Shown: one piece after another, positions 1 to 64,000 of the stretch
Layout of the letters: every line of letters begins with the position of its first letter
How positions within the stretch are numbered: the stretch's first letter is position 1
NCBI RefSeq assembly: GCF_022919575.1
Contig: NZ_CP095071.1
Span: 1,798,001 to 1,862,000 of the forward strand
Reading direction: 5' to 3'
Length of the DNA stretch: 64,000 nt
Source: Gracilibacillus salinarum
GTDB lineage: Bacteria > Bacillota > Bacilli > Bacillales > Amphibacillaceae
Notes under the pieces: model-generated
Database searches by the model: none
What the model was told of the DNA's origin: nothing
Seen by the model: the letters and a program-made list of their open reading frames with translations, nothing else
Program-made: the position numbers and the translations under genes

Positions 1-215
1 TAGTATTCTCGTTGAACATATTCCTGGATCCTGTTCCTACCCAATACATAATCGGATAAATATCAACGCTATTGGAGGGATACAATTGATTATTTTTCCA
101 TAATATGCCTTGTAATTGGTGATGGGATGCTGACAACACTATTTGGATACTTCGACTTCATTTCGTAATAATAATCTTCAATACTTTTATCTACCTAGAA
201 GAATGCATGTGCATC
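1..215 (-). pseudogene. possible degraded coding remnant at window edge
   Basis: Read on the minus strand, this stretch gives two protein-like segments in different frames. The first contains DKSIEDYYYEMKSKYPNSVV and ends at a stop near 90. The second contains LYPSNSVDIYPIMYWVGTG and runs off the window at position 1. One frame change near 90 would join them. There is no start codon with a ribosome site. I do not recognise the family. The residue composition looks coding, but with no homology evidence this is only a possible gene remnant. Confidence 0.3.
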
Positions 216-228
216 TATGGTAACTGCT

Positions 229-515
229 CTCCACTTTTAGTTCCTTTCCCACTAAACGATACAAATCTTGAGCGACTGCTCCCCACTTTTGGCTCCTTTC
301 CCGCTATACGAGACAAATCTTTGGCGACTGCTCCCCACTTTTGGTTCCTTTCTCGCTAAACGAGACAAATCTTGAGCGAGCACTCTCCACTTTTGGCTCC
401 TTTCCCGCTAAACGATACAAATCTTTAGTGACTACTTCCCACTTTTGGTTCCTTTCTTGCTAAACGATACAAATCTTTGGCGACCACTCTACACTTTTGG
501 CTCCTTTCCTTATAC
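229..515. repeat. 52-bp tandem repeat array A (about 5.5 copies)
   Basis: The motif CCACTTTTGG recurs with its first base at 231, 283, 335, 387, 439 and (degenerate) 491, so the period is exactly 52 bp. Each unit continues CTCCTTTCCCGCTAAACGA and then ACAAATCTT. Because 52 is not a multiple of three, any ORF through it is an artefact. It lies between the remnant at the window edge and the 3' end of the symporter gene. Array members differ by substitutions and almost never by length. Confidence 0.9.
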
Positions 516-572
516 TTGATGCATTCAAAACTTCAATACGTCTTCATTGCTTAAATTTTTCCAACCTAGAAA

Positions 573-602
573 AAACACGTCTATTCGAAAATAGACGTGT
601 TT
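573..602 (-). terminator. intrinsic terminator of the symporter gene
   Basis: A perfect 13-bp stem (AACACGTCTATT and its complement, extended by one pair) closes a four-base loop. On the minus strand it is followed by a run of six T. It starts five bases past the stop codon of the symporter gene, as expected for its Rho-independent terminator. Confidence 0.85.
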
Positions 603-607
603 CCACA

Positions 608-1843
608 CTAAGCAGTTTCTTCTGTTTTATCTTTCTCATTTCGTTTATCGCCTTCTGAAATAATATACGCACAAGCTGCATCACCGGTAATGTTGAGCGA
701 TGTACGTAACATGTCTAATAATCTATCAACACCGATAATTAATGCAATACCATCTACAGGTAAGCCGACTTGCTTCAGCACCATTGCCAGCATAATAAGT
801 CCCACACCAGGAACACCGGCTGTACCGATACTTGCCATGGTTGCGGTTAAGACAACCATTAACATTTGGCTAATGCCAAGTGGCTCTGCATATACTTGTG
901 CGATAAATACGGTAGCTACCGCCTGCATAATCGCCGTACCATCCATATTGATCGTCGCACCTAAAGGCTGAACAAAGCTGCTGATTTCTTTTTTCACCCC
1001 AAGTCTTTCCTGTGCCATTTTCATCGAGACTGGCAGTGTTGCACTTGAACTCGATGTACTGAAGGCAACAGACATCGCTGGGAAGAACAGTTTGTAAAAC
1101 TTTATCGGACTAGCTTTTCCTAATCCTTTAATCGCTAAACTGTACGTAACAGCACCATGGATAAGCAATGCGAGGATGACAGCAACCATATACATTAACA
1201 TCGACCCTAATGCATCTAATCCGGCATCTCCAATTGCAGACGCAATCAACGCAAACGCACCATAAGGGGCTGTTTTCATTATCGCATTCACCAGGAAGAT
1301 TAAGATTTCATTTGCTTGTTCAAATAATCGAAGGATGCCGCTTGTTTTGTCACTAAGTTTCGCTAAGGCAATCCCAATAAATACGGCAAAAGCAATAATT
1401 TGTAACATGTTCCCCGTTGACATTGCTTCGATCGGGTTCTCCGGAATAATATTGATAAAGGTATCCATAATAGGCGGAGCAGCTTCTTCTTCATAGCTGG
1501 CATTTCCCGTATCAAATGTGCCTGCTTTACCTGGTTCGAGAATTAAGCCAACTCCAAGCCCAATGAATAAGGCTACAGCGGTCGTACATAAATAAAATCC
1601 AATCGTTCGAATCCCGATTTTCCCAAGCTTTGCAGGATCACCAAGACCGGCCGTTCCCAGTACAATGGATACGAAAACGATCGGTACAACAATCATCATA
1701 ATTAGATTTAAGAATATTTGTCCAACTGGATTTAATACATACGTATCAACACCAGTAAAAATGTTACTCGGTAACAACGATAAACCAATACCTGTAATTA
1801 CACCTAGTACCAGTGCAATCAGTATCTTTTTCGTTAAACTCAT
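608..1843 (-). CDS. dicarboxylate/amino acid:cation symporter (DAACS family)
   Basis: This 411-residue polytopic protein is a secondary transporter for glutamate/aspartate or C4-dicarboxylates, coupled to Na+ or H+. It carries the family's serine-rich re-entrant loop STSSSSATLP near residue 260, the TINMDGTA motif near 300, the second re-entrant loop SIGTAGVPGVG near 340 and the conserved NITGDAACAYI near the C-terminus. The length is normal for GltP/GltT/DctP. The start follows GAAAGGACGAATGAT, an acceptable ribosome site. It is monocistronic with its own terminator. The exact substrate cannot be read from sequence. Confidence 0.93.
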   Translation of the reverse strand: MSLTKKILIALVLGVITGIGLSLLPSNIFTGVDTYVLNPVGQIFLNLIMMIVVPIVFVSIVLGTAGLGDPAKLGKIGIRTIGFYLCTTAVALFIGLGVGLILEPGKAGTFDTGNASYEEEAAPPIMDTFINIIPENPIEAMSTGNMLQIIAFAVFIGIALAKLSDKTSGILRLFEQANEILIFLVNAIMKTAPYGAFALIASAIGDAGLDALGSMLMYMVAVILALLIHGAVTYSLAIKGLGKASPIKFYKLFFPAMSVAFSTSSSSATLPVSMKMAQERLGVKKEISSFVQPLGATINMDGTAIMQAVATVFIAQVYAEPLGISQMLMVVLTATMASIGTAGVPGVGLIMLAMVLKQVGLPVDGIALIIGVDRLLDMLRTSLNITGDAACAYIISEGDKRNEKDKTEETA

Positions 1844-2148
1844 ATCATTCGTCCTTTCTCGTTGATTATCTTGTTTATTGCTATTTGCTCGTCATAAATG
1901 TCAGACAGAATCCCTTTTTCGGAACGCTCCCGATTCTTGCCTGCTGCGTTTTTTTTGTGGTTTCTTATAGAAGGGGATCACTTTTTATACTGGATTTATT
2001 ATGTAGCTTCAAACATGGGGATATGCAAAAACAAACGAATCCAACAGCCCACCACTTTATCAATATAAACTCTATTGTATAATAGATTAATAAAGATTTA
2101 AAATATTTTTACAAATATAAAACTATTTACCTACCGCCAATAAGGTGG
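1844..2148. other. intergenic stretch, no gene recognised
   Basis: About 305 AT-rich bases lie between the 5' end of the symporter gene and the 3' end of the next membrane-protein gene. The part next to 1844 must carry the symporter promoter, but no convincing -35/-10 pair was picked out. Short ORFs here have no ribosome site and are not called. Confidence 0.5.
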
Positions 2149-2679
2149 TTATTTTAGTGGTGAAATAAAATAAGTAACAGAAATCACAATGTCAATTAGT
2201 ACAACGATTCCCCATACCTGGAGCGTTCTCCACAGTATCTCTGTTTCACTCGGTTTTCCAATATAAAAAATCATCAACAGCAATAGTACGCCGCCAATCA
2301 GATAGGCTAAGACATGCTGCAAGGAGCCTTTCATGCTGTGTTTTGCATAATCCATTCCGATTCTCCGTATTGGCTTTGGTCCCTCACGTTTCACATAATA
2401 TAAAAAACGTTCATCTGCCCAGCGAATCATCGATTTCCCATAAACGATGGAGATGGCCAGATAAATGGGGGCAATGCTGTGCGCACCGGTTATTTCTGCT
2501 CCACGATAGACGTCAATACTCGTCACAACAAGCAAAACAAGATCGACAATCGGCGTCATCGCCAGTAAAAAGAGACCCGCTTTTTCCTTGTTAAACAGAT
2601 ATCTCGTTACCAATCCCGCGATAATAAAGATCCAAAATCCGATCTCACACGCTACAATCAGCCATGCAACAATGTGCAT
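2149..2679 (-). CDS. integral membrane protein of unknown function
   Basis: The product has 176 residues with about five hydrophobic segments: roughly residues 5-27, 36-56, 68-85, 125-143 and 154-172. A basic stretch with ERFLYYVKREGPKPIRR sits near the middle. It resembles small Bacillus inner-membrane proteins of unknown role, of the YmcC type, but this is from memory and no function is assigned. AAGGTGG lies upstream of the ATG. The neighbouring small membrane-protein gene (2744-3064) has the same orientation. Confidence 0.75.
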   Translation of the reverse strand: MHIVAWLIVACEIGFWIFIIAGLVTRYLFNKEKAGLFLLAMTPIVDLVLLVVTSIDVYRGAEITGAHSIAPIYLAISIVYGKSMIRWADERFLYYVKREGPKPIRRIGMDYAKHSMKGSLQHVLAYLIGGVLLLLMIFYIGKPSETEILWRTLQVWGIVVLIDIVISVTYFISPLK

Positions 2680-2743
2680 ATTTAACCACCTTCATTTCTC
2701 AACATCACTGCTTCACCAGTTCGGGTATGCGTTTTCAAAAAAC

Positions 2744-3064
2744 TTATATACTTTCCTGCTGACTATATATTTCATAACCAATATAACCAAATAAATAGCC
2801 GATTCCCGATCCTAAACTGATAGTAAGCAGCAGTGAATACGGCAAATAAATCCCTGCCAGCACACCAATTGCACAACCAGCCAGCATTCCCATCGGTATC
2901 ATAGTGTCTAATACCACCTGAGCACGTTTAGTTTTTTTCTTCCCCAATTTACCTTGGTCATATTTATGCCGAAGTCTATGGAGGACAAATAACACAATCA
3001 CTGCGACGATGACGAGAGGCGCAATTGCTTGGATAACTTCCACGCTGGAATCGCTCCTTTCCAT
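2744..3064 (-). CDS. small membrane protein, unknown function
   Basis: The product is 106 residues. It has an N-terminal hydrophobic helix (about 13-27), a strongly basic linker (HRLRHKYDQGKLGKKKTKR) and two further glycine-rich hydrophobic segments (about 55-72 and 78-97). The start follows GAAAGGAGCGATTCC, giving a usable site. The family is not recognised. Glycine-rich paired helices are common in small membrane proteins of firmicutes and do not indicate a function. It may be co-transcribed with the 2149-2679 gene. Confidence 0.7.
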   Translation of the reverse strand: MERSDSSVEVIQAIAPLVIVAVIVLFVLHRLRHKYDQGKLGKKKTKRAQVVLDTMIPMGMLAGCAIGVLAGIYLPYSLLLTISLGSGIGYLFGYIGYEIYSQQESI

Positions 3065-3147
3065 TAAGATAATTTCGTTTACATACTTAACTCCTATATA
3101 TTCCTAAGTTTATCATATAATACCCATAAATAGGTGGATTTGAAACA

Positions 3148-4080
3148 TTAATAGTTGTCCACGACGCCTCCTAAGGAAGCTGCCTGAACAAAAGGCTCGT
3201 TGATCATGTCTAAGATTTGCTCCTTCGTTCCATACACAACTACACCTAAGATTTCGGCATCTTCTATATCCTGGTCCTTCAAATGGCTATATGCTTGATG
3301 GTGTTCGCTTGCATAACTGGTTTGCAGTAATTGAAGAAAGTTATTGTAATCATATTCCAAATCAGTATTGGCATAATAAGTGGAATTAATCGAAAAACCT
3401 AGAGCATCATTTTCTCTTATAAATGCCGCAGACCAATCGTACTCATCTGCTTCTTTTCTATATGTTTCTAATTGACTGTCGGTGTATGTGTTGATCCAAA
3501 ACCATGTCATTTCCGGAAGCTGCTCAACAGGTAAGTCACGTTGCTTGTATGGTTTATCAAAAGAAAGAGCAACTTCATAGATATTATCCCCTGACATACT
3601 TTCAATAAGCCCTTCATCGTTATTATATTTTTCGTACGTGACATCGGGGTGGAAAAACATCATATTTCTCCAGCCATTATCTTTATAGGTAAACTGCCAT
3701 TCTTCACCAGTTACTCCGATGCTTCCACCTGCACCTCTTGAAAGCAAAACAGATGGAATCAGCCCAAAGGAATACTGATCCTGTTCCATCACAACTGCTT
3801 TTCTTTTCATATCCTTGGAAACCTTATAATTGCTTGATCCTCCAAGAATGCCTGTAGAATCAACAGTTTCACTGATATAGCCATTAGGTGTAGTGAGTCT
3901 GATATATGCATCCCGCTCTTTATATGCCTTTTGACTAAAATAGGCTGAAATAGCAAAATTGCCTATACTCAGCACAACAAACACCAGGATAGACACGGCA
4001 ACAATCGTAATGATTGTCTTCCTTTTCCCTTTTCTTATCGCTCTTTTTACCTTCTTTTCATCAAAAATATCATCGCTCAT
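3148..4080 (-). CDS. anti-sigma factor, sigma-factor-regulator family
   Basis: This 310-residue membrane-anchored protein is predicted to hold the neighbouring ECF sigma factor inactive. The N-terminal cytoplasmic part (about 1-22) is very basic. One transmembrane helix follows (about 23-48), then a large extracytoplasmic domain typical of the SigmaReg_N/SigmaReg_C families. Its ATG lies inside the 3' end of the upstream sigma gene (ATGAGCGATGA overlap), so the two are translationally coupled. The sigma gene is interrupted by an in-frame TGA, so this regulator may have lost its partner. Confidence 0.85.
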   Translation of the reverse strand: MSDDIFDEKKVKRAIRKGKRKTIITIVAVSILVFVVLSIGNFAISAYFSQKAYKERDAYIRLTTPNGYISETVDSTGILGGSSNYKVSKDMKRKAVVMEQDQYSFGLIPSVLLSRGAGGSIGVTGEEWQFTYKDNGWRNMMFFHPDVTYEKYNNDEGLIESMSGDNIYEVALSFDKPYKQRDLPVEQLPEMTWFWINTYTDSQLETYRKEADEYDWSAAFIRENDALGFSINSTYYANTDLEYDYNNFLQLLQTSYASEHHQAYSHLKDQDIEDAEILGVVVYGTKEQILDMINEPFVQAASLGGVVDNY

Positions 4081-4579
4081 GAAGATTCCCCCACTTCTCT
4101 TTGAATGCTTTTCTTGCCCGAAATAAGTATGTCCTGATTGTCTCTTCCTTCATCCCTAATAGTAATCAAATTTCTTTATAACTTAGCTCCAGTTCATATT
4201 TTAATAGCAAAAGCTGTTGATAGATTTCCTGTATCTCCTTTAAGGTTAGAAAGATTTCAGCACTCAATTCGATATGTAATACGCTCGATTCAATATCATC
4301 GTCATTTGCAAAATTATTCCAAAAGCGATCATCATTGATCGACATCACCTGTTCTTTTCCTTTTTTCTTTAACATTCTTTTGAACTCATTCATTGCAATG
4401 GAAAAAATATAGGATAGTGCTTTATCTGAAGCAACGCCGCTGCTGTACGCTATATATTTCATATAACTCTCCTGCACAATATCCTCCGCATCTTCATGAC
4501 TGCATCCGTTCTTTTTCAAATAGTAATAGATCATTTTTGCCTGTTTATTATATATTTGCAACAAAAGCTGTGAATCCAT
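4070..4579 (-). pseudogene. ECF-type RNA polymerase sigma factor with in-frame TGA
   Basis: Translation from 4579 gives sigma region 2 (EDAEDIVQESYMKYIAY near residue 30) and the first part of region 4. It stops at a TGA (4168-4166) after LSYKEI, inside the DNA-recognition helix-turn-helix. The same frame continues for 31 sensible residues (LLLGMKEETIRTYLFRARKA and on) to a TGA at 4072-4070. That stop overlaps the anti-sigma start by 11 bases. The read-through length of about 169 residues is normal for ECF factors. A nonsense mutation or sequence error is likely. The truncated 137-residue form lacks the -35 binding helix. Confidence 0.88.
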
Positions 4580-4748
4580 AACATCTCCCCTCGGATAGAA
4601 TATCGCCTATTATATAGAGTCGGTTTCTTTTGAATAGTTTACAGGAAAACAGAAATAAATTTAAGAAGTTTTAAAAAATACGTCCGCTTCTAATGAGTTA
4701 TATGGGGGGATGACGTAGGTGTGACGGATGATGACTGCTGGGAAGGTC

Positions 4749-5078
4749 ATCTATCGGACAACTCGATACTCCTACTCTTCCCTTTTGGCCGATTGGGGGC
4801 TTCTATCGGACAACTCGACGCTCCTTCTCTTCTTTTTTGGCCGATTGGGGGCTTCTACCGGACAACTCGACGCTCCTATTCTTTCCTTTTGGCCAATTGG
4901 GCACTTCTATCGCACAACTCGACGCTCCTATTCTTCCCTTTTGGCCGATTGGGCACTTCTATTGCACAACTCGACGCTCCTATTCTTCCCTTTTGGCCGA
5001 TTGGGCACTTCTATCGCACAACTCGACGCTCCTATTCTTCCCTTTTGGCCGATTGGGGGATTCTATCGGACATTCACT
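4749..5078. repeat. 52-bp tandem repeat array B (about 6 copies)
   Basis: CTATCGGACAACTCGACGCT begins or nearly begins at 4751, 4803, 4855, 4907, 4959, 5011 and 5063, so every step is exactly 52 bp. The second half of the unit reads CTTCCCTTTTGGCCGATTGG. Units contain TCGGACAA with a later TTGGCCGA, a partial inverted repeat. The array fills the gap between the sigma gene and the DUF4179 gene. Proline- and leucine-rich ORFs read through it in all three frames and are artefacts. Confidence 0.92.
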
Positions 5079-5258
5079 CTTTTCCCACAATTAATGTTGT
5101 CCGGTTGAGCATAATAATACGATCAAATTATTACTCACGCTGAACCTGAGTTAAATTTATTAATCTAAATATGAGAAGAAGTCATCATATGACAGATATT
5201 CCATACAAAATAAATAGAATAGGCATTGGAATCAAACATCCAACACCTACTCCATACA

Positions 5259-6674
5259 TTATTTTAATTCCACTTTAATAGCATCCATTTTAATCGGCTC
5301 TTCATTTGCACTTAATGTTCCAAATGGTACTAAAATGGAATAATCTCTATAATCAAACGTATCTTGATCTTTCCATTCAAAAATGGATTGAAAATGCAGA
5401 CTGTCACCTTCTTGTAACGTTGCTTGATCACTTCGAATCCTGTATTCCAGCATGTTCATCATATCCAATTCTCCCGTTTCATCCCTTTGAACATTGTCAG
5501 ATTTAATCATCATGATAAAGTTGGCAAAGCCTTGAATAATATCTGCTCGAAGCGAACCAGTTTCTACATTCTGTATGTGATAATCCAATATTAACTGTTC
5601 CCCCTCTTGCTGTATGCTATTTACCTTTATCGAATAGTCAAACCTGCTGCTTTCTATGGTAAAAGGAGGCGATTGGTTCATAGAATACACAGTATCTTCT
5701 TCTGATTTTTCTATTTCCGGTTGAATGATTAGATACTTGGCATCGTCACTGATCTTGCTATCAATTAAGTCTTGGTTATCTTCTAGAATAAAAGATTCAC
5801 TTGTCTCTGTTGATACAACATTTGGGTTAAACGGTGATAAGCGATTTCCTTCACTATCCACCACTTTAATGTTTATATAATCCATTTCCCCATCCAAAGG
5901 CATTGTCGTCTGGTAATTTAATATCGTCGTCGCCTTGCCTTTCACAACAGACTCCATTTGAAGTGAGTATCCTGAACCTTCAAGCTCAGTCGTAGCTTCC
6001 GAATAAATCGTTTCTGATGGAATTTTCTCAACCGGCACATCAAACTTCCAACGGCCATTAACACTTGCCATATTCGTAAAAGTTAATGGCAACGTATCTT
6101 TTTCGAGTACATAACCATGATCATTATAAAATTCAATCGAAGCAATGTATCCATCTTCTGTTTCTTTTAAGCTTGACATGGTAGCAGACAACTGATTTTG
6201 ATCTTTTCCGTCAAAAAGATGAAAGCGATAGCCTGCTTCTGGACCTTCCCCTCCAACACGATCCAATGAAAGTTTGTCACCTTTCGCATTAAAGGTAATA
6301 CCAATGACATTGCCATCATAATAAGCACTTGTTATCGTGATATCTACTCCCTTACTCGTCGCTTTCTGATCAAGCTGCGTTACTAAATCACTTTCCAGTA
6401 ACTCCTCACCGATTTGCATGCCAACCTTGTCATAAACAGAGCCTAACAGAGGAATAGAAGACAGGGCATATGAAATAGGTGCAAAAACGAAACCTGCTGC
6501 CAAGAATGCGATTGCCGCAATCGATGCTGCTGCACTTACAAGCTTGACCTTGGATCTTCTTTTCGGTACTTTTTCTTTACGGCCTTTCTCCATGCCTCGC
6601 TCTATTGCCTGAAATATTTCGCTCTTGGGAACTTCTATCTCATCGATTTCTTTATGTAAACGCTCTTTGCCCAT
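5259..6674 (-). CDS. DUF4179-type membrane-anchored anti-sigma factor
   Basis: The product is 471 residues. A cytoplasmic N-terminus (about 1-45, very basic near 30-45) is followed by one transmembrane helix (about 46-68) and then a long extracellular part of beta-rich domains: DUF4179 at about 75-230 and a DUF5643-like domain after it. Proteins of this type pair with ECF sigma factors and act as their membrane-bound negative regulators. Its first 23 bases overlap the end of the upstream sigma gene, which indicates translational coupling. The signal sensed is unknown. Confidence 0.85.
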   Translation of the reverse strand: MGKERLHKEIDEIEVPKSEIFQAIERGMEKGRKEKVPKRRSKVKLVSAAASIAAIAFLAAGFVFAPISYALSSIPLLGSVYDKVGMQIGEELLESDLVTQLDQKATSKGVDITITSAYYDGNVIGITFNAKGDKLSLDRVGGEGPEAGYRFHLFDGKDQNQLSATMSSLKETEDGYIASIEFYNDHGYVLEKDTLPLTFTNMASVNGRWKFDVPVEKIPSETIYSEATTELEGSGYSLQMESVVKGKATTILNYQTTMPLDGEMDYINIKVVDSEGNRLSPFNPNVVSTETSESFILEDNQDLIDSKISDDAKYLIIQPEIEKSEEDTVYSMNQSPPFTIESSRFDYSIKVNSIQQEGEQLILDYHIQNVETGSLRADIIQGFANFIMMIKSDNVQRDETGELDMMNMLEYRIRSDQATLQEGDSLHFQSIFEWKDQDTFDYRDYSILVPFGTLSANEEPIKMDAIKVELK

Positions 6675-7191
6675 GGTAATTCATCCCCCCAATACTTTTT
6701 TTCAATTCCATTTTTGCCCGACGTAAATAGGTTTTAATAGTGTTCGCGGGTTTCCCCATCGTTTCCGCAATCTCATCAATCGTAAAACCATGATAGTAAA
6801 ATAAGATAATGACAGTTTGATAATGTTTACTTAAAGCGGAAATGGCGTTTAACATATCCATCTTCTCTTCTGCGTCCACATAACTATCGTCAGAAATATT
6901 ACGGATAAGTTCCTCATCAAAAACGACTTTCTTTCGTTTGTTTATGACATCATAAGCCGTTCGGATCAGAATCTTTGTCAGCCAGGTATAAAAAAACTGC
7001 GGCTGCTTAACTTGATCAATGGATATAAAAGCCTTGTATATTGTTTCCTGAAGTACATCCAATGCATCCTCTTTGTTTCGGACATAAAGAAATGCAGTTT
7101 TGTAGAGCTTTTCACTCTCTTTTTTGACGAGTGTTTCAAATGCTTCTTCATTCCCGCTTATTGCTTTTTTTATTATAGATAAATCTTTCAA
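6652..7191 (-). CDS. ECF RNA polymerase sigma factor (SigV/SigM-like group)
   Basis: This directs RNA polymerase to envelope-stress-type promoters. Region 2 is visible as ALDVLQETIYKAF and WLTKILIRTAYDVINK, and region 4 as YHGFTIDEIAETMGKPANTI with the recognition helix TYLRRAKMEL. An in-frame ATG at 7209 gives 185 residues. However, AAAGGAGGG sits between it and a TTG at 7191 with a six-base spacing, and a good ECF promoter ends at about 7212, which would put the ATG at or before the transcript start. TTG at 7191 (179 residues) is therefore preferred. Confidence 0.9.
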   Translation of the reverse strand: MKDLSIIKKAISGNEEAFETLVKKESEKLYKTAFLYVRNKEDALDVLQETIYKAFISIDQVKQPQFFYTWLTKILIRTAYDVINKRKKVVFDEELIRNISDDSYVDAEEKMDMLNAISALSKHYQTVIILFYYHGFTIDEIAETMGKPANTIKTYLRRAKMELKKSIGGMNYHGQRAFT

Positions 7192-7211
7192 GTTGTTCCC
7201 TCCTTTCATCT

Positions 7212-7242
7212 GTTAGAGCAACCAGGGGGTGCAAAAGTTTCA
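7212..7242 (-). promoter_or_regulatory. ECF-type autoregulatory promoter
   Basis: On the minus strand TGAAAC (7242-7237) is followed after 17 bases by GCTCTAAC (7219-7212). This matches the TGAAAC/CGTCTAA pattern used by SigW/SigM/SigV-type factors. It lies immediately upstream of the ECF sigma gene, which suggests self-activation, a usual feature of such operons. Confidence 0.65.
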
Positions 7243-7310
7243 AAAAAATGAGCTAGAAGAATTTTTTCTTCTAGCTTGGTTATGTATTGTCAGTTCAACA
7301 TATAATCAAC

Positions 7311-7412
7311 TTTTTTATGGCCACTTTTCGATGTTTTATGGCCACTTCGGCTACTTTAATGGCCACTTTTTGACGTTTTATGGCCACTTTTATTCATTTA
7401 ATGGCCACTTTT
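7311..7412. repeat. 21-bp tandem repeat, TTTATGGCCACTTTT type (5 copies)
   Basis: The palindromic core TGGCCA recurs with GGCCAC at 7319, 7340, 7361, 7382 and 7403, which is exactly 21 bp apart each time. The sequence between cores varies. The array lies between the ECF sigma promoter and the 3' end of the VOC gene. A 74-residue ORF across it has a repeated FYGHF pattern and is only a translation of the repeat. Confidence 0.9.
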
Positions 7413-7455
7413 GCAAAAATACCTATCACAAGAAACTTCTAAGTCCGTTCTAAAA

Positions 7456-7821
7456 CTACTCCAATTCCTCATAAAATATAATTCTGTTTGAGAAAGGATC
7501 GATAACTGTTAATTCACTAGTACCCCAGGGTGTTTTTTCTATAGCAGGATTAGAGTACGGGTATTGCTTTTCTACTAATAAAGAATGAAAACTTTTTAAA
7601 TCCTTTATTTTAATCCGAATAGCACCTCCAGGAGAAGCATCACCATAATGTTCAGATAAATGTATAACTGCATCGTTTAAGGAAACCTGAATATACACTG
7701 GCATATTTTCCGAATACTGATGTTCCCAGTCCTTTTTAAAGCCTAAATAATTGATATAGAACGAGTGAACTTTCTCCATATCAAAAATACGAAAGATTGG
7801 TATAACCATATGATATTGCAC
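7456..7821 (-). CDS. glyoxalase/bleomycin-resistance (VOC) family protein
   Basis: This 121-residue protein is a single VOC fold made of two beta-alpha-beta-beta-beta modules. The first is MVIPIFRIFDMEKVHSFY with LGF. The second ends TPWGTSELTVIDPFSNRIIF, where the late aspartate and glutamate typical of the family are seen. Such proteins are metal-dependent lyases or dioxygenases, or bind antibiotics such as bleomycin. The length fits the resistance-type members. TGATGAAAAAGGAGTGCAAT precedes the ATG. The substrate is unknown. It is separated by seven bases from the vanZ-like gene. Confidence 0.85.
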   Translation of the reverse strand: MQYHMVIPIFRIFDMEKVHSFYINYLGFKKDWEHQYSENMPVYIQVSLNDAVIHLSEHYGDASPGGAIRIKIKDLKSFHSLLVEKQYPYSNPAIEKTPWGTSELTVIDPFSNRIIFYEELE

Positions 7822-7828
7822 TCCTTTT

Positions 7829-8282
7829 TCATCGAAGTATCCGTTGCACTATTTTCGTCCTCCAAACGCCAAAACCAATTAAGGCACCGATCATGTTCAG
7901 GATAAAATCATCAATATCAAAACTGCCTCTTAATGTAACTAATTGTACTGTTTCAATAATGAGTAAAATGATACTCATTAAAACAGTGAATACTCGCCAT
8001 TTATTTAGTTTTTCTATGAAAAATGGTACATAAATGCCCATAGGTAAAAATAGAAGTAAATTGCCAAACAGGTTTTCTATTGGAATATTAGCATTCATAC
8101 TCCCATCAAACATAGCTCGAATATATGTACTCATTGTTTTGAATGGAACGAAATTGGAATTGAACCTTAACTTTTCTAACAACGAAAGATCGCTATACCA
8201 GTCACCACTCCCCCTGTTTAAAAAATACAAATAAATATAATATAAAACTAATGCTAAAGATAAACTTGATTGCCTTTTTCAT
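7829..8282 (-). pseudogene. VanZ-family membrane protein, frameshifted near the N-terminus
   Basis: The conserved VanZ body (NSNFVPFKTM, NLLLFLPMGIYVPF, TVQLVTLRGSFDIDDFILN) is open from a TTG at 8230, but this form lacks the first membrane helix. A better start, ATG at 8282 behind TTGGAGCAGAA, encodes KKAIKFIFSISFILYLFVF in another frame. The frames meet at a run of six T (8220-8225). With five T the protein would read straight through as LFVFLNRGSGDW. This is a one-base insertion in the homopolymer or a sequencing error. VanZ proteins are linked to glycopeptide tolerance, but the role here is unknown. Confidence 0.8.
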
Positions 8283-8380
8283 TTTCTGCTCCAATCAGCG
8301 ATAAACTTCTCATGATCTTTCCAATGAAGTGAGATGTTATAACTTTTATGGCCACTTTATCATCTTGCCTAGCGAAATTC
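8283..8380. other. intergenic spacer with one isolated TGGCCA repeat unit
   Basis: A single copy of the 21-bp repeat unit (TTTTATGGCCACTTT) lies at about 8345-8360 between the VanZ-like and DUF3139 genes. It shows that the unit also occurs singly. No gene is seen. Confidence 0.6.
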
Positions 8381-8677
8381 TCAATCATTATTTAATACAC
8401 CATACCCACTTTGTACGATCTCTCCGTCTTCATAATTATATAAATAAATTTTATCCTTTTCATCTTCAAATATGACGCTTGCTGTTATTCCAGGCTTAGA
8501 TCTTGATACACTTATTTTCTCAATTTCCTCATCCTGATAACCATTACTTTCTAAATAGTCAATCACATCGCTCTCCATACTGTGTTTTATGTATATATCA
8601 TAGGAAAACCAGATTAGTATCAGGAATAAAAGAATACTAAAAACAAAATACCTCTTTTTTACTTTACGAACATTCAT
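8381..8677 (-). CDS. DUF3139-family small membrane protein
   Basis: The product is about 98 residues. It has a basic N-terminus, one transmembrane helix (FVFSILLFLILIWFSYDIYI) and an extracytoplasmic domain with YLESNGYQDEEIEKI, the usual DUF3139 pattern. The function is unknown. A GTG at 8689 is in frame, but GAGGGATACA sits directly before the ATG at 8677, so the later start is chosen. It sits among other small membrane or secreted proteins of unknown role. Confidence 0.8.
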   Translation of the reverse strand: MNVRKVKKRYFVFSILLFLILIWFSYDIYIKHSMESDVIDYLESNGYQDEEIEKISVSRSKPGITASVIFEDEKDKIYLYNYEDGEIVQSGYGVLNND

Positions 8678-8737
8678 TGTATCCCTCACTGATTATTGTT
8701 ATCTATTGTCTTTAAGTAAGCTGCATACATAAGTAAC

Positions 8738-8830
8738 ATAAGGCCACATTTTATGGCCACTTTTCGATGTTTTATGGCCACTTTTATTCATTTTATGGCC
8801 ACTTTCAGCAGTTTTATGGCCACTTCTACT
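8738..8830. repeat. 21-bp tandem repeat, TTTATGGCCACTTTT type (4-5 copies)
   Basis: GGCCAC occurs at 8755, 8776, 8797 and 8818, exactly 21 bp apart, with a further copy out of phase at 8742. This is the same family as the array at 7311-7412, and one intermotif (TTTTCGATGTTTTATGGCCA) is identical in both. The array lies just before the 3' end of the interrupted yfjL-like gene. Short ORFs with SGHK or MATF repeats are artefacts. Confidence 0.9.
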
Positions 8831-8837
8831 AAAATTA

Positions 8838-9497
8838 CTAGTCAAAAAAAAGCTGATCAGCCGTATATTCACTACTCTCAATTTCTTTTCTTATTGATTC
8901 TTCCAGGCTGGTGTCCACATTCTCGTCTGCCCAAATATTCACTTCTAATTCTTTGCTTTCAGCTGAGATTACTTCCACATTGACTTTCGTATTTTCAGGT
9001 AAGTATTTCTGTACGATTTTTGTTATATCTTCTGTTGCTTTTAAGTTAAACGTTTCAAACTCGTATCCATCCGTAATCTCTTTGTTTTGAATATCTTGCC
9101 CTACATAAAGTGAGACTTCAATCAGTGGGGGATTTGTCCCACTGATTGCTAGCGAAACTTATCAGGAAGTTATCGTCCGTTCCCCCCACTTAGCTTCTTG
9201 TTTTATCTCTTGAACCTTAATATGGGGGGATTACGGACGGTTAGCGCCGTGATAAAATAACATGGCTGGATGATTCACTTCGAATGCTTCTGCGGAATAA
9301 GTACCATGCATGAGATCATATGACATACTATCGATTTCAAAATCTTGCTGGTGGGTATCCTCTAAATAATTCTCGAACGCTTTGTTATATTTATATAAAC
9401 TCCAAGGTGATCCATAATTAATAAAAAAGATAAGACTACCAATCAAGAATACAGACAGCCAGAAGATTTTGGATTTTAATAGTTTCAGTTTATTCAC
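8838..9497 (-). pseudogene. YfjL-like membrane protein gene split by a mobile element
   Basis: The N-terminal half (from 9497: one transmembrane helix, then LEDTHQQDFEIDSMSYDLMH) ends LFYHGANRP at a stop inside an inserted element. On the other side of the element the same gene resumes with VGQDIQNKEITDGYEFETFN and runs to a TAG at 8838-8840. Removing the 147 bases between the two TTTAT copies joins TTATTTTAT to GTAGGGCAA in frame and gives a continuous protein of about 170 residues. The architecture resembles YfjL-like proteins, whose function is unknown. The start follows AACTAGGAGTGAATAA. Confidence 0.85.
9105..9256 (-). mobile_element. structured TTTAT-flanked element, copy 1 (inside yfjL-like gene)
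   Basis: Read on the minus strand the element begins CACGGCGCTAACCGTCCGTA and ends GATTGAAGTCTCAC, with TTTAT on both sides. Inner stems are CGTCCGT with ACGGACG, CCCCCC with GGGGGG, and a terminal hairpin CAATCAGTGGG/CCCACTGATTG. It carries no ORF. Similar copies occur at 24490, 54655 and 57541. The layout resembles bcr1-type repeats and non-autonomous IS200/IS605 derivatives; this assignment is inferred. Confidence 0.85.
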
Positions 9498-9513
9498 TCC
9501 TAGTTTTTACAAT

Positions 9514-10116
9514 CTATCCATTCAAATGAAGAATGCTGCTCTGGGCATTGTTATTCTTTTTAAGATAGTCTTCCTGGAGAATGCCACAGATTGCACAGTC
9601 CTTATACTGGCTCTTGGCATTGCGGATCATATGTCTGATTACTCCTTCTCTCTCCATACCAGCATTGCTCATCATTTTTCCAGAAGCAGGGTTGTCTATA
9701 TTATGTGCTGCAGATATTTTGTGGATATTCATATGGCAAAAACCAAATTCCACCACAGCTTTGAGTGCTTCCGTTCCATATCCCTGATTCCACCACTTGG
9801 GTCCTATTGAATAGCTTACCTCACAGTTTTCAGTGGCATTATCAAACTGATAGAGATCGATTTCGCCGATAAGTTCACGGCTGTCTTTCAACATAATTCC
9901 CCAGTAACAAAAATCTTTATTTCCGTATTGGCCGACTATCTTTTCCATTCTCTCCATGGTCTCCGATACTTTTTTATGTGCTGCGTTGATCCGATTGTCG
10001 GCTACCCGTTCGTCTGAAAGCCAGTGGTCAAACACACTTTGCACATCTGTAAGTGCTAATCTTCTAAGTATTAAACGATTTGTTTCTATGATTGGGGTTC
10101 CTAAATAGTTGATCAT
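9514..10116 (-). CDS. GNAT-family N-acetyltransferase (RimJ/RimL-like)
   Basis: The product has 200 residues and the GNAT fold of ribosomal-protein or small-molecule acetyltransferases using acetyl-CoA. It begins IIETNRLILRRLALTDVQSV, the standard opening of this subfamily. It continues with the beta-4 strand CEVSYSIGPKWWNQGYGTEA, whose GYGTEA is the acetyl-CoA pyrophosphate loop, and then HNIDNPASGKMMSNAGMEREG. The length is normal. The target is unknown. It is followed after 16 bases by the yfjL-like pseudogene and preceded by the APH-like gene 13 bases away, so these may form one transcript. Confidence 0.9.
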   Translation of the reverse strand: MINYLGTPIIETNRLILRRLALTDVQSVFDHWLSDERVADNRINAAHKKVSETMERMEKIVGQYGNKDFCYWGIMLKDSRELIGEIDLYQFDNATENCEVSYSIGPKWWNQGYGTEALKAVVEFGFCHMNIHKISAAHNIDNPASGKMMSNAGMEREGVIRHMIRNAKSQYKDCAICGILQEDYLKKNNNAQSSILHLNG

Positions 10117-10129
10117 TTAATCACCTGAA

Positions 10130-10999
10130 CTATTGTAAGTATTTTTTTAACCTCTCCATATTTTCTGCCAAAAACAAAGCATTTTTTTCAATTCCTCTAC
10201 GTTTACACCAGCCGATGCTATTGAAGGCATCGGTAAATCGATAAAAAGGAAGGACATTTTCAAGATTAATCAATGGTCTAACACTGGTGTAGCCTTCTTG
10301 GTATGCGTGATATAAGCGATCATCATAACTTAAATAATCGCGATACAGTTTAGTAAAATCAATTTCTGTTGAACCAAATCTTACGCTCTCAAAATCTATT
10401 ACTCCTGAAACATTGTCATGATCAACAATTATATTGGCTGGTCGAAAATCCATGTGGATGAAACTTGGTCCATCCGGTGAAGGTAGTTGTTGTTTCATCA
10501 CTTCAAATTTATCAATGGCTCTCTTATATAATTGTTCATCTATAACGCCCCTTACATCTTCAGCAAAATTCAAGAATTGCTGTTCGATGAAACTGGACCA
10601 TTGCCAAAATTCATTTTTAATACCCGTTAATTTTTGCTCGGGAGGAGGTTGAATAGCATGCATTTCAGCATGAAGAACTCCAATCTGGTACGCTATTGAT
10701 GGTGTAGATTTAGAAGTTAATGGCTCTCCCTTTAATTCAGATAATAAAAAAACACCCGTACACTCCTCATCACCTGTCCAATAATCTAGCATATCAGGGG
10801 TTGAAACGCTTCCTTTTAAGATTTTATAGGCTTCTAGCTCGCGTTGAAACTTTAAAGTTGTAAAAGGAATTTTCAAATAAACATTTTCACCAGTATACAA
10901 ATTACATTTATATACGGTTGAACTTGAACTATGAGAGTCCTCAACTTCATTCATTGTTCGCACTCGTAATCCAAATTGATCAATGGCTCGATTTAACAC
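10130..10999 (-). CDS. aminoglycoside phosphotransferase-like (APH/choline kinase fold) protein
   Basis: This protein-kinase-fold enzyme presumably transfers phosphate from ATP to a small hydroxyl substrate. The catalytic loop is FIHMDFRPANIIVD (H-x-D-x-x-x-x-N) and the metal-binding motif is GVIDFE; the Lys-containing strand is VYLKIPF. The frame opens at 11062, but GGAGGGGGAAGTGCG precedes a GTG at 10999, which gives 289 residues beginning LNRAIDQFG and fits the family better. The substrate is unknown. This fold also covers homoserine and fructosamine kinases, so antibiotic resistance should not be assumed. Confidence 0.82.
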   Translation of the reverse strand: MLNRAIDQFGLRVRTMNEVEDSHSSSSTVYKCNLYTGENVYLKIPFTTLKFQRELEAYKILKGSVSTPDMLDYWTGDEECTGVFLLSELKGEPLTSKSTPSIAYQIGVLHAEMHAIQPPPEQKLTGIKNEFWQWSSFIEQQFLNFAEDVRGVIDEQLYKRAIDKFEVMKQQLPSPDGPSFIHMDFRPANIIVDHDNVSGVIDFESVRFGSTEIDFTKLYRDYLSYDDRLYHAYQEGYTSVRPLINLENVLPFYRFTDAFNSIGWCKRRGIEKNALFLAENMERLKKYLQ

Positions 11000-11036
11000 C
11001 GCACTTCCCCCTCCCTGTAAAAAATAGCAAAGCTGG

Positions 11037-11351
11037 TTATTTTCTATTTCTCGAAAAACCAATCAATGCAATAATCAAACAAAACATACTAACAGCCCAG
11101 GCAACGCCGGCTATACCGATTCGAAAGGAAATCTCTTCGGATGCCATGGGATGATTGTAGTCAAAACCAATAGCCTGCAGTGCAAAATATACGGAAATAA
11201 TCAATGAAAAGAAGTGTAACAATGTCCATATGTATCCGAAGCTATTATGCTTATTTTTTATCCAAAGGAACAATGTAACGATAAGAGCGATTCCCATCAC
11301 AATTGAAAAACCAGCAATTAACAAGCCGATTACTTCCTGTTCTAATGGCAT
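11037..11351 (-). CDS. small integral membrane protein
   Basis: The product is 104 residues with about three transmembrane helices (roughly 8-28, 38-60 and 77-97) and a basic C-terminus. The frame extends back to 11384, but GAGGAGGTGTAATTTT lies just before the ATG at 11351 and decides the start. The 3' end overlaps the upstream part of the APH-like frame but not its chosen GTG start. The family is not recognised. The following gene is a second tiny membrane protein in the same orientation. Confidence 0.72.
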   Translation of the reverse strand: MPLEQEVIGLLIAGFSIVMGIALIVTLFLWIKNKHNSFGYIWTLLHFFSLIISVYFALQAIGFDYNHPMASEEISFRIGIAGVAWAVSMFCLIIALIGFSRNRK

Positions 11352-11397
11352 AAAATTACACCTCCTCAAATCCAGAAATCCCACGCATGACGTATCA

Positions 11398-11577
11398 TTA
11401 ATTTTTTTCTAAACGATTTACGTATTTGATTAAAAAATACAGCATGATCCACGGAAGAATAAATTTTGTAGCCCATTCTATTACATTAGGTATGATGGAT
11501 GACGTATTTATGCCAAAATAAGGGGGGATGAACAAAAGAACAAATAAAGTGATAAGAGCTATGATTACATTTTTCAT
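11398..11577 (-). CDS. 59-residue membrane peptide
   Basis: It has two hydrophobic segments (about 3-18 and 36-50) and a charged tail ending NRLEKN. AAGGAGGTGTTTAAT precedes the ATG at 11577, a near-perfect ribosome site, so the gene is probably real despite its size. An upstream GTG at 11586 lies inside the ribosome site and is rejected. The function is unknown. Confidence 0.65.
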   Translation of the reverse strand: MKNVIIALITLFVLLFIPPYFGINTSSIIPNVIEWATKFILPWIMLYFLIKYVNRLEKN

Positions 11578-11587
11578 ATTAAACACC

Positions 11588-11883
11588 TCCTTGCACTCTT
11601 TTTGTTTTTAACGCTGGTTCAATCTAAGATGTACATATGTTTATTTTAACATAATATTCCAATAGATAGTTTGAAATATAGAAATTCATCTCTCTTTTTT
11701 CCAAATCAGATAGAAAGAGCTAACTCTTTTACGAAAAGTTAGCTCAAGATTTACCAAAATAACACTATCCCCAAGCCGTTTATTAGAAAACTCCGCATTC
11801 GCCTCGTCTGTTAGTAAGTTTCTTATACTTGGTACATACTTTTTCACAACGTCGAACTTCTTCATTGCTAAAATTTTCCTACA
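11588..11883. other. intergenic region downstream of metG-like gene, with stem-loop
   Basis: A stem-loop at 11717-11745 (GAGCTAACT paired with AGTTAGCTC) lies about 140 bases past the methionyl-tRNA synthetase stop. On the minus strand only a weak T-rich tract follows, so it is a possible but imperfect terminator. The stretch TCTTCATTGCTAAAATTTTC at about 11856 resembles TCTTCATTGCTTAAATTTTTCC at 541, a shared remnant of unknown nature. Confidence 0.5.
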
Positions 11884-13521
11884 CTATAAAAAAGACTGGG
11901 CTTTTAATTTTTCAACCTCTACCTCAATTGTTGCTACATCAACCCTTTCGAATAGTGGTTTCACATGTTTTAATTTGGAATCATATCTTTCAATTGGTTT
12001 CCATTGAAATTCCGATATGTTTAAGCTCTCTTTTATTTCACTACTTGAAAATGGAAGAAATGGACTTAATAACTGAGCCATATTTGCAATGATATATACA
12101 CAAGTGGCTAATGTATTATTACATTCTTCAGGAGAATCTTTCACCTGAACCCATGGCTGTTGATGATCAAAATACTTATTGGCATGCCGGATATATTCAA
12201 ATAAAATATCCAATGCTTGTTTGAAGTGCGTTTCTTCGATCAGCTTACCTATCTCAGTATACAAATTCTTAATTTCGTCCTTGATAGACGCATCCACTTT
12301 AGCGTATGGAATTCTTCCATCAAAAGATTTTTCAATAAATTTTAACGTTCTATTGATGAAGTTACCATATGCACCTAATAGTTCGCTGTTATGACTGTAG
12401 ACAAACTCTCTCCACGAAAAATCGGAATCTCTATTCTCAGGAGCGTTTATTGTTAAGAAATAGCGTATGGAATCTGGATGATATTTCTCAAGCAGATCCG
12501 GTACCCATACTGCCCAATTTTTGCTTGTAGACAGCTTCTTCTTTTCAACTGTTAGATACTCATTGGAAACAATATGAGTAGGCAAAGCTTCAAGCTTTAC
12601 CCCTAACAAAATCGATGGCCAAATAATCGAATGAAATGGAATATTATCCTTCCCGTGTATATAATATGAGATTGTATCTTTACTCCAGAAAACGGAATCA
12701 TCTCTTTTATGTTCTTTCGCCCATTTTCTACTGACTGAATAATAGCCTGATACAGCTTCAATCCACACATAAAATTTTTTATCTTCATAACCATGTACTG
12801 GTACCGAAACGCCGATTGGCAAATCACGTGATACAGCACGGTCATGCAATCCTTCTTTCAAATATCTTGCCGTTAATTGGTTTGCATTGTCACGCCACAA
12901 ACCATTACTCCTAGCGTTATCAGCATACTGTTGTAACGGTTCTTGAAATGTACTTAATTTAAAGTAGAAGTGTTCAGTATTTCTTGTAGTTGGAACATCG
13001 CCGCATAGTTTACATTTCTTATCACGAAGGTCTAATGGTTCTAAGATTTTGGAGCAATGATCACACTGATCCCCTCTTGCATCCTTTACACAATTCGGAC
13101 AAAGCCCCTCCACAAATCGATCAGGTAAAAACTGGTCACACGTTGTACAATATGCCTGTTCCACCGCTTTCTGATAAATTTTTTCGTTTTCTACTAATTT
13201 CAAAAAGATTTCCTGAACAGTTTTATGATGATGTGCAGAGTCGGTACGCGTATAACAATCATAGGTGAAACCAAGCTTCTCAAAGCATTCACTAAATTCC
13301 TCATGGTATTTATCAGCAATTTCCCTTGGAGTCACACCTTCCTGCTTTGCTCTGATTGTAATAGGAGTTCCATTACAGTCGCTTCCTGAGACATAAAGGA
13401 CATTATCCCCCTTTGCTCTGTAATATCGTGCTAAAATATCTCCTGATAATAAACTGGCAATATGCCCTAAATGCATGGAACCATTTGCATAGGGCCAAGC
13501 CCCTCCAATGAATACGTTCAT
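11884..13521 (-). CDS. metG: methionyl-tRNA synthetase, short form without C-terminal EMAP domain
   Basis: This class I enzyme charges tRNA-Met using ATP. The product has 545 residues from ATG 13521, which follows AAAGGAGGTAGTGAT; the frame open to 13581 lacks a site. The HIGH motif is HLGH (17-20) and the KMSKS motif is KLSTSKN near 328. Between them is a zinc-knuckle insertion with four Cys pairs (CTTC, CPNC, CDHC, CKLC). B. subtilis MetS is about 660 residues because of a C-terminal tRNA-binding domain, which is absent here. This may be a second MetRS. A methionine T-box controls it. Confidence 0.93.
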
Positions 13522-13543
13522 ATCACTACCTCCTTTTAATCTA

Positions 13544-13593
13544 CAAAAAAAACCTCGCCCTAAGACAAAAACGCTTGTCAAAGGACGAGGTTA
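13544..13593 (-). terminator. T-box regulated terminator
   Basis: This GC-rich hairpin pairs AACCTCGTCCT with AGGGCGAGGTT and is followed by a T run on the minus strand. Its 5' arm is shared with the antiterminator formed by the T-box sequence. It is a conditional terminator, not a gene-end one. Confidence 0.85.
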
Positions 13594-13835
13594 TACTCGT
13601 GTTACCACCTTTTATTTACTAATCACTCACATGATCAGCCTCGATAAGTACGGAACATTACATGCTCTTATACCCTGACATTTATAACGAGTGCCAAATC
13701 TCGTCATAACCTAACTTCAAAAAAGTTCAGCTATGCAGCTCAGAGACCATGTTCAATTAACGAATCCTTGCTTCTTTTCAGCTGCCGAAGCTCTCTGTAT
13801 AAGGATGAACATTAATTTACTCTTCTCTTCCATGC
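13544..13835 (-). promoter_or_regulatory. T-box riboswitch (methionine specifier) upstream of metG
   Basis: The minus strand carries the T-box core AAGGTGGTAACACGAG (about 13612-13597). It overlaps the left arm of a terminator, AACCTCGTCCT paired with AGGGCGAGGTT, which is followed by eight T. Stem I is recognisable from AGAGAGC to CTCTGAGCTGC. The specifier reads GAAC-ATG-GTCTCTG, with ATG at 13750-13748, matching methionine. Uncharged tRNA-Met would stabilise the antiterminator and allow read-through into the synthetase. Confidence 0.9.
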
Positions 13836-13920
13836 CTTTTCCATTTAATATTACCTTATTATTACATTTTCTTTTGGATAAAACAACATCTGATTTTATT
13901 ATTGTACATTTTTATTTTAT

Positions 13921-13968
13921 AAAGTGAGACTTCAATCAGTTGGGATATTACGCTGTGATAAAATTCTT
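13921..13968 (-). mobile_element. internally deleted copy of the TTTAT-flanked element
   Basis: The minus strand reads TTTATCACAGCGTAAT, then CCCAACTGATTGAAGTCTCA and CTTTAT. These are the two ends of the structured element joined with about 100 bases missing. It lies between the T-box leader and the VOC gene. The preserved TTTAT at both ends supports the boundary assignment made from the longer copies. Confidence 0.75.
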
Positions 13969-13979
13969 CCGTATTATTT

Positions 13980-14348
13980 TTACGAGGAAACCCTAATATA
14001 ATACCCATCTGGATCAATCAGCCTAAAATCAGATAATCCCCACGGCCTTTCTTTTAATGGAGTTTCTATCTTATAATCTGTTGATAACACTCTTTCATAT
14101 GTTCCTTCCAGATCCTTAACTTCCAGGACAATTTCAACACCTTTACCATTTGGCTGGTTACCTTCTGTTTTTAATGGATGTGACTGTTCAAGCTTCTCCA
14201 ACTTCGCAAGTCCGATTACGACATTTCCGTTTGTAATTGGAGTATACTTTTCATTTATACCAGAAGGTGCTGTAAAACCAAGAACCCTTTGATAGAAATG
14301 AACGGTTTCTTCTATATTTTTTACGAATAGCTCCAGTCTTAGCTTCAT
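13980..14348 (-). CDS. VOC-superfamily protein (glyoxalase/bleomycin resistance-like)
   Basis: The product is 122 residues with a single VOC fold. It opens with MKLRLELFVKNIEETVHFYQ and VLGF, and closes with KERPWGLSDFRLIDPDGYYI, the conserved late strand with D-P-D-G. Metal ligands of true glyoxalase I are not all obvious, so the catalytic role is uncertain. It differs clearly in sequence from the VOC gene at 7456-7821, so the two are not a recent duplication. The start follows AAATGGTGGTGTATC. Confidence 0.85.
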   Translation of the reverse strand: MKLRLELFVKNIEETVHFYQRVLGFTAPSGINEKYTPITNGNVVIGLAKLEKLEQSHPLKTEGNQPNGKGVEIVLEVKDLEGTYERVLSTDYKIETPLKERPWGLSDFRLIDPDGYYIRVSS

Positions 14349-14384
14349 GATACACCACCATTTTAAAATTTTGCCAAGCTTCTT

Positions 14385-14726
14385 TCACTCAAAACCATCA
14401 CCAGTCGTCCGCTCATAAAAAGTAACAAACCAATCAAAATTATGTATAAATGCACGATGAAGCTGATCAAATCTCTTGTCAAGCTCGCTTCTGGACAAAT
14501 AGTTTTGATGTTCCATTTCAACGATACTGTCTTCTAATGATAATAGATTTCTAATTACGTTCACTAAGTATCCTCTTTGCTCTCCTTCATAATCTCCTTG
14601 AACAACAAGGTCTAGTAATGCTCCCCTTACTTGCTTTACCTCAGAAAGCATCCCCTCTAAATCCCCTGCATCAAAGGACACAGCGTCCTTACTAATTAAC
14701 CATTCGTTCAAATATAGGCAGGACAT
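14385..14726 (-). CDS. conserved small protein, probably the 3' part of a frameshifted gene
   Basis: The frame gives 113 residues: mainly helical, acidic, no membrane segment, with a C-terminus HNFDWFVTFYERTTGDGFE. The ATG at 14726 lacks a ribosome site and lies inside the preceding frame with a 35-base overlap. Deleting one A from GTTAATTAG near 14696 would fuse MV of the upstream protein to ISKDAVSFDAGDLEGM of this one and give a single protein of about 190 residues with an N-terminal anchor. I favour one broken gene. The family is not recognised. Confidence 0.55.
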   Translation of the reverse strand: MSCLYLNEWLISKDAVSFDAGDLEGMLSEVKQVRGALLDLVVQGDYEGEQRGYLVNVIRNLLSLEDSIVEMEHQNYLSRSELDKRFDQLHRAFIHNFDWFVTFYERTTGDGFE

Positions 14727-14970
14727 ACTCGGTACTGTCTATTGTCAGATTTACATCATTATTAGCTGAATCTTTTTCATAGGTTGCTTTAAATTCACTT
14801 AAAACTTCTTCATAGCTCTTCCCATTGAATAAGATTTCGTCAGGTTTATAAGCATAACTTTTGTTGATACTGAAAGGCGAGTAGGGATAAAACCAATTCA
14901 TCGAAAAAAAGATAATAGCTACACCAATTCCCACCAGTACCAGACTGACGCTTTTTCGCTTTACGCTCAT
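14692..14970 (-). CDS. membrane-anchored small protein, probably the 5' part of a frameshifted gene
   Basis: The frame gives 92 residues with a basic N-terminus, one transmembrane helix (about 8-27) and an extracytoplasmic segment rich in Tyr, Asp and Glu. AAGGAGAAGTTGAA precedes the ATG, a good ribosome site. It ends TEYVLPIFERMVN at a stop where the next frame (14385-14726) takes over. The two together look like one gene with a one-base change. The function is unknown. Confidence 0.6.
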   Translation of the reverse strand: MSVKRKSVSLVLVGIGVAIIFFSMNWFYPYSPFSINKSYAYKPDEILFNGKSYEEVLSEFKATYEKDSANNDVNLTIDSTEYVLPIFERMVN

Positions 14971-15016
14971 TTCAACTTCTCCTTACTCTCATTACAGTTT
15001 GATATTACGTTCCTCT

Positions 15017-15301
15017 TTATTTGATCAACCCCTCATCTTCTTGCTCAGCTTCCATTCTGTCGGCATCTATATTCTTTTGAAACCATAATTCCTCAATAGA
15101 CTGATAAGCTACTTTTATAAATAGAATAACAACTATCAAAAATAAAATATCCATTAAAATATTAAAAAGATATTGAATATAAATACCGATGAATGGGATA
15201 TCTGATAGCAAAGGTAAATCCATTTCACCTATCTTATGGATACCGAATACTAATATTAAAGTTATAAGTATCTTAACTAAGTCATTGTATAGATTATTCA
15301 A
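15017..15301 (-). CDS. small membrane protein, unknown function
   Basis: The product is 94 residues with two long hydrophobic helices (about 6-22 and 38-66) and an acidic, soluble C-terminus ending EAEQEDEGLIK. The frame starts at a TTG behind AAAGGGGGGGGTACCAA, a G-rich but non-ideal ribosome site. The homopolymer of eight G just upstream could vary in length and change expression. The family is not recognised. Confidence 0.6.
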   Translation of the reverse strand: MNNLYNDLVKILITLILVFGIHKIGEMDLPLLSDIPFIGIYIQYLFNILMDILFLIVVILFIKVAYQSIEELWFQKNIDADRMEAEQEDEGLIK

Positions 15302-15325
15302 TTGGTACCCCCCCCTTTTTCATCT

Positions 15326-15823
15326 TTAAACCGTCGTCGCCGAGGATGTTGCTGCCTGGTCAGCTTTCACACAATCAATCGCAACAACGAGGGCAATAAT
15401 AACGCTCTCCATTTCTTCCTTTATTACTTGAACCTTGTAGCTGTCTCCCCACGAGAACCACTCTTTGCCAACTTCAGCTACCGTTTCCCCATGCTGCAGC
15501 ACTTGAAAATCCATATCCCACCAATTACCATGTACTTCAATCCCTGCTGCATCAATTGTATATCGCGCTTTTAAGGAGGAAAATTCCTTTTTGATCGTTA
15601 ATACCTCCTGACCGTTTACCTCCACCAAAAATTTTGGCAAAAAGCTGAACGGCTTTTTCGTAATGCATGCGATTTGATCTCTCGCTGTATTCAGTATGGA
15701 GAAAGTCTTTGGCACTTTCATGAAGCTTCCCTCCACATCATATACATCATTCTCCTGCTCATCTTTCACTGTGAATTTTTCGCTTAAACTGAACACTTTT
15801 TGTTTTATAAAAAGCTGTTTCAT
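15326..15823 (-). CDS. LURP-one-related (YxjI-like) protein
   Basis: The product is 165 residues from ATG 15823, which follows CTAGGAGGGAATAGG; the frame open to 15880 lacks a site. It begins MKQLFIKQKVFSLSEKFTVK, the standard N-terminus of YxjI-like LURP-one proteins. It continues with the tubby-like beta strands VEGSFMKVPKTFSILN and GIEVHGNWWDMDFQVL. Members form a 12-stranded barrel around a central helix and are thought to bind lipid or membranes; the role in bacteria is unclear. The last strand before the C-terminal helix is intact. Confidence 0.87.
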   Translation of the reverse strand: MKQLFIKQKVFSLSEKFTVKDEQENDVYDVEGSFMKVPKTFSILNTARDQIACITKKPFSFLPKFLVEVNGQEVLTIKKEFSSLKARYTIDAAGIEVHGNWWDMDFQVLQHGETVAEVGKEWFSWGDSYKVQVIKEEMESVIIALVVAIDCVKADQAATSSATTV

Positions 15824-15842
15824 CCTATTCCCTCCTAGTGAT

Positions 15843-16438
15843 TTACATGAAGTTATCCTCATAAATAACTTCCCCATCATTATTCAATCCTCGTAATGTT
15901 CTTGCTTTATAGTCATCTTCCATGTCGTTCCAATGAAATAAGAACATGCGATGATCTTTTAATTGATACGTTAACGTTTCAATATCTTCTCCAGGTACGC
16001 CTTTTCCTCTACTATCCGCTATTGACACATCCAGTTCTACTCTGCTTATTTCCGGGTTGGTCACAATACCATAATATTGCATCAACCTGTAATCTTCATT
16101 AATCAAGGTACCACCCCAGGAATAGTTAATATCTTGATCCTCTTTTATCTCTTCCCCACCAGCACCGCTTCCTGGTCCCCAGAAAATGCCGGCATGTTTA
16201 TTAATTAAAGTAGCTGAAAACCAGTTTTTATAGGTAGACAGAAAAATCTGGACATCCTCTAAATCTACTTTTTCTAATACTTGTGATGGACCATAGTAAA
16301 TAGTCCGTTCCGATTTTTCAAAGGCCGCTTCTGGGGAAAGCTCGTAATATGTAATATAAGGGATTCTATAATCACAAAAAAGATTAACAGACAGGCAATG
16401 GTCCATTCTATTATCGCTTGTATTACTGTTCGATTCAT
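15843..16438 (-). pseudogene. membrane-anchored protein gene with a homopolymer frameshift
   Basis: A strong ribosome site (GGGGGGAGCACA) precedes an ATG at 16438 that encodes the anchor IIEWTIACLLIFF. That frame then meets a run of six T (16376-16381) and closes soon after. The frame one base away carries CDYRIPYITYYELSPEAAFE and stays open to 15843. With seven T the two would be continuous, about 198 residues. The frame from 16406 alone has no ribosome site or anchor. The extracytoplasmic domain is not recognised. A genuine mutation and a sequencing error are equally possible. Confidence 0.72.
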
Positions 16439-16464
16439 TGTGCTCCCCCCTGGTCTATTGAAAA

Positions 16465-16905
16465 TTAAGTTTGAAACATTCGATCAAACCATTCGAACTT
16501 TATTTCTATTGTCTCTACATTTGCTGCTAGAGGTTCATAGTGAACAACCGTATACTGCCCCCATGTTTCACCTGAAGATGAGCTGCTTGTTACTGGATAA
16601 CTATTACCTTTATCATCTTTTAATTCAAGTGCAGATTCCGGAAATGACCAGCCATTTTCTTCCTTATGCACTTCTAAAATTAAGGAGGTTTCCTCTGGTG
16701 CTAATACAAGATGCTTGAATAAAATATCATCACCTTCCAAGTTTACCTTTTTATCTAAATCGATAAGAACCGCATCTCCGTTATTCACTTTATTTTCAAT
16801 ATTCTCTGGCAGCCCATTCGTCATCCCTGAAAAAAAAGAAACAATATTGGGTATAAGTACAATTATACAAACGATTATGATAAGGCGCCGAATCCATACT
16901 CCCAT
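16465..16905 (-). CDS. membrane-anchored extracytoplasmic protein, unknown function
   Basis: The product is 146 residues with a basic start, one transmembrane helix (about 6-27) and a beta-rich domain ending TIEIKFEWFDRMFQT. The region KHLVLAPEETSLILEVHKEE looks like an immunoglobulin-type strand pair, as in DUF4179/DUF5643 partner proteins. A ribosome site (GTTGGAGTTGATGGA) is present. It lies 26 bases upstream of the frameshifted membrane-protein gene, in the same orientation, so the two were probably one operon. Confidence 0.65.
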   Translation of the reverse strand: MGVWIRRLIIIVCIIVLIPNIVSFFSGMTNGLPENIENKVNNGDAVLIDLDKKVNLEGDDILFKHLVLAPEETSLILEVHKEENGWSFPESALELKDDKGNSYPVTSSSSSGETWGQYTVVHYEPLAANVETIEIKFEWFDRMFQT

Positions 16906-17062
16906 TCCATCAACTCCAACTTTTTTATGCCCTTTGCAAATATACGTCGCAAACTCATTTATATGTTAACATAAATAACCATTTTTGGAGGGGAATGATT
17001 CAAAAAGGATAATCCTCATTAACGTCGAACTATTATAGTAATAAGAACAAAGGAGCATGCTC

Positions 17063-17512
17063 ATGTATACTATTTTTGATCGATCTCATACAGAGACGAT
17101 CATAAAACGGATAGATCGATTAAGTGAACATTCCCGACCAAAATGGGGGAAAATGAATGTCGCCCAAATGTTAGCTCACTGCTCTGCCTTCCAAGATATC
17201 GCTATAGGAAATACTTCTCCTCCAAGAGGTTTGTTGGGTATAGTAGTAGGAAGAATGGCAAAACCGATCTTTTTTAACGACAAGCCGTTGCCAGTAAATA
17301 TGTCTACCATTCCAAGCCTATTAATTGCAGATGACAAGCATTTTGAAAGAGAAAGGGAAAGACTTAAACAGAAAATACTGACATTCCAACAAAATGGTCC
17401 AGAAAAATGCACAAGTCATCCTCATCCATTTTTCGGGAAACTAACTCCTGAACAGTGGGGGAAAGGAATCTTTAAGCATCTTGACCATCATTTGAAGCAG
17501 TTTGGTGTTTAG
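17063..17512 (+). CDS. DUF1569/DinB-like protein
   Basis: The product is 149 residues. It contains RPKWGKMNVAQMLAHCSAFQ near the N-terminus and FFGKLTPEQWGKGIFKHLDHHLKQF at the C-terminus. The two histidine-bearing helices resemble the metal site of the DinB four-helix bundle. DinB-type proteins include thiol-dependent transferases, but DUF1569 has no proven reaction. AAAGGAGCATGCTC precedes the ATG at 17063 with ideal spacing, so the ATG at 17057 is rejected. It is one of the few plus-strand genes in this part. Confidence 0.85.
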   Translation: MYTIFDRSHTETIIKRIDRLSEHSRPKWGKMNVAQMLAHCSAFQDIAIGNTSPPRGLLGIVVGRMAKPIFFNDKPLPVNMSTIPSLLIADDKHFERERERLKQKILTFQQNGPEKCTSHPHPFFGKLTPEQWGKGIFKHLDHHLKQFGV

Positions 17513-17567
17513 GCACTGAAGAAATGCACGGACTGCTTTTCATGGAGGGATCGTAAGAATTCTATTA

Positions 17568-18596
17568 TTATAATATGTCTGAGATCCCTTCTTCTATTTC
17601 TTTCATAATTTGATATGCTCCATGAGATTTGTTAGAACATATTACTGTTTTGATACATGTGGTAGGATAAAATGCTGAATGAAAACTAACTCCTGGGTCG
17701 TATCCCATAATATGAAATTTAATAATTTCCTCTTCCTTCTTTTCAATCCATACACCATAACCATAATAGCCATTTTCATCATCGGTTCGTACATATGGTG
17801 TTAGTAGCTTTTTAGTATGTTTTTCGTTAAGTAGTCTGTTGTCGAAGAGAGCCTCCCATAAGCTTACCATATCGTTTACGGTGACATATGCTCCACCATC
17901 TGATCCACCTTTTACAGGTAATGAGTAAATATTTGTTTTCCACTTACCATCTGGAAGGTCGATATACCCTAGTGCTGTATGTAATGGAAGAGAATCGAAT
18001 TCGAAATAACCTGAGCAACTCATTCCCGCTTTCTTAAAAATATTTTCTTCCACATATTCAGAGAATGTAACCTGGCTAACTTGCTCCAAAATTAAGCCAA
18101 GTAAAATATAGCCTGCATTATTATAATGAAAGCTTTCTCCTACTTTTAATTTCATAGGCTGGTTTTGGAAAAGTGGTAAGAAATCTATTACATTTCTCAT
18201 AAGATACATGGGGTGCTTCACCCACAACTCCTCAAAATCGTCCATTACTTCTTCATCAAAATAATCAGGAATTCCTGCCGTATGTGTTAACAGATGATGA
18301 ACAGTTATTTCTTTATCAAAATTCGGGAAATATTCATTAAGACAGTCTTCCAATTTTGTTTCATAAGAGAGCTTTCCAACTTCCACAAGCTGACAGATTG
18401 CTATGGCTGTAAAAAGTTTGCATCCCGATGCAATACCATATCTTGTATTTCTAGTATTTTCGATTTGCTCAGACCGATTAGAATATCCATAACTTAATTC
18501 GGTTACTATTTCATTATTTCTCTTAACAAGCATGCTTCCAGAAAATTTTACTTTTTCATGAATTGCGTTTATACGATTGGTAATAGGTACATGCAT
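17568..18596 (-). CDS. serine beta-lactamase-like (class C/PBP4*) hydrolase
   Basis: The product is 342 residues. The active-site motif is SGCK (S57-x-x-K60), the second motif is YNN (about residue 170, FHYNNAGYILLGLIL), and HTAGIPDYF is the conserved loop after the nucleophile. No export signal is visible, so it is probably cytoplasmic. Family members are D-aminopeptidases, esterases or penicillin-binding-like proteins rather than resistance enzymes. The third motif (usually H-x-G) may be HIMGYDPG. The substrate is unknown. AATAGAAAGGTAGCGATTAT provides the ribosome site. Confidence 0.87.
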   Translation of the reverse strand: MHVPITNRINAIHEKVKFSGSMLVKRNNEIVTELSYGYSNRSEQIENTRNTRYGIASGCKLFTAIAICQLVEVGKLSYETKLEDCLNEYFPNFDKEITVHHLLTHTAGIPDYFDEEVMDDFEELWVKHPMYLMRNVIDFLPLFQNQPMKLKVGESFHYNNAGYILLGLILEQVSQVTFSEYVEENIFKKAGMSCSGYFEFDSLPLHTALGYIDLPDGKWKTNIYSLPVKGGSDGGAYVTVNDMVSLWEALFDNRLLNEKHTKKLLTPYVRTDDENGYYGYGVWIEKKEEEIIKFHIMGYDPGVSFHSAFYPTTCIKTVICSNKSHGAYQIMKEIEEGISDIL

Positions 18597-18671
18597 TATA
18601 ATCGCTACCTTTCTATTTCATAGATTCTTTCACTATACATTCACTTTAGCATAATATTCCATATAAGCGAC

Positions 18672-18703
18672 AAAAAAAGACCATCGAAAATCAATGATCT
18701 TTT
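18672..18703 (-). terminator. intrinsic terminator downstream of the 18815-19504 lipoprotein
   Basis: AAGATCAT pairs with ATGGTCTT (one G-T pair) around a nine-base loop and is followed by seven T on the minus strand. It lies about 110 bases beyond the lipoprotein stop codon. Confidence 0.7.
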
Positions 18704-18814
18704 CCTATTTATTAGCTTTACCAGCTGGTCTGTTAGGTGTTAAGAATGAAGGGCTGCTGATGTTGTAGATAACGACGGAAGGTCAGTTGATTGACTCTTT
18801 CCTAGTAAACTGTC

Positions 18815-19504
18815 TCACCCATTATTCACCGCTAACTCCAAAGCATCCAATGGTTCCACCGTCTCCTCATTAATCGTATAAACCGTGCTTCCCTCTTGCC
18901 ATTTTATAGTAGTCTCTGGATGCTGACTAAATCCATTGATCACAATTGTTCCGCGACGATCTGGTGCCGGTAGATAATGTTCCTCCAAATAATTAACTAC
19001 TTCCTTGGCCAATGCTTCACCGTTTTCATAATTTTCGATTGCATTCGCCGGATCTGACGGGAAGTCCACTCGGATGTACCAATTCCCTTCATTCCAGGAG
19101 ACGTATTGATGACCGGCTGCACCTTCCGTAAATCCTTTCATCCCATGGCCCAGATCTGTATTGGTTTGCTCAACTTCCTGATAAGTGTCTAATACATCCA
19201 GTGCTTCCTGTTCAGAGGGGTAATCAGCTTCTTCTACCGGTTCCATTCCATCGTCTTGCTGATCATTATTGGCTGTATTTGGTTCATTACTCGTATCTGC
19301 TTGTTGGCTAGCATTATTAGAATCCGTTTGTTCTTCTGCTTCTGCAGCAGCATCAGAATTCGTTGCCTTATCGTCCTCAGAAGAAGCAGTCTCATCTGTT
19401 CCAGGGTTGTCTTCCGTCTGTTGCTCCTGCTCCTGACAGGCGGCCAGGACAAGGCCTGCAAACAGAATCATCAGAAAAGCAACCTTTTTGTATTTGAAAA
19501 CCAT
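18815..19504 (-). CDS. lipoprotein with acidic Ser/Asn/Gln-rich spacer
   Basis: The product is 229 residues. A signal peptide ends with the lipobox LAAC (Cys at about 22), so it is anchored to the outer face of the membrane. Residues about 25-95 are low-complexity and rich in Glu, Asp, Gln, Asn, Ser and Thr, acting as a flexible spacer. The C-terminal globular domain contains YVSWNEGNWYIRVDFPSDPA and RRGTIVINGFSQHPETTIKW. The function is unknown. The strong acidity fits a salt-tolerant organism. AAGGAGGGAAAAA precedes the ATG. Confidence 0.82.
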   Translation of the reverse strand: MVFKYKKVAFLMILFAGLVLAACQEQEQQTEDNPGTDETASSEDDKATNSDAAAEAEEQTDSNNASQQADTSNEPNTANNDQQDDGMEPVEEADYPSEQEALDVLDTYQEVEQTNTDLGHGMKGFTEGAAGHQYVSWNEGNWYIRVDFPSDPANAIENYENGEALAKEVVNYLEEHYLPAPDRRGTIVINGFSQHPETTIKWQEGSTVYTINEETVEPLDALELAVNNG

Positions 19505-19776
19505 TTTTTCCCTCCTTATCTTTATAAGATGTTTTCCCGAGTCACATCAAAGTAAACAAATCAGCTGACTTTATTGGCCTATTGTGAAATTGTAATTCCT
19601 TATTTATGAATAATTTCTTTAATACTCCTCAAATTTATTAAATAATTCATTTATTTGTTTTTGATTTCCTGCAATAAAGAAATCATCTTGATAGGTACCA
19701 ATACGGACTGCTACGCATTAATTTCTCATTTTCGGAAAATATAAATTCGAATTATTTTTTCAGAAAGGATTTACTT
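19505..19776. other. divergent intergenic region, nothing further seen
   Basis: About 270 AT-rich bases separate the lipoprotein gene and the yebE-like pseudogene, which are transcribed away from each other. Promoters for both must lie here. No operator or structured RNA was recognised. Confidence 0.4.
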
Positions 19777-20312
19777 ATGTCCAGCATCCTTTTAATTTTC
19801 TTATTACAAATAATCTATGTGCCTACATTATCGCTTCGTATTATTTTTGTTGTTAAAAACATGAGCGTATTAGCTGCTGTTTTTGGGTTTATAGAAGCGT
19901 TAATTAATATATTCGGATTATCATTGTTCTAAGTGGTGAGCAAAGTATTCCAGAGATGCTTGTTTATGCCCTTGGTTTTTCAGCAGGAATCTTTTTAGGG
20001 AATTACATTGAAAATAAGTTGGCTTTAGGCTATACAACCCTTACTGTTAACTTACCGAATAGGAATCAGGAACTTATTTCCGCGCTTCGGAACAATGGGT
20101 TCGGCGTAACCGTATTTGATGGGATGGGAAAAGATAGTATCCGTTATCAACTCCAGATTTTAACGAAAAGAAATGCAGAAAAATTTGTAACAAACCTAAT
20201 AGATATATATGAGCCGAATGCCTTTATCATTTCTTATGAGCCACGAAAGTTTAAGGGAGGATATCTATTAAAAGTAATGAAAAAAACAAAGAAAAGAAAT
20301 TCAAAAGTATAG
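19777..20312 (+). pseudogene. YebE-like UPF0316/DUF2179 membrane protein, frameshifted
   Basis: An ATG at 19777 behind AGAAAGGATTTACTT encodes the membrane half SSILLIFLLQIIYVPTLSLR and on to NIFGLSLF, then stops at 19931. Another frame reads SGEQSIPEMLVYALGFSAGI directly after and continues through ENKLALGYTTLTV and GFGVTVFDGMGKDSIRYQL to 20312. Adding one base near 19925 gives a continuous 178-residue protein, close to the usual 180-185. No homopolymer is involved, which makes a real mutation more likely. Family proteins have an N-terminal membrane domain and a DUF2179 tail of unknown function. Confidence 0.85.
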
Positions 20313-20594
20313 TAATCGATCTTCTGTTCCACATAAAACAACAAACCTGACACGCCTCTGACCGACAGTAGATTTAATAATCTGATTTCAAAATGCGAGA
20401 AAGAATATGTAATGTAAAAAGACAAGAATTATCGGAATCACGACATCTCATTAAAAAATGTTATCACGCTTAGTAAGTTTTAGATATCTCCCCCTGCTGT
20501 GATCAATGCGAAAGTATGAGAAGTAACTGTCCAAATCATCACCCATTGGACAAATGCTGAAAGGAATATAGATTAAAATAAATTCAGATCAGAG

Positions 20595-20785
20595 AATGCA
20601 CCTAAAAATGGCTGTTATTATCACAACACACTTTTGACCGGTTCTTACAATTTCACAGAAGAAGCCGCTTATGAGAATCAAGAACGAACAATTACTACCA
20701 ATTTGTAATGAAAATCAGACAAATAAAGTAGCTGATGTAACAATTATGTACTATAGTGACTATAAAGCATATGAATAAGAAATTT
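20595..20785 (+). pseudogene. remnant of a phospholipase D-like protein
   Basis: The plus strand encodes NTLLTGSYNFTEEAAYENQE followed by RTITTNL. This is the G-S-x-N-(F/W)-T/S block that follows the HKD motif in PLD-family proteins. After a frame change the reading NKVADVTIMYYSDYKAYE and a stop resembles the tail of the same family. No start codon or first catalytic motif survives. The rest of the 20,313-20,870 gap holds nothing recognisable. Confidence 0.5.
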
Positions 20786-20824
20786 TTATAAATCCATACA
20801 ATCCTTAGAAAACACCCAAAATAC

Positions 20825-20863
20825 AAAAAAGGTAAAGACACCTCAAGCGTCTTCACCTTTTTT
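20825..20863 (-). terminator. terminator of the first importer operon
   Basis: The hairpin AAAAAAGGTAAAGAC paired with GTCTTCACCTTTTTT has T runs on both sides, so it can work in either direction. It lies ten bases past the stop codon of the solute-binding protein gene. Confidence 0.85.
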
Positions 20864-20872
20864 AAAATTAGC

Positions 20873-22480
20873 TTATCTCCTAGATTCTAAGAATTCCCCG
20901 CTGTCATAACGTTCTTGTATCTCTTCTAAATACTTATCACCACCACGTTGCTTCCAATCCTCGATTACCTGTGCCCAAGTATCCACCGATTCTTCGCCTG
21001 TAACAATTTTCGCCATTTTTTCTAATAAAAATGGTGCAGGTTTATCAGACGAAGCCTGAAGTTGTGGTGTGCTATCTAAAGCCTCTATTGCAGTGTTGAA
21101 CCTTATACCGTCACGGCCTTCCTCTGCCAAGATGGTATCATAGGTGTTCATTAAATCTTTACCTTCTTCTGAAAGCTCAAGCAGATTAGCATAATATGTG
21201 GTATCTTTCACCATCCATAACCAACCAGTACGATATCTTTCAATGTTTATTTCTTCATTTGTTGATGGCTGATTATAATTTACCTGGTCTCCATCCAATG
21301 TATAGTCTTCACCTTCTATACCATAAGAGAAGTATGTTTCTGCTTCTTCCGTTAACATCCAATCTAAGAATTTAATAATTTCGACTACCTTATCTTCTGC
21401 ATCCTTATTAATCATAAATGATCGTTGAACATCGCCATACAGATAGTGTCCACCGCTGCCATCCGGACCTCGAGGAGATGGAATAATTTCTATATCTGCT
21501 TCAGGTACACTTTCTTTAATTTGTGCTTCCCATTGAAGTAATTCATTAGCGTTCATCGTCCACATGCCACCGTTACCAGATAGACCAGCATTTTTGTAGT
21601 CATTATATTCATGTGTTAAAAATTCACTGTGAATAAGACCTTCCTCGTACATCGTTTTATAAGTAGTAAGGGCTTTCGTCATGTTTTCCACGTCAAAGAA
21701 CTTGGGTTGTATCTTCCCATCTACAACTTCTAATTGCGATTCATACGGAAACACATCATAAGAGCCAAAGAATGTGTCCGCATATTTAAATTCAGCACGT
21801 CCAATATATGGCTCTTTCACACCCATTTCTTTAAACTTTCGAAGTACATCCAGTGTTTCTTCTACTGTCCATGCTTCTTCAGGTGTTTTTGGAACTGGAA
21901 TGCCTGCTTCTTCCAGTAAATCTGCACGGACAATGGTCGCTCTTCTTGACGGGTTCCCTAAGAATTCAGGGATTGCATAAATTTTCCCATCTTCAAATGT
22001 TACCGATTCCCAAACCGATTCGGGAACCTGTTCCATTAAATTTGGTGCATGTTCTTTAAGTAAATCCCCAAGCGGAAGGAAAACACCTGCTCTCACCGCA
22101 TCTCTCAAGGTCGAACCTCCGCCATATGCACCTGAGGTAGAAACAACATCCGGGATATCGCCTGATGCAAACATTAAATCCATTTTCTGTTCAAACTCAT
22201 TATGAGGTACCAGTGTGATATCTAAATCCACATTCGTCATTTCTTCTAACTTATTCACATACTCATCCTCATTAATATTCGGATGATTTTCTACATGGGT
22301 AAAGGCCAACGTTCTCATAGAAATAGAAATATCTGTTGGTTCAGACGAATCTGTTTCAGGGTCATTTTCACCAGATTCCGGGTTAGTACTCTCAGATGAT
22401 TGGCATCCCATCACAATAATCACTAAGAAACCAACAAAAAGCAAAAATAACGACCTGTTAAAAAACTTCTTTTCTTTCAT
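20873..22480 (-). CDS. extracellular solute-binding lipoprotein of an Lpl-type sugar ABC importer
   Basis: The product is 535 residues from ATG 22480, which follows AAAGGAGGTCTATTT; the frame open to 22534 has no site. A lipoprotein signal ends VIIVMGCQSS, with Cys at about 25. The mature part is a large family-1 binding protein of the LplA/YtcQ type used for oligosaccharides (SMRTLAFTHVENHPNINEDE, PSPRGPDGSGGHYLYGD). It is last in the operon after its two permeases. Together with the lyases it should deliver oligouronides; the ligand is inferred from context. Confidence 0.92.
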   Translation of the reverse strand: MKEKKFFNRSLFLLFVGFLVIIVMGCQSSESTNPESGENDPETDSSEPTDISISMRTLAFTHVENHPNINEDEYVNKLEEMTNVDLDITLVPHNEFEQKMDLMFASGDIPDVVSTSGAYGGGSTLRDAVRAGVFLPLGDLLKEHAPNLMEQVPESVWESVTFEDGKIYAIPEFLGNPSRRATIVRADLLEEAGIPVPKTPEEAWTVEETLDVLRKFKEMGVKEPYIGRAEFKYADTFFGSYDVFPYESQLEVVDGKIQPKFFDVENMTKALTTYKTMYEEGLIHSEFLTHEYNDYKNAGLSGNGGMWTMNANELLQWEAQIKESVPEADIEIIPSPRGPDGSGGHYLYGDVQRSFMINKDAEDKVVEIIKFLDWMLTEEAETYFSYGIEGEDYTLDGDQVNYNQPSTNEEINIERYRTGWLWMVKDTTYYANLLELSEEGKDLMNTYDTILAEEGRDGIRFNTAIEALDSTPQLQASSDKPAPFLLEKMAKIVTGEESVDTWAQVIEDWKQRGGDKYLEEIQERYDSGEFLESRR

Positions 22481-22519
22481 AAATAGACCTCCTTTGTATT
22501 TGAACAATATCATTATAAA

Positions 22520-22535
22520 ATGAAGCGCTTTCAAA
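22520..22535. promoter_or_regulatory. putative cre (CcpA) box upstream of solute-binding gene
   Basis: TTGAAAGCGCTTCA on the minus strand fits the catabolite-responsive element pattern TGNAANCGNTNNCA with a small length or end deviation. It lies about 40 bases upstream of the binding-protein start, in the gap after the permease gene. It suggests a separate, glucose-repressed promoter for the binding protein. Confidence 0.5.
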
Positions 22536-22601
22536 TACGTAGTGTTTTCTTTAGGTCGGTTTGTGAATATTTATTATTTTCTTTAACTAATGACAAGACT
22601 T

Positions 22602-23480
22602 CTACTCTTTTATAGAACCAATCATTACGCCTTTGACAAAATGTTTTTGCAGCAATGGATATATAATTAAAATGGGAATGGTTGCTATAATAATAGTAGC
22701 CATTTGTATACCTTCAGTAGAATTCATAAAAGCTGCGGACATCGTTGTTTCCACATCAATATTTAAATCATCGGTTTGAATGAGCTGTCTTAATTTTACT
22801 TGCAAAGGATATAAGCTCGGATCGTTTAAGAAATACAAAGCAGTCTGATAACTGTTCCAATGGTAGACCCCATAAAATATTGTCATGGTAGCCATGACGG
22901 GTTTAGAAAAAGGAAGTACAATTTTCATCAGTATTCCCATTTCAGAACATCCGTCTATTCTGGCTGCGTCAATTAAAGAAGGGGGAATCTGAACAAAAAA
23001 TGATCTCATTACCAAAAAGTTAAACGCCGAAATAGCATTTGGAATCATTAAAGCCCATAACGTGTTAATCATCCCTAACTCTTTAATTACCAAATATGTT
23101 GGAATAAGTGGCGCTGAAAAAATCATAGTGAATAAAACACCAAGCAGCACTAATTTCCTTCCTTTATATTCTGCTCTGGATAATGGATAAGCCAGTGAGG
23201 CAGTTGCAATTAGGTTGATACCTGTACCAACTACCGTAATCAAAACCGAAATACCAAACGCTCTCCAAATCGAGGCATCCTGAAATACATAAGCATAGTT
23301 TGTCAAATCCCATTCAACAGGCCAAAAAAACACATCACCCTCTGCAATCGCACTGCCCGAACTGAACGACTTCGCTAAGATATGGACGAAAGGTAATATC
23401 ATGGTTAAGGAAATTAACGTGACAAAAGTATAATTAAATATATTAAAGATTTTGCTTCCCGTACTGAGTTTGCTGTTCAT
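22602..23480 (-). CDS. carbohydrate ABC transporter permease, LplC-like
   Basis: The product is 292 residues with six transmembrane helices. The EAA loop that contacts the ATPase reads IDAARIDGCSEMGILMKIVL (D-A-A-x-x-D-G), followed by LPFSKPVMATM. The C-terminus KHFVKGVMIGSIKE is typical of LplC/YtcP. It pairs with the LplB-like permease 13 bases upstream. No ATPase gene is nearby; in Bacillus such importers share MsmX. ACTAGGGAGGAATGAAAG precedes the ATG. Confidence 0.93.
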   Translation of the reverse strand: MNSKLSTGSKIFNIFNYTFVTLISLTMILPFVHILAKSFSSGSAIAEGDVFFWPVEWDLTNYAYVFQDASIWRAFGISVLITVVGTGINLIATASLAYPLSRAEYKGRKLVLLGVLFTMIFSAPLIPTYLVIKELGMINTLWALMIPNAISAFNFLVMRSFFVQIPPSLIDAARIDGCSEMGILMKIVLPFSKPVMATMTIFYGVYHWNSYQTALYFLNDPSLYPLQVKLRQLIQTDDLNIDVETTMSAAFMNSTEGIQMATIIIATIPILIIYPLLQKHFVKGVMIGSIKE

Positions 23481-23493
23481 CTTTCATTCCTCC

Positions 23494-24453
23494 CTAGTAT
23501 AAACTATTTCCTGTCGCTTTTTTACTTAAGAAATTGGCTATCATAATAAGAAATAAACCAATAAGCGACTTAAATAACCCCATTGCGGTGGTAAGACTGT
23601 ATTGAGCATTAAGGAGACCGATCTCATATACATAGGTATCTATAATATGTCCGGTACCTGAATTTAAAGGGTTAAGAAATGTGTAGATTCTTTCAAATCC
23701 AAAGTCCATAAATTGACCTATTTGTAACAAAAATAAGATAGTAATTGTCGGTAAAAGTGAAGGTAATGTAATACTTACCGTTTGTTGCCATCTATTTGCT
23801 CCATCTACCTTTGCTGCTTCATATAATTCCGGATTGATACCCGAAAGTGCGGCTAAATATATAATGGTTCCCCAGCCAATGCTTTGCCACATACCTGAGG
23901 TGATGAGAATCGGTCTGGTAAAGGCTTCACTGCCAAAGAAATAAACCGAATCGAAACCTAGTGCTTCAATTAACGTGTTTACTATCCCTGTTGAAGGTGA
24001 AAGTATCGTAATAAATAAACCGCTTATGATAACCCATGACAGAAAGTGTGGCATATATACAATGGTCTGAATAACTCTTTTGAAATACACGACTCTTATT
24101 TCGTTTAATAGCAATGCTAAAATGATTGGTGCTGGAAAATTAAACAAAATATCATAAAAGCTTATAATAAACGTATTTTTTATAATCTGGAAAATATCAG
24201 GATTATTAAACATGGTAATAAAATGCTCAAATCCAACCCATGTACTTCCTAAGAAACCGAGAAAAATATTATAATCTTTAAACGCTATAATGGAACCCAA
24301 CATAGGTACATACTTAAAAATAATAAAATAAAAGATACCCGGTAATGACATTACATACAGTGCCTTAAACTTTTTTATATGAGACCAGACTGTTCTTTGT
24401 TTTGACTTAACATTTAATTTTGCTGAAGATTCATTTGCTAACACTTTGCTCAT
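23494..24453 (-). CDS. sugar ABC transporter permease, LplB-like
   Basis: The product is 319 residues with six transmembrane helices after a cytoplasmic N-terminus of about 30. The EAA loop reads PELYEAAKVDGANRWQQTVS, then ITLPSLLPTI. The N-terminal FKYVPMLGSIIAFKDYNIF matches LplB/YtcP partners. It is first in the permease-permease-binding protein operon. AAAGGAGGGAGATTTC gives a strong start. The leader of this gene contains a copy of the structured mobile element, downstream of a putative cre box. Confidence 0.93.
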   Translation of the reverse strand: MSKVLANESSAKLNVKSKQRTVWSHIKKFKALYVMSLPGIFYFIIFKYVPMLGSIIAFKDYNIFLGFLGSTWVGFEHFITMFNNPDIFQIIKNTFIISFYDILFNFPAPIILALLLNEIRVVYFKRVIQTIVYMPHFLSWVIISGLFITILSPSTGIVNTLIEALGFDSVYFFGSEAFTRPILITSGMWQSIGWGTIIYLAALSGINPELYEAAKVDGANRWQQTVSITLPSLLPTITILFLLQIGQFMDFGFERIYTFLNPLNSGTGHIIDTYVYEIGLLNAQYSLTTAMGLFKSLIGLFLIMIANFLSKKATGNSLY

Positions 24454-24485
24454 GAAATCTCCCTCCTTTTTTTCTGGATACTTTT

Positions 24486-24640
24486 ATAAAGTGAGACTTC
24501 AATCAGTGGGGGGTTGACCCCCACTGATTGCTAGCGAAACTTATCAGGAAGTTAGCGTCCGTTTATCCCCCACTTAGCTTCTTATGTATCACTCGAATCT
24601 TGAAGTGGGGGTATTACGGACGGTTAGCGCCGCGACCAAA
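24486..24640 (-). mobile_element. structured TTTAT-flanked element, copy 2 (leader of lplB-like gene)
   Basis: On the minus strand the copy begins GCGGCGCTAACCGTCCGTAA and ends ACTGATTGAAGTCTCACTTT plus AT. Stems present are CCGTCCGT/ACGGACG, CCCCCACTT/AAGTGGGGG and the terminal hairpin AATCAGTGGGGG/CCCCCCACTGATT. The left flank is TTTGGT rather than TTTAT. It lies between the cre-like site and the start of the permease operon, so it should be transcribed as part of the leader. Confidence 0.85.
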
Positions 24641-24654
24641 AGAAAACGCTTGCA
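24641..24654. promoter_or_regulatory. putative cre (CcpA) box upstream of the lplB-like operon
   Basis: TGCAAGCGTTTTCT on the minus strand agrees with the cre pattern TGNAANCGNTNNCA at all but the last base. It sits just upstream of the mobile-element copy and about 190 bases before the permease start. Confidence 0.5.
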
Positions 24655-24819
24655 TTTAAGGTTGTTCTTTTGTAAAAATGGATGCACTCTGAACATATCC
24701 CCTCCGTTTCTATAATGTATAACTTTATCCTACTTAATTTAAAGAACGGCTACTATGGTTTTGTTTTACTCGGTTTGTGTTTTCTTTAGTTTTTCTGTAA
24801 AAGAAGCCTCAAAAAATAG

Positions 24820-25015
24820 GAATGATGTTAAGTGGAACTGTATAGCACTGCTTCAGCTAGGCTGCAGCTTGCACAACTTCTTTGCTGCCTAGTACCGAGG
24901 AAACTCACTCCAAAGAGAACCTGCGACACAGGCACAGACAAAGTGGAACTTCAGCAGGAGCTGACGTATGTAGAGTCTTCACACCTTTCCTACTCTCTAG
25001 GAAGTGCTACAACGT
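24820..25015. other. GC-rich non-coding block of unknown nature
   Basis: This block is visibly richer in G and C than its surroundings. It contains AAGTGGAACT at 24830 and AAGTGGAACTT near 24940, CAGGAGCTGACGTATGTAG, and a short palindrome CCTACTCTCTAGG. A similar phrase, CAGGAACTGACGTGG, occurs at 54632 just upstream of another structured element. A 65-residue ORF crosses it but has no ribosome site. It may be a second dispersed repeat family or an RNA. No function is assigned. Confidence 0.45.
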
Positions 25016-25040
25016 ATAGAACAGAATGATGTAGACAAGC

Positions 25041-25085
25041 AAAAAAACCTTGAGAGATATTTTTACTTTCCCTCAAGTTTTTTTT
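25041..25085 (-). terminator. terminator of the YesN/YesM operon
   Basis: ACTTGAGG pairs with CTCAAGGT around a loop and is followed by seven T on the minus strand. The 5' arm overlaps the stop codon region of the sensor kinase gene. Confidence 0.8.
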
Positions 25086-26872
25086 GTATTCGGAATTACT
25101 ATAATAATTTTCGTTCCGCAGTCCTCTTTACTCTCTATTTGTATGCCATATTCTTCTCCAAAGATAAGCTGAATCCTGCGATGAACGTTCTGTAAACCTA
25201 TTCCATCCGTATCGATGTGGGTAGGATTATTTTTAAGTTGTAACTCCAGCTCCTCCAAACGAGATTTCTTTATCCCTGTTCCGTTATCTTCAACCATGAT
25301 ATAGAATAAATCATCTTTTTCTTTTGCATCAATTGTAATCTTTCCATTAGCCAGCCCTTTATTAAAACCATGACCGATTGCATTTTCCACCAGCGGTTGG
25401 AGACTGAGTTTAACAGCATCCTTTAATAATTGATCGGGATCTATTTTTATATCCAGAGCGATATTTTCTTGCATCCGGTGTTCATGAATCGTTAAGTAAT
25501 TTCTTACATGTTCCAATTCTTCCACTATTGTCACTACTTCTAAATTCTTCACCGAATATCTGAACATATAAGCCAGACTGTCTGCCATTTCAGATATTTC
25601 ATCTGCACCTTTTATCACCGCATAAGCATTTATCGTTTCTAAAGTATTATATAAGAAATGTGGATTTATTTGAGCTTGCAAAGCATGTAACTCGTTTTTT
25701 TGCCACTCTAATTCTCTCTGTTGTATTTTCAGTTGTGTCTTCTGATTATTTAATTCCGTATAGTACACTTTATCGATTAACTTTTTCAGTTCATCAATCA
25801 TTTGGTTATAGCTGTTTACCAGACCGATCATTTCATCTGTTCCATTCATTATAGGAACCTTTGTCCAAATCCCTTTTTCCATCTTTTTTAAATGCTTCTG
25901 TAATATACGAATGGGACGAACTATTCTTCTTGTGAAGTTATAACCCAGTATTAATGCGATTAAAACAGCAAGCGTTCCAGTTACAATAGTAGTTGTCCGT
26001 ATATTGGAAATTGGCCTGAATAATTCAGACTTTGGAATCGTAATGACCGTTTTCCAATTGGTATAATCAGAAGTATGATAATAATAAAACATCTCATTGT
26101 CTGCTGAAGAACTGAAAAAAGATCCTTTTTCTTTTTTATTTAATTGTAATTGCACTTCCTCATTAATATAAGTGCCAAACAATGAGGAATCAGGATGATA
26201 AATCAACTTTCCTTCATCATCAACAATCATCAATTTACTTCCTTCTTTCATATCAGTAACAGACCAATACTCCATGATTGTCTGAAAGGAAATGTCCACC
26301 CCAAGAATTCCTCTTGGCTGAAAATTTTTATCTCTGATCTTCCGTGTATAAGTAATCACTAACTCGCCATCAATATTTTTTCTGGGAGTGATAACGACCT
26401 TACCCGAATCAGGTGCTTCCTTCTTAAGATAATCATATACCTGATCAGTAGGAAAAGGAATAGTCGGTGCATAGTACCGATTCTCGGATAGGACGGAATG
26501 TCCGCTATCCGTAATGATATAGAGTATATCAATGGCAGGATTCTGCTTCTGAATCTCCCTCATCTTATTCGTTATTTCTGTGTATATTTCATACCTGTCG
26601 AATGCCTGATTCGAATTCAGGTCTAAATATCGTTTTACATTTTCGTCTGTCACCATTGGTAATGTAATAAGTTCATAATCTTTTAAAAAACGATCCACTT
26701 GCATATTAGTGACAGAAATATTCTGATTTAGATATTGCTCTACCTGGTTTTGAATCGAGTTAGATGACTGCATATATATAATGCTAGACATAAAAAGTAA
26801 TGGAAATAAGATAACGATTATAAAAAAAAGAAAAAGCCTCTGAAATAAGTTCATTTCATTGAAACGCTTCAT
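25073..26872 (-). CDS. YesM/LytS-type sensor histidine kinase
   Basis: The product is 599 residues. An N-terminal transmembrane helix (about 12-30) and a second near 300 flank an extracellular double-Cache-like sensor domain. A HAMP linker follows (about 315-370). The His_kinase domain has the phospho-acceptor in QINPHFLYNTLETINAY, and the HATPase_c domain has VENAIGHGF and GTGIKKSRL plus GIGLQNVHRR. It presumably senses a breakdown product of the polysaccharide outside the cell and phosphorylates the response regulator encoded four bases upstream with an ATGA-type overlap. Confidence 0.93.
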   Translation of the reverse strand: MKRFNEMNLFQRLFLFFIIVILFPLLFMSSIIYMQSSNSIQNQVEQYLNQNISVTNMQVDRFLKDYELITLPMVTDENVKRYLDLNSNQAFDRYEIYTEITNKMREIQKQNPAIDILYIITDSGHSVLSENRYYAPTIPFPTDQVYDYLKKEAPDSGKVVITPRKNIDGELVITYTRKIRDKNFQPRGILGVDISFQTIMEYWSVTDMKEGSKLMIVDDEGKLIYHPDSSLFGTYINEEVQLQLNKKEKGSFFSSSADNEMFYYYHTSDYTNWKTVITIPKSELFRPISNIRTTTIVTGTLAVLIALILGYNFTRRIVRPIRILQKHLKKMEKGIWTKVPIMNGTDEMIGLVNSYNQMIDELKKLIDKVYYTELNNQKTQLKIQQRELEWQKNELHALQAQINPHFLYNTLETINAYAVIKGADEISEMADSLAYMFRYSVKNLEVVTIVEELEHVRNYLTIHEHRMQENIALDIKIDPDQLLKDAVKLSLQPLVENAIGHGFNKGLANGKITIDAKEKDDLFYIMVEDNGTGIKKSRLEELELQLKNNPTHIDTDGIGLQNVHRRIQLIFGEEYGIQIESKEDCGTKIIIVIPNTKKT

Positions 26873-27915
26873 GTACAGGAAATACCTAAACGCTGTTTAT
26901 ACTCTGAAGGCGTATAACCGGTATATTTTTTAAAACTTTTTGTAAAGTGTGGTAAATCACTGTACCCAATCTCATTCGAAATATCAATTATACGCATAGC
27001 ATCCATCTCTAGTAATTCTTTTGCTTTCTCCATACGAATCTTTCTTCTAAATTCAACAAAGCTTTCGCCCGTTTCTTTTTTAAATAACTGACTGAAATAA
27101 GTAGGGTTAAAACCGAGTTTATCTGCGACATCGGATAAATTGAGACGTTCCTCCAGGTTCTGTTCGATAAATTCTTTTGCTGCATCAATAGGATCAATAA
27201 CATTCCCTTTCCTTTTCATTCTAATCTTGTCGATAATAAATAGACAACTTTCGATGAAACTTCTCTCCAGCTCCTCCTTAGTTCTGCCCTTTACCCATAG
27301 TTCATCGTTAGTTAAATCTTTTATTCCTTTCGATTTCAAACGACTGACAAGTATCTCTAATACTTCTTTGAGAAAATTGTGATATATCTTTAAATTAATC
27401 GTGTGTTCAGGCAACTTGCACACCCATTGGGAAAAAAATCCCTTCATTGCTTTTACGTCCAGGTTCCAAATAAATCCCCCTAACTTTTCAAGGATATATT
27501 GGGTTTCCATGATACTTATGAAAGAATTCTCTGTATTTTCACGGTTAGTCAATAAGCGCTCAATAGTCTCATTCATTTTCTTTCTTGTCACTGGCTTAAG
27601 AAGATAGTCTTTCACACCATATTGAATAGCCTGCCTCGTGTATTCAAAATCATTAAAACCGGAAATAACTACCCATTGAGAAATCGTCTTCTTCTGCGAC
27701 CATTTACTAATTAATTCAAATCCATTCATTTCTGGCATTTTTATATCTGTAAATATAAAATCGAAGGAGTTAGATTGAAGATACTCAATGGCTTTCACAC
27801 CATTATTAGCCATAAAGATAGTAGGTTGCTCGTTATCTGGATATTCATAGTCCTTTAACAGGAAAGATATTCCTTTTAAAATCATTGGTTCATCTTCTAC
27901 AACTAAAATATTCAT
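26869..27915 (-). CDS. YesN-type response regulator with AraC DNA-binding domain
   Basis: The product is 348 residues. The receiver domain begins MNILVVEDEPMILKGISFLL, with phospho-acceptor Asp in FIFTDIKMPEM near residue 56 and Lys in YLLKPV. The C-terminal AraC domain (about 245-345) has LNLSDVADKLGFNPTYFSQL and ISNEIGYSDLPHFTKSFKKY. It probably activates the adjacent importer and lyase operons. AAAAGGGAGGCAAGGTA gives the ribosome site. A cre-like box lies about 20 bases upstream. Confidence 0.93.
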   Translation of the reverse strand: MNILVVEDEPMILKGISFLLKDYEYPDNEQPTIFMANNGVKAIEYLQSNSFDFIFTDIKMPEMNGFELISKWSQKKTISQWVVISGFNDFEYTRQAIQYGVKDYLLKPVTRKKMNETIERLLTNRENTENSFISIMETQYILEKLGGFIWNLDVKAMKGFFSQWVCKLPEHTINLKIYHNFLKEVLEILVSRLKSKGIKDLTNDELWVKGRTKEELERSFIESCLFIIDKIRMKRKGNVIDPIDAAKEFIEQNLEERLNLSDVADKLGFNPTYFSQLFKKETGESFVEFRRKIRMEKAKELLEMDAMRIIDISNEIGYSDLPHFTKSFKKYTGYTPSEYKQRLGISCT

Positions 27916-27933
27916 TACCTTGCCTCCCTTTTA

Positions 27934-27947
27934 AGTAATCGCTTACA
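27934..27947. promoter_or_regulatory. putative cre (CcpA) box upstream of the YesN gene
   Basis: TGTAAGCGATTACT on the minus strand fits TGNAANCGNTNNCA apart from the final base. It is placed 19 bases before the response-regulator start, a position where CcpA would block transcription. This implies glucose repression of the sensory pair. Confidence 0.5.
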
Positions 27948-28001
27948 TTATATTTTACCAAAAAGATCTAGAGAATAGGGGGACATTATTCTAAAAGATA
28001 A

Positions 28002-29120
28002 TCAAAACCATAATACTGGCTGCCTGATCGCAATATTCCTTCTCACTTCAAGATTTGATGATTCCAATTCCAATTTATTCCACAGATCAAGGTATTTCTT
28101 TTCATTGAAAGCTACTCCAGCAAATAATAAAAAGGGAATTCTAGTTGGCCAACTAGCAAAATGTTTAATATCTTTTGAATATGGCCATGCTTTTTTATCT
28201 TTAAGAAAAGGATACAAAAACTCTATCCCTCTTTTTATCCCTCTGCCATCCTTTAATTGGTACTCCCATAAATTTTGATCTGGTGTTGATAAAATATGAC
28301 ATAAGGTTACCATGTTATCCAATACAAAGATAGAATAACTGTATGGCTTAGTTCGTGCCAGCTCGTGTGGAAAACTGCCGTCTTGCGCCATTTGGTCAGG
28401 TAAAAGAACCGTTTTATATTGTTGCCGGCAATAGCCCAACATTTTCTGATTTTCTGTAAAAATGGCAAAACTCGCCACCTGTACATACCAGCATACACTG
28501 TGATTGTTTTTTGCGTTCTTTTCTTCTATTCCGTTTGGATGTGTATTCATCCAGTGCAGATAATCGCTGAACCACTCTTTTAGTCCTTCTCTAATACGAG
28601 GTGACATAGCTGCACTTTGTTGCAGTGATTGAATAGCTTGTGGCACATCGATTAAATGTAGTGTGTCAATTATCCCGATGCCTCTCCCTTCACAAATACC
28701 TGGAATGGCTTGCGCATATTCAAGATGGGCATTCATTTTTGTTTCTTCATCTAAAAAGAATTCTTTAAGAAATAGGACCGCCTTTTCTGCATATTTTTCC
28801 TCGCCGCTAACCAGATATCCCGCAGTTAAGTTTGCTACATGCGTTCTCATACTTCTTAGTATCTTCCGGTGATCAGAGAATACTTGAGGATTGGATTCCC
28901 CATCACGTTTAACATAAGGCAACCCATTCTCCGTATCTTGATTAGGCCACCAGTAGTCCGCATTGGAATAGTAATCATGCTTGTTCCCCATACTTTTATC
29001 AGCAATCGAATCTGTGATGTGAACTGGCCTTTTGTTTATCGATTTGTTTGCCTTTGTCATAATCCAATTCATGTAAGATGGTGACCACACGTTATTACTT
29101 TTCTGATCAGACTTTAACAA
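28002..29120 (-). CDS. alginate lyase-family protein (PL5-like)
   Basis: The product is 372 residues with an alpha/alpha-barrel lyase fold. Near residue 200 is NNHSVCWYVQVASFAIF, the N-H pair used by PL5-type lyases. Later comes ELARTKPYSYSIFVLDN, which supplies the Arg and Tyr of the catalytic set. No signal peptide is visible, so it probably cleaves imported oligosaccharides inside the cell. The start is a TTG behind GGGAGGGATTAAAT. It is the last gene of the catabolic operon running down from the Zn-dehydrogenase. The exact uronide substrate is not determined. Confidence 0.82.
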   Translation of the reverse strand: MLKSDQKSNNVWSPSYMNWIMTKANKSINKRPVHITDSIADKSMGNKHDYYSNADYWWPNQDTENGLPYVKRDGESNPQVFSDHRKILRSMRTHVANLTAGYLVSGEEKYAEKAVLFLKEFFLDEETKMNAHLEYAQAIPGICEGRGIGIIDTLHLIDVPQAIQSLQQSAAMSPRIREGLKEWFSDYLHWMNTHPNGIEEKNAKNNHSVCWYVQVASFAIFTENQKMLGYCRQQYKTVLLPDQMAQDGSFPHELARTKPYSYSIFVLDNMVTLCHILSTPDQNLWEYQLKDGRGIKRGIEFLYPFLKDKKAWPYSKDIKHFASWPTRIPFLLFAGVAFNEKKYLDLWNKLELESSNLEVRRNIAIRQPVLWF

Positions 29121-29163
29121 ATTTAATCCCTCCCGAGTGCAGATTATTTTCGGAACTTACTTA

Positions 29164-30159
29164 TTAAGCTTGTTTGATAAACGCTTGATAATTCACTTGC
29201 CACTGAAGCTTTTCACCTTTCACATATTTTTTTAACTCCTCAAGCATATAATTGCCCATTCTGCCACATTCCTCTCCCTGACTGCCTGCTAGGTGTGGTG
29301 TTAGCACAACGTTTGGCATTGTATATAATACCGAATTTAACGGAGGAGGTTCAGGAAATGTAACATCAAGGACAGCTGTAATATCTTTACGCTCCTGCAG
29401 AACTTCGATCATCTCCGCTTCCTTCACGATTGCGCCTCTGGCAGTATTAATAAAAGCCGCGTTTGGTTTCATTAATTTAAAATGTTCCCTTTTAATCAGT
29501 TCTCTTGTTTCTTCTAAAAGCGGAGCATGTAAGGATACCACATCAGACTTTGAAAACAGATCGTCTAAACTACAGAGACTGACGCCTAACAGTTCTGCTT
29601 CTTGTTCACTGACAAATGGATCATAGGCTAACAGGTTAATCTCGAATGGTTTTAATAATTCGCAAACTCCTCTGCCTATTTTGCTTAATGAAATAATACC
29701 TGCCGTACTGTTATATGCCCCTGAGAATGAGTAAGGTTTTTCAGGATATGCTTTATTTATTCTGATATCTTTTACATATTGCCACCCATTTTTCAGACAA
29801 AAAAGAACCTGAGACAGGGTAAACTCCTGCACCGGAATAGCATTTGCCTCTGCGGCTGTCGTAATTTTCACATCACTTTTCCAAAATGCATCTGTTGCGA
29901 TTTTTTTAATAGAACCTGCAGCATAAAAAATCACTTTTAAATTCGGTGCCTTTTCAAGCAGGTCTCTAGTTAATTCAGGAGCTCCCCATCCGGTAAAGAG
30001 ACATTCTGCTTCTTGCAGAATGGAAAGGTCTTCCCTTAATGATTGACTCGTCAGAGGTGGTGCATAAATATCGACTATCTCTTCAATTTCATTTCTTACA
30101 TCTGCTGGATAAACAAGATCAAATGACCTTTCATTCATGATATAAAGACCCTTAAGCAA
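29164..30159 (-). CDS. D-2-hydroxyacid dehydrogenase family protein with altered nucleotide loop
   Basis: The product is 331 residues and should oxidise a 2-hydroxyacid or reduce a 2-ketoacid with NAD(P). The Rossmann signature, normally GLGxIGR, reads SLSKIGR: two glycines are replaced by serine. The catalytic Arg (FINTARGAIV), Glu (DVTFPEPPPLN) and His (VVLTPHLAGSQGEE) are present. A TTG at 30159 behind GGGAGGGATATGC is chosen as start. It sits between the epimerase and the lyase, so a sugar-acid or keto-sugar-acid substrate is likely. Confidence 0.85.
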   Translation of the reverse strand: MLKGLYIMNERSFDLVYPADVRNEIEEIVDIYAPPLTSQSLREDLSILQEAECLFTGWGAPELTRDLLEKAPNLKVIFYAAGSIKKIATDAFWKSDVKITTAAEANAIPVQEFTLSQVLFCLKNGWQYVKDIRINKAYPEKPYSFSGAYNSTAGIISLSKIGRGVCELLKPFEINLLAYDPFVSEQEAELLGVSLCSLDDLFSKSDVVSLHAPLLEETRELIKREHFKLMKPNAAFINTARGAIVKEAEMIEVLQERKDITAVLDVTFPEPPPLNSVLYTMPNVVLTPHLAGSQGEECGRMGNYMLEELKKYVKGEKLQWQVNYQAFIKQA

Positions 30160-30410
30160 GCATATCCCTCCCTGTTATCAAAATGTTATATATTAGAAAA
30201 ACCACGAAAGCCCACCCGATCCTAACTAACTAACACAAATAGCAAACAACTACCTATAAGATGGATTATGGACGCGAATGGTTGGCCGGAGCGACATCAT
30301 AACTCTAACTACATTTCAAAATGGATGCTAGTAAGTTGACATAATCCATATTATAGGAATTCATTTTTTGCTTTTCTGTCGTATAAGAAAAGTTAAAGGG
30401 GCGTACACCT
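30160..30410. other. intercistronic gap with long inverted repeat
   Basis: ATGGATTATG at 30261-30270 is repeated inverted as CATAATCCAT at 30340-30349, about 70 bases apart, each arm flanked by TATAA-rich sequence. It could be the ends of a short element or a long stem. No gene is seen. Confidence 0.4.
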
Positions 30411-31271
30411 TTAACTTTTCTTCCATAATCGTTTGATCCATTTAATATTGTGTTCTAATGCCGCCTTTGTGTTTAATTCACCACTAAAGTCTTCCATTCC
30501 TATATTTCCATCATAATCAACAGCTTTCAGATCAGAAATGACCTGTCTCCAATCTACTACTCCTTTTTCAACTATTGCCCAGCTCGGTTGCCAGTTGTAA
30601 GTACCATCTTCTTCCTTGCTCACTATTTCCCATTTCGTATTTTTGACATGTACATGTGCTAAGTATGGACCCAATAATTCCATTCCCATTCTGAAATTTT
30701 CATATCCTTCTTTTATCATATTAGCAGGATCATATAATACACCTACATGATCCGGGTCAAAATTTTCCACTATTCGATGAGCAAGTCCTGCACTAGGCGC
30801 AATTGTTTGATGATGTGTCTCTATTAGGCCTTTCACGTTATACTGCTTACACATCTGTTCCGCTTCCTTAAGATAGGCTAACTGTTTTTGGAACAAATCA
30901 TTATAATTTTCGGTTCGATCATATTTCGCAACCCCTAATCGAATAGAAGAAGCACCTAATTTTTTGGCAACTTGTAAAACTTTCTCCGTTTCTTTTAATT
31001 CTCCACAATTTAAATAGGGTGTGATACTCGTTACCTCTAAACCTCTGTCATCGGTAAGAGCTAACCAATTGTCTAGTTCCTCATCTGTCGCCTCAGGAGA
31101 GATAGTACTTAAATTGTTTCTCCAAAAACCTGGCTGTTCTTTTTTCATTTCTTCAGGTGTTAGCTTAAAACGCCATTCCACACCGTCATATCCAATTTCT
31201 TTTAAATTATCAACTAATTGTGCTGGTGTCATATCTGGTGTCATCACTGTAAAAACGGAAAACTTCATCAT
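30411..31271 (-). CDS. sugar phosphate isomerase/epimerase (xylose isomerase-like TIM barrel)
   Basis: The product is 286 residues. The AP endonuclease 2-type barrel is seen from MKFSVFTVMTPDMTPAQLVD and YDGVEWRFK. Metal-binding positions are suggested by GLIETHHQTI, VGVLYDPANM, YLAHVHVKNTKW and GNIGMEDFSGE near the C-terminus. Such enzymes isomerise or epimerise sugars, keto-acids or inositols. It belongs to the catabolic run between the Gfo-type dehydrogenase and the hydroxyacid dehydrogenase. AAAAGGTGGTAG precedes the start. Confidence 0.88.
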   Translation of the reverse strand: MMKFSVFTVMTPDMTPAQLVDNLKEIGYDGVEWRFKLTPEEMKKEQPGFWRNNLSTISPEATDEELDNWLALTDDRGLEVTSITPYLNCGELKETEKVLQVAKKLGASSIRLGVAKYDRTENYNDLFQKQLAYLKEAEQMCKQYNVKGLIETHHQTIAPSAGLAHRIVENFDPDHVGVLYDPANMIKEGYENFRMGMELLGPYLAHVHVKNTKWEIVSKEEDGTYNWQPSWAIVEKGVVDWRQVISDLKAVDYDGNIGMEDFSGELNTKAALEHNIKWIKRLWKKS

Positions 31272-31302
31272 CTACCACCTTTTCTCATTTATTTCACTCT
31301 GT

Positions 31303-31364
31303 AAAGTGCGATAATGAGCAGCGGGGTTTGCCACACTGCTCATTATCGATTAGCACCGTGGCAA
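31303..31364 (-). mobile_element. minimal relative of the structured element, perfect hairpin
   Basis: The minus strand reads CCACGGTGCTAATCGATAAT and ends ATTATCGCACTTTAC. The ends match those of the longer element (CACGGTGCTAA and CACTTTA), but only the terminal hairpin remains: CGATAATGAGCAG pairs perfectly with CTGCTCATTATCG. It lies between the epimerase and the Gfo-type gene, within one operon. It may also act as an intercistronic RNA hairpin. Confidence 0.65.
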
Positions 31365-31399
31365 ATCGGTCATTAATCGTTTGATGTCCGATATTGATG

Positions 31400-32560
31400 C
31401 TAATAACTTCCTTCCACTTTCAACGCAATACTCTTGTTTTCTTTCTTAACGGATGAGTTTTTCATTTTTTCCTGGAGATGCTGATAATAAAGGTCTTCAT
31501 TTATCGGTAATGATACCCAATCATCTAACCATGTGGATAATTGCATGGCATTGGATAATGTCAGCCCCTTTATTCCTTCCTCTCCTGGAGCAAGTAATGC
31601 AGTGCCTTTCCGAATAGCATCAACAAAATTTTGTGTGATGCCCGGATGTGCGGTTTCTTCTCCTTTTACAGGAATGTCTACTTTCCAGCACTCCGGTGAT
31701 CCAAAACCACCCTGATAGGTCCGATTAAATTCAGGTTCAGGGACACGTAACCGCCAAAAATGTAATTTGCCGTTTTCCACAATTACCTTACCCCGATCCC
31801 CCGCAATCTCTAACCGGTTCGTTCCAGGAGCTTCTCCGGTTGTCGTGATAAACACACCGGTCGCTCCATTTTCATATTCGGTAAAGGCAGTAACTTCATC
31901 CTCCACCTCAATCTCTCTGTGCTTGCCAAAGTAGCAAAATGCACGTATGCGTTCCGGCATCATACCAGTCATCCATTGCCACAAATCTAGCTGATGGGGA
32001 CATTGATTAATCAGAACACCTCCGCCCTCACCAGCCCATGTCGCTCTCCAACCACCCGAATCATAATAGCTTTGCGACCTGTACCATGTTGTAATAATCC
32101 AATTTATTCTGCGTATTTCCCCTAACTCCCCATCCATAATTAATTCTCTTAGTTTTTGATACAGAGGGTTTGTTCGCTGATTGTACATCATCGAAAATAC
32201 CTTCCCGCTAGCTTGTGCAGCATCATTCATTTCTCTTACCTGTTTTGTATATACACCAGCAGGTTTCTCACATAATACGTGCAGACCATGTTCAAATGCC
32301 TTTATCGCCAATTTAGAATGGTCATAGTGAGGTGTTGCTATAATTACAGCATCTGCCATTCCAGAACGAAAAAAAGCGTCCTCATCAGTAAATACCTCTA
32401 TTTCACTGCTTACATGTTCCTTAAGCCACTCTGCACGTTCTTTAGTAGTTTCATATAATGCCGTCACTGTCGCTCCATTGATTAAACCATCCTGTAAATA
32501 ATTCATATGCCTAGTTCCCATCGTTCCTACACCGATAATTCCAATCCGGATATTTTTCAC
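31400..32560 (-). CDS. Gfo/Idh/MocA-family oxidoreductase
   Basis: The product is 386 residues and an NAD(P)-dependent dehydrogenase for sugars or sugar acids. The Rossmann motif IRIGIIGVGTMGTRH is at the N-terminus, CEKPAGVYT carries the conserved Lys, and LINQCPHQLDLWQWMTG supplies the D-x-x-x-H-like active-site stretch. The frame opens at 32608, but AAGGAGAAGGGCATA precedes a GTG at 32560, which is chosen. It lies in the catabolic operon between the Zn-dehydrogenase and the epimerase. Confidence 0.9.
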   Translation of the reverse strand: MKNIRIGIIGVGTMGTRHMNYLQDGLINGATVTALYETTKERAEWLKEHVSSEIEVFTDEDAFFRSGMADAVIIATPHYDHSKLAIKAFEHGLHVLCEKPAGVYTKQVREMNDAAQASGKVFSMMYNQRTNPLYQKLRELIMDGELGEIRRINWIITTWYRSQSYYDSGGWRATWAGEGGGVLINQCPHQLDLWQWMTGMMPERIRAFCYFGKHREIEVEDEVTAFTEYENGATGVFITTTGEAPGTNRLEIAGDRGKVIVENGKLHFWRLRVPEPEFNRTYQGGFGSPECWKVDIPVKGEETAHPGITQNFVDAIRKGTALLAPGEEGIKGLTLSNAMQLSTWLDDWVSLPINEDLYYQHLQEKMKNSSVKKENKSIALKVEGSY

Positions 32561-32715
32561 TATGCCCTTCTCCTTCCATGCTAAAGTGATAAGCGCCGAT
32601 ATTGACATCGCTTTCGCTCTATTCTTTTACACTACTTCATCTGTGAAATCCGTACTATGGTTTTATTTTGCTCCTCTTGTGTTTTTTTTAGGTCTCTGTT
32701 TTTCAACGTCTCGTT

Positions 32716-33750
32716 CTACCTGTGATTTTCACAATCAATCATGACATGTAATGTATCACCACTATGCTGATTCCGAAGATCAAAAGCATCCTTAATGCGC
32801 TTCAATGGAATGACGTGGGTAATCATTTCTTTTGTATTTACTAAGCCATCCAAGACTAAACGTAACCCTTCGTCAAAATACCTGCGATTGTCAATATCCC
32901 TTTTCGGTTCTGTTGAAAAGATATCCAATCTTTTTTTGTGTATCTTAAAAAAGTCTACCGGCTCATGACATGTTCCAATACAGCCATACATTACTATTCT
33001 CCCATTTTGAGCAGCGGCATCGATCGCATCCACCATTCCTTCTCCCTCAAGCAGACATGGAATGACTACATCAAAACCTTCTGGAAAATCATTACCAACT
33101 ACACTCATTGTACTTGTATGATCATTCGGTATTTTATACGTATGGGTGGCACCGTACTTTTTTGCCAGTTCCAATTTTTCTTCAAATAAATCAGTTACTA
33201 CTAAATTTCGCGGGCTGAAGAGATGAATAATTTGCGTAAGTACAAGACCGCTTACCCCTTGCCCTGTAATAAGGACATTTTTATTGGGCGAGATTTCTGC
33301 TATTTCCGCAGCATGCAGTATTCCCGGCAGAACTTCGATTAATGAACCTTCCATCAGAGGGAAATCTGCTGGTAATACTTTTATAGAAAATGGACTGCAG
33401 CAGATATATTCCGCGAAAGCCCCCCATACATATCGAAGCGTCACCTGATCTCCCTCTTTTAATCCCACTACATTTTCTCCAACTTTATCGATAATACCTG
33501 CCACTTCATGGCCAAGCCTTGTAGGATAACTAATAAATTCAGGTTCCCTTGCTCCCCGGAATACCTCAAGATCACTGCCACAAATTCCGACCCATTTGAC
33601 TTTTACTCTGACACTGTCAGCTGTCGGATCAGGGATTTTGGCTCTCTTAACTGTTATATCGTTCACCTCATCCATTACTGCACATAACTGTGTATCCTCG
33701 CCATCTCGATCAACTAACTCCATTGGCGGTATCGTCATTTTCTTTACCAT
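32716..33750 (-). CDS. zinc-type alcohol/polyol dehydrogenase (MDR family), no structural zinc loop
   Basis: The product is 344 residues. The catalytic zinc site is WVGICGSDLEVFRG and RLGHEVAGIIDKVG, and the Rossmann loop is NVLITGQGVSGLVLTQ. The usual four-cysteine structural zinc loop after GDQV is missing; the chain goes directly to RYVWGAFAEYI. Members act on polyols, threonine or sugar alcohols. It is the first gene after the AraC regulator and starts the catabolic run. AAGGGGGTTGACCTGA is the likely ribosome site. Confidence 0.88.
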   Translation of the reverse strand: MVKKMTIPPMELVDRDGEDTQLCAVMDEVNDITVKRAKIPDPTADSVRVKVKWVGICGSDLEVFRGAREPEFISYPTRLGHEVAGIIDKVGENVVGLKEGDQVTLRYVWGAFAEYICCSPFSIKVLPADFPLMEGSLIEVLPGILHAAEIAEISPNKNVLITGQGVSGLVLTQIIHLFSPRNLVVTDLFEEKLELAKKYGATHTYKIPNDHTSTMSVVGNDFPEGFDVVIPCLLEGEGMVDAIDAAAQNGRIVMYGCIGTCHEPVDFFKIHKKRLDIFSTEPKRDIDNRRYFDEGLRLVLDGLVNTKEMITHVIPLKRIKDAFDLRNQHSGDTLHVMIDCENHR

Positions 33751-33850
33751 TCAGGTCAACCCCCTTCATTCTTGTATGTTTATCGTATTATGGTATGAAC
33801 CAAAAGAGAATGGTCGTATTTCACATAAACTTAATCTAAATTCAGCTTCA

Positions 33851-34747
33851 CTAGCTTTTTGGCATGGAAATTCTCCATTTATTATTAAATTCTTTTGACA
33901 TATTGATGTCCTTGCCAACATATTGAACAAAAAAAGTACGGTATTCCCGTGGAGACCTTCCTTCAACATTTTTAAAAAGTTTGGAAAAATAAGGAGAGGT
34001 CCATCCTATACTCTCTGCAATTTCAGTGACAGTGAGCGAGGTGAATTCTAAGTAATAACGCGCGTAATACAATCGGACCTCCTGTAAGTACTGAATAGGC
34101 GGCATTCCCACTTCATTTTGAAAGATTTTAATAATATATTTTGGATTATAATTATACATTTCAGCAAGCAGGTTTAACGTGATCTTTGCAGCGTAATTAG
34201 CTTCAACATACTGCACAATCGGATGTTTAGACGCTTTTCCAGGGCAAGTAATGATGCCTTGATCTTTTGCAGTACTTATAGCCGAACGCTTTCTGTTTTT
34301 CGATTTTTCCACAAGAGATATGAATGTACTTTTAAATCCGGAATCGATTCTGTTCCAGGCTAATGCATCTGAGTCCTCTGCTATATGGCGAGCAAGGTGA
34401 TGCCATTTTTTAAATTCTTCTAATTCTGCTACAGGGCAATCTTCTTTCACTTGCTCTTTTGAAATTTCTTTTTCCAGTTCACGATCCAATATCTTAAACT
34501 TAAAATCGATTGTTTTACAGGCATCTGTGAAGTAAAACCGATGCGAATCTCCAATTTTAAAAAGATAAACACTGTCTCTGTTAACATGCTGCCTTTTTCC
34601 ATTCGTAAAAATATGACCATTCCCCGTTAGCACTACCAACAATTGGTAACAGTCTGTATGTTGATGTAAGCTAACTGCCGAATTTGCGGTATAGTCAATT
34701 CTGGCGGTCCACAGTAATTGAAGCTGATTGTCGCGTAACAGGCCCAA
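33851..34747 (-). CDS. AraC-family transcriptional regulator
   Basis: The product is about 299 residues. A cupin-like ligand domain (TANSAVSLHQHTDCYQLLVV) is followed by a double helix-turn-helix at about 205-290 (ITLNLLAEMYNYNPKYIIKI and VTEIAESIGWTSPYFSKLFK). The frame opens at 34777, but ATAGGAGGTGATGAAGAG precedes a TTG at 34747, preferred as start. It is divergent from the secreted PL6-like lyase gene and next to the catabolic genes, so it likely controls both. Confidence 0.88.
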   Translation of the reverse strand: MGLLRDNQLQLLWTARIDYTANSAVSLHQHTDCYQLLVVLTGNGHIFTNGKRQHVNRDSVYLFKIGDSHRFYFTDACKTIDFKFKILDRELEKEISKEQVKEDCPVAELEEFKKWHHLARHIAEDSDALAWNRIDSGFKSTFISLVEKSKNRKRSAISTAKDQGIITCPGKASKHPIVQYVEANYAAKITLNLLAEMYNYNPKYIIKIFQNEVGMPPIQYLQEVRLYYARYYLEFTSLTVTEIAESIGWTSPYFSKLFKNVEGRSPREYRTFFVQYVGKDINMSKEFNNKWRISMPKS

Positions 34748-34991
34748 CTCTTCATCACCTCCTATACTTTGACCCACATTATATGTAAAAGGCGATGTGC
34801 TGCATAGGATTTTTTTATTGTGATATTTTTAGGTGAAGCAATGATCCAGCGTTTACTTAGGGTAAAAAACGTAAAAAAGTGAGGAATGGATAAAAAGATA
34901 TGACTATTATCTATAGGCATGGAAGCATTTTTCTTTTTAAAATAAAGTGAGTAAGGTGTCACACGATTAAAATCAGAAAGGATGGAAGCAA

Positions 34992-37970
34992 TTGAAAAAA
35001 CGAAATGTAAGTACATGGGTTCTTGTTGTTCTTTTTTACATTATTTTCATGCCTTATCAATTGGAAGCGCTTACCGAAGAGGGCGATATTCTCCATTTAG
35101 AATTTGACGGTGCAAACGAGAACATTGAGCTGAATCATGAGGCCGTGATAAAGGACGGGATTGCCAGTACAACTATTCCGAACCCTGCCGAATATCAATT
35201 TGCCAGAGTGATGATTTCTGCTAAAAATAATCCTTCCTTATTTCAGCTCGATTCTGCAAATACCAAAGTCAAATACAGAATAAAAGTTACCGGCCATGCT
35301 GATGCAGCAGTCGACTACATCGCAATGAGAATGAAAGGAGATAAAGACAGGCAGACTTTTATTACGCTGGAGAGGGACATTGAGCTTGATAAATGGTACG
35401 AAGGAGAATTCGTTATCAATGAAATGAGTGCCAGCTCTGGAAAAGAAAAATTTAGCGCAGATGATCCTGTTACAGAAATACGCGCAGATGCCAAAAATAG
35501 TATGAAAGAAGACCGGCCAATTACGATCCACGTTGATTATATCCATGTCTACTCAGCGGAAAATGGAGATGAAAAGGATCCTGAAGTAATGGAACTTGAA
35601 AATAACCTTCCACACCTAGTATCTGAAGCAAATCCAGGAGAAGAGATCATCATACCGAATGGAAGATATGAAGATTTTCAGTCTACTTTAGTCGGAGAAG
35701 GAACAGATGGGGCTCCTGTCATTATCCGACCGGAAACACCAGGAGGCGTTATATTTACAGGTAACACCAATATCACACTCACCGGTGAGCATCTGAAGTT
35801 TCAGGGTTTCCACTTTGATCAAGCAAATCCAATCGGCCAGCAATACCTTATAGGCTTAAGCGGTCTCTCTCACAGTCAAGTTACAGATAATGTCTTTCAT
35901 GCATCTGGCCCAAGCGATCCGTTCGGAGGTATTATTCGAATCCAGGACAAATCTCAAAGCAATCGAATCCACCATAATACCTTTAAGCGTAATGTATCTA
36001 TGGGCATTGCTGTACGGGTAAATGACAATAACAACATGGAAAATCAATATAACCGAATTGATCATAACTACTTTACAGATATTCCAGATGTAAGTGAGTT
36101 GTACCCGGGGGAAACGAACGGATTGGAAGCCATCCAGATCGGGCAGGGTTATGGTACCGAACAAGTAAAAGTCTATACCACCGTAGACCATAACTTATTC
36201 GAAAATATTACAGGAGATGGTGCTGAAATAATAAGCAGTAAGACAGCCCATAATGAGTATACGTACAATACATTTAAAAACTCTGACTCTGGTTTCACTT
36301 TACGATTCGGCTCCAACAATAAGGTCTCACATAATATTTTCTTTAACACTAAATATGGTATTCGGGTAACAGATAGAAATCAAACAATTAAGGAGAACTA
36401 TATGTATGGTGTCGGACAAGGTATCCGTATCCTTGCCGGTCGCTATGACTCAGAAGCGGAGGTTGGCCGTCGTTACAATTATATTCCTGTCGAGAACGCA
36501 ACCATATCAGACAATGTTATTATGTATCCTGACTCGCAAGGAATTGTGATCGGAGATGGCTACAGCTTTAATCCTACTTCTAATTATCAATACTTTGAAC
36601 CAATAAATAGCCAGATTACAAATAATAAAATAGTACTTGAGCAAGGTGATGCCATCTATGAAGTGACCGGAGAAAATATTTCCTATCAAAACAATACAGC
36701 GGAGTTAACCGGAAACGATGCCTCCACAGGAAACATTGACACAGGACTTATATCCAGGAAATTAAAGATGGTTTACAACAGCGAAGATAAACTGTATAAG
36801 TCAAAAAAAGACAAAAGTCTGAACCTGGAGCCTTTATCCATAATGAACGTAGGACCGGCTGATAAGTGGTGGCTAGCTCTGCTGGAAAAGAAGGATTTAC
36901 CAGATATGGAGGAAGATATCATTAATCAGGATACAGTAACTTCCCTCATCAAGCAAAAAAAACCGATCGAGACCACTAATAAGAAACCTGTAAAACTCAA
37001 ACCAAAATCCCTTAAAAACAAGGATTATATCGCATTTGATATCAAAGAAAAAAAAGATTCATTTCCAGCATGGGACAGCATGAAGCTGACTTTATTCGAG
37101 AAACAGGATGAAGAAGAATGGAGTATTGCCATAGCAAATACCACTGAGAATTGGAAGCACGTGATCATACCGCTTAACGAATTCCATAAATCAAGTTTTT
37201 CAAATGGAAATAATGTGATGAATAAACAGGAGCTGCGTTATCTATTATTATCTGCGAATTCGAATGAGAAAGTAGAGATTAAAAATGTCACAGCAGGCCA
37301 GTTTTATGCAGAATCATTCGTTCTGGATAGAGAAAAAATCGAACTTGGCATCGGTGCCAGCCTCCCTCTCTCCGATCTTAGCGGTCTGGTAACCTATCAA
37401 GGAGGCGATCAGGCTGCAGTCTCTGCTGATGAAATCTCTTGGGAATTACCAGATGAACAGTTTGTTTTCATCGACAAAGGCATACTGGAAACAAGGGAAA
37501 AGACGGGAACTACCTCGTTATCTGCTACTTATAGAGATATGGTGGTTAACATTCCAATCCAGACTGTCCTCAAAACTATAATTGATGTGACAGCCAGTGA
37601 CGAACCCCAGCCAGAAAATAGTAAAGAAAACACGATTGATGGTGATTTGCATACAAGGTGGTCAGCTGAAGGTGAACAATGGATCCAATATGAACTTCGT
37701 GATCGTATAGCTGTCAATGAAGTGCAAATAGCTTTTATGAATGGTGCAGAGCGTGCCACCTACATTGATATAGAAGTATCTTCAGATGGTAAGAGCTGGG
37801 AAGAAGTATACAGTGGAAGCAGCAGTGCTTCCACAACTCAAATGGAATCATTTAAATTTGAGCAAAAAAATGCCCGGTTTGTCCGAATTATCGGCCATGG
37901 CAATACATCAAATAATTGGAATAGTATTACCGAAGTAAACATTCCTGAGATTGGCACTGAAGGACAATAA
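34992..37970 (+). CDS. secreted PL6-type polysaccharide lyase (alginate lyase/chondroitinase B family) with F5/8C domain
   Basis: The product is 992 residues. A signal peptide (about 1-26) is followed by an N-terminal beta-sandwich-like domain. The parallel beta-helix of PL6 spans about 205-590 (PGEEIIIPNGRYEDF, LSGLSHSQVTDNVFHASG). The catalytic pair fits K417 in EIISSKTAHNEY and R438 in GFTLRFG, 21 residues apart as in characterised PL6 enzymes. A discoidin/F5-8 type C carbohydrate-binding domain occupies about 865-988. The start is TTG behind AAAGGATGGAAGCAA. It should depolymerise alginate or a dermatan/chondroitin-like polymer outside the cell. Confidence 0.88.
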   Translation: MKKRNVSTWVLVVLFYIIFMPYQLEALTEEGDILHLEFDGANENIELNHEAVIKDGIASTTIPNPAEYQFARVMISAKNNPSLFQLDSANTKVKYRIKVTGHADAAVDYIAMRMKGDKDRQTFITLERDIELDKWYEGEFVINEMSASSGKEKFSADDPVTEIRADAKNSMKEDRPITIHVDYIHVYSAENGDEKDPEVMELENNLPHLVSEANPGEEIIIPNGRYEDFQSTLVGEGTDGAPVIIRPETPGGVIFTGNTNITLTGEHLKFQGFHFDQANPIGQQYLIGLSGLSHSQVTDNVFHASGPSDPFGGIIRIQDKSQSNRIHHNTFKRNVSMGIAVRVNDNNNMENQYNRIDHNYFTDIPDVSELYPGETNGLEAIQIGQGYGTEQVKVYTTVDHNLFENITGDGAEIISSKTAHNEYTYNTFKNSDSGFTLRFGSNNKVSHNIFFNTKYGIRVTDRNQTIKENYMYGVGQGIRILAGRYDSEAEVGRRYNYIPVENATISDNVIMYPDSQGIVIGDGYSFNPTSNYQYFEPINSQITNNKIVLEQGDAIYEVTGENISYQNNTAELTGNDASTGNIDTGLISRKLKMVYNSEDKLYKSKKDKSLNLEPLSIMNVGPADKWWLALLEKKDLPDMEEDIINQDTVTSLIKQKKPIETTNKKPVKLKPKSLKNKDYIAFDIKEKKDSFPAWDSMKLTLFEKQDEEEWSIAIANTTENWKHVIIPLNEFHKSSFSNGNNVMNKQELRYLLLSANSNEKVEIKNVTAGQFYAESFVLDREKIELGIGASLPLSDLSGLVTYQGGDQAAVSADEISWELPDEQFVFIDKGILETREKTGTTSLSATYRDMVVNIPIQTVLKTIIDVTASDEPQPENSKENTIDGDLHTRWSAEGEQWIQYELRDRIAVNEVQIAFMNGAERATYIDIEVSSDGKSWEEVYSGSSSASTTQMESFKFEQKNARFVRIIGHGNTSNNWNSITEVNIPEIGTEGQ
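35062..35075. promoter_or_regulatory. putative intragenic cre box in the PL6 gene
   Basis: TGGAAGCGCTTACC lies 70 bases inside the lyase gene and fits TGNAANCGNTNNCA except for the last base. CcpA bound here would act as a roadblock. Intragenic cre sites near the 5' end are known in Bacillus. Confidence 0.45.
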
Positions 37971-38070
37971 GGAAAGAATAGGCAGGTAAACTTAGATACT
38001 GTGTTAGAGCTGTGGCAGGTGTTTTTTATGAAGAATGACGAAGGTTCTGCAGATGCTGAAGGTTGCCAAT

Positions 38071-38185
38071 TCTTTCGGACAGTTGCCTCAGCTCTTTTGG
38101 TTGTTTTTGACCGAGGGGCTCTATCAGACAGTTGAGCGCTTCTTCGTGTTTTTTTTCGACTGGTTCTCTACAATTCAGACAACTC
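38071..38185. repeat. degenerate repeat array E (about 50-bp spacing)
   Basis: CGGACAGTTG, CAGACAGTTG and CAGACAACTC occur at 38076, 38125 and 38176, spaced 49 and 51 bases. The context (TTTTGGTTG, GAGGGGCTCTATC) resembles arrays B and C. It appears to be a decayed three-copy member of the 52-bp repeat family in the gap between the lyase and the peptidase, which are convergent. Confidence 0.6.
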
Positions 38186-38199
38186 ACTCATAATCAACA

Positions 38200-38232
38200 G
38201 AAAAAGAGACACAAGATCAACCTTGTGCCTCT
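38200..38232 (-). terminator. terminator of the M24 peptidase gene
   Basis: GAGGCACAAGG pairs with CTTGTGTCTC around a short loop and is followed by TTTTT on the minus strand. It lies directly after the peptidase stop codon. Confidence 0.85.
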
Positions 38233-38240
38233 TCCCTTCC

Positions 38241-39341
38241 TCATTCAATAATCTGTAATTCTTTCGGAAACTTCGTAAGTGCTTCGCAGCCATCTTTTGT
38301 AACGAGTACATCATCTTCAATTCGCACCCCGCCGATGTTCGGCAGATAAATTCCCGGCTCGATCGTATACACCATTCCTTCTTGCAGAACACCATCATTC
38401 AAATGGCTCATGGACGGAAACTCATGGACATTGATTCCTAAACCATGACCCAACCGGTGTGGAAAATAGTCGCCATAGCCTGCATCGGTAATAATGTTTC
38501 TTGCAGTAGTATCAAGGTCACCAATACGAGTACCTGGCTTACTTGCCTCCAATGCTGCCATTTCAGCTTTTAATACCGTTTCATAGATTTCTTTCTGTTT
38601 GTCCGTTACTGATTGATAAGCAACCGTTCTGGTAATGTCGGAGCAATAACCATCAAGCACTACACCTAAATCAAATAACACCATATCCCCTGGTTGCAGT
38701 TGGCGATCTCCCGGGTTGCCGTGCGGGTCTCCACCCTTTTCACCGAACAACACCATCGTCGAGAAGGACATTTCCCGAATGCCTTTTTTCTTTAGCTCAT
38801 ACTCAATCTTGGCTAATACCTCCATCTCGGTGATACCTTCCTGGAGCGCATCTACGCCAACTTGAACGCCGTAATCAGCCATTTCGGCTGCACGCTTAAT
38901 AATCGCTATTTCACTATCGTCTTTGACAACCCGCATCCCATTTAATTGGGCTTCTGCAGAAATAACTTCCGCTCCTGCAAAAAGGTTAAGAAAAGCGCTG
39001 GCGCGACTATAAGTAAGAACCTCCTCTTCAAAGGATACTTTCTTCGCATCAGTCTGATTTCTTGATGCGAAAGCTGCCTGAATCTTGTCCCAAGGATTTT
39101 CATGGTCTGCGTAACCGATGATTTCGTACTGCCAGCCTGCATCTTTTAATTGATTCACTTCCATGCCAGGCAGAATAAATAATGGCTCAGCCTCTTTAAA
39201 TACGAATACCCCCATCAACCGTTCATGCGGATCTGTATGGAAGTTTGATACATAATAGACATTTTCGGGCGAATTGATAAATAGAACGTCAATGTCTTCC
39301 TTATGTAACCAGTTCGTTAACGTTTCTAATTGTTTATTCAT
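38241..39341 (-). CDS. M24-family Xaa-Pro aminopeptidase/dipeptidase
   Basis: The product is 366 residues and a dinuclear-metal peptidase removing residues before proline. The creatinase-like N-terminal domain (about 1-130) is followed by the pita-bread fold. All five metal ligands are visible: D in VLFDLGVV, D in CSDITRTV, H in HRLGHGLGINVHEF, E in TIEPGIYLP and E in GVRIEDDVLV. The length is normal for YpdF/PepQ-type enzymes. It is cytoplasmic and monocistronic. AAAAAGGAGCATTCCAAT precedes the ATG. It has no evident link with the sugar genes around it. Confidence 0.93.
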   Translation of the reverse strand: MNKQLETLTNWLHKEDIDVLFINSPENVYYVSNFHTDPHERLMGVFVFKEAEPLFILPGMEVNQLKDAGWQYEIIGYADHENPWDKIQAAFASRNQTDAKKVSFEEEVLTYSRASAFLNLFAGAEVISAEAQLNGMRVVKDDSEIAIIKRAAEMADYGVQVGVDALQEGITEMEVLAKIEYELKKKGIREMSFSTMVLFGEKGGDPHGNPGDRQLQPGDMVLFDLGVVLDGYCSDITRTVAYQSVTDKQKEIYETVLKAEMAALEASKPGTRIGDLDTTARNIITDAGYGDYFPHRLGHGLGINVHEFPSMSHLNDGVLQEGMVYTIEPGIYLPNIGGVRIEDDVLVTKDGCEALTKFPKELQIIE

Positions 39342-39649
39342 ATTGGAATGCTCCTTTTTTCTTCATTGCGTGTGCTCATGCTCGACAGCATCGCACTGCC
39401 ATCGCTCGCGTCACGCAATAGCTGTATTTTGGCTTTTTTCAGCTCTTTATGTGATTTCGGATACTCTTTAAATGCTATCGTAAATTAGTTCGGTTGTCTA
39501 AGTAATTGTTTGTGGGGGGAGCGATGCCCATTTTTTTAAACAAAATGTCCACATCAGCTATCTCCCTGTCCCCATCCTCATAGATAATTCCCCAAGAATA
39601 TTCTAAGCTAATACTAAACAGATTGTTCCCTTTAGATAGGAGGATATCG
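39342..39649. other. divergent intergenic region, no gene called
   Basis: About 308 bases lie between the peptidase and the first sulfatase-fold gene, which are divergent. The minus strand contains a 40-codon protein-like stretch (SWGIIYEDGDREIADVDILF) ending at a stop at 39475. It overlaps the sulfatase start and has no start of its own. It may be a gene remnant. Confidence 0.4.
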
Positions 39650-41044
39650 ATGAAAATAATCATGATTTCTTTAGACTCATTACGCGCCAATCGATTAGGC
39701 TGTTACGGCTATCCTAAACCGACGAGCCCTTATCTGGACAAAATAGCGAGGGATGGTGTGCTTTTTGAGAATGCTTTTGCAGCTGATATTCCAACAGAAT
39801 CAGCGCATACAGCCATATTCACAGGCAAAACAGGGATAAAAAATGGCATCGTTTCTCATGGCTCCCATTTGACTAATTTACCGAAATCAACCGCATGGCT
39901 ACCAACTATCCTCCGTTCATCAGGATTGACCACAGCAGCGGTGGATAATCTCTATCAATTGAAGGAATGGTTCGCCCGCGGCTATCGCTACTATATCAAC
40001 AGCGTCGGCGATGAGCGTTGGATAGATGGCAAAACCGTTAACGGATATGCGAAAGACTGGTTAACCGACCATAAAGACGAGGATTTTTTCCTTTTTCTTC
40101 ATTATTGGGATCCGCATACTCCTTATTTACCGCCAAAGGAAAACATCGAATTATTTTATGATCAGAACAATGACCCGTATGATCCCGGGAATCAAAGTAT
40201 GGAAGCTGCCTATAATCATCTGGCGTATCCTTTTTTCAAACAACATCATTTTGATTTAATCGGACCGGTGACCGATACGGAATATGTCAATGCATTGTAT
40301 GATGCGGAAGTTCGCTATTTGGATCAGAGATTGCAAGAATTAGATGAACACTTAGAGCATTTAGGAATAAAAGAAGAGACTTTCCTGATCATTTTTGGCG
40401 ATCACGGAGAAAGCTTGACCGAGCACGATATCTATTGGGACCATTGCGGGCTCTATGATACGACCGTGCAGGTACCTCTTATCATGAGATGGCCAGGTTA
40501 CATTCCCGAAGAGCAACGGATAAAAGGAATGGTGCAACAGGTCGATCTTTTTCCTACCATTATGGACGCCCTTAACATCGATCATGATCGCACCATCGAT
40601 GGAAAAGGTTTATGGCCTTCGATTAGAGGCGAGGAAAATGGCACAACAGATACGGTCTATCTTAGTGAATGCGCCTGGCAAGCAGCGAGAGGCATCCGGA
40701 CAGAAAAATATAAATTCATTAAAAATTACGACAGTGGCTTGTTCACCAGACCGCCCAAGGAGTTATATGATATCGAAAATGATCCACTTGAGACGAATAA
40801 TCTGGCAGACGCTCAAGCCGATCTTGCCGGGGAATTCGAAGAAACGTTAGATCAATGGATACAAGACATGCTGGCAGGCGAAAAAGATCCGATGATCACC
40901 CAATTGGAAGTGGAAGGCTTACCTTTTAAAAAGCGGATTGAGCGAATACTTCATACCGTAGGCTTAACGTGGAACGACTGGAGAAAGAACCCTTCCAAAG
41001 AAAAAATAGATACATTAATGAAAACTAAAAAAGCGAATAAATGA
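39650..41044 (+). CDS. sulfatase-fold hydrolase with Thr at the formylglycine position
   Basis: The product is 464 residues from ATG 39650, behind GATAGGAGGATATCG. The alkaline-phosphatase/sulfatase fold is clear: KIIMISLDSLRANRLGCYGY with metal Asp, FLHYWDPHTPYLPP, and LIIFGDHGESLTEHDIYWDH with metal Asp-His. The signature normally C-x-P-S-R-x4-T-G reads TESAHTAIFTG, with Thr49 in place of the Cys or Ser that becomes formylglycine. It may use Thr directly as a phosphatase or phosphodiesterase-type nucleophile. No signal peptide is present. The assignment as a true sulfatase is therefore doubtful. Confidence 0.85.
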   Translation: MKIIMISLDSLRANRLGCYGYPKPTSPYLDKIARDGVLFENAFAADIPTESAHTAIFTGKTGIKNGIVSHGSHLTNLPKSTAWLPTILRSSGLTTAAVDNLYQLKEWFARGYRYYINSVGDERWIDGKTVNGYAKDWLTDHKDEDFFLFLHYWDPHTPYLPPKENIELFYDQNNDPYDPGNQSMEAAYNHLAYPFFKQHHFDLIGPVTDTEYVNALYDAEVRYLDQRLQELDEHLEHLGIKEETFLIIFGDHGESLTEHDIYWDHCGLYDTTVQVPLIMRWPGYIPEEQRIKGMVQQVDLFPTIMDALNIDHDRTIDGKGLWPSIRGEENGTTDTVYLSECAWQAARGIRTEKYKFIKNYDSGLFTRPPKELYDIENDPLETNNLADAQADLAGEFEETLDQWIQDMLAGEKDPMITQLEVEGLPFKKRIERILHTVGLTWNDWRKNPSKEKIDTLMKTKKANK

Positions 41045-41070
41045 GGAATTTATTCGCTTCTTACATTTTT
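41031..41070. terminator. bidirectional terminator between convergent genes
   Basis: AAGCGAATAAAT pairs with ATTTATTCGCTT around a short loop and includes the stop of the sulfatase-fold gene. TTTTT follows at 41066 on the plus strand and an A-rich tract on the other side serves the minus-strand YesL-like gene. Confidence 0.75.
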
Positions 41071-41691
41071 TATCGTGTGTATAAATTGCCGCTCCTGCTT
41101 TTTCTCTAAATGATGGAATGCCAGATAAGACGAGAACAATATGAGAAAAGTGAACAAACTTGGCCCAAAGATAACAAACAATCCGGGATGATGCCTGAAC
41201 ACGAAAAATAGAATAACACATCCACTAACCATCATCACACTAGTTAAAGGAGAAACGATCATAATAAGGAAAGCATTTTTGATAACATGGAATAAGCGAA
41301 GCTCAAAATGAACGAGAACAGCAAATGAATATGCTGCCGTTAATAGAGATAGCAACGCAATAACTGTTAATCCATAAAAAGCGAATGTATATAACAGCCC
41401 ATCTAACAGCTGGATTAGTTGAAAATAGACATACAAAGTGAAGGCAATGATCCCCCAGAAATAGCCTACCAAATTACCTCTCACAAAATTCTTCTTATAA
41501 TAATGGATGAAACTTGTGAGTACAGATACATCCGCATCTTTTTTCAGCCATTGACGCTGGATTGCCATAAGCGCGGCGGTAGCAGGAAACACGCCGAATG
41601 CGATCAAGCCAGCCATCGAAAAAATCACCCATAAAACGGTTAAATACGCAAACTTCAGAATCCACTCCGGTATTCGTAAAATGCCACCCAT
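41050..41691 (-). CDS. YesL-like DUF624 membrane protein
   Basis: The product is 213 residues with about five transmembrane helices. The N-terminal segment ILRIPEWILKFAYLTVLWVI and FGVFPATAALMAIQRQWLKK match the YesL/DUF624 pattern found beside carbohydrate ABC importers in Bacillus. The function is unproven; a helper role in importer assembly has been suggested. It is encoded apart from the importers here, but within the sugar-utilisation block. GGGGTGTATGTGA precedes the ATG. Confidence 0.87.
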   Translation of the reverse strand: MGGILRIPEWILKFAYLTVLWVIFSMAGLIAFGVFPATAALMAIQRQWLKKDADVSVLTSFIHYYKKNFVRGNLVGYFWGIIAFTLYVYFQLIQLLDGLLYTFAFYGLTVIALLSLLTAAYSFAVLVHFELRLFHVIKNAFLIMIVSPLTSVMMVSGCVILFFVFRHHPGLFVIFGPSLFTFLILFSSYLAFHHLEKKQERQFIHTIKNVRSE

Positions 41692-41744
41692 TCACATACA
41701 CCCCGCAGTCTATTTTTGAAATCATCATTCTAAAGCGATAAGAG

Positions 41745-42300
41745 AGTATTTCTATTGGACATTCGCTCTGCTTTTCTTCTCTCTTTTGTCCGGTTGGGAC
41801 CTTCTATCGGACAATCGCTCTGCTTTTCCTCTCTCCTTTGTCCGTTTAAGAGCTTCTATCGGACATTCGCTCTGCTTTTCCTCACTCTTTTGTCCGGTTA
41901 AGAGCTTCTATCGGAGAATCGCTCCGCTTTTCCTCTCTCTTTCGTCCCTTTAAGAGCTTCTATTGGACAATTGCTCCGCTTTTCCTCTCTCCTTTGTCCG
42001 TTTAAGAGCTTCTATCGGACAATTGCTCCTCTTTTCTTCTCTCTTTTGTCCGTTTAAGAGCTTCTAACGGCCATTCGCTCCGCTTTTCTTCTCTCTTTTG
42101 TCCGTTTAAGACCTTCTATCGGACAATCGCTCCGCTTTTCCTCTCTCTTTTGTCCGTTTAAGACCTTCTATCGGACAATCGCTCCGCTTTTCTTCTCTCT
42201 TTTGTCCGTTTGAAAGCTTCTATCGGACAACCGCTCTGCTTTTCCTCTCTCTTTTGTCCGTTTAAGAGCTTCTAATGAACAATTGCTCCTCTTTCGTCCG
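41745..42300. repeat. 52-bp tandem repeat array C (about 11 copies)
   Basis: CTATCGGACAA or a close variant begins at 41752, 41804, 41856, 41908, 41960, 42012, 42064, 42116, 42168, 42220 and 42272, every step exactly 52 bases. The unit continues TCGCTCCGCTTTTCCTCTCT, then TTTTGTCCGTTTAAGAGCTT. Each unit contains the inverted pair CGGACAA...TTGTCCG. It fills the gap between the YesL-like gene and the second sulfatase-fold gene. GAGTCTCACTTTAAT directly after it resembles the end of the structured mobile element. Confidence 0.95.
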
Positions 42301-42443
42301 GTTGAGTCTCACTTTAATCAAATAAGCACCACTTTCGTTCACATCCCCGCTTTCACAGCACACATTAATCGAATCAACCGCACACACCACACCTCAATCG
42401 GACACCCCCGCCCCAAGCGGAACTGTCCTACAGGTCCTCACGC

Positions 42444-43814
42444 TTAATCCTTCGCCTGCAGTGCGCGTGCCTTATGAATCGAACCTAAATACAGTTTGTC
42501 ATACGCTTCTTGTGATGACTGAAATGGTCCTGTGCCTAGTCCGTGATAATTGGTGTTGGTGTACATCGGATTATCCCTGCCTGTCTGGGCTTCTCTTTTG
42601 GTGATGTAGTCGTGCATTCTGCCTTGCAGGATCTTGACGATTTGCGGCTCCTGGGCGGCGAGATTGTGATTCTCTTCAGGGTCTTCCACCAAGTTGTACA
42701 ATTCGATTTCCGGCTTATCATGGAAATCGGGCTCCAATGCCTGGATTAATTTCCATTCCGGGGTGCGCCAGCCGTGTTTGCGCATCCATGTACATTCGGT
42801 AATATAAAATTCGGAGACCCTGGCAAACTCAGAACCGTCGACCATCGGCAGCAGGCTTTGGCCGTCGAAAGCTGTATCTGATTTCACCCCGATTAACTCT
42901 AAGATCGTCGGCATAATATCTTTAACCAACGTCGCATCCTTGACCCGTTTCCCCTCTGGCAATTTGCCTGGATATTTGATGATCAGCGGTACAACTAGGC
43001 AGTTATCATACATTCCGTGGTGATCGAAATAGCAATCATGTTCATATAAAGTTTCCCCATGATCAGAAGTCAGAATGATCACCGTCTCTTCCTCAATCCC
43101 CAATTCTTTTACCGTCGTGATGATATTCTGGATACACGCATCCATATACGCAATCGCGCCTTCATACTGAGCGGTGACATACTGCTGATCGGTGACACCT
43201 TCTGGAATCCATGATTTAAAAAAGTCAGCATGCGGCTTAAAGTTGTACACCGGCTCCATCGATGTATTGGCAGGATCCTTCTCATCACGGTCATAGAAAA
43301 TTCGTTCAAAAGGTTTCGGTGGTAAATAAGGAGAGTGCGGATCCATATGGCGCATAAACAAGAAAAACGGCTGATCGGTTTCATGCAAGCGGCGTAATTC
43401 TGGAATCGCCACTTCATTTAAATTTTGCGCTTTTGGACAACGGCCTGTTTCATCGGGCAGCCATGCTTCATAGTCTAAATAGTTTTGAAACCCTCTCGCG
43501 GACGGATTGTTTGAAAAGCCGACACACGTCGTATGGTAACCCTTCTCCCCAAGTAATTCTGCCAGTGTCTGTCCTTGAATATCCCCCTCATGTCGTAAGG
43601 CTACAGTATCCGTCCCGAAACAATCGAGGCCGGTTAGCATCGATGCATAGCCCGGCGTGGTCGGGATGCTCGGGCTGAAGTGATTTTCGAACAGCACGCC
43701 TGCATCTGCTACTTTATCCATGTGGGGAGTCGTCTGCTTCTCGTAACCGTAACTGCTCATAAAGTCTCTTCGTAAACTATCAATTCCAAAAAGAATCACA
43801 TTGGGTTGTTTCAT
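42444..43814 (-). CDS. sulfatase-fold hydrolase with Thr at the formylglycine position (second)
   Basis: The product is 456 residues from ATG 43814, behind GAAGGAGGAGAATAT. It is built like the 39650 gene: NVILFGIDSLRRDFMSSYGY, FLFMRHMDPHSPYLPPKPF, and VIILTSDHGETLYEHDCYFD with the metal Asp-His. The nucleophile motif reads TTPGYASMLTG, so Thr52 replaces Cys/Ser. The C-terminal domain has WRTPEWKLIQAL and ELYNLVEDPEENHNL as in sulfatases. Its start overlaps the stop of the AraC gene by four bases, so it is co-expressed with it. No export signal is present. Confidence 0.87.
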   Translation of the reverse strand: MKQPNVILFGIDSLRRDFMSSYGYEKQTTPHMDKVADAGVLFENHFSPSIPTTPGYASMLTGLDCFGTDTVALRHEGDIQGQTLAELLGEKGYHTTCVGFSNNPSARGFQNYLDYEAWLPDETGRCPKAQNLNEVAIPELRRLHETDQPFFLFMRHMDPHSPYLPPKPFERIFYDRDEKDPANTSMEPVYNFKPHADFFKSWIPEGVTDQQYVTAQYEGAIAYMDACIQNIITTVKELGIEEETVIILTSDHGETLYEHDCYFDHHGMYDNCLVVPLIIKYPGKLPEGKRVKDATLVKDIMPTILELIGVKSDTAFDGQSLLPMVDGSEFARVSEFYITECTWMRKHGWRTPEWKLIQALEPDFHDKPEIELYNLVEDPEENHNLAAQEPQIVKILQGRMHDYITKREAQTGRDNPMYTNTNYHGLGTGPFQSSQEAYDKLYLGSIHKARALQAKD

Positions 43815-44734
43815 ATATTCTCCTCCTTCAGATTCGTCTTGGTTAACGCACGCTGTTCCCTGTATCTCCCTGGGGAACATCCTACTTTTCTCGTAAACAA
43901 ACGGGTGAAAAAAGCTGGATCATCATAGCCTACCTCCATCGCAATTATGATGATTTTTTCCGATGTTTCAACCAGCAATTTCTTCGCGCGATTCATCCTG
44001 ATTTCATGAATATATTCGACAACGGTTCTTCCTGTCTCTTCTTTAAAAATTCGATTCAAATGCCGTGAACTAATGCCGAATAGCTCCGATAATGCAGTTA
44101 ACGTCAATTTCTGATCCGCGTGTCTTTCAAGATAACCACTAATGCGGTGGATAAATGTCTTTCGCTCCTGCTGTTTGATATCGACTTTGGACTGCCCATC
44201 CGTTACACGAAGATAAATTCTTGATAACTCGATGAGTAACTGGACCAGCTTCAGCCGAATAATAGATTCATAGCCGTGCTGACAGCCTTCGTATTCATAG
44301 CACATTTTTTCGAACATACGGTAAATCTGATCAGCTTCATTGCCTCTTAAATTTATACAATGATGGAAGCGCTCTTCCTTATCGAGAAAAGGATGAACAT
44401 AGAAATAATCCATCGATTCTGTTATTCCCAGCCCCTTCAGCCATATCGCATCAAATAAATAAGGCATGAACAGGCAGTTAACAATTTCTAATTTATCCTT
44501 TTGATCGATGATATAGGTATGTTGTTCGCCTGGATTAATAATGAAGACATCCCCAGCTGTTAATGGATAGCTCTCCCCATCACAGACGTGATCCCCCTTG
44601 CCCTCCATAACATACACCAGTTCAATAAAATCATGTGCATGTAATGGCGGGGCGTTGCGATCTGTATGGACTTTATGATTGATACAAAAAGGGAAGTCGT
44701 TTTCTTTAATAAATTGACTCACTTTTAACTTCAA
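43811..44734 (-). CDS. AraC-family transcriptional regulator with cupin domain
   Basis: The product is 307 residues. The cupin part holds PPLHAHDFIELVYVMEGKGD and VFIINPGEQHTYII, and the C-terminal double helix-turn-helix is at about 190-285 (TLTALSELFGISSRHLNRIF and IAMEVGYDDPAFFTRLFTRK). The start is TTG behind AAAGGGTGGAACGGA. It lies directly between the dehydrogenase/epimerase genes and the sulfatase-fold gene in one direction, so it probably regulates this operon in response to a sugar. Confidence 0.9.
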   Translation of the reverse strand: MKLKVSQFIKENDFPFCINHKVHTDRNAPPLHAHDFIELVYVMEGKGDHVCDGESYPLTAGDVFIINPGEQHTYIIDQKDKLEIVNCLFMPYLFDAIWLKGLGITESMDYFYVHPFLDKEERFHHCINLRGNEADQIYRMFEKMCYEYEGCQHGYESIIRLKLVQLLIELSRIYLRVTDGQSKVDIKQQERKTFIHRISGYLERHADQKLTLTALSELFGISSRHLNRIFKEETGRTVVEYIHEIRMNRAKKLLVETSEKIIIIAMEVGYDDPAFFTRLFTRKVGCSPGRYREQRALTKTNLKEENI

Positions 44735-44755
44735 TCCGTTCCACCCTTTCCCTCT

Positions 44756-45760
44756 TTACTCGACAGCTGGTATGTCAATCACTGCACCATTTTCCAGTTG
44801 CGACCTGATAGCCGCTTCAATGACCTCCTGACCTGCTAGAGCATGCATACCTGATGCTTCCATGTCCGCAGGCGGAACCCCGTCTTCAATCTGCTGGATA
44901 AAATGGTCCAGTCGATTTTTGAAGGTTTCCTGAAAGCTTCCGACTCCTGTCATAATCGAATTGCGCATAGTTAGCAGTTCGTCACGGTCATGCGGGTAAA
45001 AAGTGAAATGCTCATACACATTATCAATCACAAAACGTCCTTTGTTTCCTGCCACTTCACAATATTCAATCGGATGACGCACTGCCATGTCATAGCTGCC
45101 GGTTAAATGGCCCACTGCTCCTGAGGTGAACTCGATATTAATAGAAGCCGTCGACCAGATTTCTCTGCCAGGTGCCTTGGTCATAAATGCCTGAACACGC
45201 TTGACATCTCCAGCGAAATAGCGCATCACATCAACCGAGTGCGGGTGTAACGCTCGCAGATGGAACCATGGACTTGTTTCTGCAGGATTTTGGATCGTCA
45301 GCTTCATATTGAGAAAAAGTAAAGTACCTAATTCACCCTTTTCGATTAGCTCCTTCCCTTTATAGGCAGGCGGGACAAAACGGTGATTCAAATTACTGAC
45401 TAAGCGCACGTTCTTCTCTTTTGCCAGTTTGACCATTTTTCGTGCTTTGACGATATCATTGGAAATCGGCTTCTCTACCAGTGTGTTCTTACCCGCTTCT
45501 ATTGCCAGCACAGCAGGCTCGTAATGATCACCGCCATTTTCTTCCCCAGCTGTTGCAATACTGACCACGTCAATCTCTTCTTCGGCCAGCATGGTTGCCA
45601 TATCAAGATAAGCGTTGGCGCCATAAAGGTGAGCCACAGCATGAACAGTCTCTTCCAAAAGATCACAAACCGCAACCAGTTCGACATTCGGATTTTCGTT
45701 ATAATATTTACAATGCGTTTTGCCAATATTGCCTAGTCCAACCACTGCTACTTTTTGCAT
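44756..45760 (-). CDS. Gfo/Idh/MocA-family oxidoreductase (paralogue 1)
   Basis: The product is 334 residues with the NAD(P)-binding start KVAVVGLGNIGKTHCKYY, the Lys motif LVEKPISNDIVKARK and the active-site region LRALHPHSVDVMRYFAGDVK. It is strongly similar to the gene at 49970-51004 (for example GHLTGSYDMA.RHPIEYCEVA and MRNSIMTGV), so the pair arose by duplication. AGAGGGGGATGGTAAT precedes the ATG. It is adjacent to the epimerase, an arrangement seen in inositol and sugar-acid pathways. Confidence 0.9.
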   Translation of the reverse strand: MQKVAVVGLGNIGKTHCKYYNENPNVELVAVCDLLEETVHAVAHLYGANAYLDMATMLAEEEIDVVSIATAGEENGGDHYEPAVLAIEAGKNTLVEKPISNDIVKARKMVKLAKEKNVRLVSNLNHRFVPPAYKGKELIEKGELGTLLFLNMKLTIQNPAETSPWFHLRALHPHSVDVMRYFAGDVKRVQAFMTKAPGREIWSTASINIEFTSGAVGHLTGSYDMAVRHPIEYCEVAGNKGRFVIDNVYEHFTFYPHDRDELLTMRNSIMTGVGSFQETFKNRLDHFIQQIEDGVPPADMEASGMHALAGQEVIEAAIRSQLENGAVIDIPAVE

Positions 45761-45775
45761 ATTACCATCCCCCTC

Positions 45776-46597
45776 TTATATAACTGCTTTCGCTTTGGCT
45801 TCTTCAAACAATCGCTTTAAATACCCTCGGCTCTCGGCAGCAATTGCTGTTACCTGTTCCAGTGAATAATCATTTGCACCGATAATTTCTAACACCGTAG
45901 CGCCCTGGTAATTAATCTCGACCATTTTATGGACAACCGCCTCTAATGGTACCGTCCCTCTCCCTGCTGTCTGAAATTCGGGTGCAGCAATCTGTAACTG
46001 CTCGATCTTCGTGTCGCGAATATGGGAATGAATAATATAGTCTTTCAACTCCCCGATCGCTTGGACAGGATCATCTCCGACTCTGCCGACATGTGTCGCA
46101 TCGAAATTGAGCCCTAGTGCCGGATGCTGTACTTCCTTCATTAATCGTAAAGCCGTCTCGGTGTTATAAATACTTTGACCATAATGGATTTTCAAGGCAA
46201 ATTGAATGCCAACATCATGCGCTGCCTGGGACAGTTCTTCGACCGCCTTCAAGGATGCTTCCATTTTTTCCTCATTGTCTGACTCACCTGCACTCCCTGT
46301 TGTCACCATTGGGATCCCGAGTTTCGCCGCCCGTTCGAAAACGCGCTTCGTCCGCTCACGATTGTCTGCTTCTAATATGTTCGTCGCCGCTTCCACACAA
46401 TAAAGCTCTAACCCTGCTTGATCGACCATGCTGCGAATGTCTTGTATCGCCTGATCGCTGGCCGTATCTGACAGGTGTTCTGCCATCCCTGCAATCGATG
46501 CCAGTTCGATCCCTTCATACCCGCAAAATTCGATCTGCTTAACCGCTGACTGTAAATCATGCCCACCAAACAACACACTGTTCACACCTAGTCTCAT
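45776..46597 (-). CDS. sugar phosphate isomerase/epimerase (TIM barrel)
   Basis: The product is 273 residues from ATG 46597, behind CGAGGAGGACTATTC; the frame open to 46684 lacks a site. The barrel strands MRLGVNSVLFGGHDLQSAVK, CGYEGIELASIAGM, GIQFALKIHYGQSIYN, LGLNFDATHVGRV and DYIIHSHIRDTKIEQL carry the expected metal ligands (His, Asp, His). It resembles IolE/IolI- and xylose-isomerase-like epimerases. It precedes the dehydrogenase paralogue by 15 bases in an operon. The substrate is unknown. Confidence 0.88.
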   Translation of the reverse strand: MRLGVNSVLFGGHDLQSAVKQIEFCGYEGIELASIAGMAEHLSDTASDQAIQDIRSMVDQAGLELYCVEAATNILEADNRERTKRVFERAAKLGIPMVTTGSAGESDNEEKMEASLKAVEELSQAAHDVGIQFALKIHYGQSIYNTETALRLMKEVQHPALGLNFDATHVGRVGDDPVQAIGELKDYIIHSHIRDTKIEQLQIAAPEFQTAGRGTVPLEAVVHKMVEINYQGATVLEIIGANDYSLEQVTAIAAESRGYLKRLFEEAKAKAVI

Positions 46598-46619
46598 GAA
46601 TAGTCCTCCTCGAATTTTA

Positions 46620-46633
46620 TTAAATCGCTTACA
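46620..46633. promoter_or_regulatory. putative cre (CcpA) box
   Basis: TGTAAGCGATTTAA on the minus strand partly fits TGNAANCGNTNNCA, with deviations at the end. It is 23 bases upstream of the epimerase start, in the gap after the MalG-like permease gene. The assignment is weak. Confidence 0.35.
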
Positions 46634-46708
46634 TGTATCATACAACGTCCGGACCTCTCGATCATAGCGAATGCCGTCGGGCACATGGTCAATCAGGACA
46701 TTCCGCTG

Positions 46709-47602
46709 TTACCCTTTGACCGCACCTGCCGTCATCCCATCGACTATTTTTTTGTTAAAGAAAATAAACAGGATTAACGGCGGTATCGATATTAATAACA
46801 CATCGGCAAAAAGCAAATGATACTCCGTTCCATAAATCCCGGTAAAATTGTATAACGTCAGCTGTACCGTGGCATTATCCGCGCCCGGAAAGAAATACAG
46901 CATATTCTCAAAATCATTATAAATTTGAATCGAGGACAATACGATAACCGTCGAGGTAACCGGCTTCAATAAGGGAAATATCACACGAAAAAACAAATTG
47001 AACGGACCGCAGCCATCCATTAATGCCGCTTCATCCAGCTCTTTCGGGATCGTCCCGACGAAAGCAGTATACAACAAACAGGCAAAGGAAAAATGAAGTC
47101 CTGCTTCTAAGGAAATAATCCCGGGAAACGTTTTAAATAGTCCCATCCCTTGCAGCAACCAGATCGTCGGCACGATAGAAGGTGGAATCATGAGACCGAT
47201 CAGGATCACATAATTTAATTTTTTGGCTAAGCCGGAGCGCCTTGCAATCACAAAGGCCGCCATCGAACAAATAATGATGATCGTTGTTAAAGAAAGTACC
47301 GTGATAATCGTACTGTTCATAAATGCTCGCAGCACGACACCATCGTTTAAGGTTAGTACTTCTTTGTAATTGTTAAGAAACTGAAAATTCTCCGGAAAAG
47401 AAAGATTCAGCAAAGAAGCACCTGCACGATCTTTAAACGAGTTAATCAAGACAAAATAAAATGGAATCCCAAAGAAGGTTAATGCCACAAGGACACCAAG
47501 CGTTTCAAGGACAAGCATACGCCGGCTGCTTCTTTTCCTTGCCTGGATCATTTCCTCTTGTTGCTGCTGTTCGTTTAAGGTACTAATCGCATTGGCTCTC
47601 AT
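46709..47602 (-). CDS. carbohydrate ABC transporter permease, MalG-like
   Basis: The product is 297 residues with six transmembrane helices after a charged cytoplasmic N-terminus. The EAA loop reads PKELDEAALMDGCGPFNLFF, then RVIFPLLKPV. The C-terminus ends KKIVDGMTAGAVKG. The start overlaps the stop of the MalF-like gene by four bases (ATGA). It forms the import channel with that partner; no ATPase is encoded nearby. Confidence 0.93.
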   Translation of the reverse strand: MRANAISTLNEQQQQEEMIQARKRSSRRMLVLETLGVLVALTFFGIPFYFVLINSFKDRAGASLLNLSFPENFQFLNNYKEVLTLNDGVVLRAFMNSTIITVLSLTTIIIICSMAAFVIARRSGLAKKLNYVILIGLMIPPSIVPTIWLLQGMGLFKTFPGIISLEAGLHFSFACLLYTAFVGTIPKELDEAALMDGCGPFNLFFRVIFPLLKPVTSTVIVLSSIQIYNDFENMLYFFPGADNATVQLTLYNFTGIYGTEYHLLFADVLLISIPPLILFIFFNKKIVDGMTAGAVKG

Positions 47603-48465
47603 AAGTCCACCTCTTTTCGATTAATAAATTTAAAGATCGGAAAAGCAACCAGTGCCACGAATAAGAATAATAAGACGTTCCCGGCAGTCGACAGCCCGAA
47701 GAAGCCTGCAGCATACTGTTTATACACAATCGATGCAAGAAGGTCTGTACTAAAGCCAGGTCCACCGCCTGTCATCGCCCATACCAGGTCAAATGTACGG
47801 AGACCGCCGATTAAGGCGAGAATAATAACGGTATTCATCGCAGGTCTTGATAACGGCAAGGTAATATGCCAAAACGCTTGCAAAGCACTGCCGCCATCAA
47901 TCTTTAGTGCTTCGTAATAATGGGTAGGAATCGCCATTAACCCGGCAATGAAAATAACCGTTGCGATACCGACCCCTTTCCAAATATCCGTCATCGCAAC
48001 CGACAATAGCGCAATATCCGGATTTCCAAGCCAGTTCGGTCCGGTTATGCCAATAAAAGAAAGAATCGTGTTGATCACCCCTTTTGTCGGGTGCATCATC
48101 GAACTGAATGTATAGCCGACCGCAATCGTACTCAATAATGCCGGAAAAAATACAATCGATCGCAGCAAATCTTTATTTCTTATTTTCGACGTCAGAAACA
48201 CCGCCAGCGCCAGACCGAGAATCACCTTACCACCCATTGTCGTAAACGCAAAAACCAACGTATTGCGAAAACCAATTCTCAGTGATGGCTCCTGAAAAAA
48301 CTGAATAAAATTATCAAACCCGATAAACTCCCAATCTGTGAGCGTCCACCAGGTGAAACTGTAAAAAAACGATAGAGCCGTCGGTACCAAGAAGAATGTG
48401 CCATAGATGAGGATAGCTGGAATCAGGAAAAAATACGGGTACATGTTATTCATATTCTTGTTCAT
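47599..48465 (-). CDS. sugar ABC transporter permease, MalF-like
   Basis: The product is 288 residues with six transmembrane helices. The EAA loop reads PTHYYEALKIDGGSALQAFW, then HITLPLSRPAMNTV. It starts behind GAAGGAGTTGACATCGA. It is separated from the binding-protein gene by a 91-base gap that holds a perfect hairpin, and overlaps the MalG-like gene. The substrate is expected to be a small saccharide released by the surrounding enzymes. Confidence 0.93.
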   Translation of the reverse strand: MNKNMNNMYPYFFLIPAILIYGTFFLVPTALSFFYSFTWWTLTDWEFIGFDNFIQFFQEPSLRIGFRNTLVFAFTTMGGKVILGLALAVFLTSKIRNKDLLRSIVFFPALLSTIAVGYTFSSMMHPTKGVINTILSFIGITGPNWLGNPDIALLSVAMTDIWKGVGIATVIFIAGLMAIPTHYYEALKIDGGSALQAFWHITLPLSRPAMNTVIILALIGGLRTFDLVWAMTGGGPGFSTDLLASIVYKQYAAGFFGLSTAGNVLLFLFVALVAFPIFKFINRKEVDL

Positions 48466-48501
48466 TCGATGTCAACTCCTTCGCGATAAGATTTATTTGC
48501 G

Positions 48502-48541
48502 CAACGGGAAAAGCAGTTCGAATTGCCTGCTTTTCCCGTTG
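48502..48541 (-). other. intercistronic hairpin between binding protein and permease genes
   Basis: CAACGGGAAAAGCAG pairs perfectly with CTGCTTTTCCCGTTG (15 pairs, ten-base loop). No T run follows on the minus strand, so it is not a simple terminator. Its place just after the binding-protein gene suggests an mRNA-stabilising or attenuating structure that keeps the binding protein in excess over the permeases, as in other sugar importers. Confidence 0.7.
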
Positions 48542-48556
48542 CCTGATCCTGCTACA

Positions 48557-49903
48557 CTAATCCCAATCCAGACCTAGCTGTTTGGCTTGTTTTTCGACAT
48601 CGTCATCATACATGGCAGCCGCCTCTGCAGCGGTCATCGTGCCACTTCCTACTGACGTACAAATTTGTGGTAAGTTCGGTCCTTTAATTGGTGATACGAA
48701 TTCAAGGGCAGGTGCAATATTGCCTTCCTCAAAATAGACTTGCATCTCTTCTACTGCAGCATAGGAATCCTCCGGTAATTCAACATCCTTCAACACGTAA
48801 GGTCCGATACTTTTTGCCTTTGATTCATAAGCGGCAATCCCTTTATCCGAAATAAAATAGTCCAGCCATTTTTTCGCGGCATCGACATTCTCTGCTTCTT
48901 TATTAATCATAATCGCATCGGGCATCCACGTCGTCAGACCATTTGTCGAAGCATCATCCGATGGCTGTGGGAAGACGCCGATATCATCAACTAAATCAGG
49001 ATAGTTCTCTTCAATGATCGGTAATACTTGCGTTAGCATCGGATAATGGGCACCTGTACCTTCCGCAATCATCTGCATCCCTTGATCATAAGTGGCCACC
49101 GTATAATCTTCATTCTGGTAGCCATTTTCGTAGATTTCCTGAATCCGCTCAAAGCCTCGTTGCGCTTCTGGCGTATTGGCAAATTTAGCCTCGCCATTCG
49201 TATAATCGTCGGCGAAGTTCGCTACCTCAGCTTGCACATTGTAGAAGTCAGCCAGAATCGGAAGCTGTGATGTCCATGCCTCTCCATACGTGGTAATCAC
49301 CGCTGTTTTGCCAGCTTCTTTGATTTTCTCATTGTTCGCCATCAGCTCATCCCAGGTCCGCGGCACTTCAAGACCTAATTCCTGATAAACTTTTTTGTTA
49401 TACAACCAGGCGCCAACCTGACTCGATTTCGCCGGGATACCGAATACTTGATCATCCGACGAAACGACCTCTTTGTAACTGTCCATGACGTTATCCATAA
49501 ACGGCTCTTCACCTAAATCGACAAAATATTGAGATGGATTTAAGGCCATTAACAAGGAACCAGAATTAAACAACAGAAGATCTGCCATATCACCGGTAGC
49601 AAGTCGTGTTTTGACGACATTCTCCCCTTCTGGTCCACCAGGTCTGACTTCAACATTCGTCTTGATATTTAAGTCTTTCTCGATGGCATCCAGCACCGCC
49701 ACAAAGCCCGGATCATCCATTGCTGTTTCCGATACGAGCATTGATAATTCTACTGCTTCACCTGACGTATCACTGCCAGTATCCTCACTATTTGTACCAC
49801 CTGACGTTTCTTCTGAATCCCCTCCACCACACGCTGCTAATAACACCATCGCAATAAACGTTACAAGTAAAAATAAGACCCAATGACGCTGTCGCTTTAT
49901 CAT
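48557..49903 (-). CDS. extracellular solute-binding lipoprotein (family 1)
   Basis: The product is 448 residues from ATG 49903, behind AAGGAGGAGAGTTTC. A lipoprotein signal ends MVLLAACGGG, with Cys at about 25. A Ser/Thr/Asp/Glu-rich spacer and then a typical bilobal domain follow (SMLVSETAMDDPGFVAVLDA, NKKVYQELGLEVPRTWDELM, TWMPDAIMINKEAENVDAAK). It delivers a sugar to the MalFG-type permeases. A cre-like site lies about 30 bases upstream of the start. Confidence 0.92.
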   Translation of the reverse strand: MIKRQRHWVLFLLVTFIAMVLLAACGGGDSEETSGGTNSEDTGSDTSGEAVELSMLVSETAMDDPGFVAVLDAIEKDLNIKTNVEVRPGGPEGENVVKTRLATGDMADLLLFNSGSLLMALNPSQYFVDLGEEPFMDNVMDSYKEVVSSDDQVFGIPAKSSQVGAWLYNKKVYQELGLEVPRTWDELMANNEKIKEAGKTAVITTYGEAWTSQLPILADFYNVQAEVANFADDYTNGEAKFANTPEAQRGFERIQEIYENGYQNEDYTVATYDQGMQMIAEGTGAHYPMLTQVLPIIEENYPDLVDDIGVFPQPSDDASTNGLTTWMPDAIMINKEAENVDAAKKWLDYFISDKGIAAYESKAKSIGPYVLKDVELPEDSYAAVEEMQVYFEEGNIAPALEFVSPIKGPNLPQICTSVGSGTMTAAEAAAMYDDDVEKQAKQLGLDWD

Positions 49904-49931
49904 GAAACTCTCCTCCTTCATTAATCTTTAT

Positions 49932-49945
49932 TTGAAAGCGTTGTC
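49932..49945. promoter_or_regulatory. putative cre (CcpA) box upstream of the binding-protein gene
   Basis: TGAAAGCGTTGTCA matches TGNAANCGNTNNCA at every fixed position. It lies 29 bases upstream of the start codon, a position where CcpA would repress transcription. This is the best cre match in the window. Confidence 0.65.
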
Positions 49946-49969
49946 ATTTACAGATAAAAAATGATTCCT

Positions 49970-51004
49970 CTAATGAGAAACGTTACGTATCGGCAAATAA
50001 TCATGGATCTGAGGAACCTCGATCACTTTTCCGTTTGCTTGATGTGAGGCAATAGCTGCTTCAATCACTTCCTGTGCAGCTAACGCATCGAATCCAGAAG
50101 CAGACAATTTGATCGGGTGTGTACCTGCTTTTACATCGATTATAAACTGATCAATTCGATTGCGTAACGTAGCATGAAACGTATCGACACCGGTCATAAT
50201 CGAATTTCTCATCGTTGTCATCTCTTGCTGATGATGCGGATAATAACGAAAATGCTCATAAACATTGTCAATTTCAAATCGTCCGCTCGTTCCCGCTACT
50301 TCGCAATATTCGATCGGATGATGTCGTGACATATCGTAGCTTCCCGTCAAATGCCCTACTGCACCTGATTGAAATTCCATGTTAACCGATACCGTCGACC
50401 AGCTCTGGCGCTTAGGTGCTCGCGTCATAAAAGACTGTACCCGCCGGACATCCCCTGCAAAATAGCGCATCACATCGATCGAATGCGGATGCAGCGCTCT
50501 CATATGAAACCATTCCGTCATATCTTTCGGATTCTGTATCGTTAATTTCATATTCAAATACAGAAGAGAGCCTAATTTATCCTCCGCTATCAGCGCTTTT
50601 CCCTTTGCCGCTGCCGGAACAAAACGATGATTCAAGTTGCATCCTAGCCGCACCTTCTTCTCGAGCGCAACCCTTACCATTTCTCGCGCTTCCTCCAAGC
50701 TGTTGGAGATCGGTTTCTCCACTAAGACATCTTTACCAGCCTTCATCGCAGTCATCACAGGTGCATAATGATGACTGCCATTCTCAACACCTGCCGTTGC
50801 CACGCTGACGATATCAACCACTTCTTTTTCCAATAAGTCGTCCAGATTTGTATATGCCCTTGTCTGATAGTTAGTGGCTGCTGCTTGAGCCCGCTCTTCC
50901 ACAAGATCACAGACGGCTACTAGCGCTGTATCCGGATTCTCCAAATATGCCTGACAATGTAGACTGCCAATATTATTCACGCCGACAACCGCTACATTTA
51001 ACAT
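49970..51004 (-). CDS. Gfo/Idh/MocA-family oxidoreductase (paralogue 2)
   Basis: The product is 344 residues from ATG 51004, behind AGAGGGGGCAGATGG. The nucleotide loop is LNVAVVGVNNIGSLHCQAYL (GVNNIG in place of the usual GxGxxG middle Gly), the Lys motif is LVEKPISNSLEEAREM, and the active-site stretch is MRALHPHSIDVMRYFAGDVR. It is closely related to the gene at 44756-45760 through most of its length. The two flank the importer of the same cluster and may act on related substrates or form a mixed oligomer. Confidence 0.9.
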   Translation of the reverse strand: MLNVAVVGVNNIGSLHCQAYLENPDTALVAVCDLVEERAQAAATNYQTRAYTNLDDLLEKEVVDIVSVATAGVENGSHHYAPVMTAMKAGKDVLVEKPISNSLEEAREMVRVALEKKVRLGCNLNHRFVPAAAKGKALIAEDKLGSLLYLNMKLTIQNPKDMTEWFHMRALHPHSIDVMRYFAGDVRRVQSFMTRAPKRQSWSTVSVNMEFQSGAVGHLTGSYDMSRHHPIEYCEVAGTSGRFEIDNVYEHFRYYPHHQQEMTTMRNSIMTGVDTFHATLRNRIDQFIIDVKAGTHPIKLSASGFDALAAQEVIEAAIASHQANGKVIEVPQIHDYLPIRNVSH

Positions 51005-51137
51005 CCATCTGCCCCCTCTGCCTATCATGAGAAATACGTGCGAATGTTCACCCCCTGTGAAAAGGAATTAGGTTAAGTATAGTGGTAGACATCCTAATGA
51101 AAAAACCTATAATTTTAACAAAAAAGAGGGGAAAATT

Positions 51138-52604
51138 TTACTCCCTTCTTGTCTTTTGCTGTAGGTCCTTATATTGCTTCGGTGAATAATTTGTCGCTTT
51201 CTTAAAGACCGAGCGAAAATGTTTCGGGTCCTGATAGCCGACTAAGATCCCTACTTCCACTGTTTTAGTAAACCCATTTTCAAATAGTTCCTTCGCTTTT
51301 TCGATGCGATAATTTGTCAGATAGTCAGAGAAATTCATCGACGTCTGCAGCTTGAATTCTCTGGAAAGATAGCTCAAACTAACATGATGATCATCGGCAA
51401 ACTGCTGAAACGTAATGTTGTCTGCATAATGAGTCTCAATAAATTCCTTCACTTTCGGTATTAATTGTCTAGGCGCCAGTTCTTCATCATCTAATGATTG
51501 CATGATGAAGGCGAGCAACTTCTGTAACCAGCCTCTCAGCTCCTTGATTGTTAACAAACGGTCTAATGCTGCGAAATGACTGTCCATCTGCGGAATCTTA
51601 ATGACTTTACTCGTCGATTGTTCTAATTTAAACCAGATCGCGTAATACATATCTAACAAAAATTGTCTTAATACCTTCTGTGTCGGCTGCAAATAGTGAA
51701 TTTGCTCTGTCAGAATCGATAGCTGTGTGTCAACAGAGGTGTATTCCCCGTTTCTCAATGACTTCTCCAACACACGCACCTCATCCCACAACGAATGGAG
51801 TGTGACTTGACTTGCTTGCGATTGATCGGTGATAAAGGACGATCTGCCAAACCATTTATGCTGATCCATCAGCTGATGCACCTGTTGATAGACATCGCCT
51901 AAGCGCTGATCTTCCCCTTTTTTCACGGTAGCAAGGTGAACCTGCCTGACTTCACTCCACTGTTGAAAGAGTGTTTTCGTGATCACTTCTTTTTTAGTTA
52001 GAAAAAGAATCCGCTGCTTATCCAACGATAGCAGCCACCCTTTCGTTTGCTGGTTGATTTTCTCAAGCTCCTGCATGATGATGTCGTCATCCTCGATGGG
52101 TGCATGCCAATTTCCAAGCACGATGTATGTAACGTATAATGTTTCGTTGACAAACAGCTCTTTATTAACTGTGGACGGGTTTACGATCAGCTGATTGATG
52201 AACCATAATTGTTCATCGGAGGCGTGCTTTTTTCTGTCTGCTATTTTACCAAGCAGACGGCTCATCATATCATTGAGCGTATCTCGTTTTACCGGCTTTA
52301 ATAAATAATACGATACGTTCAGATCAATCGCCTGCTTCGCATAATCAAAGCTATCATGCACTGTTAATAACACGCATTCCGTTACAGGATAAAGCCGCTT
52401 CACGCTTCTGATTAATTCGATACCGTCCATCACCGGCATCGTAATGTCAGTAATCACCAGATCCGGCTCATGCTGGAGCACATGCGCATATGCCTCTTCC
52501 CCATCATCAAAGAAGAACAGCTGATGCTCCTGTTGATAGTTCGCGAGTAATGCTTTTAATTCCTCCAGTGCCCAATACTCATCTTCCACAATCAAAATAT
52601 TCAT
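51138..52604 (-). CDS. YesN-type response regulator with AraC DNA-binding domain (second)
   Basis: The product is 488 residues, longer than the first YesN because of a middle domain (about 130-380) of the type found in large YesN proteins. The receiver holds NILIVEDEYWALEELKALLA, phospho-Asp in LVITDITMPVMDG near residue 55 and Lys in YLLKPVKRD. The AraC domain holds ITFQQFADDHHVSLSYLSRE and VGILVGYQDPKHFRSVFKKA. AAAGGGGGAGACAG precedes the ATG. It is 14 bases after the kinase gene. Confidence 0.92.
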   Translation of the reverse strand: MNILIVEDEYWALEELKALLANYQQEHQLFFFDDGEEAYAHVLQHEPDLVITDITMPVMDGIELIRSVKRLYPVTECVLLTVHDSFDYAKQAIDLNVSYYLLKPVKRDTLNDMMSRLLGKIADRKKHASDEQLWFINQLIVNPSTVNKELFVNETLYVTYIVLGNWHAPIEDDDIIMQELEKINQQTKGWLLSLDKQRILFLTKKEVITKTLFQQWSEVRQVHLATVKKGEDQRLGDVYQQVHQLMDQHKWFGRSSFITDQSQASQVTLHSLWDEVRVLEKSLRNGEYTSVDTQLSILTEQIHYLQPTQKVLRQFLLDMYYAIWFKLEQSTSKVIKIPQMDSHFAALDRLLTIKELRGWLQKLLAFIMQSLDDEELAPRQLIPKVKEFIETHYADNITFQQFADDHHVSLSYLSREFKLQTSMNFSDYLTNYRIEKAKELFENGFTKTVEVGILVGYQDPKHFRSVFKKATNYSPKQYKDLQQKTRRE

Positions 52605-52618
52605 CTGTCTCCCCCTTT

Positions 52619-54418
52619 TTACGTGTACGAGCTCCCTTCTTCAAATGGAATCTTCATCACCATCCGTGTCCCTCGGTCTTTCTCTGACTCCATCTCCAAC
52701 CGGTAGCGATATCCGTACAACAAGCGAATCCGCTGAGCGACATTGATCAATCCAACACTTGTCTCATCACTATCCACCTTATTGTTCCGTATTCGCTCAC
52801 TAAGAGTAGTTAATGTCTCTGCGTCCATTCCCTGCCCATTATCCGTAACTTCGATATGCAAGAATTCTGCCTCTTTATCAATGCGGACCCTGATAATACC
52901 GTTCTTCTTCGTATGCTTCAAACCATGAATCACAGCATTTTCGACAATGGGCTGAACCAGCAGCTTCGGAATCCGTGCATGTTTCGCTTCCTCACTGACC
53001 GAAATCTCCTTATCAAATCTGCCGACAAAGCGATATTGCTGAATCCGCATATAATTGTGGATATGTTCAATTTCTTCTGCCACCATTACTTTTCTGTTAA
53101 GGCCCACCGCCGTATATTTAAACAGATCGGCTAATGACTCCGCCAGAACAGCTACTTCCTCAACCCCTTTGACCCGGCTGGAAGACTTCATGACATTTAG
53201 CGTGTTATAAAGAAAATGCGGATTAATTTGCGATTGCAGAGCGGAAATCTTGGCATTCTTCTCCGCAATGCTTGATTGATAGACTTCCGTAATTAACTTG
53301 TTAATACTGTCGAGCATACTGTTGTACACCCTTATTAAGACATTCAGCTCTTCATTGTTCGTCAGATCCATCCTGTCCGCTAAATCCCCACTCTCCACTC
53401 TTTCCATCTTTTTGCGCAAAAGGATCAGCGGTTTTGACAGACTGTATGATAAAGAATACGAGATAATCGCAATGATCAATATCGTGATCAGACCGCTTCC
53501 CACCATAAAAAGCAGGATTTGGTTTCGTTCCGAAATAATAAAATGATTATCAACCAGCAACAGACTTTGCCATCCGGTAAAAGCCGAGCTGTTACTGGCA
53601 GACAGATAGGATCTGTCATTCCAAGTTAATGTCCAATTTTGCGCTAAATCATTGGTTGCATTGGGAAGATTTATATGCAGCGTGTCTCCAATTGCTTCCC
53701 TTTCCTGATCATAAATGACCTGATTCTCGTCTGTTAAGACAAATACGTGCAAGTATTCTTCCAATTCTTCGAGCTTATCCAACTCTAATAACTTATCAAA
53801 TACATTTACATTAATATCGATCTTCAGCGAGCCAATTTTATTTCTTCTCGGTATGCCGTAGATATGTCGTACGAAGGAAACCACTTGTTTCTCTTCTTTT
53901 GAAATTGTTACTTGCCTGGTCGGCAAAAGCAAAAACGCATCCTTTTTCAGCCCATCTAATTGCGCCATCCATTGCGGATCAGCTTCCCGATATTGCAGCT
54001 CCATCCCGCTCCCTTCCTGATAGGTAAAAGCTGTCTTATCAGTCGTATAAATCGTCACCCCCTCAATATCTTCATTCGGATAAATTTGATTAAAAATCTT
54101 CGGATACAGATCTTTTCGATTATCGATATCGTTGGTGACCTCCTCTGTATCGTAATGTTCCAGCATGTCCTGGACATAAGGGTCAGTAAAAATAGCTAAC
54201 GATACCCGGTCGATATCTTCAAAATATAAGTCGATGGTTTTGCTGAATTGCGTAGACAGGATATTGGAAAGGGAATGCGTATTTTTCTTCATATTATCCA
54301 CATTAAATAGAAAAATGGCGGTTCCGATGATGATAATCACAATGATGAACGCGCTGGCGAAGGCAAGAAACATTTTTGTTTTGAAGGTGAACGATTGGAT
54401 TCGGATTGGGAATTTCAT
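52619..54418 (-). CDS. YesM-type sensor histidine kinase (second)
   Basis: The product is 599 residues from ATG 54418 behind TTGGGGGATCAA. Two transmembrane helices (about 15-38 and 295-315) bracket a Cache-like extracellular sensor. HAMP follows (about 320-370), then His_kinase with SALQSQINPHFLYNTLNVMK and HATPase_c with VENAVIHGLKHTKK, DNGQGMDAETL and GLINVAQRIR. It pairs with the adjacent YesN and should respond to the sugar imported by the neighbouring transporter. Confidence 0.93.
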   Translation of the reverse strand: MKFPIRIQSFTFKTKMFLAFASAFIIVIIIIGTAIFLFNVDNMKKNTHSLSNILSTQFSKTIDLYFEDIDRVSLAIFTDPYVQDMLEHYDTEEVTNDIDNRKDLYPKIFNQIYPNEDIEGVTIYTTDKTAFTYQEGSGMELQYREADPQWMAQLDGLKKDAFLLLPTRQVTISKEEKQVVSFVRHIYGIPRRNKIGSLKIDINVNVFDKLLELDKLEELEEYLHVFVLTDENQVIYDQEREAIGDTLHINLPNATNDLAQNWTLTWNDRSYLSASNSSAFTGWQSLLLVDNHFIISERNQILLFMVGSGLITILIIAIISYSLSYSLSKPLILLRKKMERVESGDLADRMDLTNNEELNVLIRVYNSMLDSINKLITEVYQSSIAEKNAKISALQSQINPHFLYNTLNVMKSSSRVKGVEEVAVLAESLADLFKYTAVGLNRKVMVAEEIEHIHNYMRIQQYRFVGRFDKEISVSEEAKHARIPKLLVQPIVENAVIHGLKHTKKNGIIRVRIDKEAEFLHIEVTDNGQGMDAETLTTLSERIRNNKVDSDETSVGLINVAQRIRLLYGYRYRLEMESEKDRGTRMVMKIPFEEGSSYT

Positions 54419-54485
54419 TTGATCCCCCAAGTTAAGATTTAGTCTGTCAACACGCGCAATAAGTCCCCCTCCCTAGAGATTATTT

Positions 54486-54500
54486 TTAAGCGCTTACAAA
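54486..54500. promoter_or_regulatory. putative cre (CcpA) box upstream of the second YesM gene
   Basis: TTGTAAGCGCTTAAAA on the minus strand has a symmetric TAAGCGCTTA core and fits the cre pattern except at the last C. It lies about 70 bases upstream of the kinase start. Confidence 0.5.
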
Positions 54501-54654
54501 AATAATAAAACGATTTGTTAAATCAATCAAACAATTGCTTTACTATGTTGCAACAAACCGTTTCATTTTTTTCAAAAAAACAGGAATACTAATAGAGGGA
54601 CACACAGCTCCAAAGCGTCTCTTTTTCCCATCAGGAACTGACGTGGTACAATAA

Positions 54655-54795
54655 TGTGAGACTTTGATCAGTGGGGGTTTTTACACCCATTGATCATTAG
54701 CGAAACTTATCAGGGTGTTAGCGTCTGTTTACTCCCACTTAGCTTCTTTGTGAACTCGATGCTTAAAGTGGGAGTCGTACAGACGGTTAATAAAT
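54655..54795 (-). mobile_element. structured TTTAT-flanked element, copy 3
   Basis: The minus strand begins TTTATTAACCGTCTGTACGA and ends CTGATCAAAGTCTCACATTA plus T. The inner stem is CGTCTGT with ACAGACG, where copies 1 and 2 have CGTCCGT with ACGGACG, a compensatory change. The conserved segment CTGATAAGTTTCGCTA is present. It lies in the divergent gap between the kinase and SDR genes. The rest of the gap 54431-54868 contains the phrase CAGGAACTGACGTGG shared with the block at 24820. Confidence 0.85.
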
Positions 54796-54868
54796 ATGAT
54801 TCTAACAGGTATGGAGTTTATTCCTTAAGGTTTCAGATATAAGTATGAATAGAAGAAGGAGTGCACGT

Positions 54869-55615
54869 ATGCCAAATCTAAACAATCAAGTCATTCTTGT
54901 CACCGGTGCTAATCGCGGACAGGGAAAGGCTATTGCGCAGCACCTTGCCAGCTTAGGAGCTATGGTAGTGGTTGGTGCTCGAAATTATGATGCAGCGAAC
55001 GAAGTAGCAAAGCTAATAGGAGAAGATCATGCTTTCCCGGTTCAGTTGGATGTGACCAACGAAGCAGACTGGAACGCAGCAGTTGAGAAGATTATCCATA
55101 CATTCGATCGGCTGGATGCATTAGTCAATAATGCCGGAGCTCTCAAACGCAAAACCTTCAGAGAGACAACGGTCGATGATTATCAACAGTTGATTAATGT
55201 GAACCAGCTTGGTGTGTTCATGGGCATGCAAGCTGTTATTCCACAAATGGAAAAGCAGCAAAAAGGCTCAATCATTAACAACGTATCGGTTTCTGCATTT
55301 GCTCCGATCAGCCATTCCTCAGCTTATGCTGCAACAAAATCATCAGTCGTTGCAATGTCCAAAGCCGCAGCTATTGAACTTGGTCCAACGGGAATTCGCG
55401 TCAACATGGTCCATCCAGGTGGTATTAAAACCGACATGGTCAGCCAAGATGAAAGTGTTCCCGAGTATTACAATACCGTTCCACTGCGACGTATCGGACA
55501 ACCAGTTGAAATTGCTAAAGTAGTAGCCTTCCTCGCCTCCGATGAGAGCTCTTATTGCACAGGCTCTGAGATTGTCGTGGATGGCGGAATGACGCTTGGG
55601 ACAGCGGATGAGTAG
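54869..55615 (+). CDS. short-chain dehydrogenase/reductase
   Basis: The product is 248 residues from ATG 54869, behind AGAAGGAGTGCACGT; the frame open from 54845 lacks a site. The cofactor loop is [15 protein letters not shown] (T-G-x3-G-x-G), followed by LVNNAG. The catalytic Ser is in [15 protein letters not shown], with Tyr and Lys in [10 protein letters not shown]. The ending [20 protein letters not shown] is typical of FabG-like and sugar-alcohol SDRs. The substrate cannot be told. It is monocistronic. Confidence 0.92.
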
Positions 55616-55814
55616 CAAGTCTGCTTAATAGAGGTTATGAATGGGGCACGAGGGTTTTCCTTGTGTCTTGTTTTTTTGACTTGTGGATTGAGGGGATCTC
55701 TTGGGATGGGGAATGATTATCTTATTTATGGCATTGTTTTGTGCTACATGGGTTCAAAGCTGCTTAGTGATGGTATCTATTCAGTAGCAATTGCGATTTT
55801 CAATTCTTTTGTTT

Positions 55815-56045
55815 TTCATAGCCCGCTTTGATCGAATGACACTCGCTTTCGTTCATTTCCACACTTTTACAGCTCGCTTTGGTCGAATGACACTCGCTTT
55901 CGTTCATTTCTCCACTTTTCGCAGCTCGCTTTGGTCGAATGACACTCGCTTTCGTTCATTTCTCCACTTTTTACAGCTCGCTTTGATCGAATGACACTCG
56001 CTTTCGTTCATTCCTCCACTTTTCGCAGCCCGCTTTGATCGAATG
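55815..56045. repeat. 52-bp tandem repeat array D (about 4.5 copies)
   Basis: GCCCGCTTTG or GCTCGCTTTG begins at 55821, 55872, 55924, 55976 and 56028, spaced 51, 52, 52 and 52. The unit continues GTCGAATGACACTCGCTTTC, then GTTCATTTCTCCACTTTTCG. It contains the inverted pair AATGA...TCATT. It lies between the convergent SDR and HTH genes. Apart from CCACTTTT shared with array A, it is unrelated to arrays B and C. Confidence 0.92.
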
Positions 56046-56204
56046 AGCTCTTCTTTTATGAAACTACATCATAAGGAAATGAAATAACTAAATTGTTCAT
56101 GTAAAGCAATAGCATTTTTTCATGAATCGCTTTCTCTGTTTATATTCAAAAATAATTCCACTTTAAAATCCCCCTCTATCATTCTAAACAGGAAACACCG
56201 TATC

Positions 56205-56447
56205 TTATTTATTTCTGTATCGTAAATCTTTATCCAACTTATCAAGATGATCACGCTTAAACGCTTCAATATCTTCTCGTAAATACACTGTATTTCTCCC
56301 AGCTGCAACAATCGGTATAATTTTTCCTGCATTTACATACTGATTTAATCTTGATCTGCTGATATCCAACAATTCCAATACCTGATTAGAAAATATAATA
56401 TGATTAGCAATCTCTTCTCTACATTGATCACGTTTTTCTTTATCCAT
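56205..56447 (-). CDS. excisionase-type helix-turn-helix DNA-binding protein
   Basis: The product is 80 residues. Its middle holds NQVLELLDISRSRLNQYVNA, a MerR-like HTH_17 helix-turn-helix, followed by the wing GKIIPIVAAGRNTVYLREDI and a Lys/Asp-rich tail. Such proteins act as excisionases or small regulators, but no integrase or phage gene is near. It is monocistronic; AAAGGTGATTTC precedes the ATG. It is transcribed away from the matrix genes. Confidence 0.78.
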   Translation of the reverse strand: MDKEKRDQCREEIANHIIFSNQVLELLDISRSRLNQYVNAGKIIPIVAAGRNTVYLREDIEAFKRDHLDKLDKDLRYRNK

Positions 56448-56726
56448 GAAATCACCTTTCTTTTACATAATTTAACTGATAACTCTGCCTGTTACAACTT
56501 TGTAAAACATCATCGATAGTTCATAATTCCCTTAGATAACTTGAAAATAATCCTTCCGTTTCAGAGTAACACACACTCCCAGTACATCAGGTAAAAAATT
56601 TTAATACCCTTCAAGCCTAGAGATATCGTTTTGCTTATACAATTCATAAACGCATCGTTCGCTTTAAAGAATATACATTTAAAAATAAACGAAAAACAAT
56701 GAAATACTACGAAATCAAGAGAGAAT

Positions 56727-56826
56727 GTTCTTTAAAACGATCGAATCGGTCCGTTTTGACCCTTTTTTGTACTTTGAATAATTGATATTTAGAGGTAAAA
56801 TACAAATTGTGTTCTTAATAAAGAAC
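56727..56826 (+). promoter_or_regulatory. matrix-operon promoter region with SinR-like boxes
   Basis: GTTCTTT occurs at 56727-56733. The palindrome GTTCTTAATAAAGAAC spans 56811-56826, giving GTTCTTT on the minus strand (56826-56820). B. subtilis SinR recognises GTTCTYT at the tapA and eps promoters. A candidate promoter lies between the boxes: TTGACC at 56756-56761 and an AT-rich -10 around 56778-56784. The start codon of the CalY gene is 20 bases past the palindrome. The rest of 56448-56725 shows no gene. Confidence 0.6.
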
Positions 56827-56845
56827 AAAACAAGGAGGAGAAAAG

Positions 56846-57469
56846 ATGACAATTAAAAAGAAATTAGGTATGGGCGTTGTTACAGCTGCACTAGGTTTAG
56901 CATTGGTAGGCGGAGGTACATATGCATATTTTAACGATACAGAAGTTTCCGCTAATACGTTCGCAGCAGGTACATTGGATCTGACATTGGATCCACAGGT
57001 AATCTTTGATGTAGATAATTTAAAACCAGGAGATTATATGCTTCGCTCCTTCGAATTACAAAACACTGGATCCTTAGATATTGCAAGTGTCCTGTTAGAT
57101 ACTTCCTACAGTGTGACAGACGTTGATAACAATAATGGCGGTGAAGATTTAGGAGATCATTATGTAGTCAAATTCCTGAAAAATGAAGGGCATCCTGAAG
57201 GCTGGCTTGATAATGACGAATATACAGTCATTTACGAAAAATCTTTATCTGAGCTTTCAACAATGACACCAGATGATTTAGCTGTAGAATTGGAAGATTT
57301 CTTATGGTGGGATTATGAGCAAGATGGTATCCCAGCAGGAGGAACAGATTATTTGAGTGTGAAAATTGAATTCAAAGACAACGGTCAAGATCAAAACATC
57401 TTCCAAGGCGATTCTTTAGAACTTAACTGGACATTCACAGCTGAACAAGAAGAAGGCGAAGAAAGATAA
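56846..57469 (+). CDS. CalY/TasA-family matrix fibre protein (camelysin-like)
   Basis: The product is 207 residues and the probable biofilm fibre subunit. The signal peptide KLGMGVVTAALGLALVGGGT ends at TYAYFNDTE, the SipW-type cleavage region, and is followed by NTFAAGTLDLTLDP and the TasA strands NLKPGDYMLRSFELQNTGSL. The acidic composition is usual for the family. ACAAGGAGGAGAAAAG precedes the ATG. It has its own terminator before the following tapA-like operon, and it is first in the locus, whereas tasA is last in B. subtilis. Confidence 0.9.
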   Translation: MTIKKKLGMGVVTAALGLALVGGGTYAYFNDTEVSANTFAAGTLDLTLDPQVIFDVDNLKPGDYMLRSFELQNTGSLDIASVLLDTSYSVTDVDNNNGGEDLGDHYVVKFLKNEGHPEGWLDNDEYTVIYEKSLSELSTMTPDDLAVELEDFLWWDYEQDGIPAGGTDYLSVKIEFKDNGQDQNIFQGDSLELNWTFTAEQEEGEER

Positions 57470-57471
57470 CA

Positions 57472-57504
57472 TAGAAAAGGGTGGGCTTGTCTCACCTTTT
57501 TCTA
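57472..57504 (+). terminator. terminator of the CalY-like gene
   Basis: TAGAAAAGGGTG pairs with CACCTTTTTCTA (one wobble) around a short loop and is followed by T-rich sequence. It starts just past the stop codon, so the CalY transcript can end before the tapA-like gene. Confidence 0.75.
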
Positions 57505-57540
57505 TCCTTTATTTATTACCGTGAATACATAACACAATTA

Positions 57541-57695
57541 TCACGGTGCTAACTGTCTGTAAGACTCCCTCTTCAAGCTTTGAGTATCACAAAAAAGCTA
57601 AGTAGGAGGAAACAGACGCTAACACCCTGATAAGTTTCGCTAATGATCATTGGAGGCCAACCCCCCCAATGATCAAAGTCTCACTTTATCTATTA
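57541..57695 (+). mobile_element. structured TTTAT-flanked element, copy 4 (opposite orientation)
   Basis: Read on the plus strand, it begins CACGGTGCTAACTGTCTGTA and ends AATGATCAAAGTCTCACTTT plus AT. The inner stem is CTGTCTGT with ACAGACG, matching copy 3. The terminal hairpin TGATCATTGG/CCAATGATCA differs from the CAATCAGTGGG/CCCACTGATTG of copies 1 and 2 with pairing preserved. It lies between the CalY terminator and the tapA-like gene. Confidence 0.85.
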
Positions 57696-57733
57696 ACGAT
57701 AATAAATAAACTTTTCAAAATGGAGGAATCGAT

Positions 57734-58627
57734 ATGAGAAGTTCAAGAATGGTAACATACAGAAAAAATCATAGAAAAAAATCCCCTCTCCTACAACTAG
57801 TGATCATTTTATACGCCGTCATCCTATCTTTGTCACAGCTCACCTCCCCCACCAGTTCCATGTTCAGCAACACCAAAGAGGTTAGTTTCACCATGCCGAG
57901 TGGAACTTGGTGGGATGGTAGCGAATTACTATTTACACCAAGTGAGAATCAAACTGTAAACGATAGTTGCCTCCCAACAACCTTCTCAGTAGATATACAG
58001 AATAACGGGTTCAGTATGACCAATGCTACCCAATACGAGATTTTCTACATAGAGGACGGCAATCCAAAAGATGGGAGCAAAATTGCTGAGGATACACTTG
58101 AGCTACTGGAAGCTAATGAAGTGACAACGATCTCACATGAGGCAACAATTACAGGATTTTATATCGTAAAGGTCTTTCAACAACCGGATTATGCCGGTGA
58201 ATCAGAAAAAATAATCTGGAGCGAAGTATTCGAAGTATCATGCCCTTCTGAACCGACAGAAACGGAATCGGAAGAAGAAGTAACACCAGATGCGGAAGAA
58301 ACAGTGCAGGAACCGGAAAAAGAAGAGGCAGTAAATACCGCACCTCCGGAAACGCCGGATGAACCAGTAGAAGAGCCAGTTCAAGAAGAAGATAAAGAAG
58401 CACCAACAGAAGAAGCTGATAAAGAGGCCAATTCGAATCCAGAAGAAACATTACCTCCAGCCAATGAAAGTCAAGAGCCTGAAACGAAAGAAGAGGTAAA
58501 AGAAAAAGCAGAGACAGAGCAAAAAACAAAAGAACCCGAAACAGCTACCGAGAAAGAACAGCAACAAAGTCAATCAGAAGATGCACCATCATCCAAAACT
58601 GAATCTCAAGAAGGTGAAACGAAATGA
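57734..58627 (+). CDS. TapA-like matrix assembly/anchoring protein
   Basis: The product is 297 residues. An N-terminal signal/anchor (about 19-40) is followed by a beta-sandwich domain to about 172 that matches the TapA region (SPTSSMFSNTKEVSFTMPSG, TTFSVDIQNNGFSMTNATQY, two Cys likely paired). The C-terminal 120 residues are a low-complexity tail of Glu, Pro, Thr and Lys. TapA nucleates and attaches TasA fibres. ATGGAGGAATCGAT precedes the ATG. The stop overlaps the sipW start by four bases. Confidence 0.85.
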   Translation: MRSSRMVTYRKNHRKKSPLLQLVIILYAVILSLSQLTSPTSSMFSNTKEVSFTMPSGTWWDGSELLFTPSENQTVNDSCLPTTFSVDIQNNGFSMTNATQYEIFYIEDGNPKDGSKIAEDTLELLEANEVTTISHEATITGFYIVKVFQQPDYAGESEKIIWSEVFEVSCPSEPTETESEEEVTPDAEETVQEPEKEEAVNTAPPETPDEPVEEPVQEEDKEAPTEEADKEANSNPEETLPPANESQEPETKEEVKEKAETEQKTKEPETATEKEQQQSQSEDAPSSKTESQEGETK

Positions 58628-59220
58628 CAAATAAAATTTTTAAACAAGTTAGAAAATGGCTAAGTTTTCTTATTACGGTTGTGCTTTTTGTTTCGTTAGT
58701 ATTTACGGTATTTATCACGATTTCCACCAAAGCATCCGGTGGGGAACCGGAAGTGATGGGATATCAGCTAAAAGCAGTCTTATCTGGATCGATGGAACCC
58801 GATATCCAAACAGGCTCCATCATCGCAGTTAAACCTGGTGGTGATATGACAAGATTTCAAGAAGGGGACGTCATCACCTTCTTAAATGAAAATGAAACGT
58901 TAATTACCCACCGCGTTTCCGACGTCATTCAGAGTGGCGAACATGTGATGTATGAAACAAAAGGGGACAATAATAATGCCGTAGATCCAGCAACCGTTCT
59001 ATCAGACAACGTAGTGGCGGAGTATGAGGGATTCACTATCCCTTATCTCGGTTATGTCGTCACTTTCGCAAATTCGCAAGCAGGCAGCGCTATGCTGTTA
59101 ATCTTACCTGGCATTCTATTAATCGGATATGCAGCTTTCACCATTTGGCAAGCACTATCCCAGATCGAACTAAAAAAACCTGCTGAATCAAAGGCACAGG
59201 AAGCAGTTGAACAGAAGTAA
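58624..59220 (+). CDS. sipW: signal peptidase I SipW (ER-type)
   Basis: The product is 198 residues and processes TasA- and TapA-type precursors. A membrane helix (about 15-37) precedes the catalytic domain. The nucleophile is Ser56 in VLSGSMEP and the base is His96 in LITHRVSDV, the Ser-His pair and 40-residue spacing typical of SipW rather than the Ser-Lys of ordinary type I peptidases. A second helix lies at about 150-175. The position between TapA-like and TasA-like genes matches the tapA-sipW-tasA operon. Confidence 0.95.
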   Translation: MTNKIFKQVRKWLSFLITVVLFVSLVFTVFITISTKASGGEPEVMGYQLKAVLSGSMEPDIQTGSIIAVKPGGDMTRFQEGDVITFLNENETLITHRVSDVIQSGEHVMYETKGDNNNAVDPATVLSDNVVAEYEGFTIPYLGYVVTFANSQAGSAMLLILPGILLIGYAAFTIWQALSQIELKKPAESKAQEAVEQK

Positions 59221-59257
59221 CAACACAGCTGCTCCTTGCTTAATAAAAAGGTGGTGT

Positions 59258-59893
59258 ATGATATTGACCAAGCCGAAACTCTTTTATTCTATATTCCTGC
59301 TGTTTTTCTTATTCTCTGTTCCCATCGTGCAGGCGACCACAAGTCAAAACCTGATAAACCTCGATGGAACTTTAAATGAAAATGGTAAGTTATTTGATCT
59401 TAGTAACCTGAAGCCCGGAGATTGGGCCGATCGTGAAATTACTATCAGCAATCAAGTCGATCACGATATAACCTATACAATCGACATTCAATATCTAGAC
59501 GGTTCGGAAGCGTTCTACAATCAATTGTCACTGAAGATAACACATGCGGATGGTATTTTATTTGATGACCAGCTAGCCAATTTTTCATTACTATCGGATT
59601 TAACTTTACCACCAGATAGCACCGACAACTTAGCGTTTAGCTTAACATTCCCTCCTGAATCAGGAAATGAATTTCAAGGGTTAATGACAAATGCAGAAAT
59701 TATCATTACAGCTTTTGATGATACAGAAACTGAAACATCTTCCTTTGCCGTAGCCACTGATAGTGATGATGGCGCAGCATTACCGAGTACGGCAACAAAT
59801 ATTATTAATCTTGTAATAATAGGCGCGTTTCTTCTATTATTGGGACAGTTGTGCTTACTTTATACCAAATGGAATAAGCGTGTGAAAGAATAG
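59258..59893 (+). CDS. TasA-like protein with LPSTA sorting-signal-like C-terminus
   Basis: The product is 211 residues from ATG 59258, behind AAAAAGGTGGTGT; the frame open from 59207 overlaps sipW and has no site. A signal peptide (FLLFFLFSVPIVQA) is followed by a TasA-type domain (LFDLSNLKPGDWADREITIS, ITYTIDIQYLDGSEAFYNQL). The C-terminus has LPSTA, a hydrophobic helix and the basic tail KWNKRVKE, the three parts of a sortase signal. It may tether the fibre to the cell wall. No sortase gene is in the window. Confidence 0.82.
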   Translation: MILTKPKLFYSIFLLFFLFSVPIVQATTSQNLINLDGTLNENGKLFDLSNLKPGDWADREITISNQVDHDITYTIDIQYLDGSEAFYNQLSLKITHADGILFDDQLANFSLLSDLTLPPDSTDNLAFSLTFPPESGNEFQGLMTNAEIIITAFDDTETETSSFAVATDSDDGAALPSTATNIINLVIIGAFLLLLGQLCLLYTKWNKRVKE

Positions 59894-59917
59894 GGACTCC
59901 TATTCTTTTTTCTTTTG
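59887..59917 (+). terminator. terminator of the tapA-sipW-tasA-like operon
   Basis: AGAATAGG pairs with CCTATTCT around GACT and is followed by a T run. The stem overlaps the stop codon of the last gene. Confidence 0.85.
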
Positions 59918-59966
59918 ATCTACTCTTTAATTATCAAGAAACACTCTCTATAACTCGAGAACACAA

Positions 59967-60021
59967 GGATGGCTCTCTTGTCACATTTTCAGCAATTAAA
60001 AATGAATCAAGAGAGCCATCC
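59967..60021. terminator. long stem-loop serving the minus-strand sulfatase operon
   Basis: GGATGGCTCTCTTG pairs perfectly with CAAGAGAGCCATCC across a 27-base loop. It lies about 40 bases past the sulfatase stop. Only short T runs flank it, so it may be a terminator or an mRNA 3' stabiliser. Confidence 0.6.
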
Positions 60022-60059
60022 GGTTTTCCAACATTATTATTTGAATAAAACTTGATTTT

Positions 60060-61586
60060 CTACTGTCCTAACTCTCCCCCTGCAAATAAATTCTTATATT
60101 GGTGATGGACAGTCTTATTTACAGGTAAGACATCATCCTTATCAATACACCACCTTAGTAATTTCCTTTCTAATTCGATCGTTATAGAGTCATAATTAGT
60201 TTTACCATACAGATTACTTAACTCTGCCGGGTCATGCTTTAAGTCATACAACTCCCCATCCCCGTTATCATAAATATTTAACTTCCAATCATTCGTTCTA
60301 ATCGATTTCCCTCGTCCGTACCATGCTTCTCGGTAAGCACACCATACAAAACACGACTCATCGAACGGATCAGCAGGACGAGCGGTTATGTCCGAAACCT
60401 CTGGAGGACTTCCTTTTTCACCGCTTTCTATGACAACATATTCTCGTGGATGGTAAGGCTGTTCTAAAAGATAGGAGGCAAAGCTTTTACCTTGAACACC
60501 GTCTGGAATGGATAAGTTACTTAATTCCAGCAATGTCGGCATTAAATCTATCAGTTCAATTAAATGGTTGCCAGTTTTATTTTGGATTGTACCAGGCCAT
60601 GAAACAATTAATGGAACATGTGTAAACGAATCATAGAAAGCATTATGCTTTTGGATTAACTGGTGTGCACCCATTGAATCGCCATGATCAGATGTAAAAA
60701 TGATAATTGTATTTTCCTTTATACCAAGGTGATTAATTGTTTCCAACACTCTTCCTACGTTGTCATCTATAAAGTTAATCATGCCATAATGAGTAGCTCG
60801 CACTTTACGAATAACATCATCATCCGCTTTATCCATCGCATCCATTATATGCGCCACCCTTTGACGTTCCGGTTTATCATTAAGATCATCTTTTGGTGGC
60901 AGCGGAACATTAGCCGGATCATACATACTTGCATAAGGTTCTGGTACTTGATAAGGAGTATGCGGATCTGGAAAGGATAGCCACATAAAAAAAGGGACAT
61001 CTTCATTACGAACAGTTTCTAAATAATCAATCGCGGTATCCCCTAATAATTGTGTACCACATTTCGTAAAAGAAGCAGGATTCGTACCATATCCAAGTGG
61101 TTTTTGAAAACAGTTTTCTTCTGCCCATTGATGAGCCGCTTGTACCTCTGGGTCGTCTCTAAATCCATCCACAAGATGTCCATGACCACCTTCAACAATA
61201 TAGTCGAATGTCTGATGTAATATATCCTCCTTCTCTCTCGATGAGGAATAATAATTTTCCATTCTGCCATCCATGAACGCATGATTTTTTCCAATTATGG
61301 CTGTTTGGTATCCCTGTTCCTTCAAGACTTGAGGTAATGTTATTTCCTCAGGATTAATTAACATATGATTAGCATGACAACGAATAGTAGATGGATATCT
61401 GCCAGTCATCATTGAACTGCGCGATGGCGAACAGGCTGGGTAGTTGCAAAAAGCATTCTCAAATAAAACACCATTTTCCGCCAATCCTTCTAAATGAGGC
61501 GTCTTTACCAATGAATTACCGTATAACGCTAACGTTTCAGCTGTCTGCTGATCGGTTTGAATCAATAGAATATTAGGATTACACAA
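60060..61586 (-). CDS. sulfatase, Cys-type (formylglycine-dependent)
   Basis: The product is 508 residues. The signature ACSPSRSSMMTGRYP places Cys52 at the formylglycine position. Metal residues are in LLIQTDQQ and FTSDHGDSMGAHQLIQKH, with FMWLSFPDPHTPYQVP between. The start is TTG behind GGGGAGAGGCGAA. No export signal is present, so it would act on imported sulfated oligosaccharides. It needs a formylglycine-generating or anSME enzyme encoded elsewhere. It is the last gene of the third importer operon. Confidence 0.92.
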   Translation of the reverse strand: MCNPNILLIQTDQQTAETLALYGNSLVKTPHLEGLAENGVLFENAFCNYPACSPSRSSMMTGRYPSTIRCHANHMLINPEEITLPQVLKEQGYQTAIIGKNHAFMDGRMENYYSSSREKEDILHQTFDYIVEGGHGHLVDGFRDDPEVQAAHQWAEENCFQKPLGYGTNPASFTKCGTQLLGDTAIDYLETVRNEDVPFFMWLSFPDPHTPYQVPEPYASMYDPANVPLPPKDDLNDKPERQRVAHIMDAMDKADDDVIRKVRATHYGMINFIDDNVGRVLETINHLGIKENTIIIFTSDHGDSMGAHQLIQKHNAFYDSFTHVPLIVSWPGTIQNKTGNHLIELIDLMPTLLELSNLSIPDGVQGKSFASYLLEQPYHPREYVVIESGEKGSPPEVSDITARPADPFDESCFVWCAYREAWYGRGKSIRTNDWKLNIYDNGDGELYDLKHDPAELSNLYGKTNYDSITIELERKLLRWCIDKDDVLPVNKTVHHQYKNLFAGGELGQ

Positions 61587-61608
61587 TTCGCCTCTCCCCT
61601 TTAATCAT

Positions 61609-62499
61609 TTATCCCTTGATAGATCCAATCATGACCCCTTTTACAAAGTGTTTTTGGACGAAAGGATACACAATTAGCACTGGTATACTAGCAACAACAA
61701 CTAAAGCATATTTAATACTTTGGCCAAGTAATAATTTTTCATCCATTCCAAATTGACCAGAAGCCTCTGTTCCACTTAACTGATTAACTAGCAAAATTTC
61801 TCTAAGAATTAGCTGCAACGGATAAAGTCCTTCTTCCCTTAAATAAATTAAGGCATTAAAGAAAGCATTCCAATGCCCAACAGCATAAAACAAAATCATT
61901 ACCGCAATGATTGGTTTGGACAAAGGAAGGATAATCTTGAATAACAGTTTGATATTCGAACATCCATCAATCATTGCCGCCTCTTGAAGTTCCCAAGGGA
62001 TACTTGTTTGAAAGTAGGTTCGCATAACGATTAAATTGTATGTCGCGATAGCGTTAGGGATAACCATCGCCCAAATCGTATCGACCATTCCCAAACCTTG
62101 GACTACTAAGTAAGTAGGAATTAACCCACCATGAAAAAACATTGTAAATGTAATAAGAAACATGAACACGTTCCTTCCTGGCAAGTCACGTCTGGACAAA
62201 GGATATGCAGCTAATGTCGTTAATCCGATGTTAATTACTGTTCCAAAAACCGTATAAAAAATAGTGTTGCGATATCCAATCCAAATGTCGCTATTTTTAA
62301 AAATTTCTGTGTAAGCATCTAGTGTGAATCCTACCGGCCAGAGCCACATCTCTCCATTCATAACCCTTGCCGGATCACTAAATGAAGCACTAACCACTAT
62401 AATAAGCGGATATAACACGATGATAATAATCACAGCCGAAATCAACGTGATGATGACATCAAAGAGTTTACCATCTGATATTTTTAATGATCGTTGCAT
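61609..62499 (-). CDS. carbohydrate ABC transporter permease, LplC-like (second)
   Basis: The product is 296 residues with six transmembrane helices. The EAA loop reads WELQEAAMIDGCSNIKLLFK, then IILPLSKPIIAVM, and the C-terminus is KHFVKGVMIGSIKG as in LplC/YtcP. It closely resembles the permease at 22602-23480 in layout but is distinct in sequence. It works with the LplB-like partner 33 bases upstream and the truncated binding protein at the window edge. The imported sugar is probably sulfated, given the sulfatase gene that follows. Confidence 0.93.
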   Translation of the reverse strand: MQRSLKISDGKLFDVIITLISAVIIIIVLYPLIIVVSASFSDPARVMNGEMWLWPVGFTLDAYTEIFKNSDIWIGYRNTIFYTVFGTVINIGLTTLAAYPLSRRDLPGRNVFMFLITFTMFFHGGLIPTYLVVQGLGMVDTIWAMVIPNAIATYNLIVMRTYFQTSIPWELQEAAMIDGCSNIKLLFKIILPLSKPIIAVMILFYAVGHWNAFFNALIYLREEGLYPLQLILREILLVNQLSGTEASGQFGMDEKLLLGQSIKYALVVVASIPVLIVYPFVQKHFVKGVMIGSIKG

Positions 62500-62532
62500 C
62501 CTACTATCCCCTCCTCGTTCGGCACATGGAAC

Positions 62533-63504
62533 CTACCATAAGCTTGTTTCGGCCTTCTTTCTTGCATATCTGTTAATCAGAATAAGCAAGAAGAAATTGA
62601 TAAGCGAATTAAATAAACCAATTGCAGCGCTATAACTGTAATCGCCGTTCAAAATACCATTACGATAAACGAACGTTTGAATAACATCACTAGATTCCAA
62701 GTTTAAATTATTTTGCATTAAGAGAATTTTCTCAAAGCCTACATTCATGAACTGTCCAATATCCAATATCAACATGATAATGATAACAGGAAATATACCG
62801 GGTAAGGACACATGAATAATCCGTTGCAGCCTCGAAGCACCATCCATTTTTGCCGCTTCATATAATTGGGGATCAATCCCGGCTAAGGACGCTACGTAAA
62901 TAATCGACTGCCACCCCATGCTTTGCCAGATGTTTGAACTTATAAAGAGTGTTTTAAACCATTCAGGCTTTTCCATAAAAGGTATCGGCTCTATTCCAAA
63001 CGAACCTAAAATAATATTGATAAATCCTCCATCTGGATTTAAGAATAAATCCAGCATACCGACAATAACTACTACAGAAATAAAATGTGGCATATAGGTT
63101 ACATTCTGAAGCGTTTTCTTTAAAGTTGTATTACGAATCTCGTTAATTAACAATGCCAGCACAATAGGAATGGGGAATGCAATTAATAAAGAGAGTACAC
63201 TAATCAAAAAAGTGTTCCATAGTAATCTGCCAAAGTAATAAGAAGAGAAAAAACGTTCAAAGTTTTCAAAACCTACCCACTCACTCCCTAAAAACCCAAA
63301 AGCAGGATTAAAATCTCTAAAGGCAATCTGCAACCCATACATCGGCCCATACTGAAAAACAGCATACCAAGCCAGTGGTAACAAAAGCATTAAATATAAA
63401 TCGTAACGCGCGAATATATATTTCCAAGCTTTCTGTCTTTCTGTCAACGGTTTGGTTTGTCCTGTAACATCTTTTTTATGAAGCTCTGACTTTATGCCAT
63501 TCAC
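62533..63504 (-). CDS. sugar ABC transporter permease, LplB-like (second)
   Basis: The product is about 323 residues. The frame opens at 63549, but GAAGGAGGTAGGAGGC precedes a GTG at 63504, which is preferred. Six transmembrane helices follow a long basic N-terminus. The EAA loop reads PQLYEAAKMDGASRLQRIIH, then VSLPGIFPVI. The segment FQYGPMYGLQIAFRDFNPAF is the LplB hallmark. It follows the binding-protein gene in the transcript, after an intercistronic hairpin. Confidence 0.92.
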   Translation of the reverse strand: MNGIKSELHKKDVTGQTKPLTERQKAWKYIFARYDLYLMLLLPLAWYAVFQYGPMYGLQIAFRDFNPAFGFLGSEWVGFENFERFFSSYYFGRLLWNTFLISVLSLLIAFPIPIVLALLINEIRNTTLKKTLQNVTYMPHFISVVVIVGMLDLFLNPDGGFINIILGSFGIEPIPFMEKPEWFKTLFISSNIWQSMGWQSIIYVASLAGIDPQLYEAAKMDGASRLQRIIHVSLPGIFPVIIIMLILDIGQFMNVGFEKILLMQNNLNLESSDVIQTFVYRNGILNGDYSYSAAIGLFNSLINFFLLILINRYARKKAETSLW

Positions 63505-63537
63505 GCCTCCTACCTCCTTCTCCGTGTAACATCCTAA

Positions 63538-63570
63538 CTCACTGAGCACAGAACTTCTGTACCCAGTGAG
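63538..63570 (-). other. intercistronic hairpin after the third binding-protein gene
   Basis: CTCACTG pairs with CAGTGAG, with inner ACAGAA/TTCTGT pairs, in the gap between the binding-protein stop and the permease start. No T run follows. It is placed like the hairpin at 48502-48541, suggesting the same role in giving more binding protein than permease. Confidence 0.6.
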
Positions 63571-63579
63571 AGGGTGAAT

Positions 63580-64000
63580 TTATTTATAATTTAAGTCATA
63601 GGCTTCTTGATATATTTCAGTCAGACGGTCTAATCCCATGTTTTCTATAGTTGATACATATTCGTCCCATTGATCGAAATTCATGTCACCAGTAATGAAC
63701 TTGGAAGTCGTCTCCTCATAGTACTGATCCATGTCTTGGCGGATTTGATCTACTTCTTTCGTTGTATCTTCATCAAAGATAGGGGTCCCGTAAATAGCTT
63801 CTGGTAAGTATGGATCCAATTTACTTTGTGCTTCTTGCGCTTTTGGTGGGTTAATAGCAGAAGCATTTTTCTCTGTTACAAGCTGTGGTGCACCTCCACC
63901 TGGCCAAGGGGTAAATTGACCGATTGCTGGCCCACTCCCCATGTCTGAATTCAGGATATCATCTGTATATTCCGGCAGACCATCTTCTCCAAAAGTAAAC
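63580..64000 (-). CDS. extracellular solute-binding protein, C-terminal part (cut by window edge)
   Basis: At least 139 residues are present; the frame stays open to 64000, so the N-terminus is outside. The visible part contains FGEDGLPEYTDDILNSDMGS, PAIGQFTPWPGGGAP, LDPYLPEAIYGTPIFDEDTT and the terminal LDRLTEIYQEAYDLNYK, typical of the last lobe of LplA/YtcQ-type binding proteins. It heads the third importer operon, which continues with two permeases and a sulfatase. Confidence 0.85.
   Translation of the reverse strand, partial: FTFGEDGLPEYTDDILNSDMGSGPAIGQFTPWPGGGAPQLVTEKNASAINPPKAQEAQSKLDPYLPEAIYGTPIFDEDTTKEVDQIRQDMDQYYEETTSKFITGDMNFDQWDEYVSTIENMGLDRLTEIYQEAYDLNYK

Follow-up and report, generated by a model that had tools for sequence, protein, structure and literature searches.

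Repeats lying between the genes of bacteria are commonly dismissed as mobile debris of a passive kind, and several described systems come close to the arrays reported here. The MIRU-VNTR loci of mycobacteria, like these arrays, are tandem units scattered between genes; they measure about 53-77 bp and form one family only as against several here, and we know of no lock to replication among them. KOPS, SRS, Chi and AIMS have an orientation that follows replication, as that of our arrays does; they are single short motifs lying largely within genes, and KOPS and AIMS increase towards the terminus. In the BOX elements of pneumococci (boxA-(boxB)n-boxC) the boxB module is about 45 bp long. As described in the available part of one survey, BOX elements are intergenic and modular with a variable tandem middle unit, are enriched between convergent genes, form predicted stem-loops and differ in size between strains, 60.8% of them lying on the leading strand in a manner that mirrors the genes (PMC3049150). 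The arrays resemble them in intergenic position, variable number of tandem units, enrichment between convergent genes and predicted stem-loops, and perhaps in modular build. The REP/BIME/REPIN sequences with their RAYT transposases, so far as the accessible portions of two papers go, are short intergenic palindromes with several families per genome, clustered and mostly placed between unidirectional and convergent genes (PMC3733652, PMC6006769), in all of which the arrays are like them. In the literature searched, where subscription papers were mostly out of reach, we found no description of these arrays.

The window, the whole stretch of 64,000 nucleotides from Gracilibacillus salinarum analysed here, contains four such arrays as delimited by TRF:

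223..509, minus strand: array A, 5.5 copies of a 52-bp unit
4750..5072, minus strand: array B (a member of family C), 6.2 copies of a 52-bp unit
41750..42294, minus strand: array C, 10.5 copies of a 52-bp unit
55813..56046, minus strand: array D, 4.5 copies of a 52-bp unit, a single step being 51 bp

The 52-bp period that a preliminary description had assigned to these four arrays is the one TRF gives for each of them, one of the three steps in array D being 51 bp, and in the autocorrelation across the window the lag of 52 and its multiples stand far above the rest, followed by 42 and 21. A genome-wide peak at 52, for which a TRF run had been advised, turned out to be sharp in a sample of 17% of the genome (798 kb), with period 52 in 14 of 27 repeat groups and 51 in another three. 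At least one repeat group at 51-53 was present in five of ten other sampled genomes, where coding and non-coding groups are pooled and the 51-bp arrays of genomes G007 and G012, 51 being a multiple of three, could be in open frames. The period classes that recur in the samples, next to scattered other periods, are 20-21/40-42 and 51-53, which lends indirect support to the "five helical turns" of the preliminary description; the spacings of the half-sites (33/19, 30/22 and 29/23) are not whole helical turns. Intrinsic curvature was rejected as a property of the arrays, a wedge model being flat (mean z -0.3) and an A-tract model giving only a weak positive signal (mean z about 1).

The period stays constant where the sequence varies. 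In the genome of the window (G000), single unit steps in arrays with at least three copies are exactly 52 bp in 245 of 254 cases, not counting six units that a further anchor match inside them had divided and nine longer steps across missed anchors, one of them of 103. The spacer of family C carries nearly no information, yet it has a single length in 17 of the 18 arrays caught by an anchor pattern permitting 25-30 bases, and a pattern permitting 14-28 free bases found exactly 23 in 17/17 matches at seven loci. Between arrays, the net length difference is zero in 69% of 485 pairs, which are non-independent and come from arrays homogenised internally; for a dispersed control repeat the figure is 6% of 550 pairs. 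Raw gap openings per mismatch are just two-fold lower (0.064 in array pairs, 0.122 in the control repeat); the strong contrast between arrays and control is one of net length, not of raw gap openings. In another genus, one 52-bp array in a 100-kb sample of genome G024 led, when used as bait, to 10 places, all with period 52, and this family is little or not at all alike to those of G000, most of its consensuses having no detectable similarity to them. The proposal that units diverge by substitution and not by length is borne out by spacers that hold their length with nearly no conserved letters, and selection on spacing, also proposed before, gains support from the sharp genome-wide peak, the net length kept without sequence and the recurrence of 52 in another genus, where the family has little in common with those of G000.

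Array A, read on the minus strand, has the leading-strand unit AGATTTGTATCGTTTAgcgAGAAAGGaaCCAAAAGTGGg.AGC..., while the dyad arms of array B are ATCGGCCA / TGTCCGAT with 25 bp between them, array C shows the conserved pattern CGGACAAAA, about 20 free bases and TGTCCGATAGAAG.gctCAA, and array D has the arms TTCGATCA / TGAACGAA in the geometry 8-25-8-11. The suspected relationship of arrays B and C is real, the two forming one family with conserved arms (68% identity, E 1.9e-17). A and D had been regarded as mostly unrelated, and A does stand alone: when consensus units were compared without gaps, no similarity between it and the other families could be detected. To call D unrelated to C would be too simple, since the dyads of both have the same geometry and units of C and D adjoin at the orthologous site of a sister species. 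In C, D and a further family, E, the unit is a dyad whose usual geometry is 8-25-8-11, the 25-base arm distance being found among the best dyads of 16/21, 15/19 and 3/4 array consensuses of C, E and D, respectively. Family A reaches the same 52 by another geometry, 8-22-8-14 (36/41 array consensuses), its arms being imperfect. The partial inverted repeat that had been ascribed to every unit is present in C, D and E and weak in A (mostly 6/8); over all families the best 8-nt arms match at 7-8 of 8 positions in 39 of 87 array consensuses, where mononucleotide shuffles lead one to expect about 10.5. Because arms differ by family, a single sequence-specific protein cannot read all arrays, and the earlier suggestion of one protein for all of them is not supported. 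The arrays laid out have their units head to tail, and their spacers are similar within one array and different between arrays, the reverse of the differing spacers within one array that mark a CRISPR. They differ from REP/BIME as well: unlike those sequences, the arrays are non-alternating, with no paired inversion, have long constant spacers and are locked to replication, and genome G011, which carries arrays, has no match to the Y1 transposase profile PF01797.

This lock of their orientation to replication, missed by the preliminary description and new here, is the arrays' most unusual property. In G000, four families together occupy 76 places, and at 75 of these they are co-oriented with replication; each family was searched with a single array as bait, and the counts are lower bounds. 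Family A has 40 further places besides array A (50 candidates emerged initially and 40 of them were scored; merging reduced 50 to 41), family E was merged from 27 to 19 places, and for family C the count used 13 of the 28 listed matches (E up to 3.7e-7), leaving out 15 with E 0.002 or worse, some of which overlap counted arrays and most of which are at chance level. By our reading, 13 of these 15 fit the orientation rule, the two exceptions being short (17 and 21 bp). In other genomes, orientation agrees at 10/10 places of the 52-bp family of G024 and, in G011, at 19/21 places with an origin at 1.12-1.197 Mb or 18 with an origin at 1.21 Mb, skew bracketing that origin only to 1.12-1.325 Mb. 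The three 51-bp arrays of family F in G000 (1.9-2.4 copies), which are outside the 76, are mixed, two agreeing and the one at 4569338 being reversed.

A general tendency of this genome's repeats is excluded as the cause by the dispersed control repeat, which is unoriented (20/34), as are the 20-bp arrays of G024 (9/16). Nor is orientation a by-product of gene direction, for it is kept at 24/24 places between convergent genes and at 6/6 between two lagging-strand genes, with genes taken as ORFs of at least 110 aa, so that smaller ORFs would shift some context classes, and with 12 of the 76 places, including the sole disagreeing array (1405831), unclassed by flanking genes. The arrays are thus oriented as a polar replication motif is, independently of neighbouring genes. 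Unlike BOX, as far as its available description goes, they combine one period across several arm families with an orientation that ignores the genes. One might suppose that dyads are placed at random and amplified only where a given strand is the lagging-strand template. The instability of hairpin repeats does depend on orientation, and the purine fraction of the arrays on the leading strand, 0.65 on average, may be counted in favour of such orientation-dependent expansion. We nevertheless hold it to be very improbable, because isolated solo units with E < 0.02 in the samples of G000 and G011 are co-oriented in 5/5 cases, a reversed candidate being weak (E 0.14), and because the fixed period would be left unexplained.

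Arrays lie mostly 3' of genes and are rare in divergent gaps, so that the bias towards gene 3' ends for which a test had been advised is present, and 54 of the 64 classed places are between two leading-strand genes or convergent genes. Such places would suit hairpin arrays transcribed in 3' untranslated regions, where they might stabilise, terminate or process transcripts, and families C and E do fold better than shuffles (z about -2 or lower). This folding is seen on both strands, in E more strongly on the lagging sense, whereas in A, the largest family, 30 arrays give no sign of folding (mean z -0.2), which together argues for a double-stranded site. Orientation moreover tracks replication, whatever the direction of the adjoining gene, between convergent genes and between two lagging-strand genes, no Rfam match was found in the arrays of the window and of six further stretches, and an RNA hairpin needs no constant loop length in unconserved sequence. 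On these grounds a function in RNA appears improbable to us. A bias in chromosomal position, another of the proposed checks, was found in part: the terminus quarter is depleted in G000 (4/76), unlike the distribution of KOPS and AIMS, and in G011 (0/21), and is not in G024, where 3/10 places lie beyond 0.75, which rules out terminus depletion as a general law.

Family A is present in 2 of 61 genomes, and within the genus 4 of 17 genomes, that of the window included, have family C; arrays absent or rare in most sampled relatives are not essential. When named genomes were scanned for the exact pattern, 35 stretches from scattered taxa each contained a single match, which we take as chance. The preliminary description had held that arrays polymorphic in length would count against it. 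Copy number does differ, and greatly, between sister species, the level at which arrays were compared, with the period unchanged: the site orthologous to array C has 2.4 units in G011 instead of 10.5, and other orthologous sites have 7.4/3.1, 6.4/2.5 and also 3.6/4.6. These differences are among the points in favour of a strong rival explanation, namely that the arrays are passive repeats of the BOX or MIRU kind, a small dispersed dyad element of about 41-52 bp tandemly amplified at some sites, whose length would be kept through one common ancestor and homogenisation by unequal exchange, and whose orientation would come from insertion or amplification on the single-stranded lagging-strand template. 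Solo units exist, such as that of family C at 2775837-2775877 in G000, where the sister species has 6.2 copies, and one site holds different families in two species. Many family A arrays end in a hairpin and tail of their own, resembling boxA-(boxB)n-boxC, with downstream similarity common to 24/31 arrays (eight exact end hairpins) and some upstream similarity common to 15/31. Consensuses of C, D and E have weak same-strand similarities, and one pair of C and G024 consensuses scored above 300/300 shuffles, which allows the inheritance of one length.

Against this stand family A and most G024 consensuses, equal in period and without detectable similarity to the others, and the fact that length is held by unconserved spacers. 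BOX elements, in the part of the survey available, are just 60.8% leading-strand (PMC3049150). As to mobility, at E 0.001 PF01797 has one match in G000 and none in G011, while arrays are found in both, which weakens mobility driven by RAYT/Y1, and array-bearing G011 has no match to PF00078 (RVT_1), which speaks against an origin by reverse transcriptase, although relics of a lost Y1/HUH or RVT_1 system could remain. We regard passive repeats as a possible, if somewhat doubtful, account.

The reading that we tentatively prefer is that the arrays are protein-binding half-sites under selected spacing and with replication polarity. They would be intergenic arrays of double-stranded DNA sites along the chromosome arms, with two inverted half-sites per 52-bp unit whose head-to-tail stacking would yield the constant recurrence of 51-53 bp. 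At least one DNA-binding protein, and probably one per arm sequence, may fill an array cooperatively, in which case spacing, and not sequence, would be the selected property; net length changes would be removed, with drift in the spacers and changes of copy number via recombination or slippage being tolerated. The common fork direction, the position mostly 3' of genes and the rarity in divergent gaps suggest that the arrays most likely exert an effect on something travelling from origin to terminus, the replisome or SMC, or are shaped by it. A bolder version, which we think rather unlikely, is a polar architectural code, in which any of several dyads would serve if repeated every five helical turns and facing the fork, and at which the replisome or SMC would pause, load or be blocked according to direction, by a rule common to two genera with different sequences; it would be a bacterial analogue of oriented CTCF sites. 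With unit length kept without sequence and across genera, and direction tied to the fork and not to genes, the arrays offer a testable case for selection on non-coding spacing and polarity in a bacterial chromosome. Dozens of arrays, several arm types, solo units and orthologous copy-number variants are natural material for finding the protein or machine concerned.

The window also holds a second period class, made up of two arrays of 21 bp:

7313..7412, minus strand: 21-bp array found by TRF, 4.8 copies, leading-strand sense AAAAGTGGCCATAAAA
8749..8825, minus strand: second 21-bp array found by TRF, 3.7 copies, with the same unit as at 7313..7412

According to the preliminary description, four intergenic arrays in the window (bases 1798001-1862000 of the single-contig 4.80 Mb genome of Gracilibacillus salinarum) share a period of 52 bp, and TRF indeed returned this period for all four; autocorrelation across the window likewise peaks at 52 and multiples, followed by 42 and 21. 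The periods of the genome at large also peak at 52, which was found in 14 of the 27 repeat groups in 40 near-evenly spaced stretches (798 kb; TRF score at least 80, smallest period kept per repeat group, coding and non-coding groups pooled), the others having periods of 51 (three groups), 20-21 (five) and 24, 27, 102 or 119 (five). In the sister species (G011) five of seven groups had a period of 51-53, and among other sampled relatives a period of 51 occurred in three of seven groups of G007 and in one of three of G012 (the other two at 42), G016 had one group at 42 and one at 52, and G024, from another genus of the same family, had single groups at 52 and 41 and three at 20. Samples of five further relatives (G002, G021, G027, G042 and G045) contained no TRF group at 51-53. 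The remaining periods (8, 12, 18, 24, 27 and >100) may represent coding repeats. One 51-bp array of G007 (sampled stretch L264:8267-8586), possibly coding, showed by eye a further arm family, TGACGCCC / GGTCGTCA, with 26 bases between.

The 52-bp arrays fall by unit or arm sequence into families A, C, D and E (window array B belongs to C), and unit length is nearly invariant within them. Measured anchor to anchor between neighbouring units in host arrays of at least three copies, 245 of 254 single steps were exactly 52 (A 160/167, E 48/48, C 35/36, D 2/3), after setting aside six units in which the anchor matched twice and so divided the step (8+44 or 6+46) and nine longer steps spanning missed anchors. 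In a profile of 18 family C array consensuses, obtained with an anchor pattern permitting 25-30 bases, the conserved blocks CGGaCAAAa and TGTCCGAtAGAAg.gctCAA are separated by some 20 bases that carry almost no information, yet are identical in number in 17 of the 18; a genome-wide pattern permitting 14-28 bases gave 17 matches at seven loci, all with 23, and its reversed control gave none.

As a yardstick for length we used an intergenic repeat dispersed through the host genome. It is about 600 bp long, has nested GC-rich hairpins (CCCGCGGGAGTCT...CCGCGTCCTGCGGG) and no Rfam match, and 34 copies of at least 300 bp lie, in both orientations, in the 862 kb sampled. Two examples are:

L094:1700-2310 (genome 2521700-2522310), dispersed repeat
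L098:15623-16237 (genome 3495623-3496237), dispersed repeat

The net length difference was zero in 69% of 485 array pairs from different loci, as against 6% of 550 pairs of the dispersed repeat. Per mismatch class, 52-bp windows with a changed net length amounted to 7-23% in arrays versus 35-79% in the control, and raw gap openings per mismatch were just two-fold apart (0.064 vs 0.122). We read this as a clear constraint on net length, whose strength we leave unquantified because array pairs are non-independent.

Read in the leading-strand sense, units of families C, D and E usually consist of two inverted 8-base arms lying 25 bases apart, with 11 bases to the next unit, and the arms themselves differ (ATCGGACA/TGTCCGAT, TTCGATCA/TGAACGAA and TTCAGGCG/CGCATGAA). 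The 25-base distance was seen among the best dyads of 16 of 21 consensuses in C, 15 of 19 in E and three of four in D. Across all families, 39 of the 87 consensuses had arms matching at 7-8 of 8 positions, where shuffles would give about 10.5. Family A has an 8-22-8-14 geometry with imperfect arms (36 of 41 consensuses), and a family in G024, with arms such as CAAACGTT/AACGTTTG, is spaced differently again but keeps 52 per unit at all ten places found with one bait. Since these spacings differ and 52 is kept, the period is more constant than the inter-arm distance. Family A arrays often have a distinct end hairpin, AGAAGACAAA-N19/21-TTTTGTCT, together with a tail that is conserved (for example at 3618109-3618146, downstream of an array); this hairpin has eight exact copies genome-wide, one of which (1422297) was not among the matches of the family A search.

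With the origin at ~2.95 Mb and the terminus at ~0.55 Mb, as placed by GC skew, 75 of the 76 host places of these four families share one orientation relative to replication (A 40/41, E 19/19, C 13/13, D 3/3). Flanking genes could be called on both sides at 64 places, and these are co-oriented without exception, be the genes leading-leading (30), convergent (24), divergent (4) or lagging-lagging (6); the convergent and lagging-lagging cases show that array direction is not set by neighbouring genes. Divergent gaps are under-used (4/64 array places vs 61/281 background gaps of at least 150 bp). Outside the 76 places stands family F, three 51-bp arrays of 1.9-2.4 copies, two of which agree with replication and one of which is reversed:

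4569338-4569436, against replication, 51-bp array of family F

The skew of G024 is positive over 0-1.0 Mb and negative over 1.5-2.0 Mb, and all ten places of its 52-bp family are co-oriented (six plus up to 1.08 Mb, four minus from 1.90 Mb), with one weak opposite-strand match (E 0.001) inside one of the ten arrays. In G011, 19 of 21 places agree with an origin at 1.12-1.197 Mb, a position compatible with its skew. Solo units at E <0.02 in the samples were co-oriented in five of five cases, the sole reversed candidate having E 0.14. As for the controls, 20 of the 34 dispersed-repeat copies of at least 300 bp were leading-oriented, and the 20-bp arrays of G024, after manual merging into 16 places, agreed at 9 of them. 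The latter arrays are large (AAATACACACAAGTT-N5, up to 35 copies, about 16 places on G024:C1, both orientations, e.g. L285:13733-14428). Arrays of 21 bp (TTTTATGGCCACTTTT) lie at 7313-7412 and 8749-8825 of the window, and with three more in the samples, five of five have one orientation relative to replication.

Chromosomal position is biased as well, with only four of 76 host places in the terminus-nearest quarter (19 expected, P ~1e-5) and none of 21 in G011, but three of ten in G024 lie beyond 0.75 of the arm, and terminus depletion is therefore not general. The dispersed repeat is not depleted there (8/34 copies, in 200 of the 862 kb of sample), against 1/21 arrays in the same sample.

Copy number changes between species. 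At sites that chanced to be covered in both the host and G011, window array C has 10.5 copies vs 2.4 in its orthologue, and other sites have 7.4 vs 3.1, 6.4 vs 2.5 and, in the reverse direction, 3.6 vs 4.6; at one, a single C unit in the host corresponds to 6.2 in G011. Orthologous sites may even hold different families (C vs D at host position 2003443, A vs C at 4277743), and D and C units adjoin at G011 2132870-2133200. The arrays other than B and C had been called mostly unrelated in sequence, which holds for family A, without resemblance to any other in 55 consensus-unit pairs, but less so for C, D and E, which usually share arm geometry and of which several same-strand consensus pairs reach single-test P 0.01-0.04. 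Given these weak similarities and one C-G024 pair that exceeded 300 of 300 shuffles (uncorrected for number of tests), some of the families may share a remote ancestor.

We favour the arrays as putative double-stranded binding sites: a loop free in sequence and fixed in length fits two bound half-sites rather than an RNA loop. Families C and E gave a folding signal on both strands, stronger on the lagging sense in E, and there was none in family A (30 arrays) or the one D array. Rfam matched neither the window arrays nor six array-bearing or control stretches; outside the arrays, it matched in the window:

13578-13841, minus strand, T-box leader (RF00230, 110.5 bits) upstream of the ORF at 11884-13581

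The orientation lock might be functional, reflecting something that travels from origin to terminus, or might have a mutational cause, acting via the lagging-strand template. Two known routes are weakened, since neither a Y1 transposase nor an RVT_1 reverse transcriptase was detected in G011, though relics may be involved. The one hint of helical phasing is that periods recur in the classes 20-21/40-42 and 51-53, and a curvature test of the arrays did not support bending.

Literature searches listed no paper describing these arrays. Further systems for comparison are MIRU, KOPS, SRS, Chi and AIMS. REP elements share the intergenic location and palindromes (PMC3733652, PMC6006769) but not the constant long spacer, head-to-tail order and replication lock. 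Nearest in layout are BOX elements, of which just 60.8% lie on the leading strand, mirroring genes (PMC3049150).
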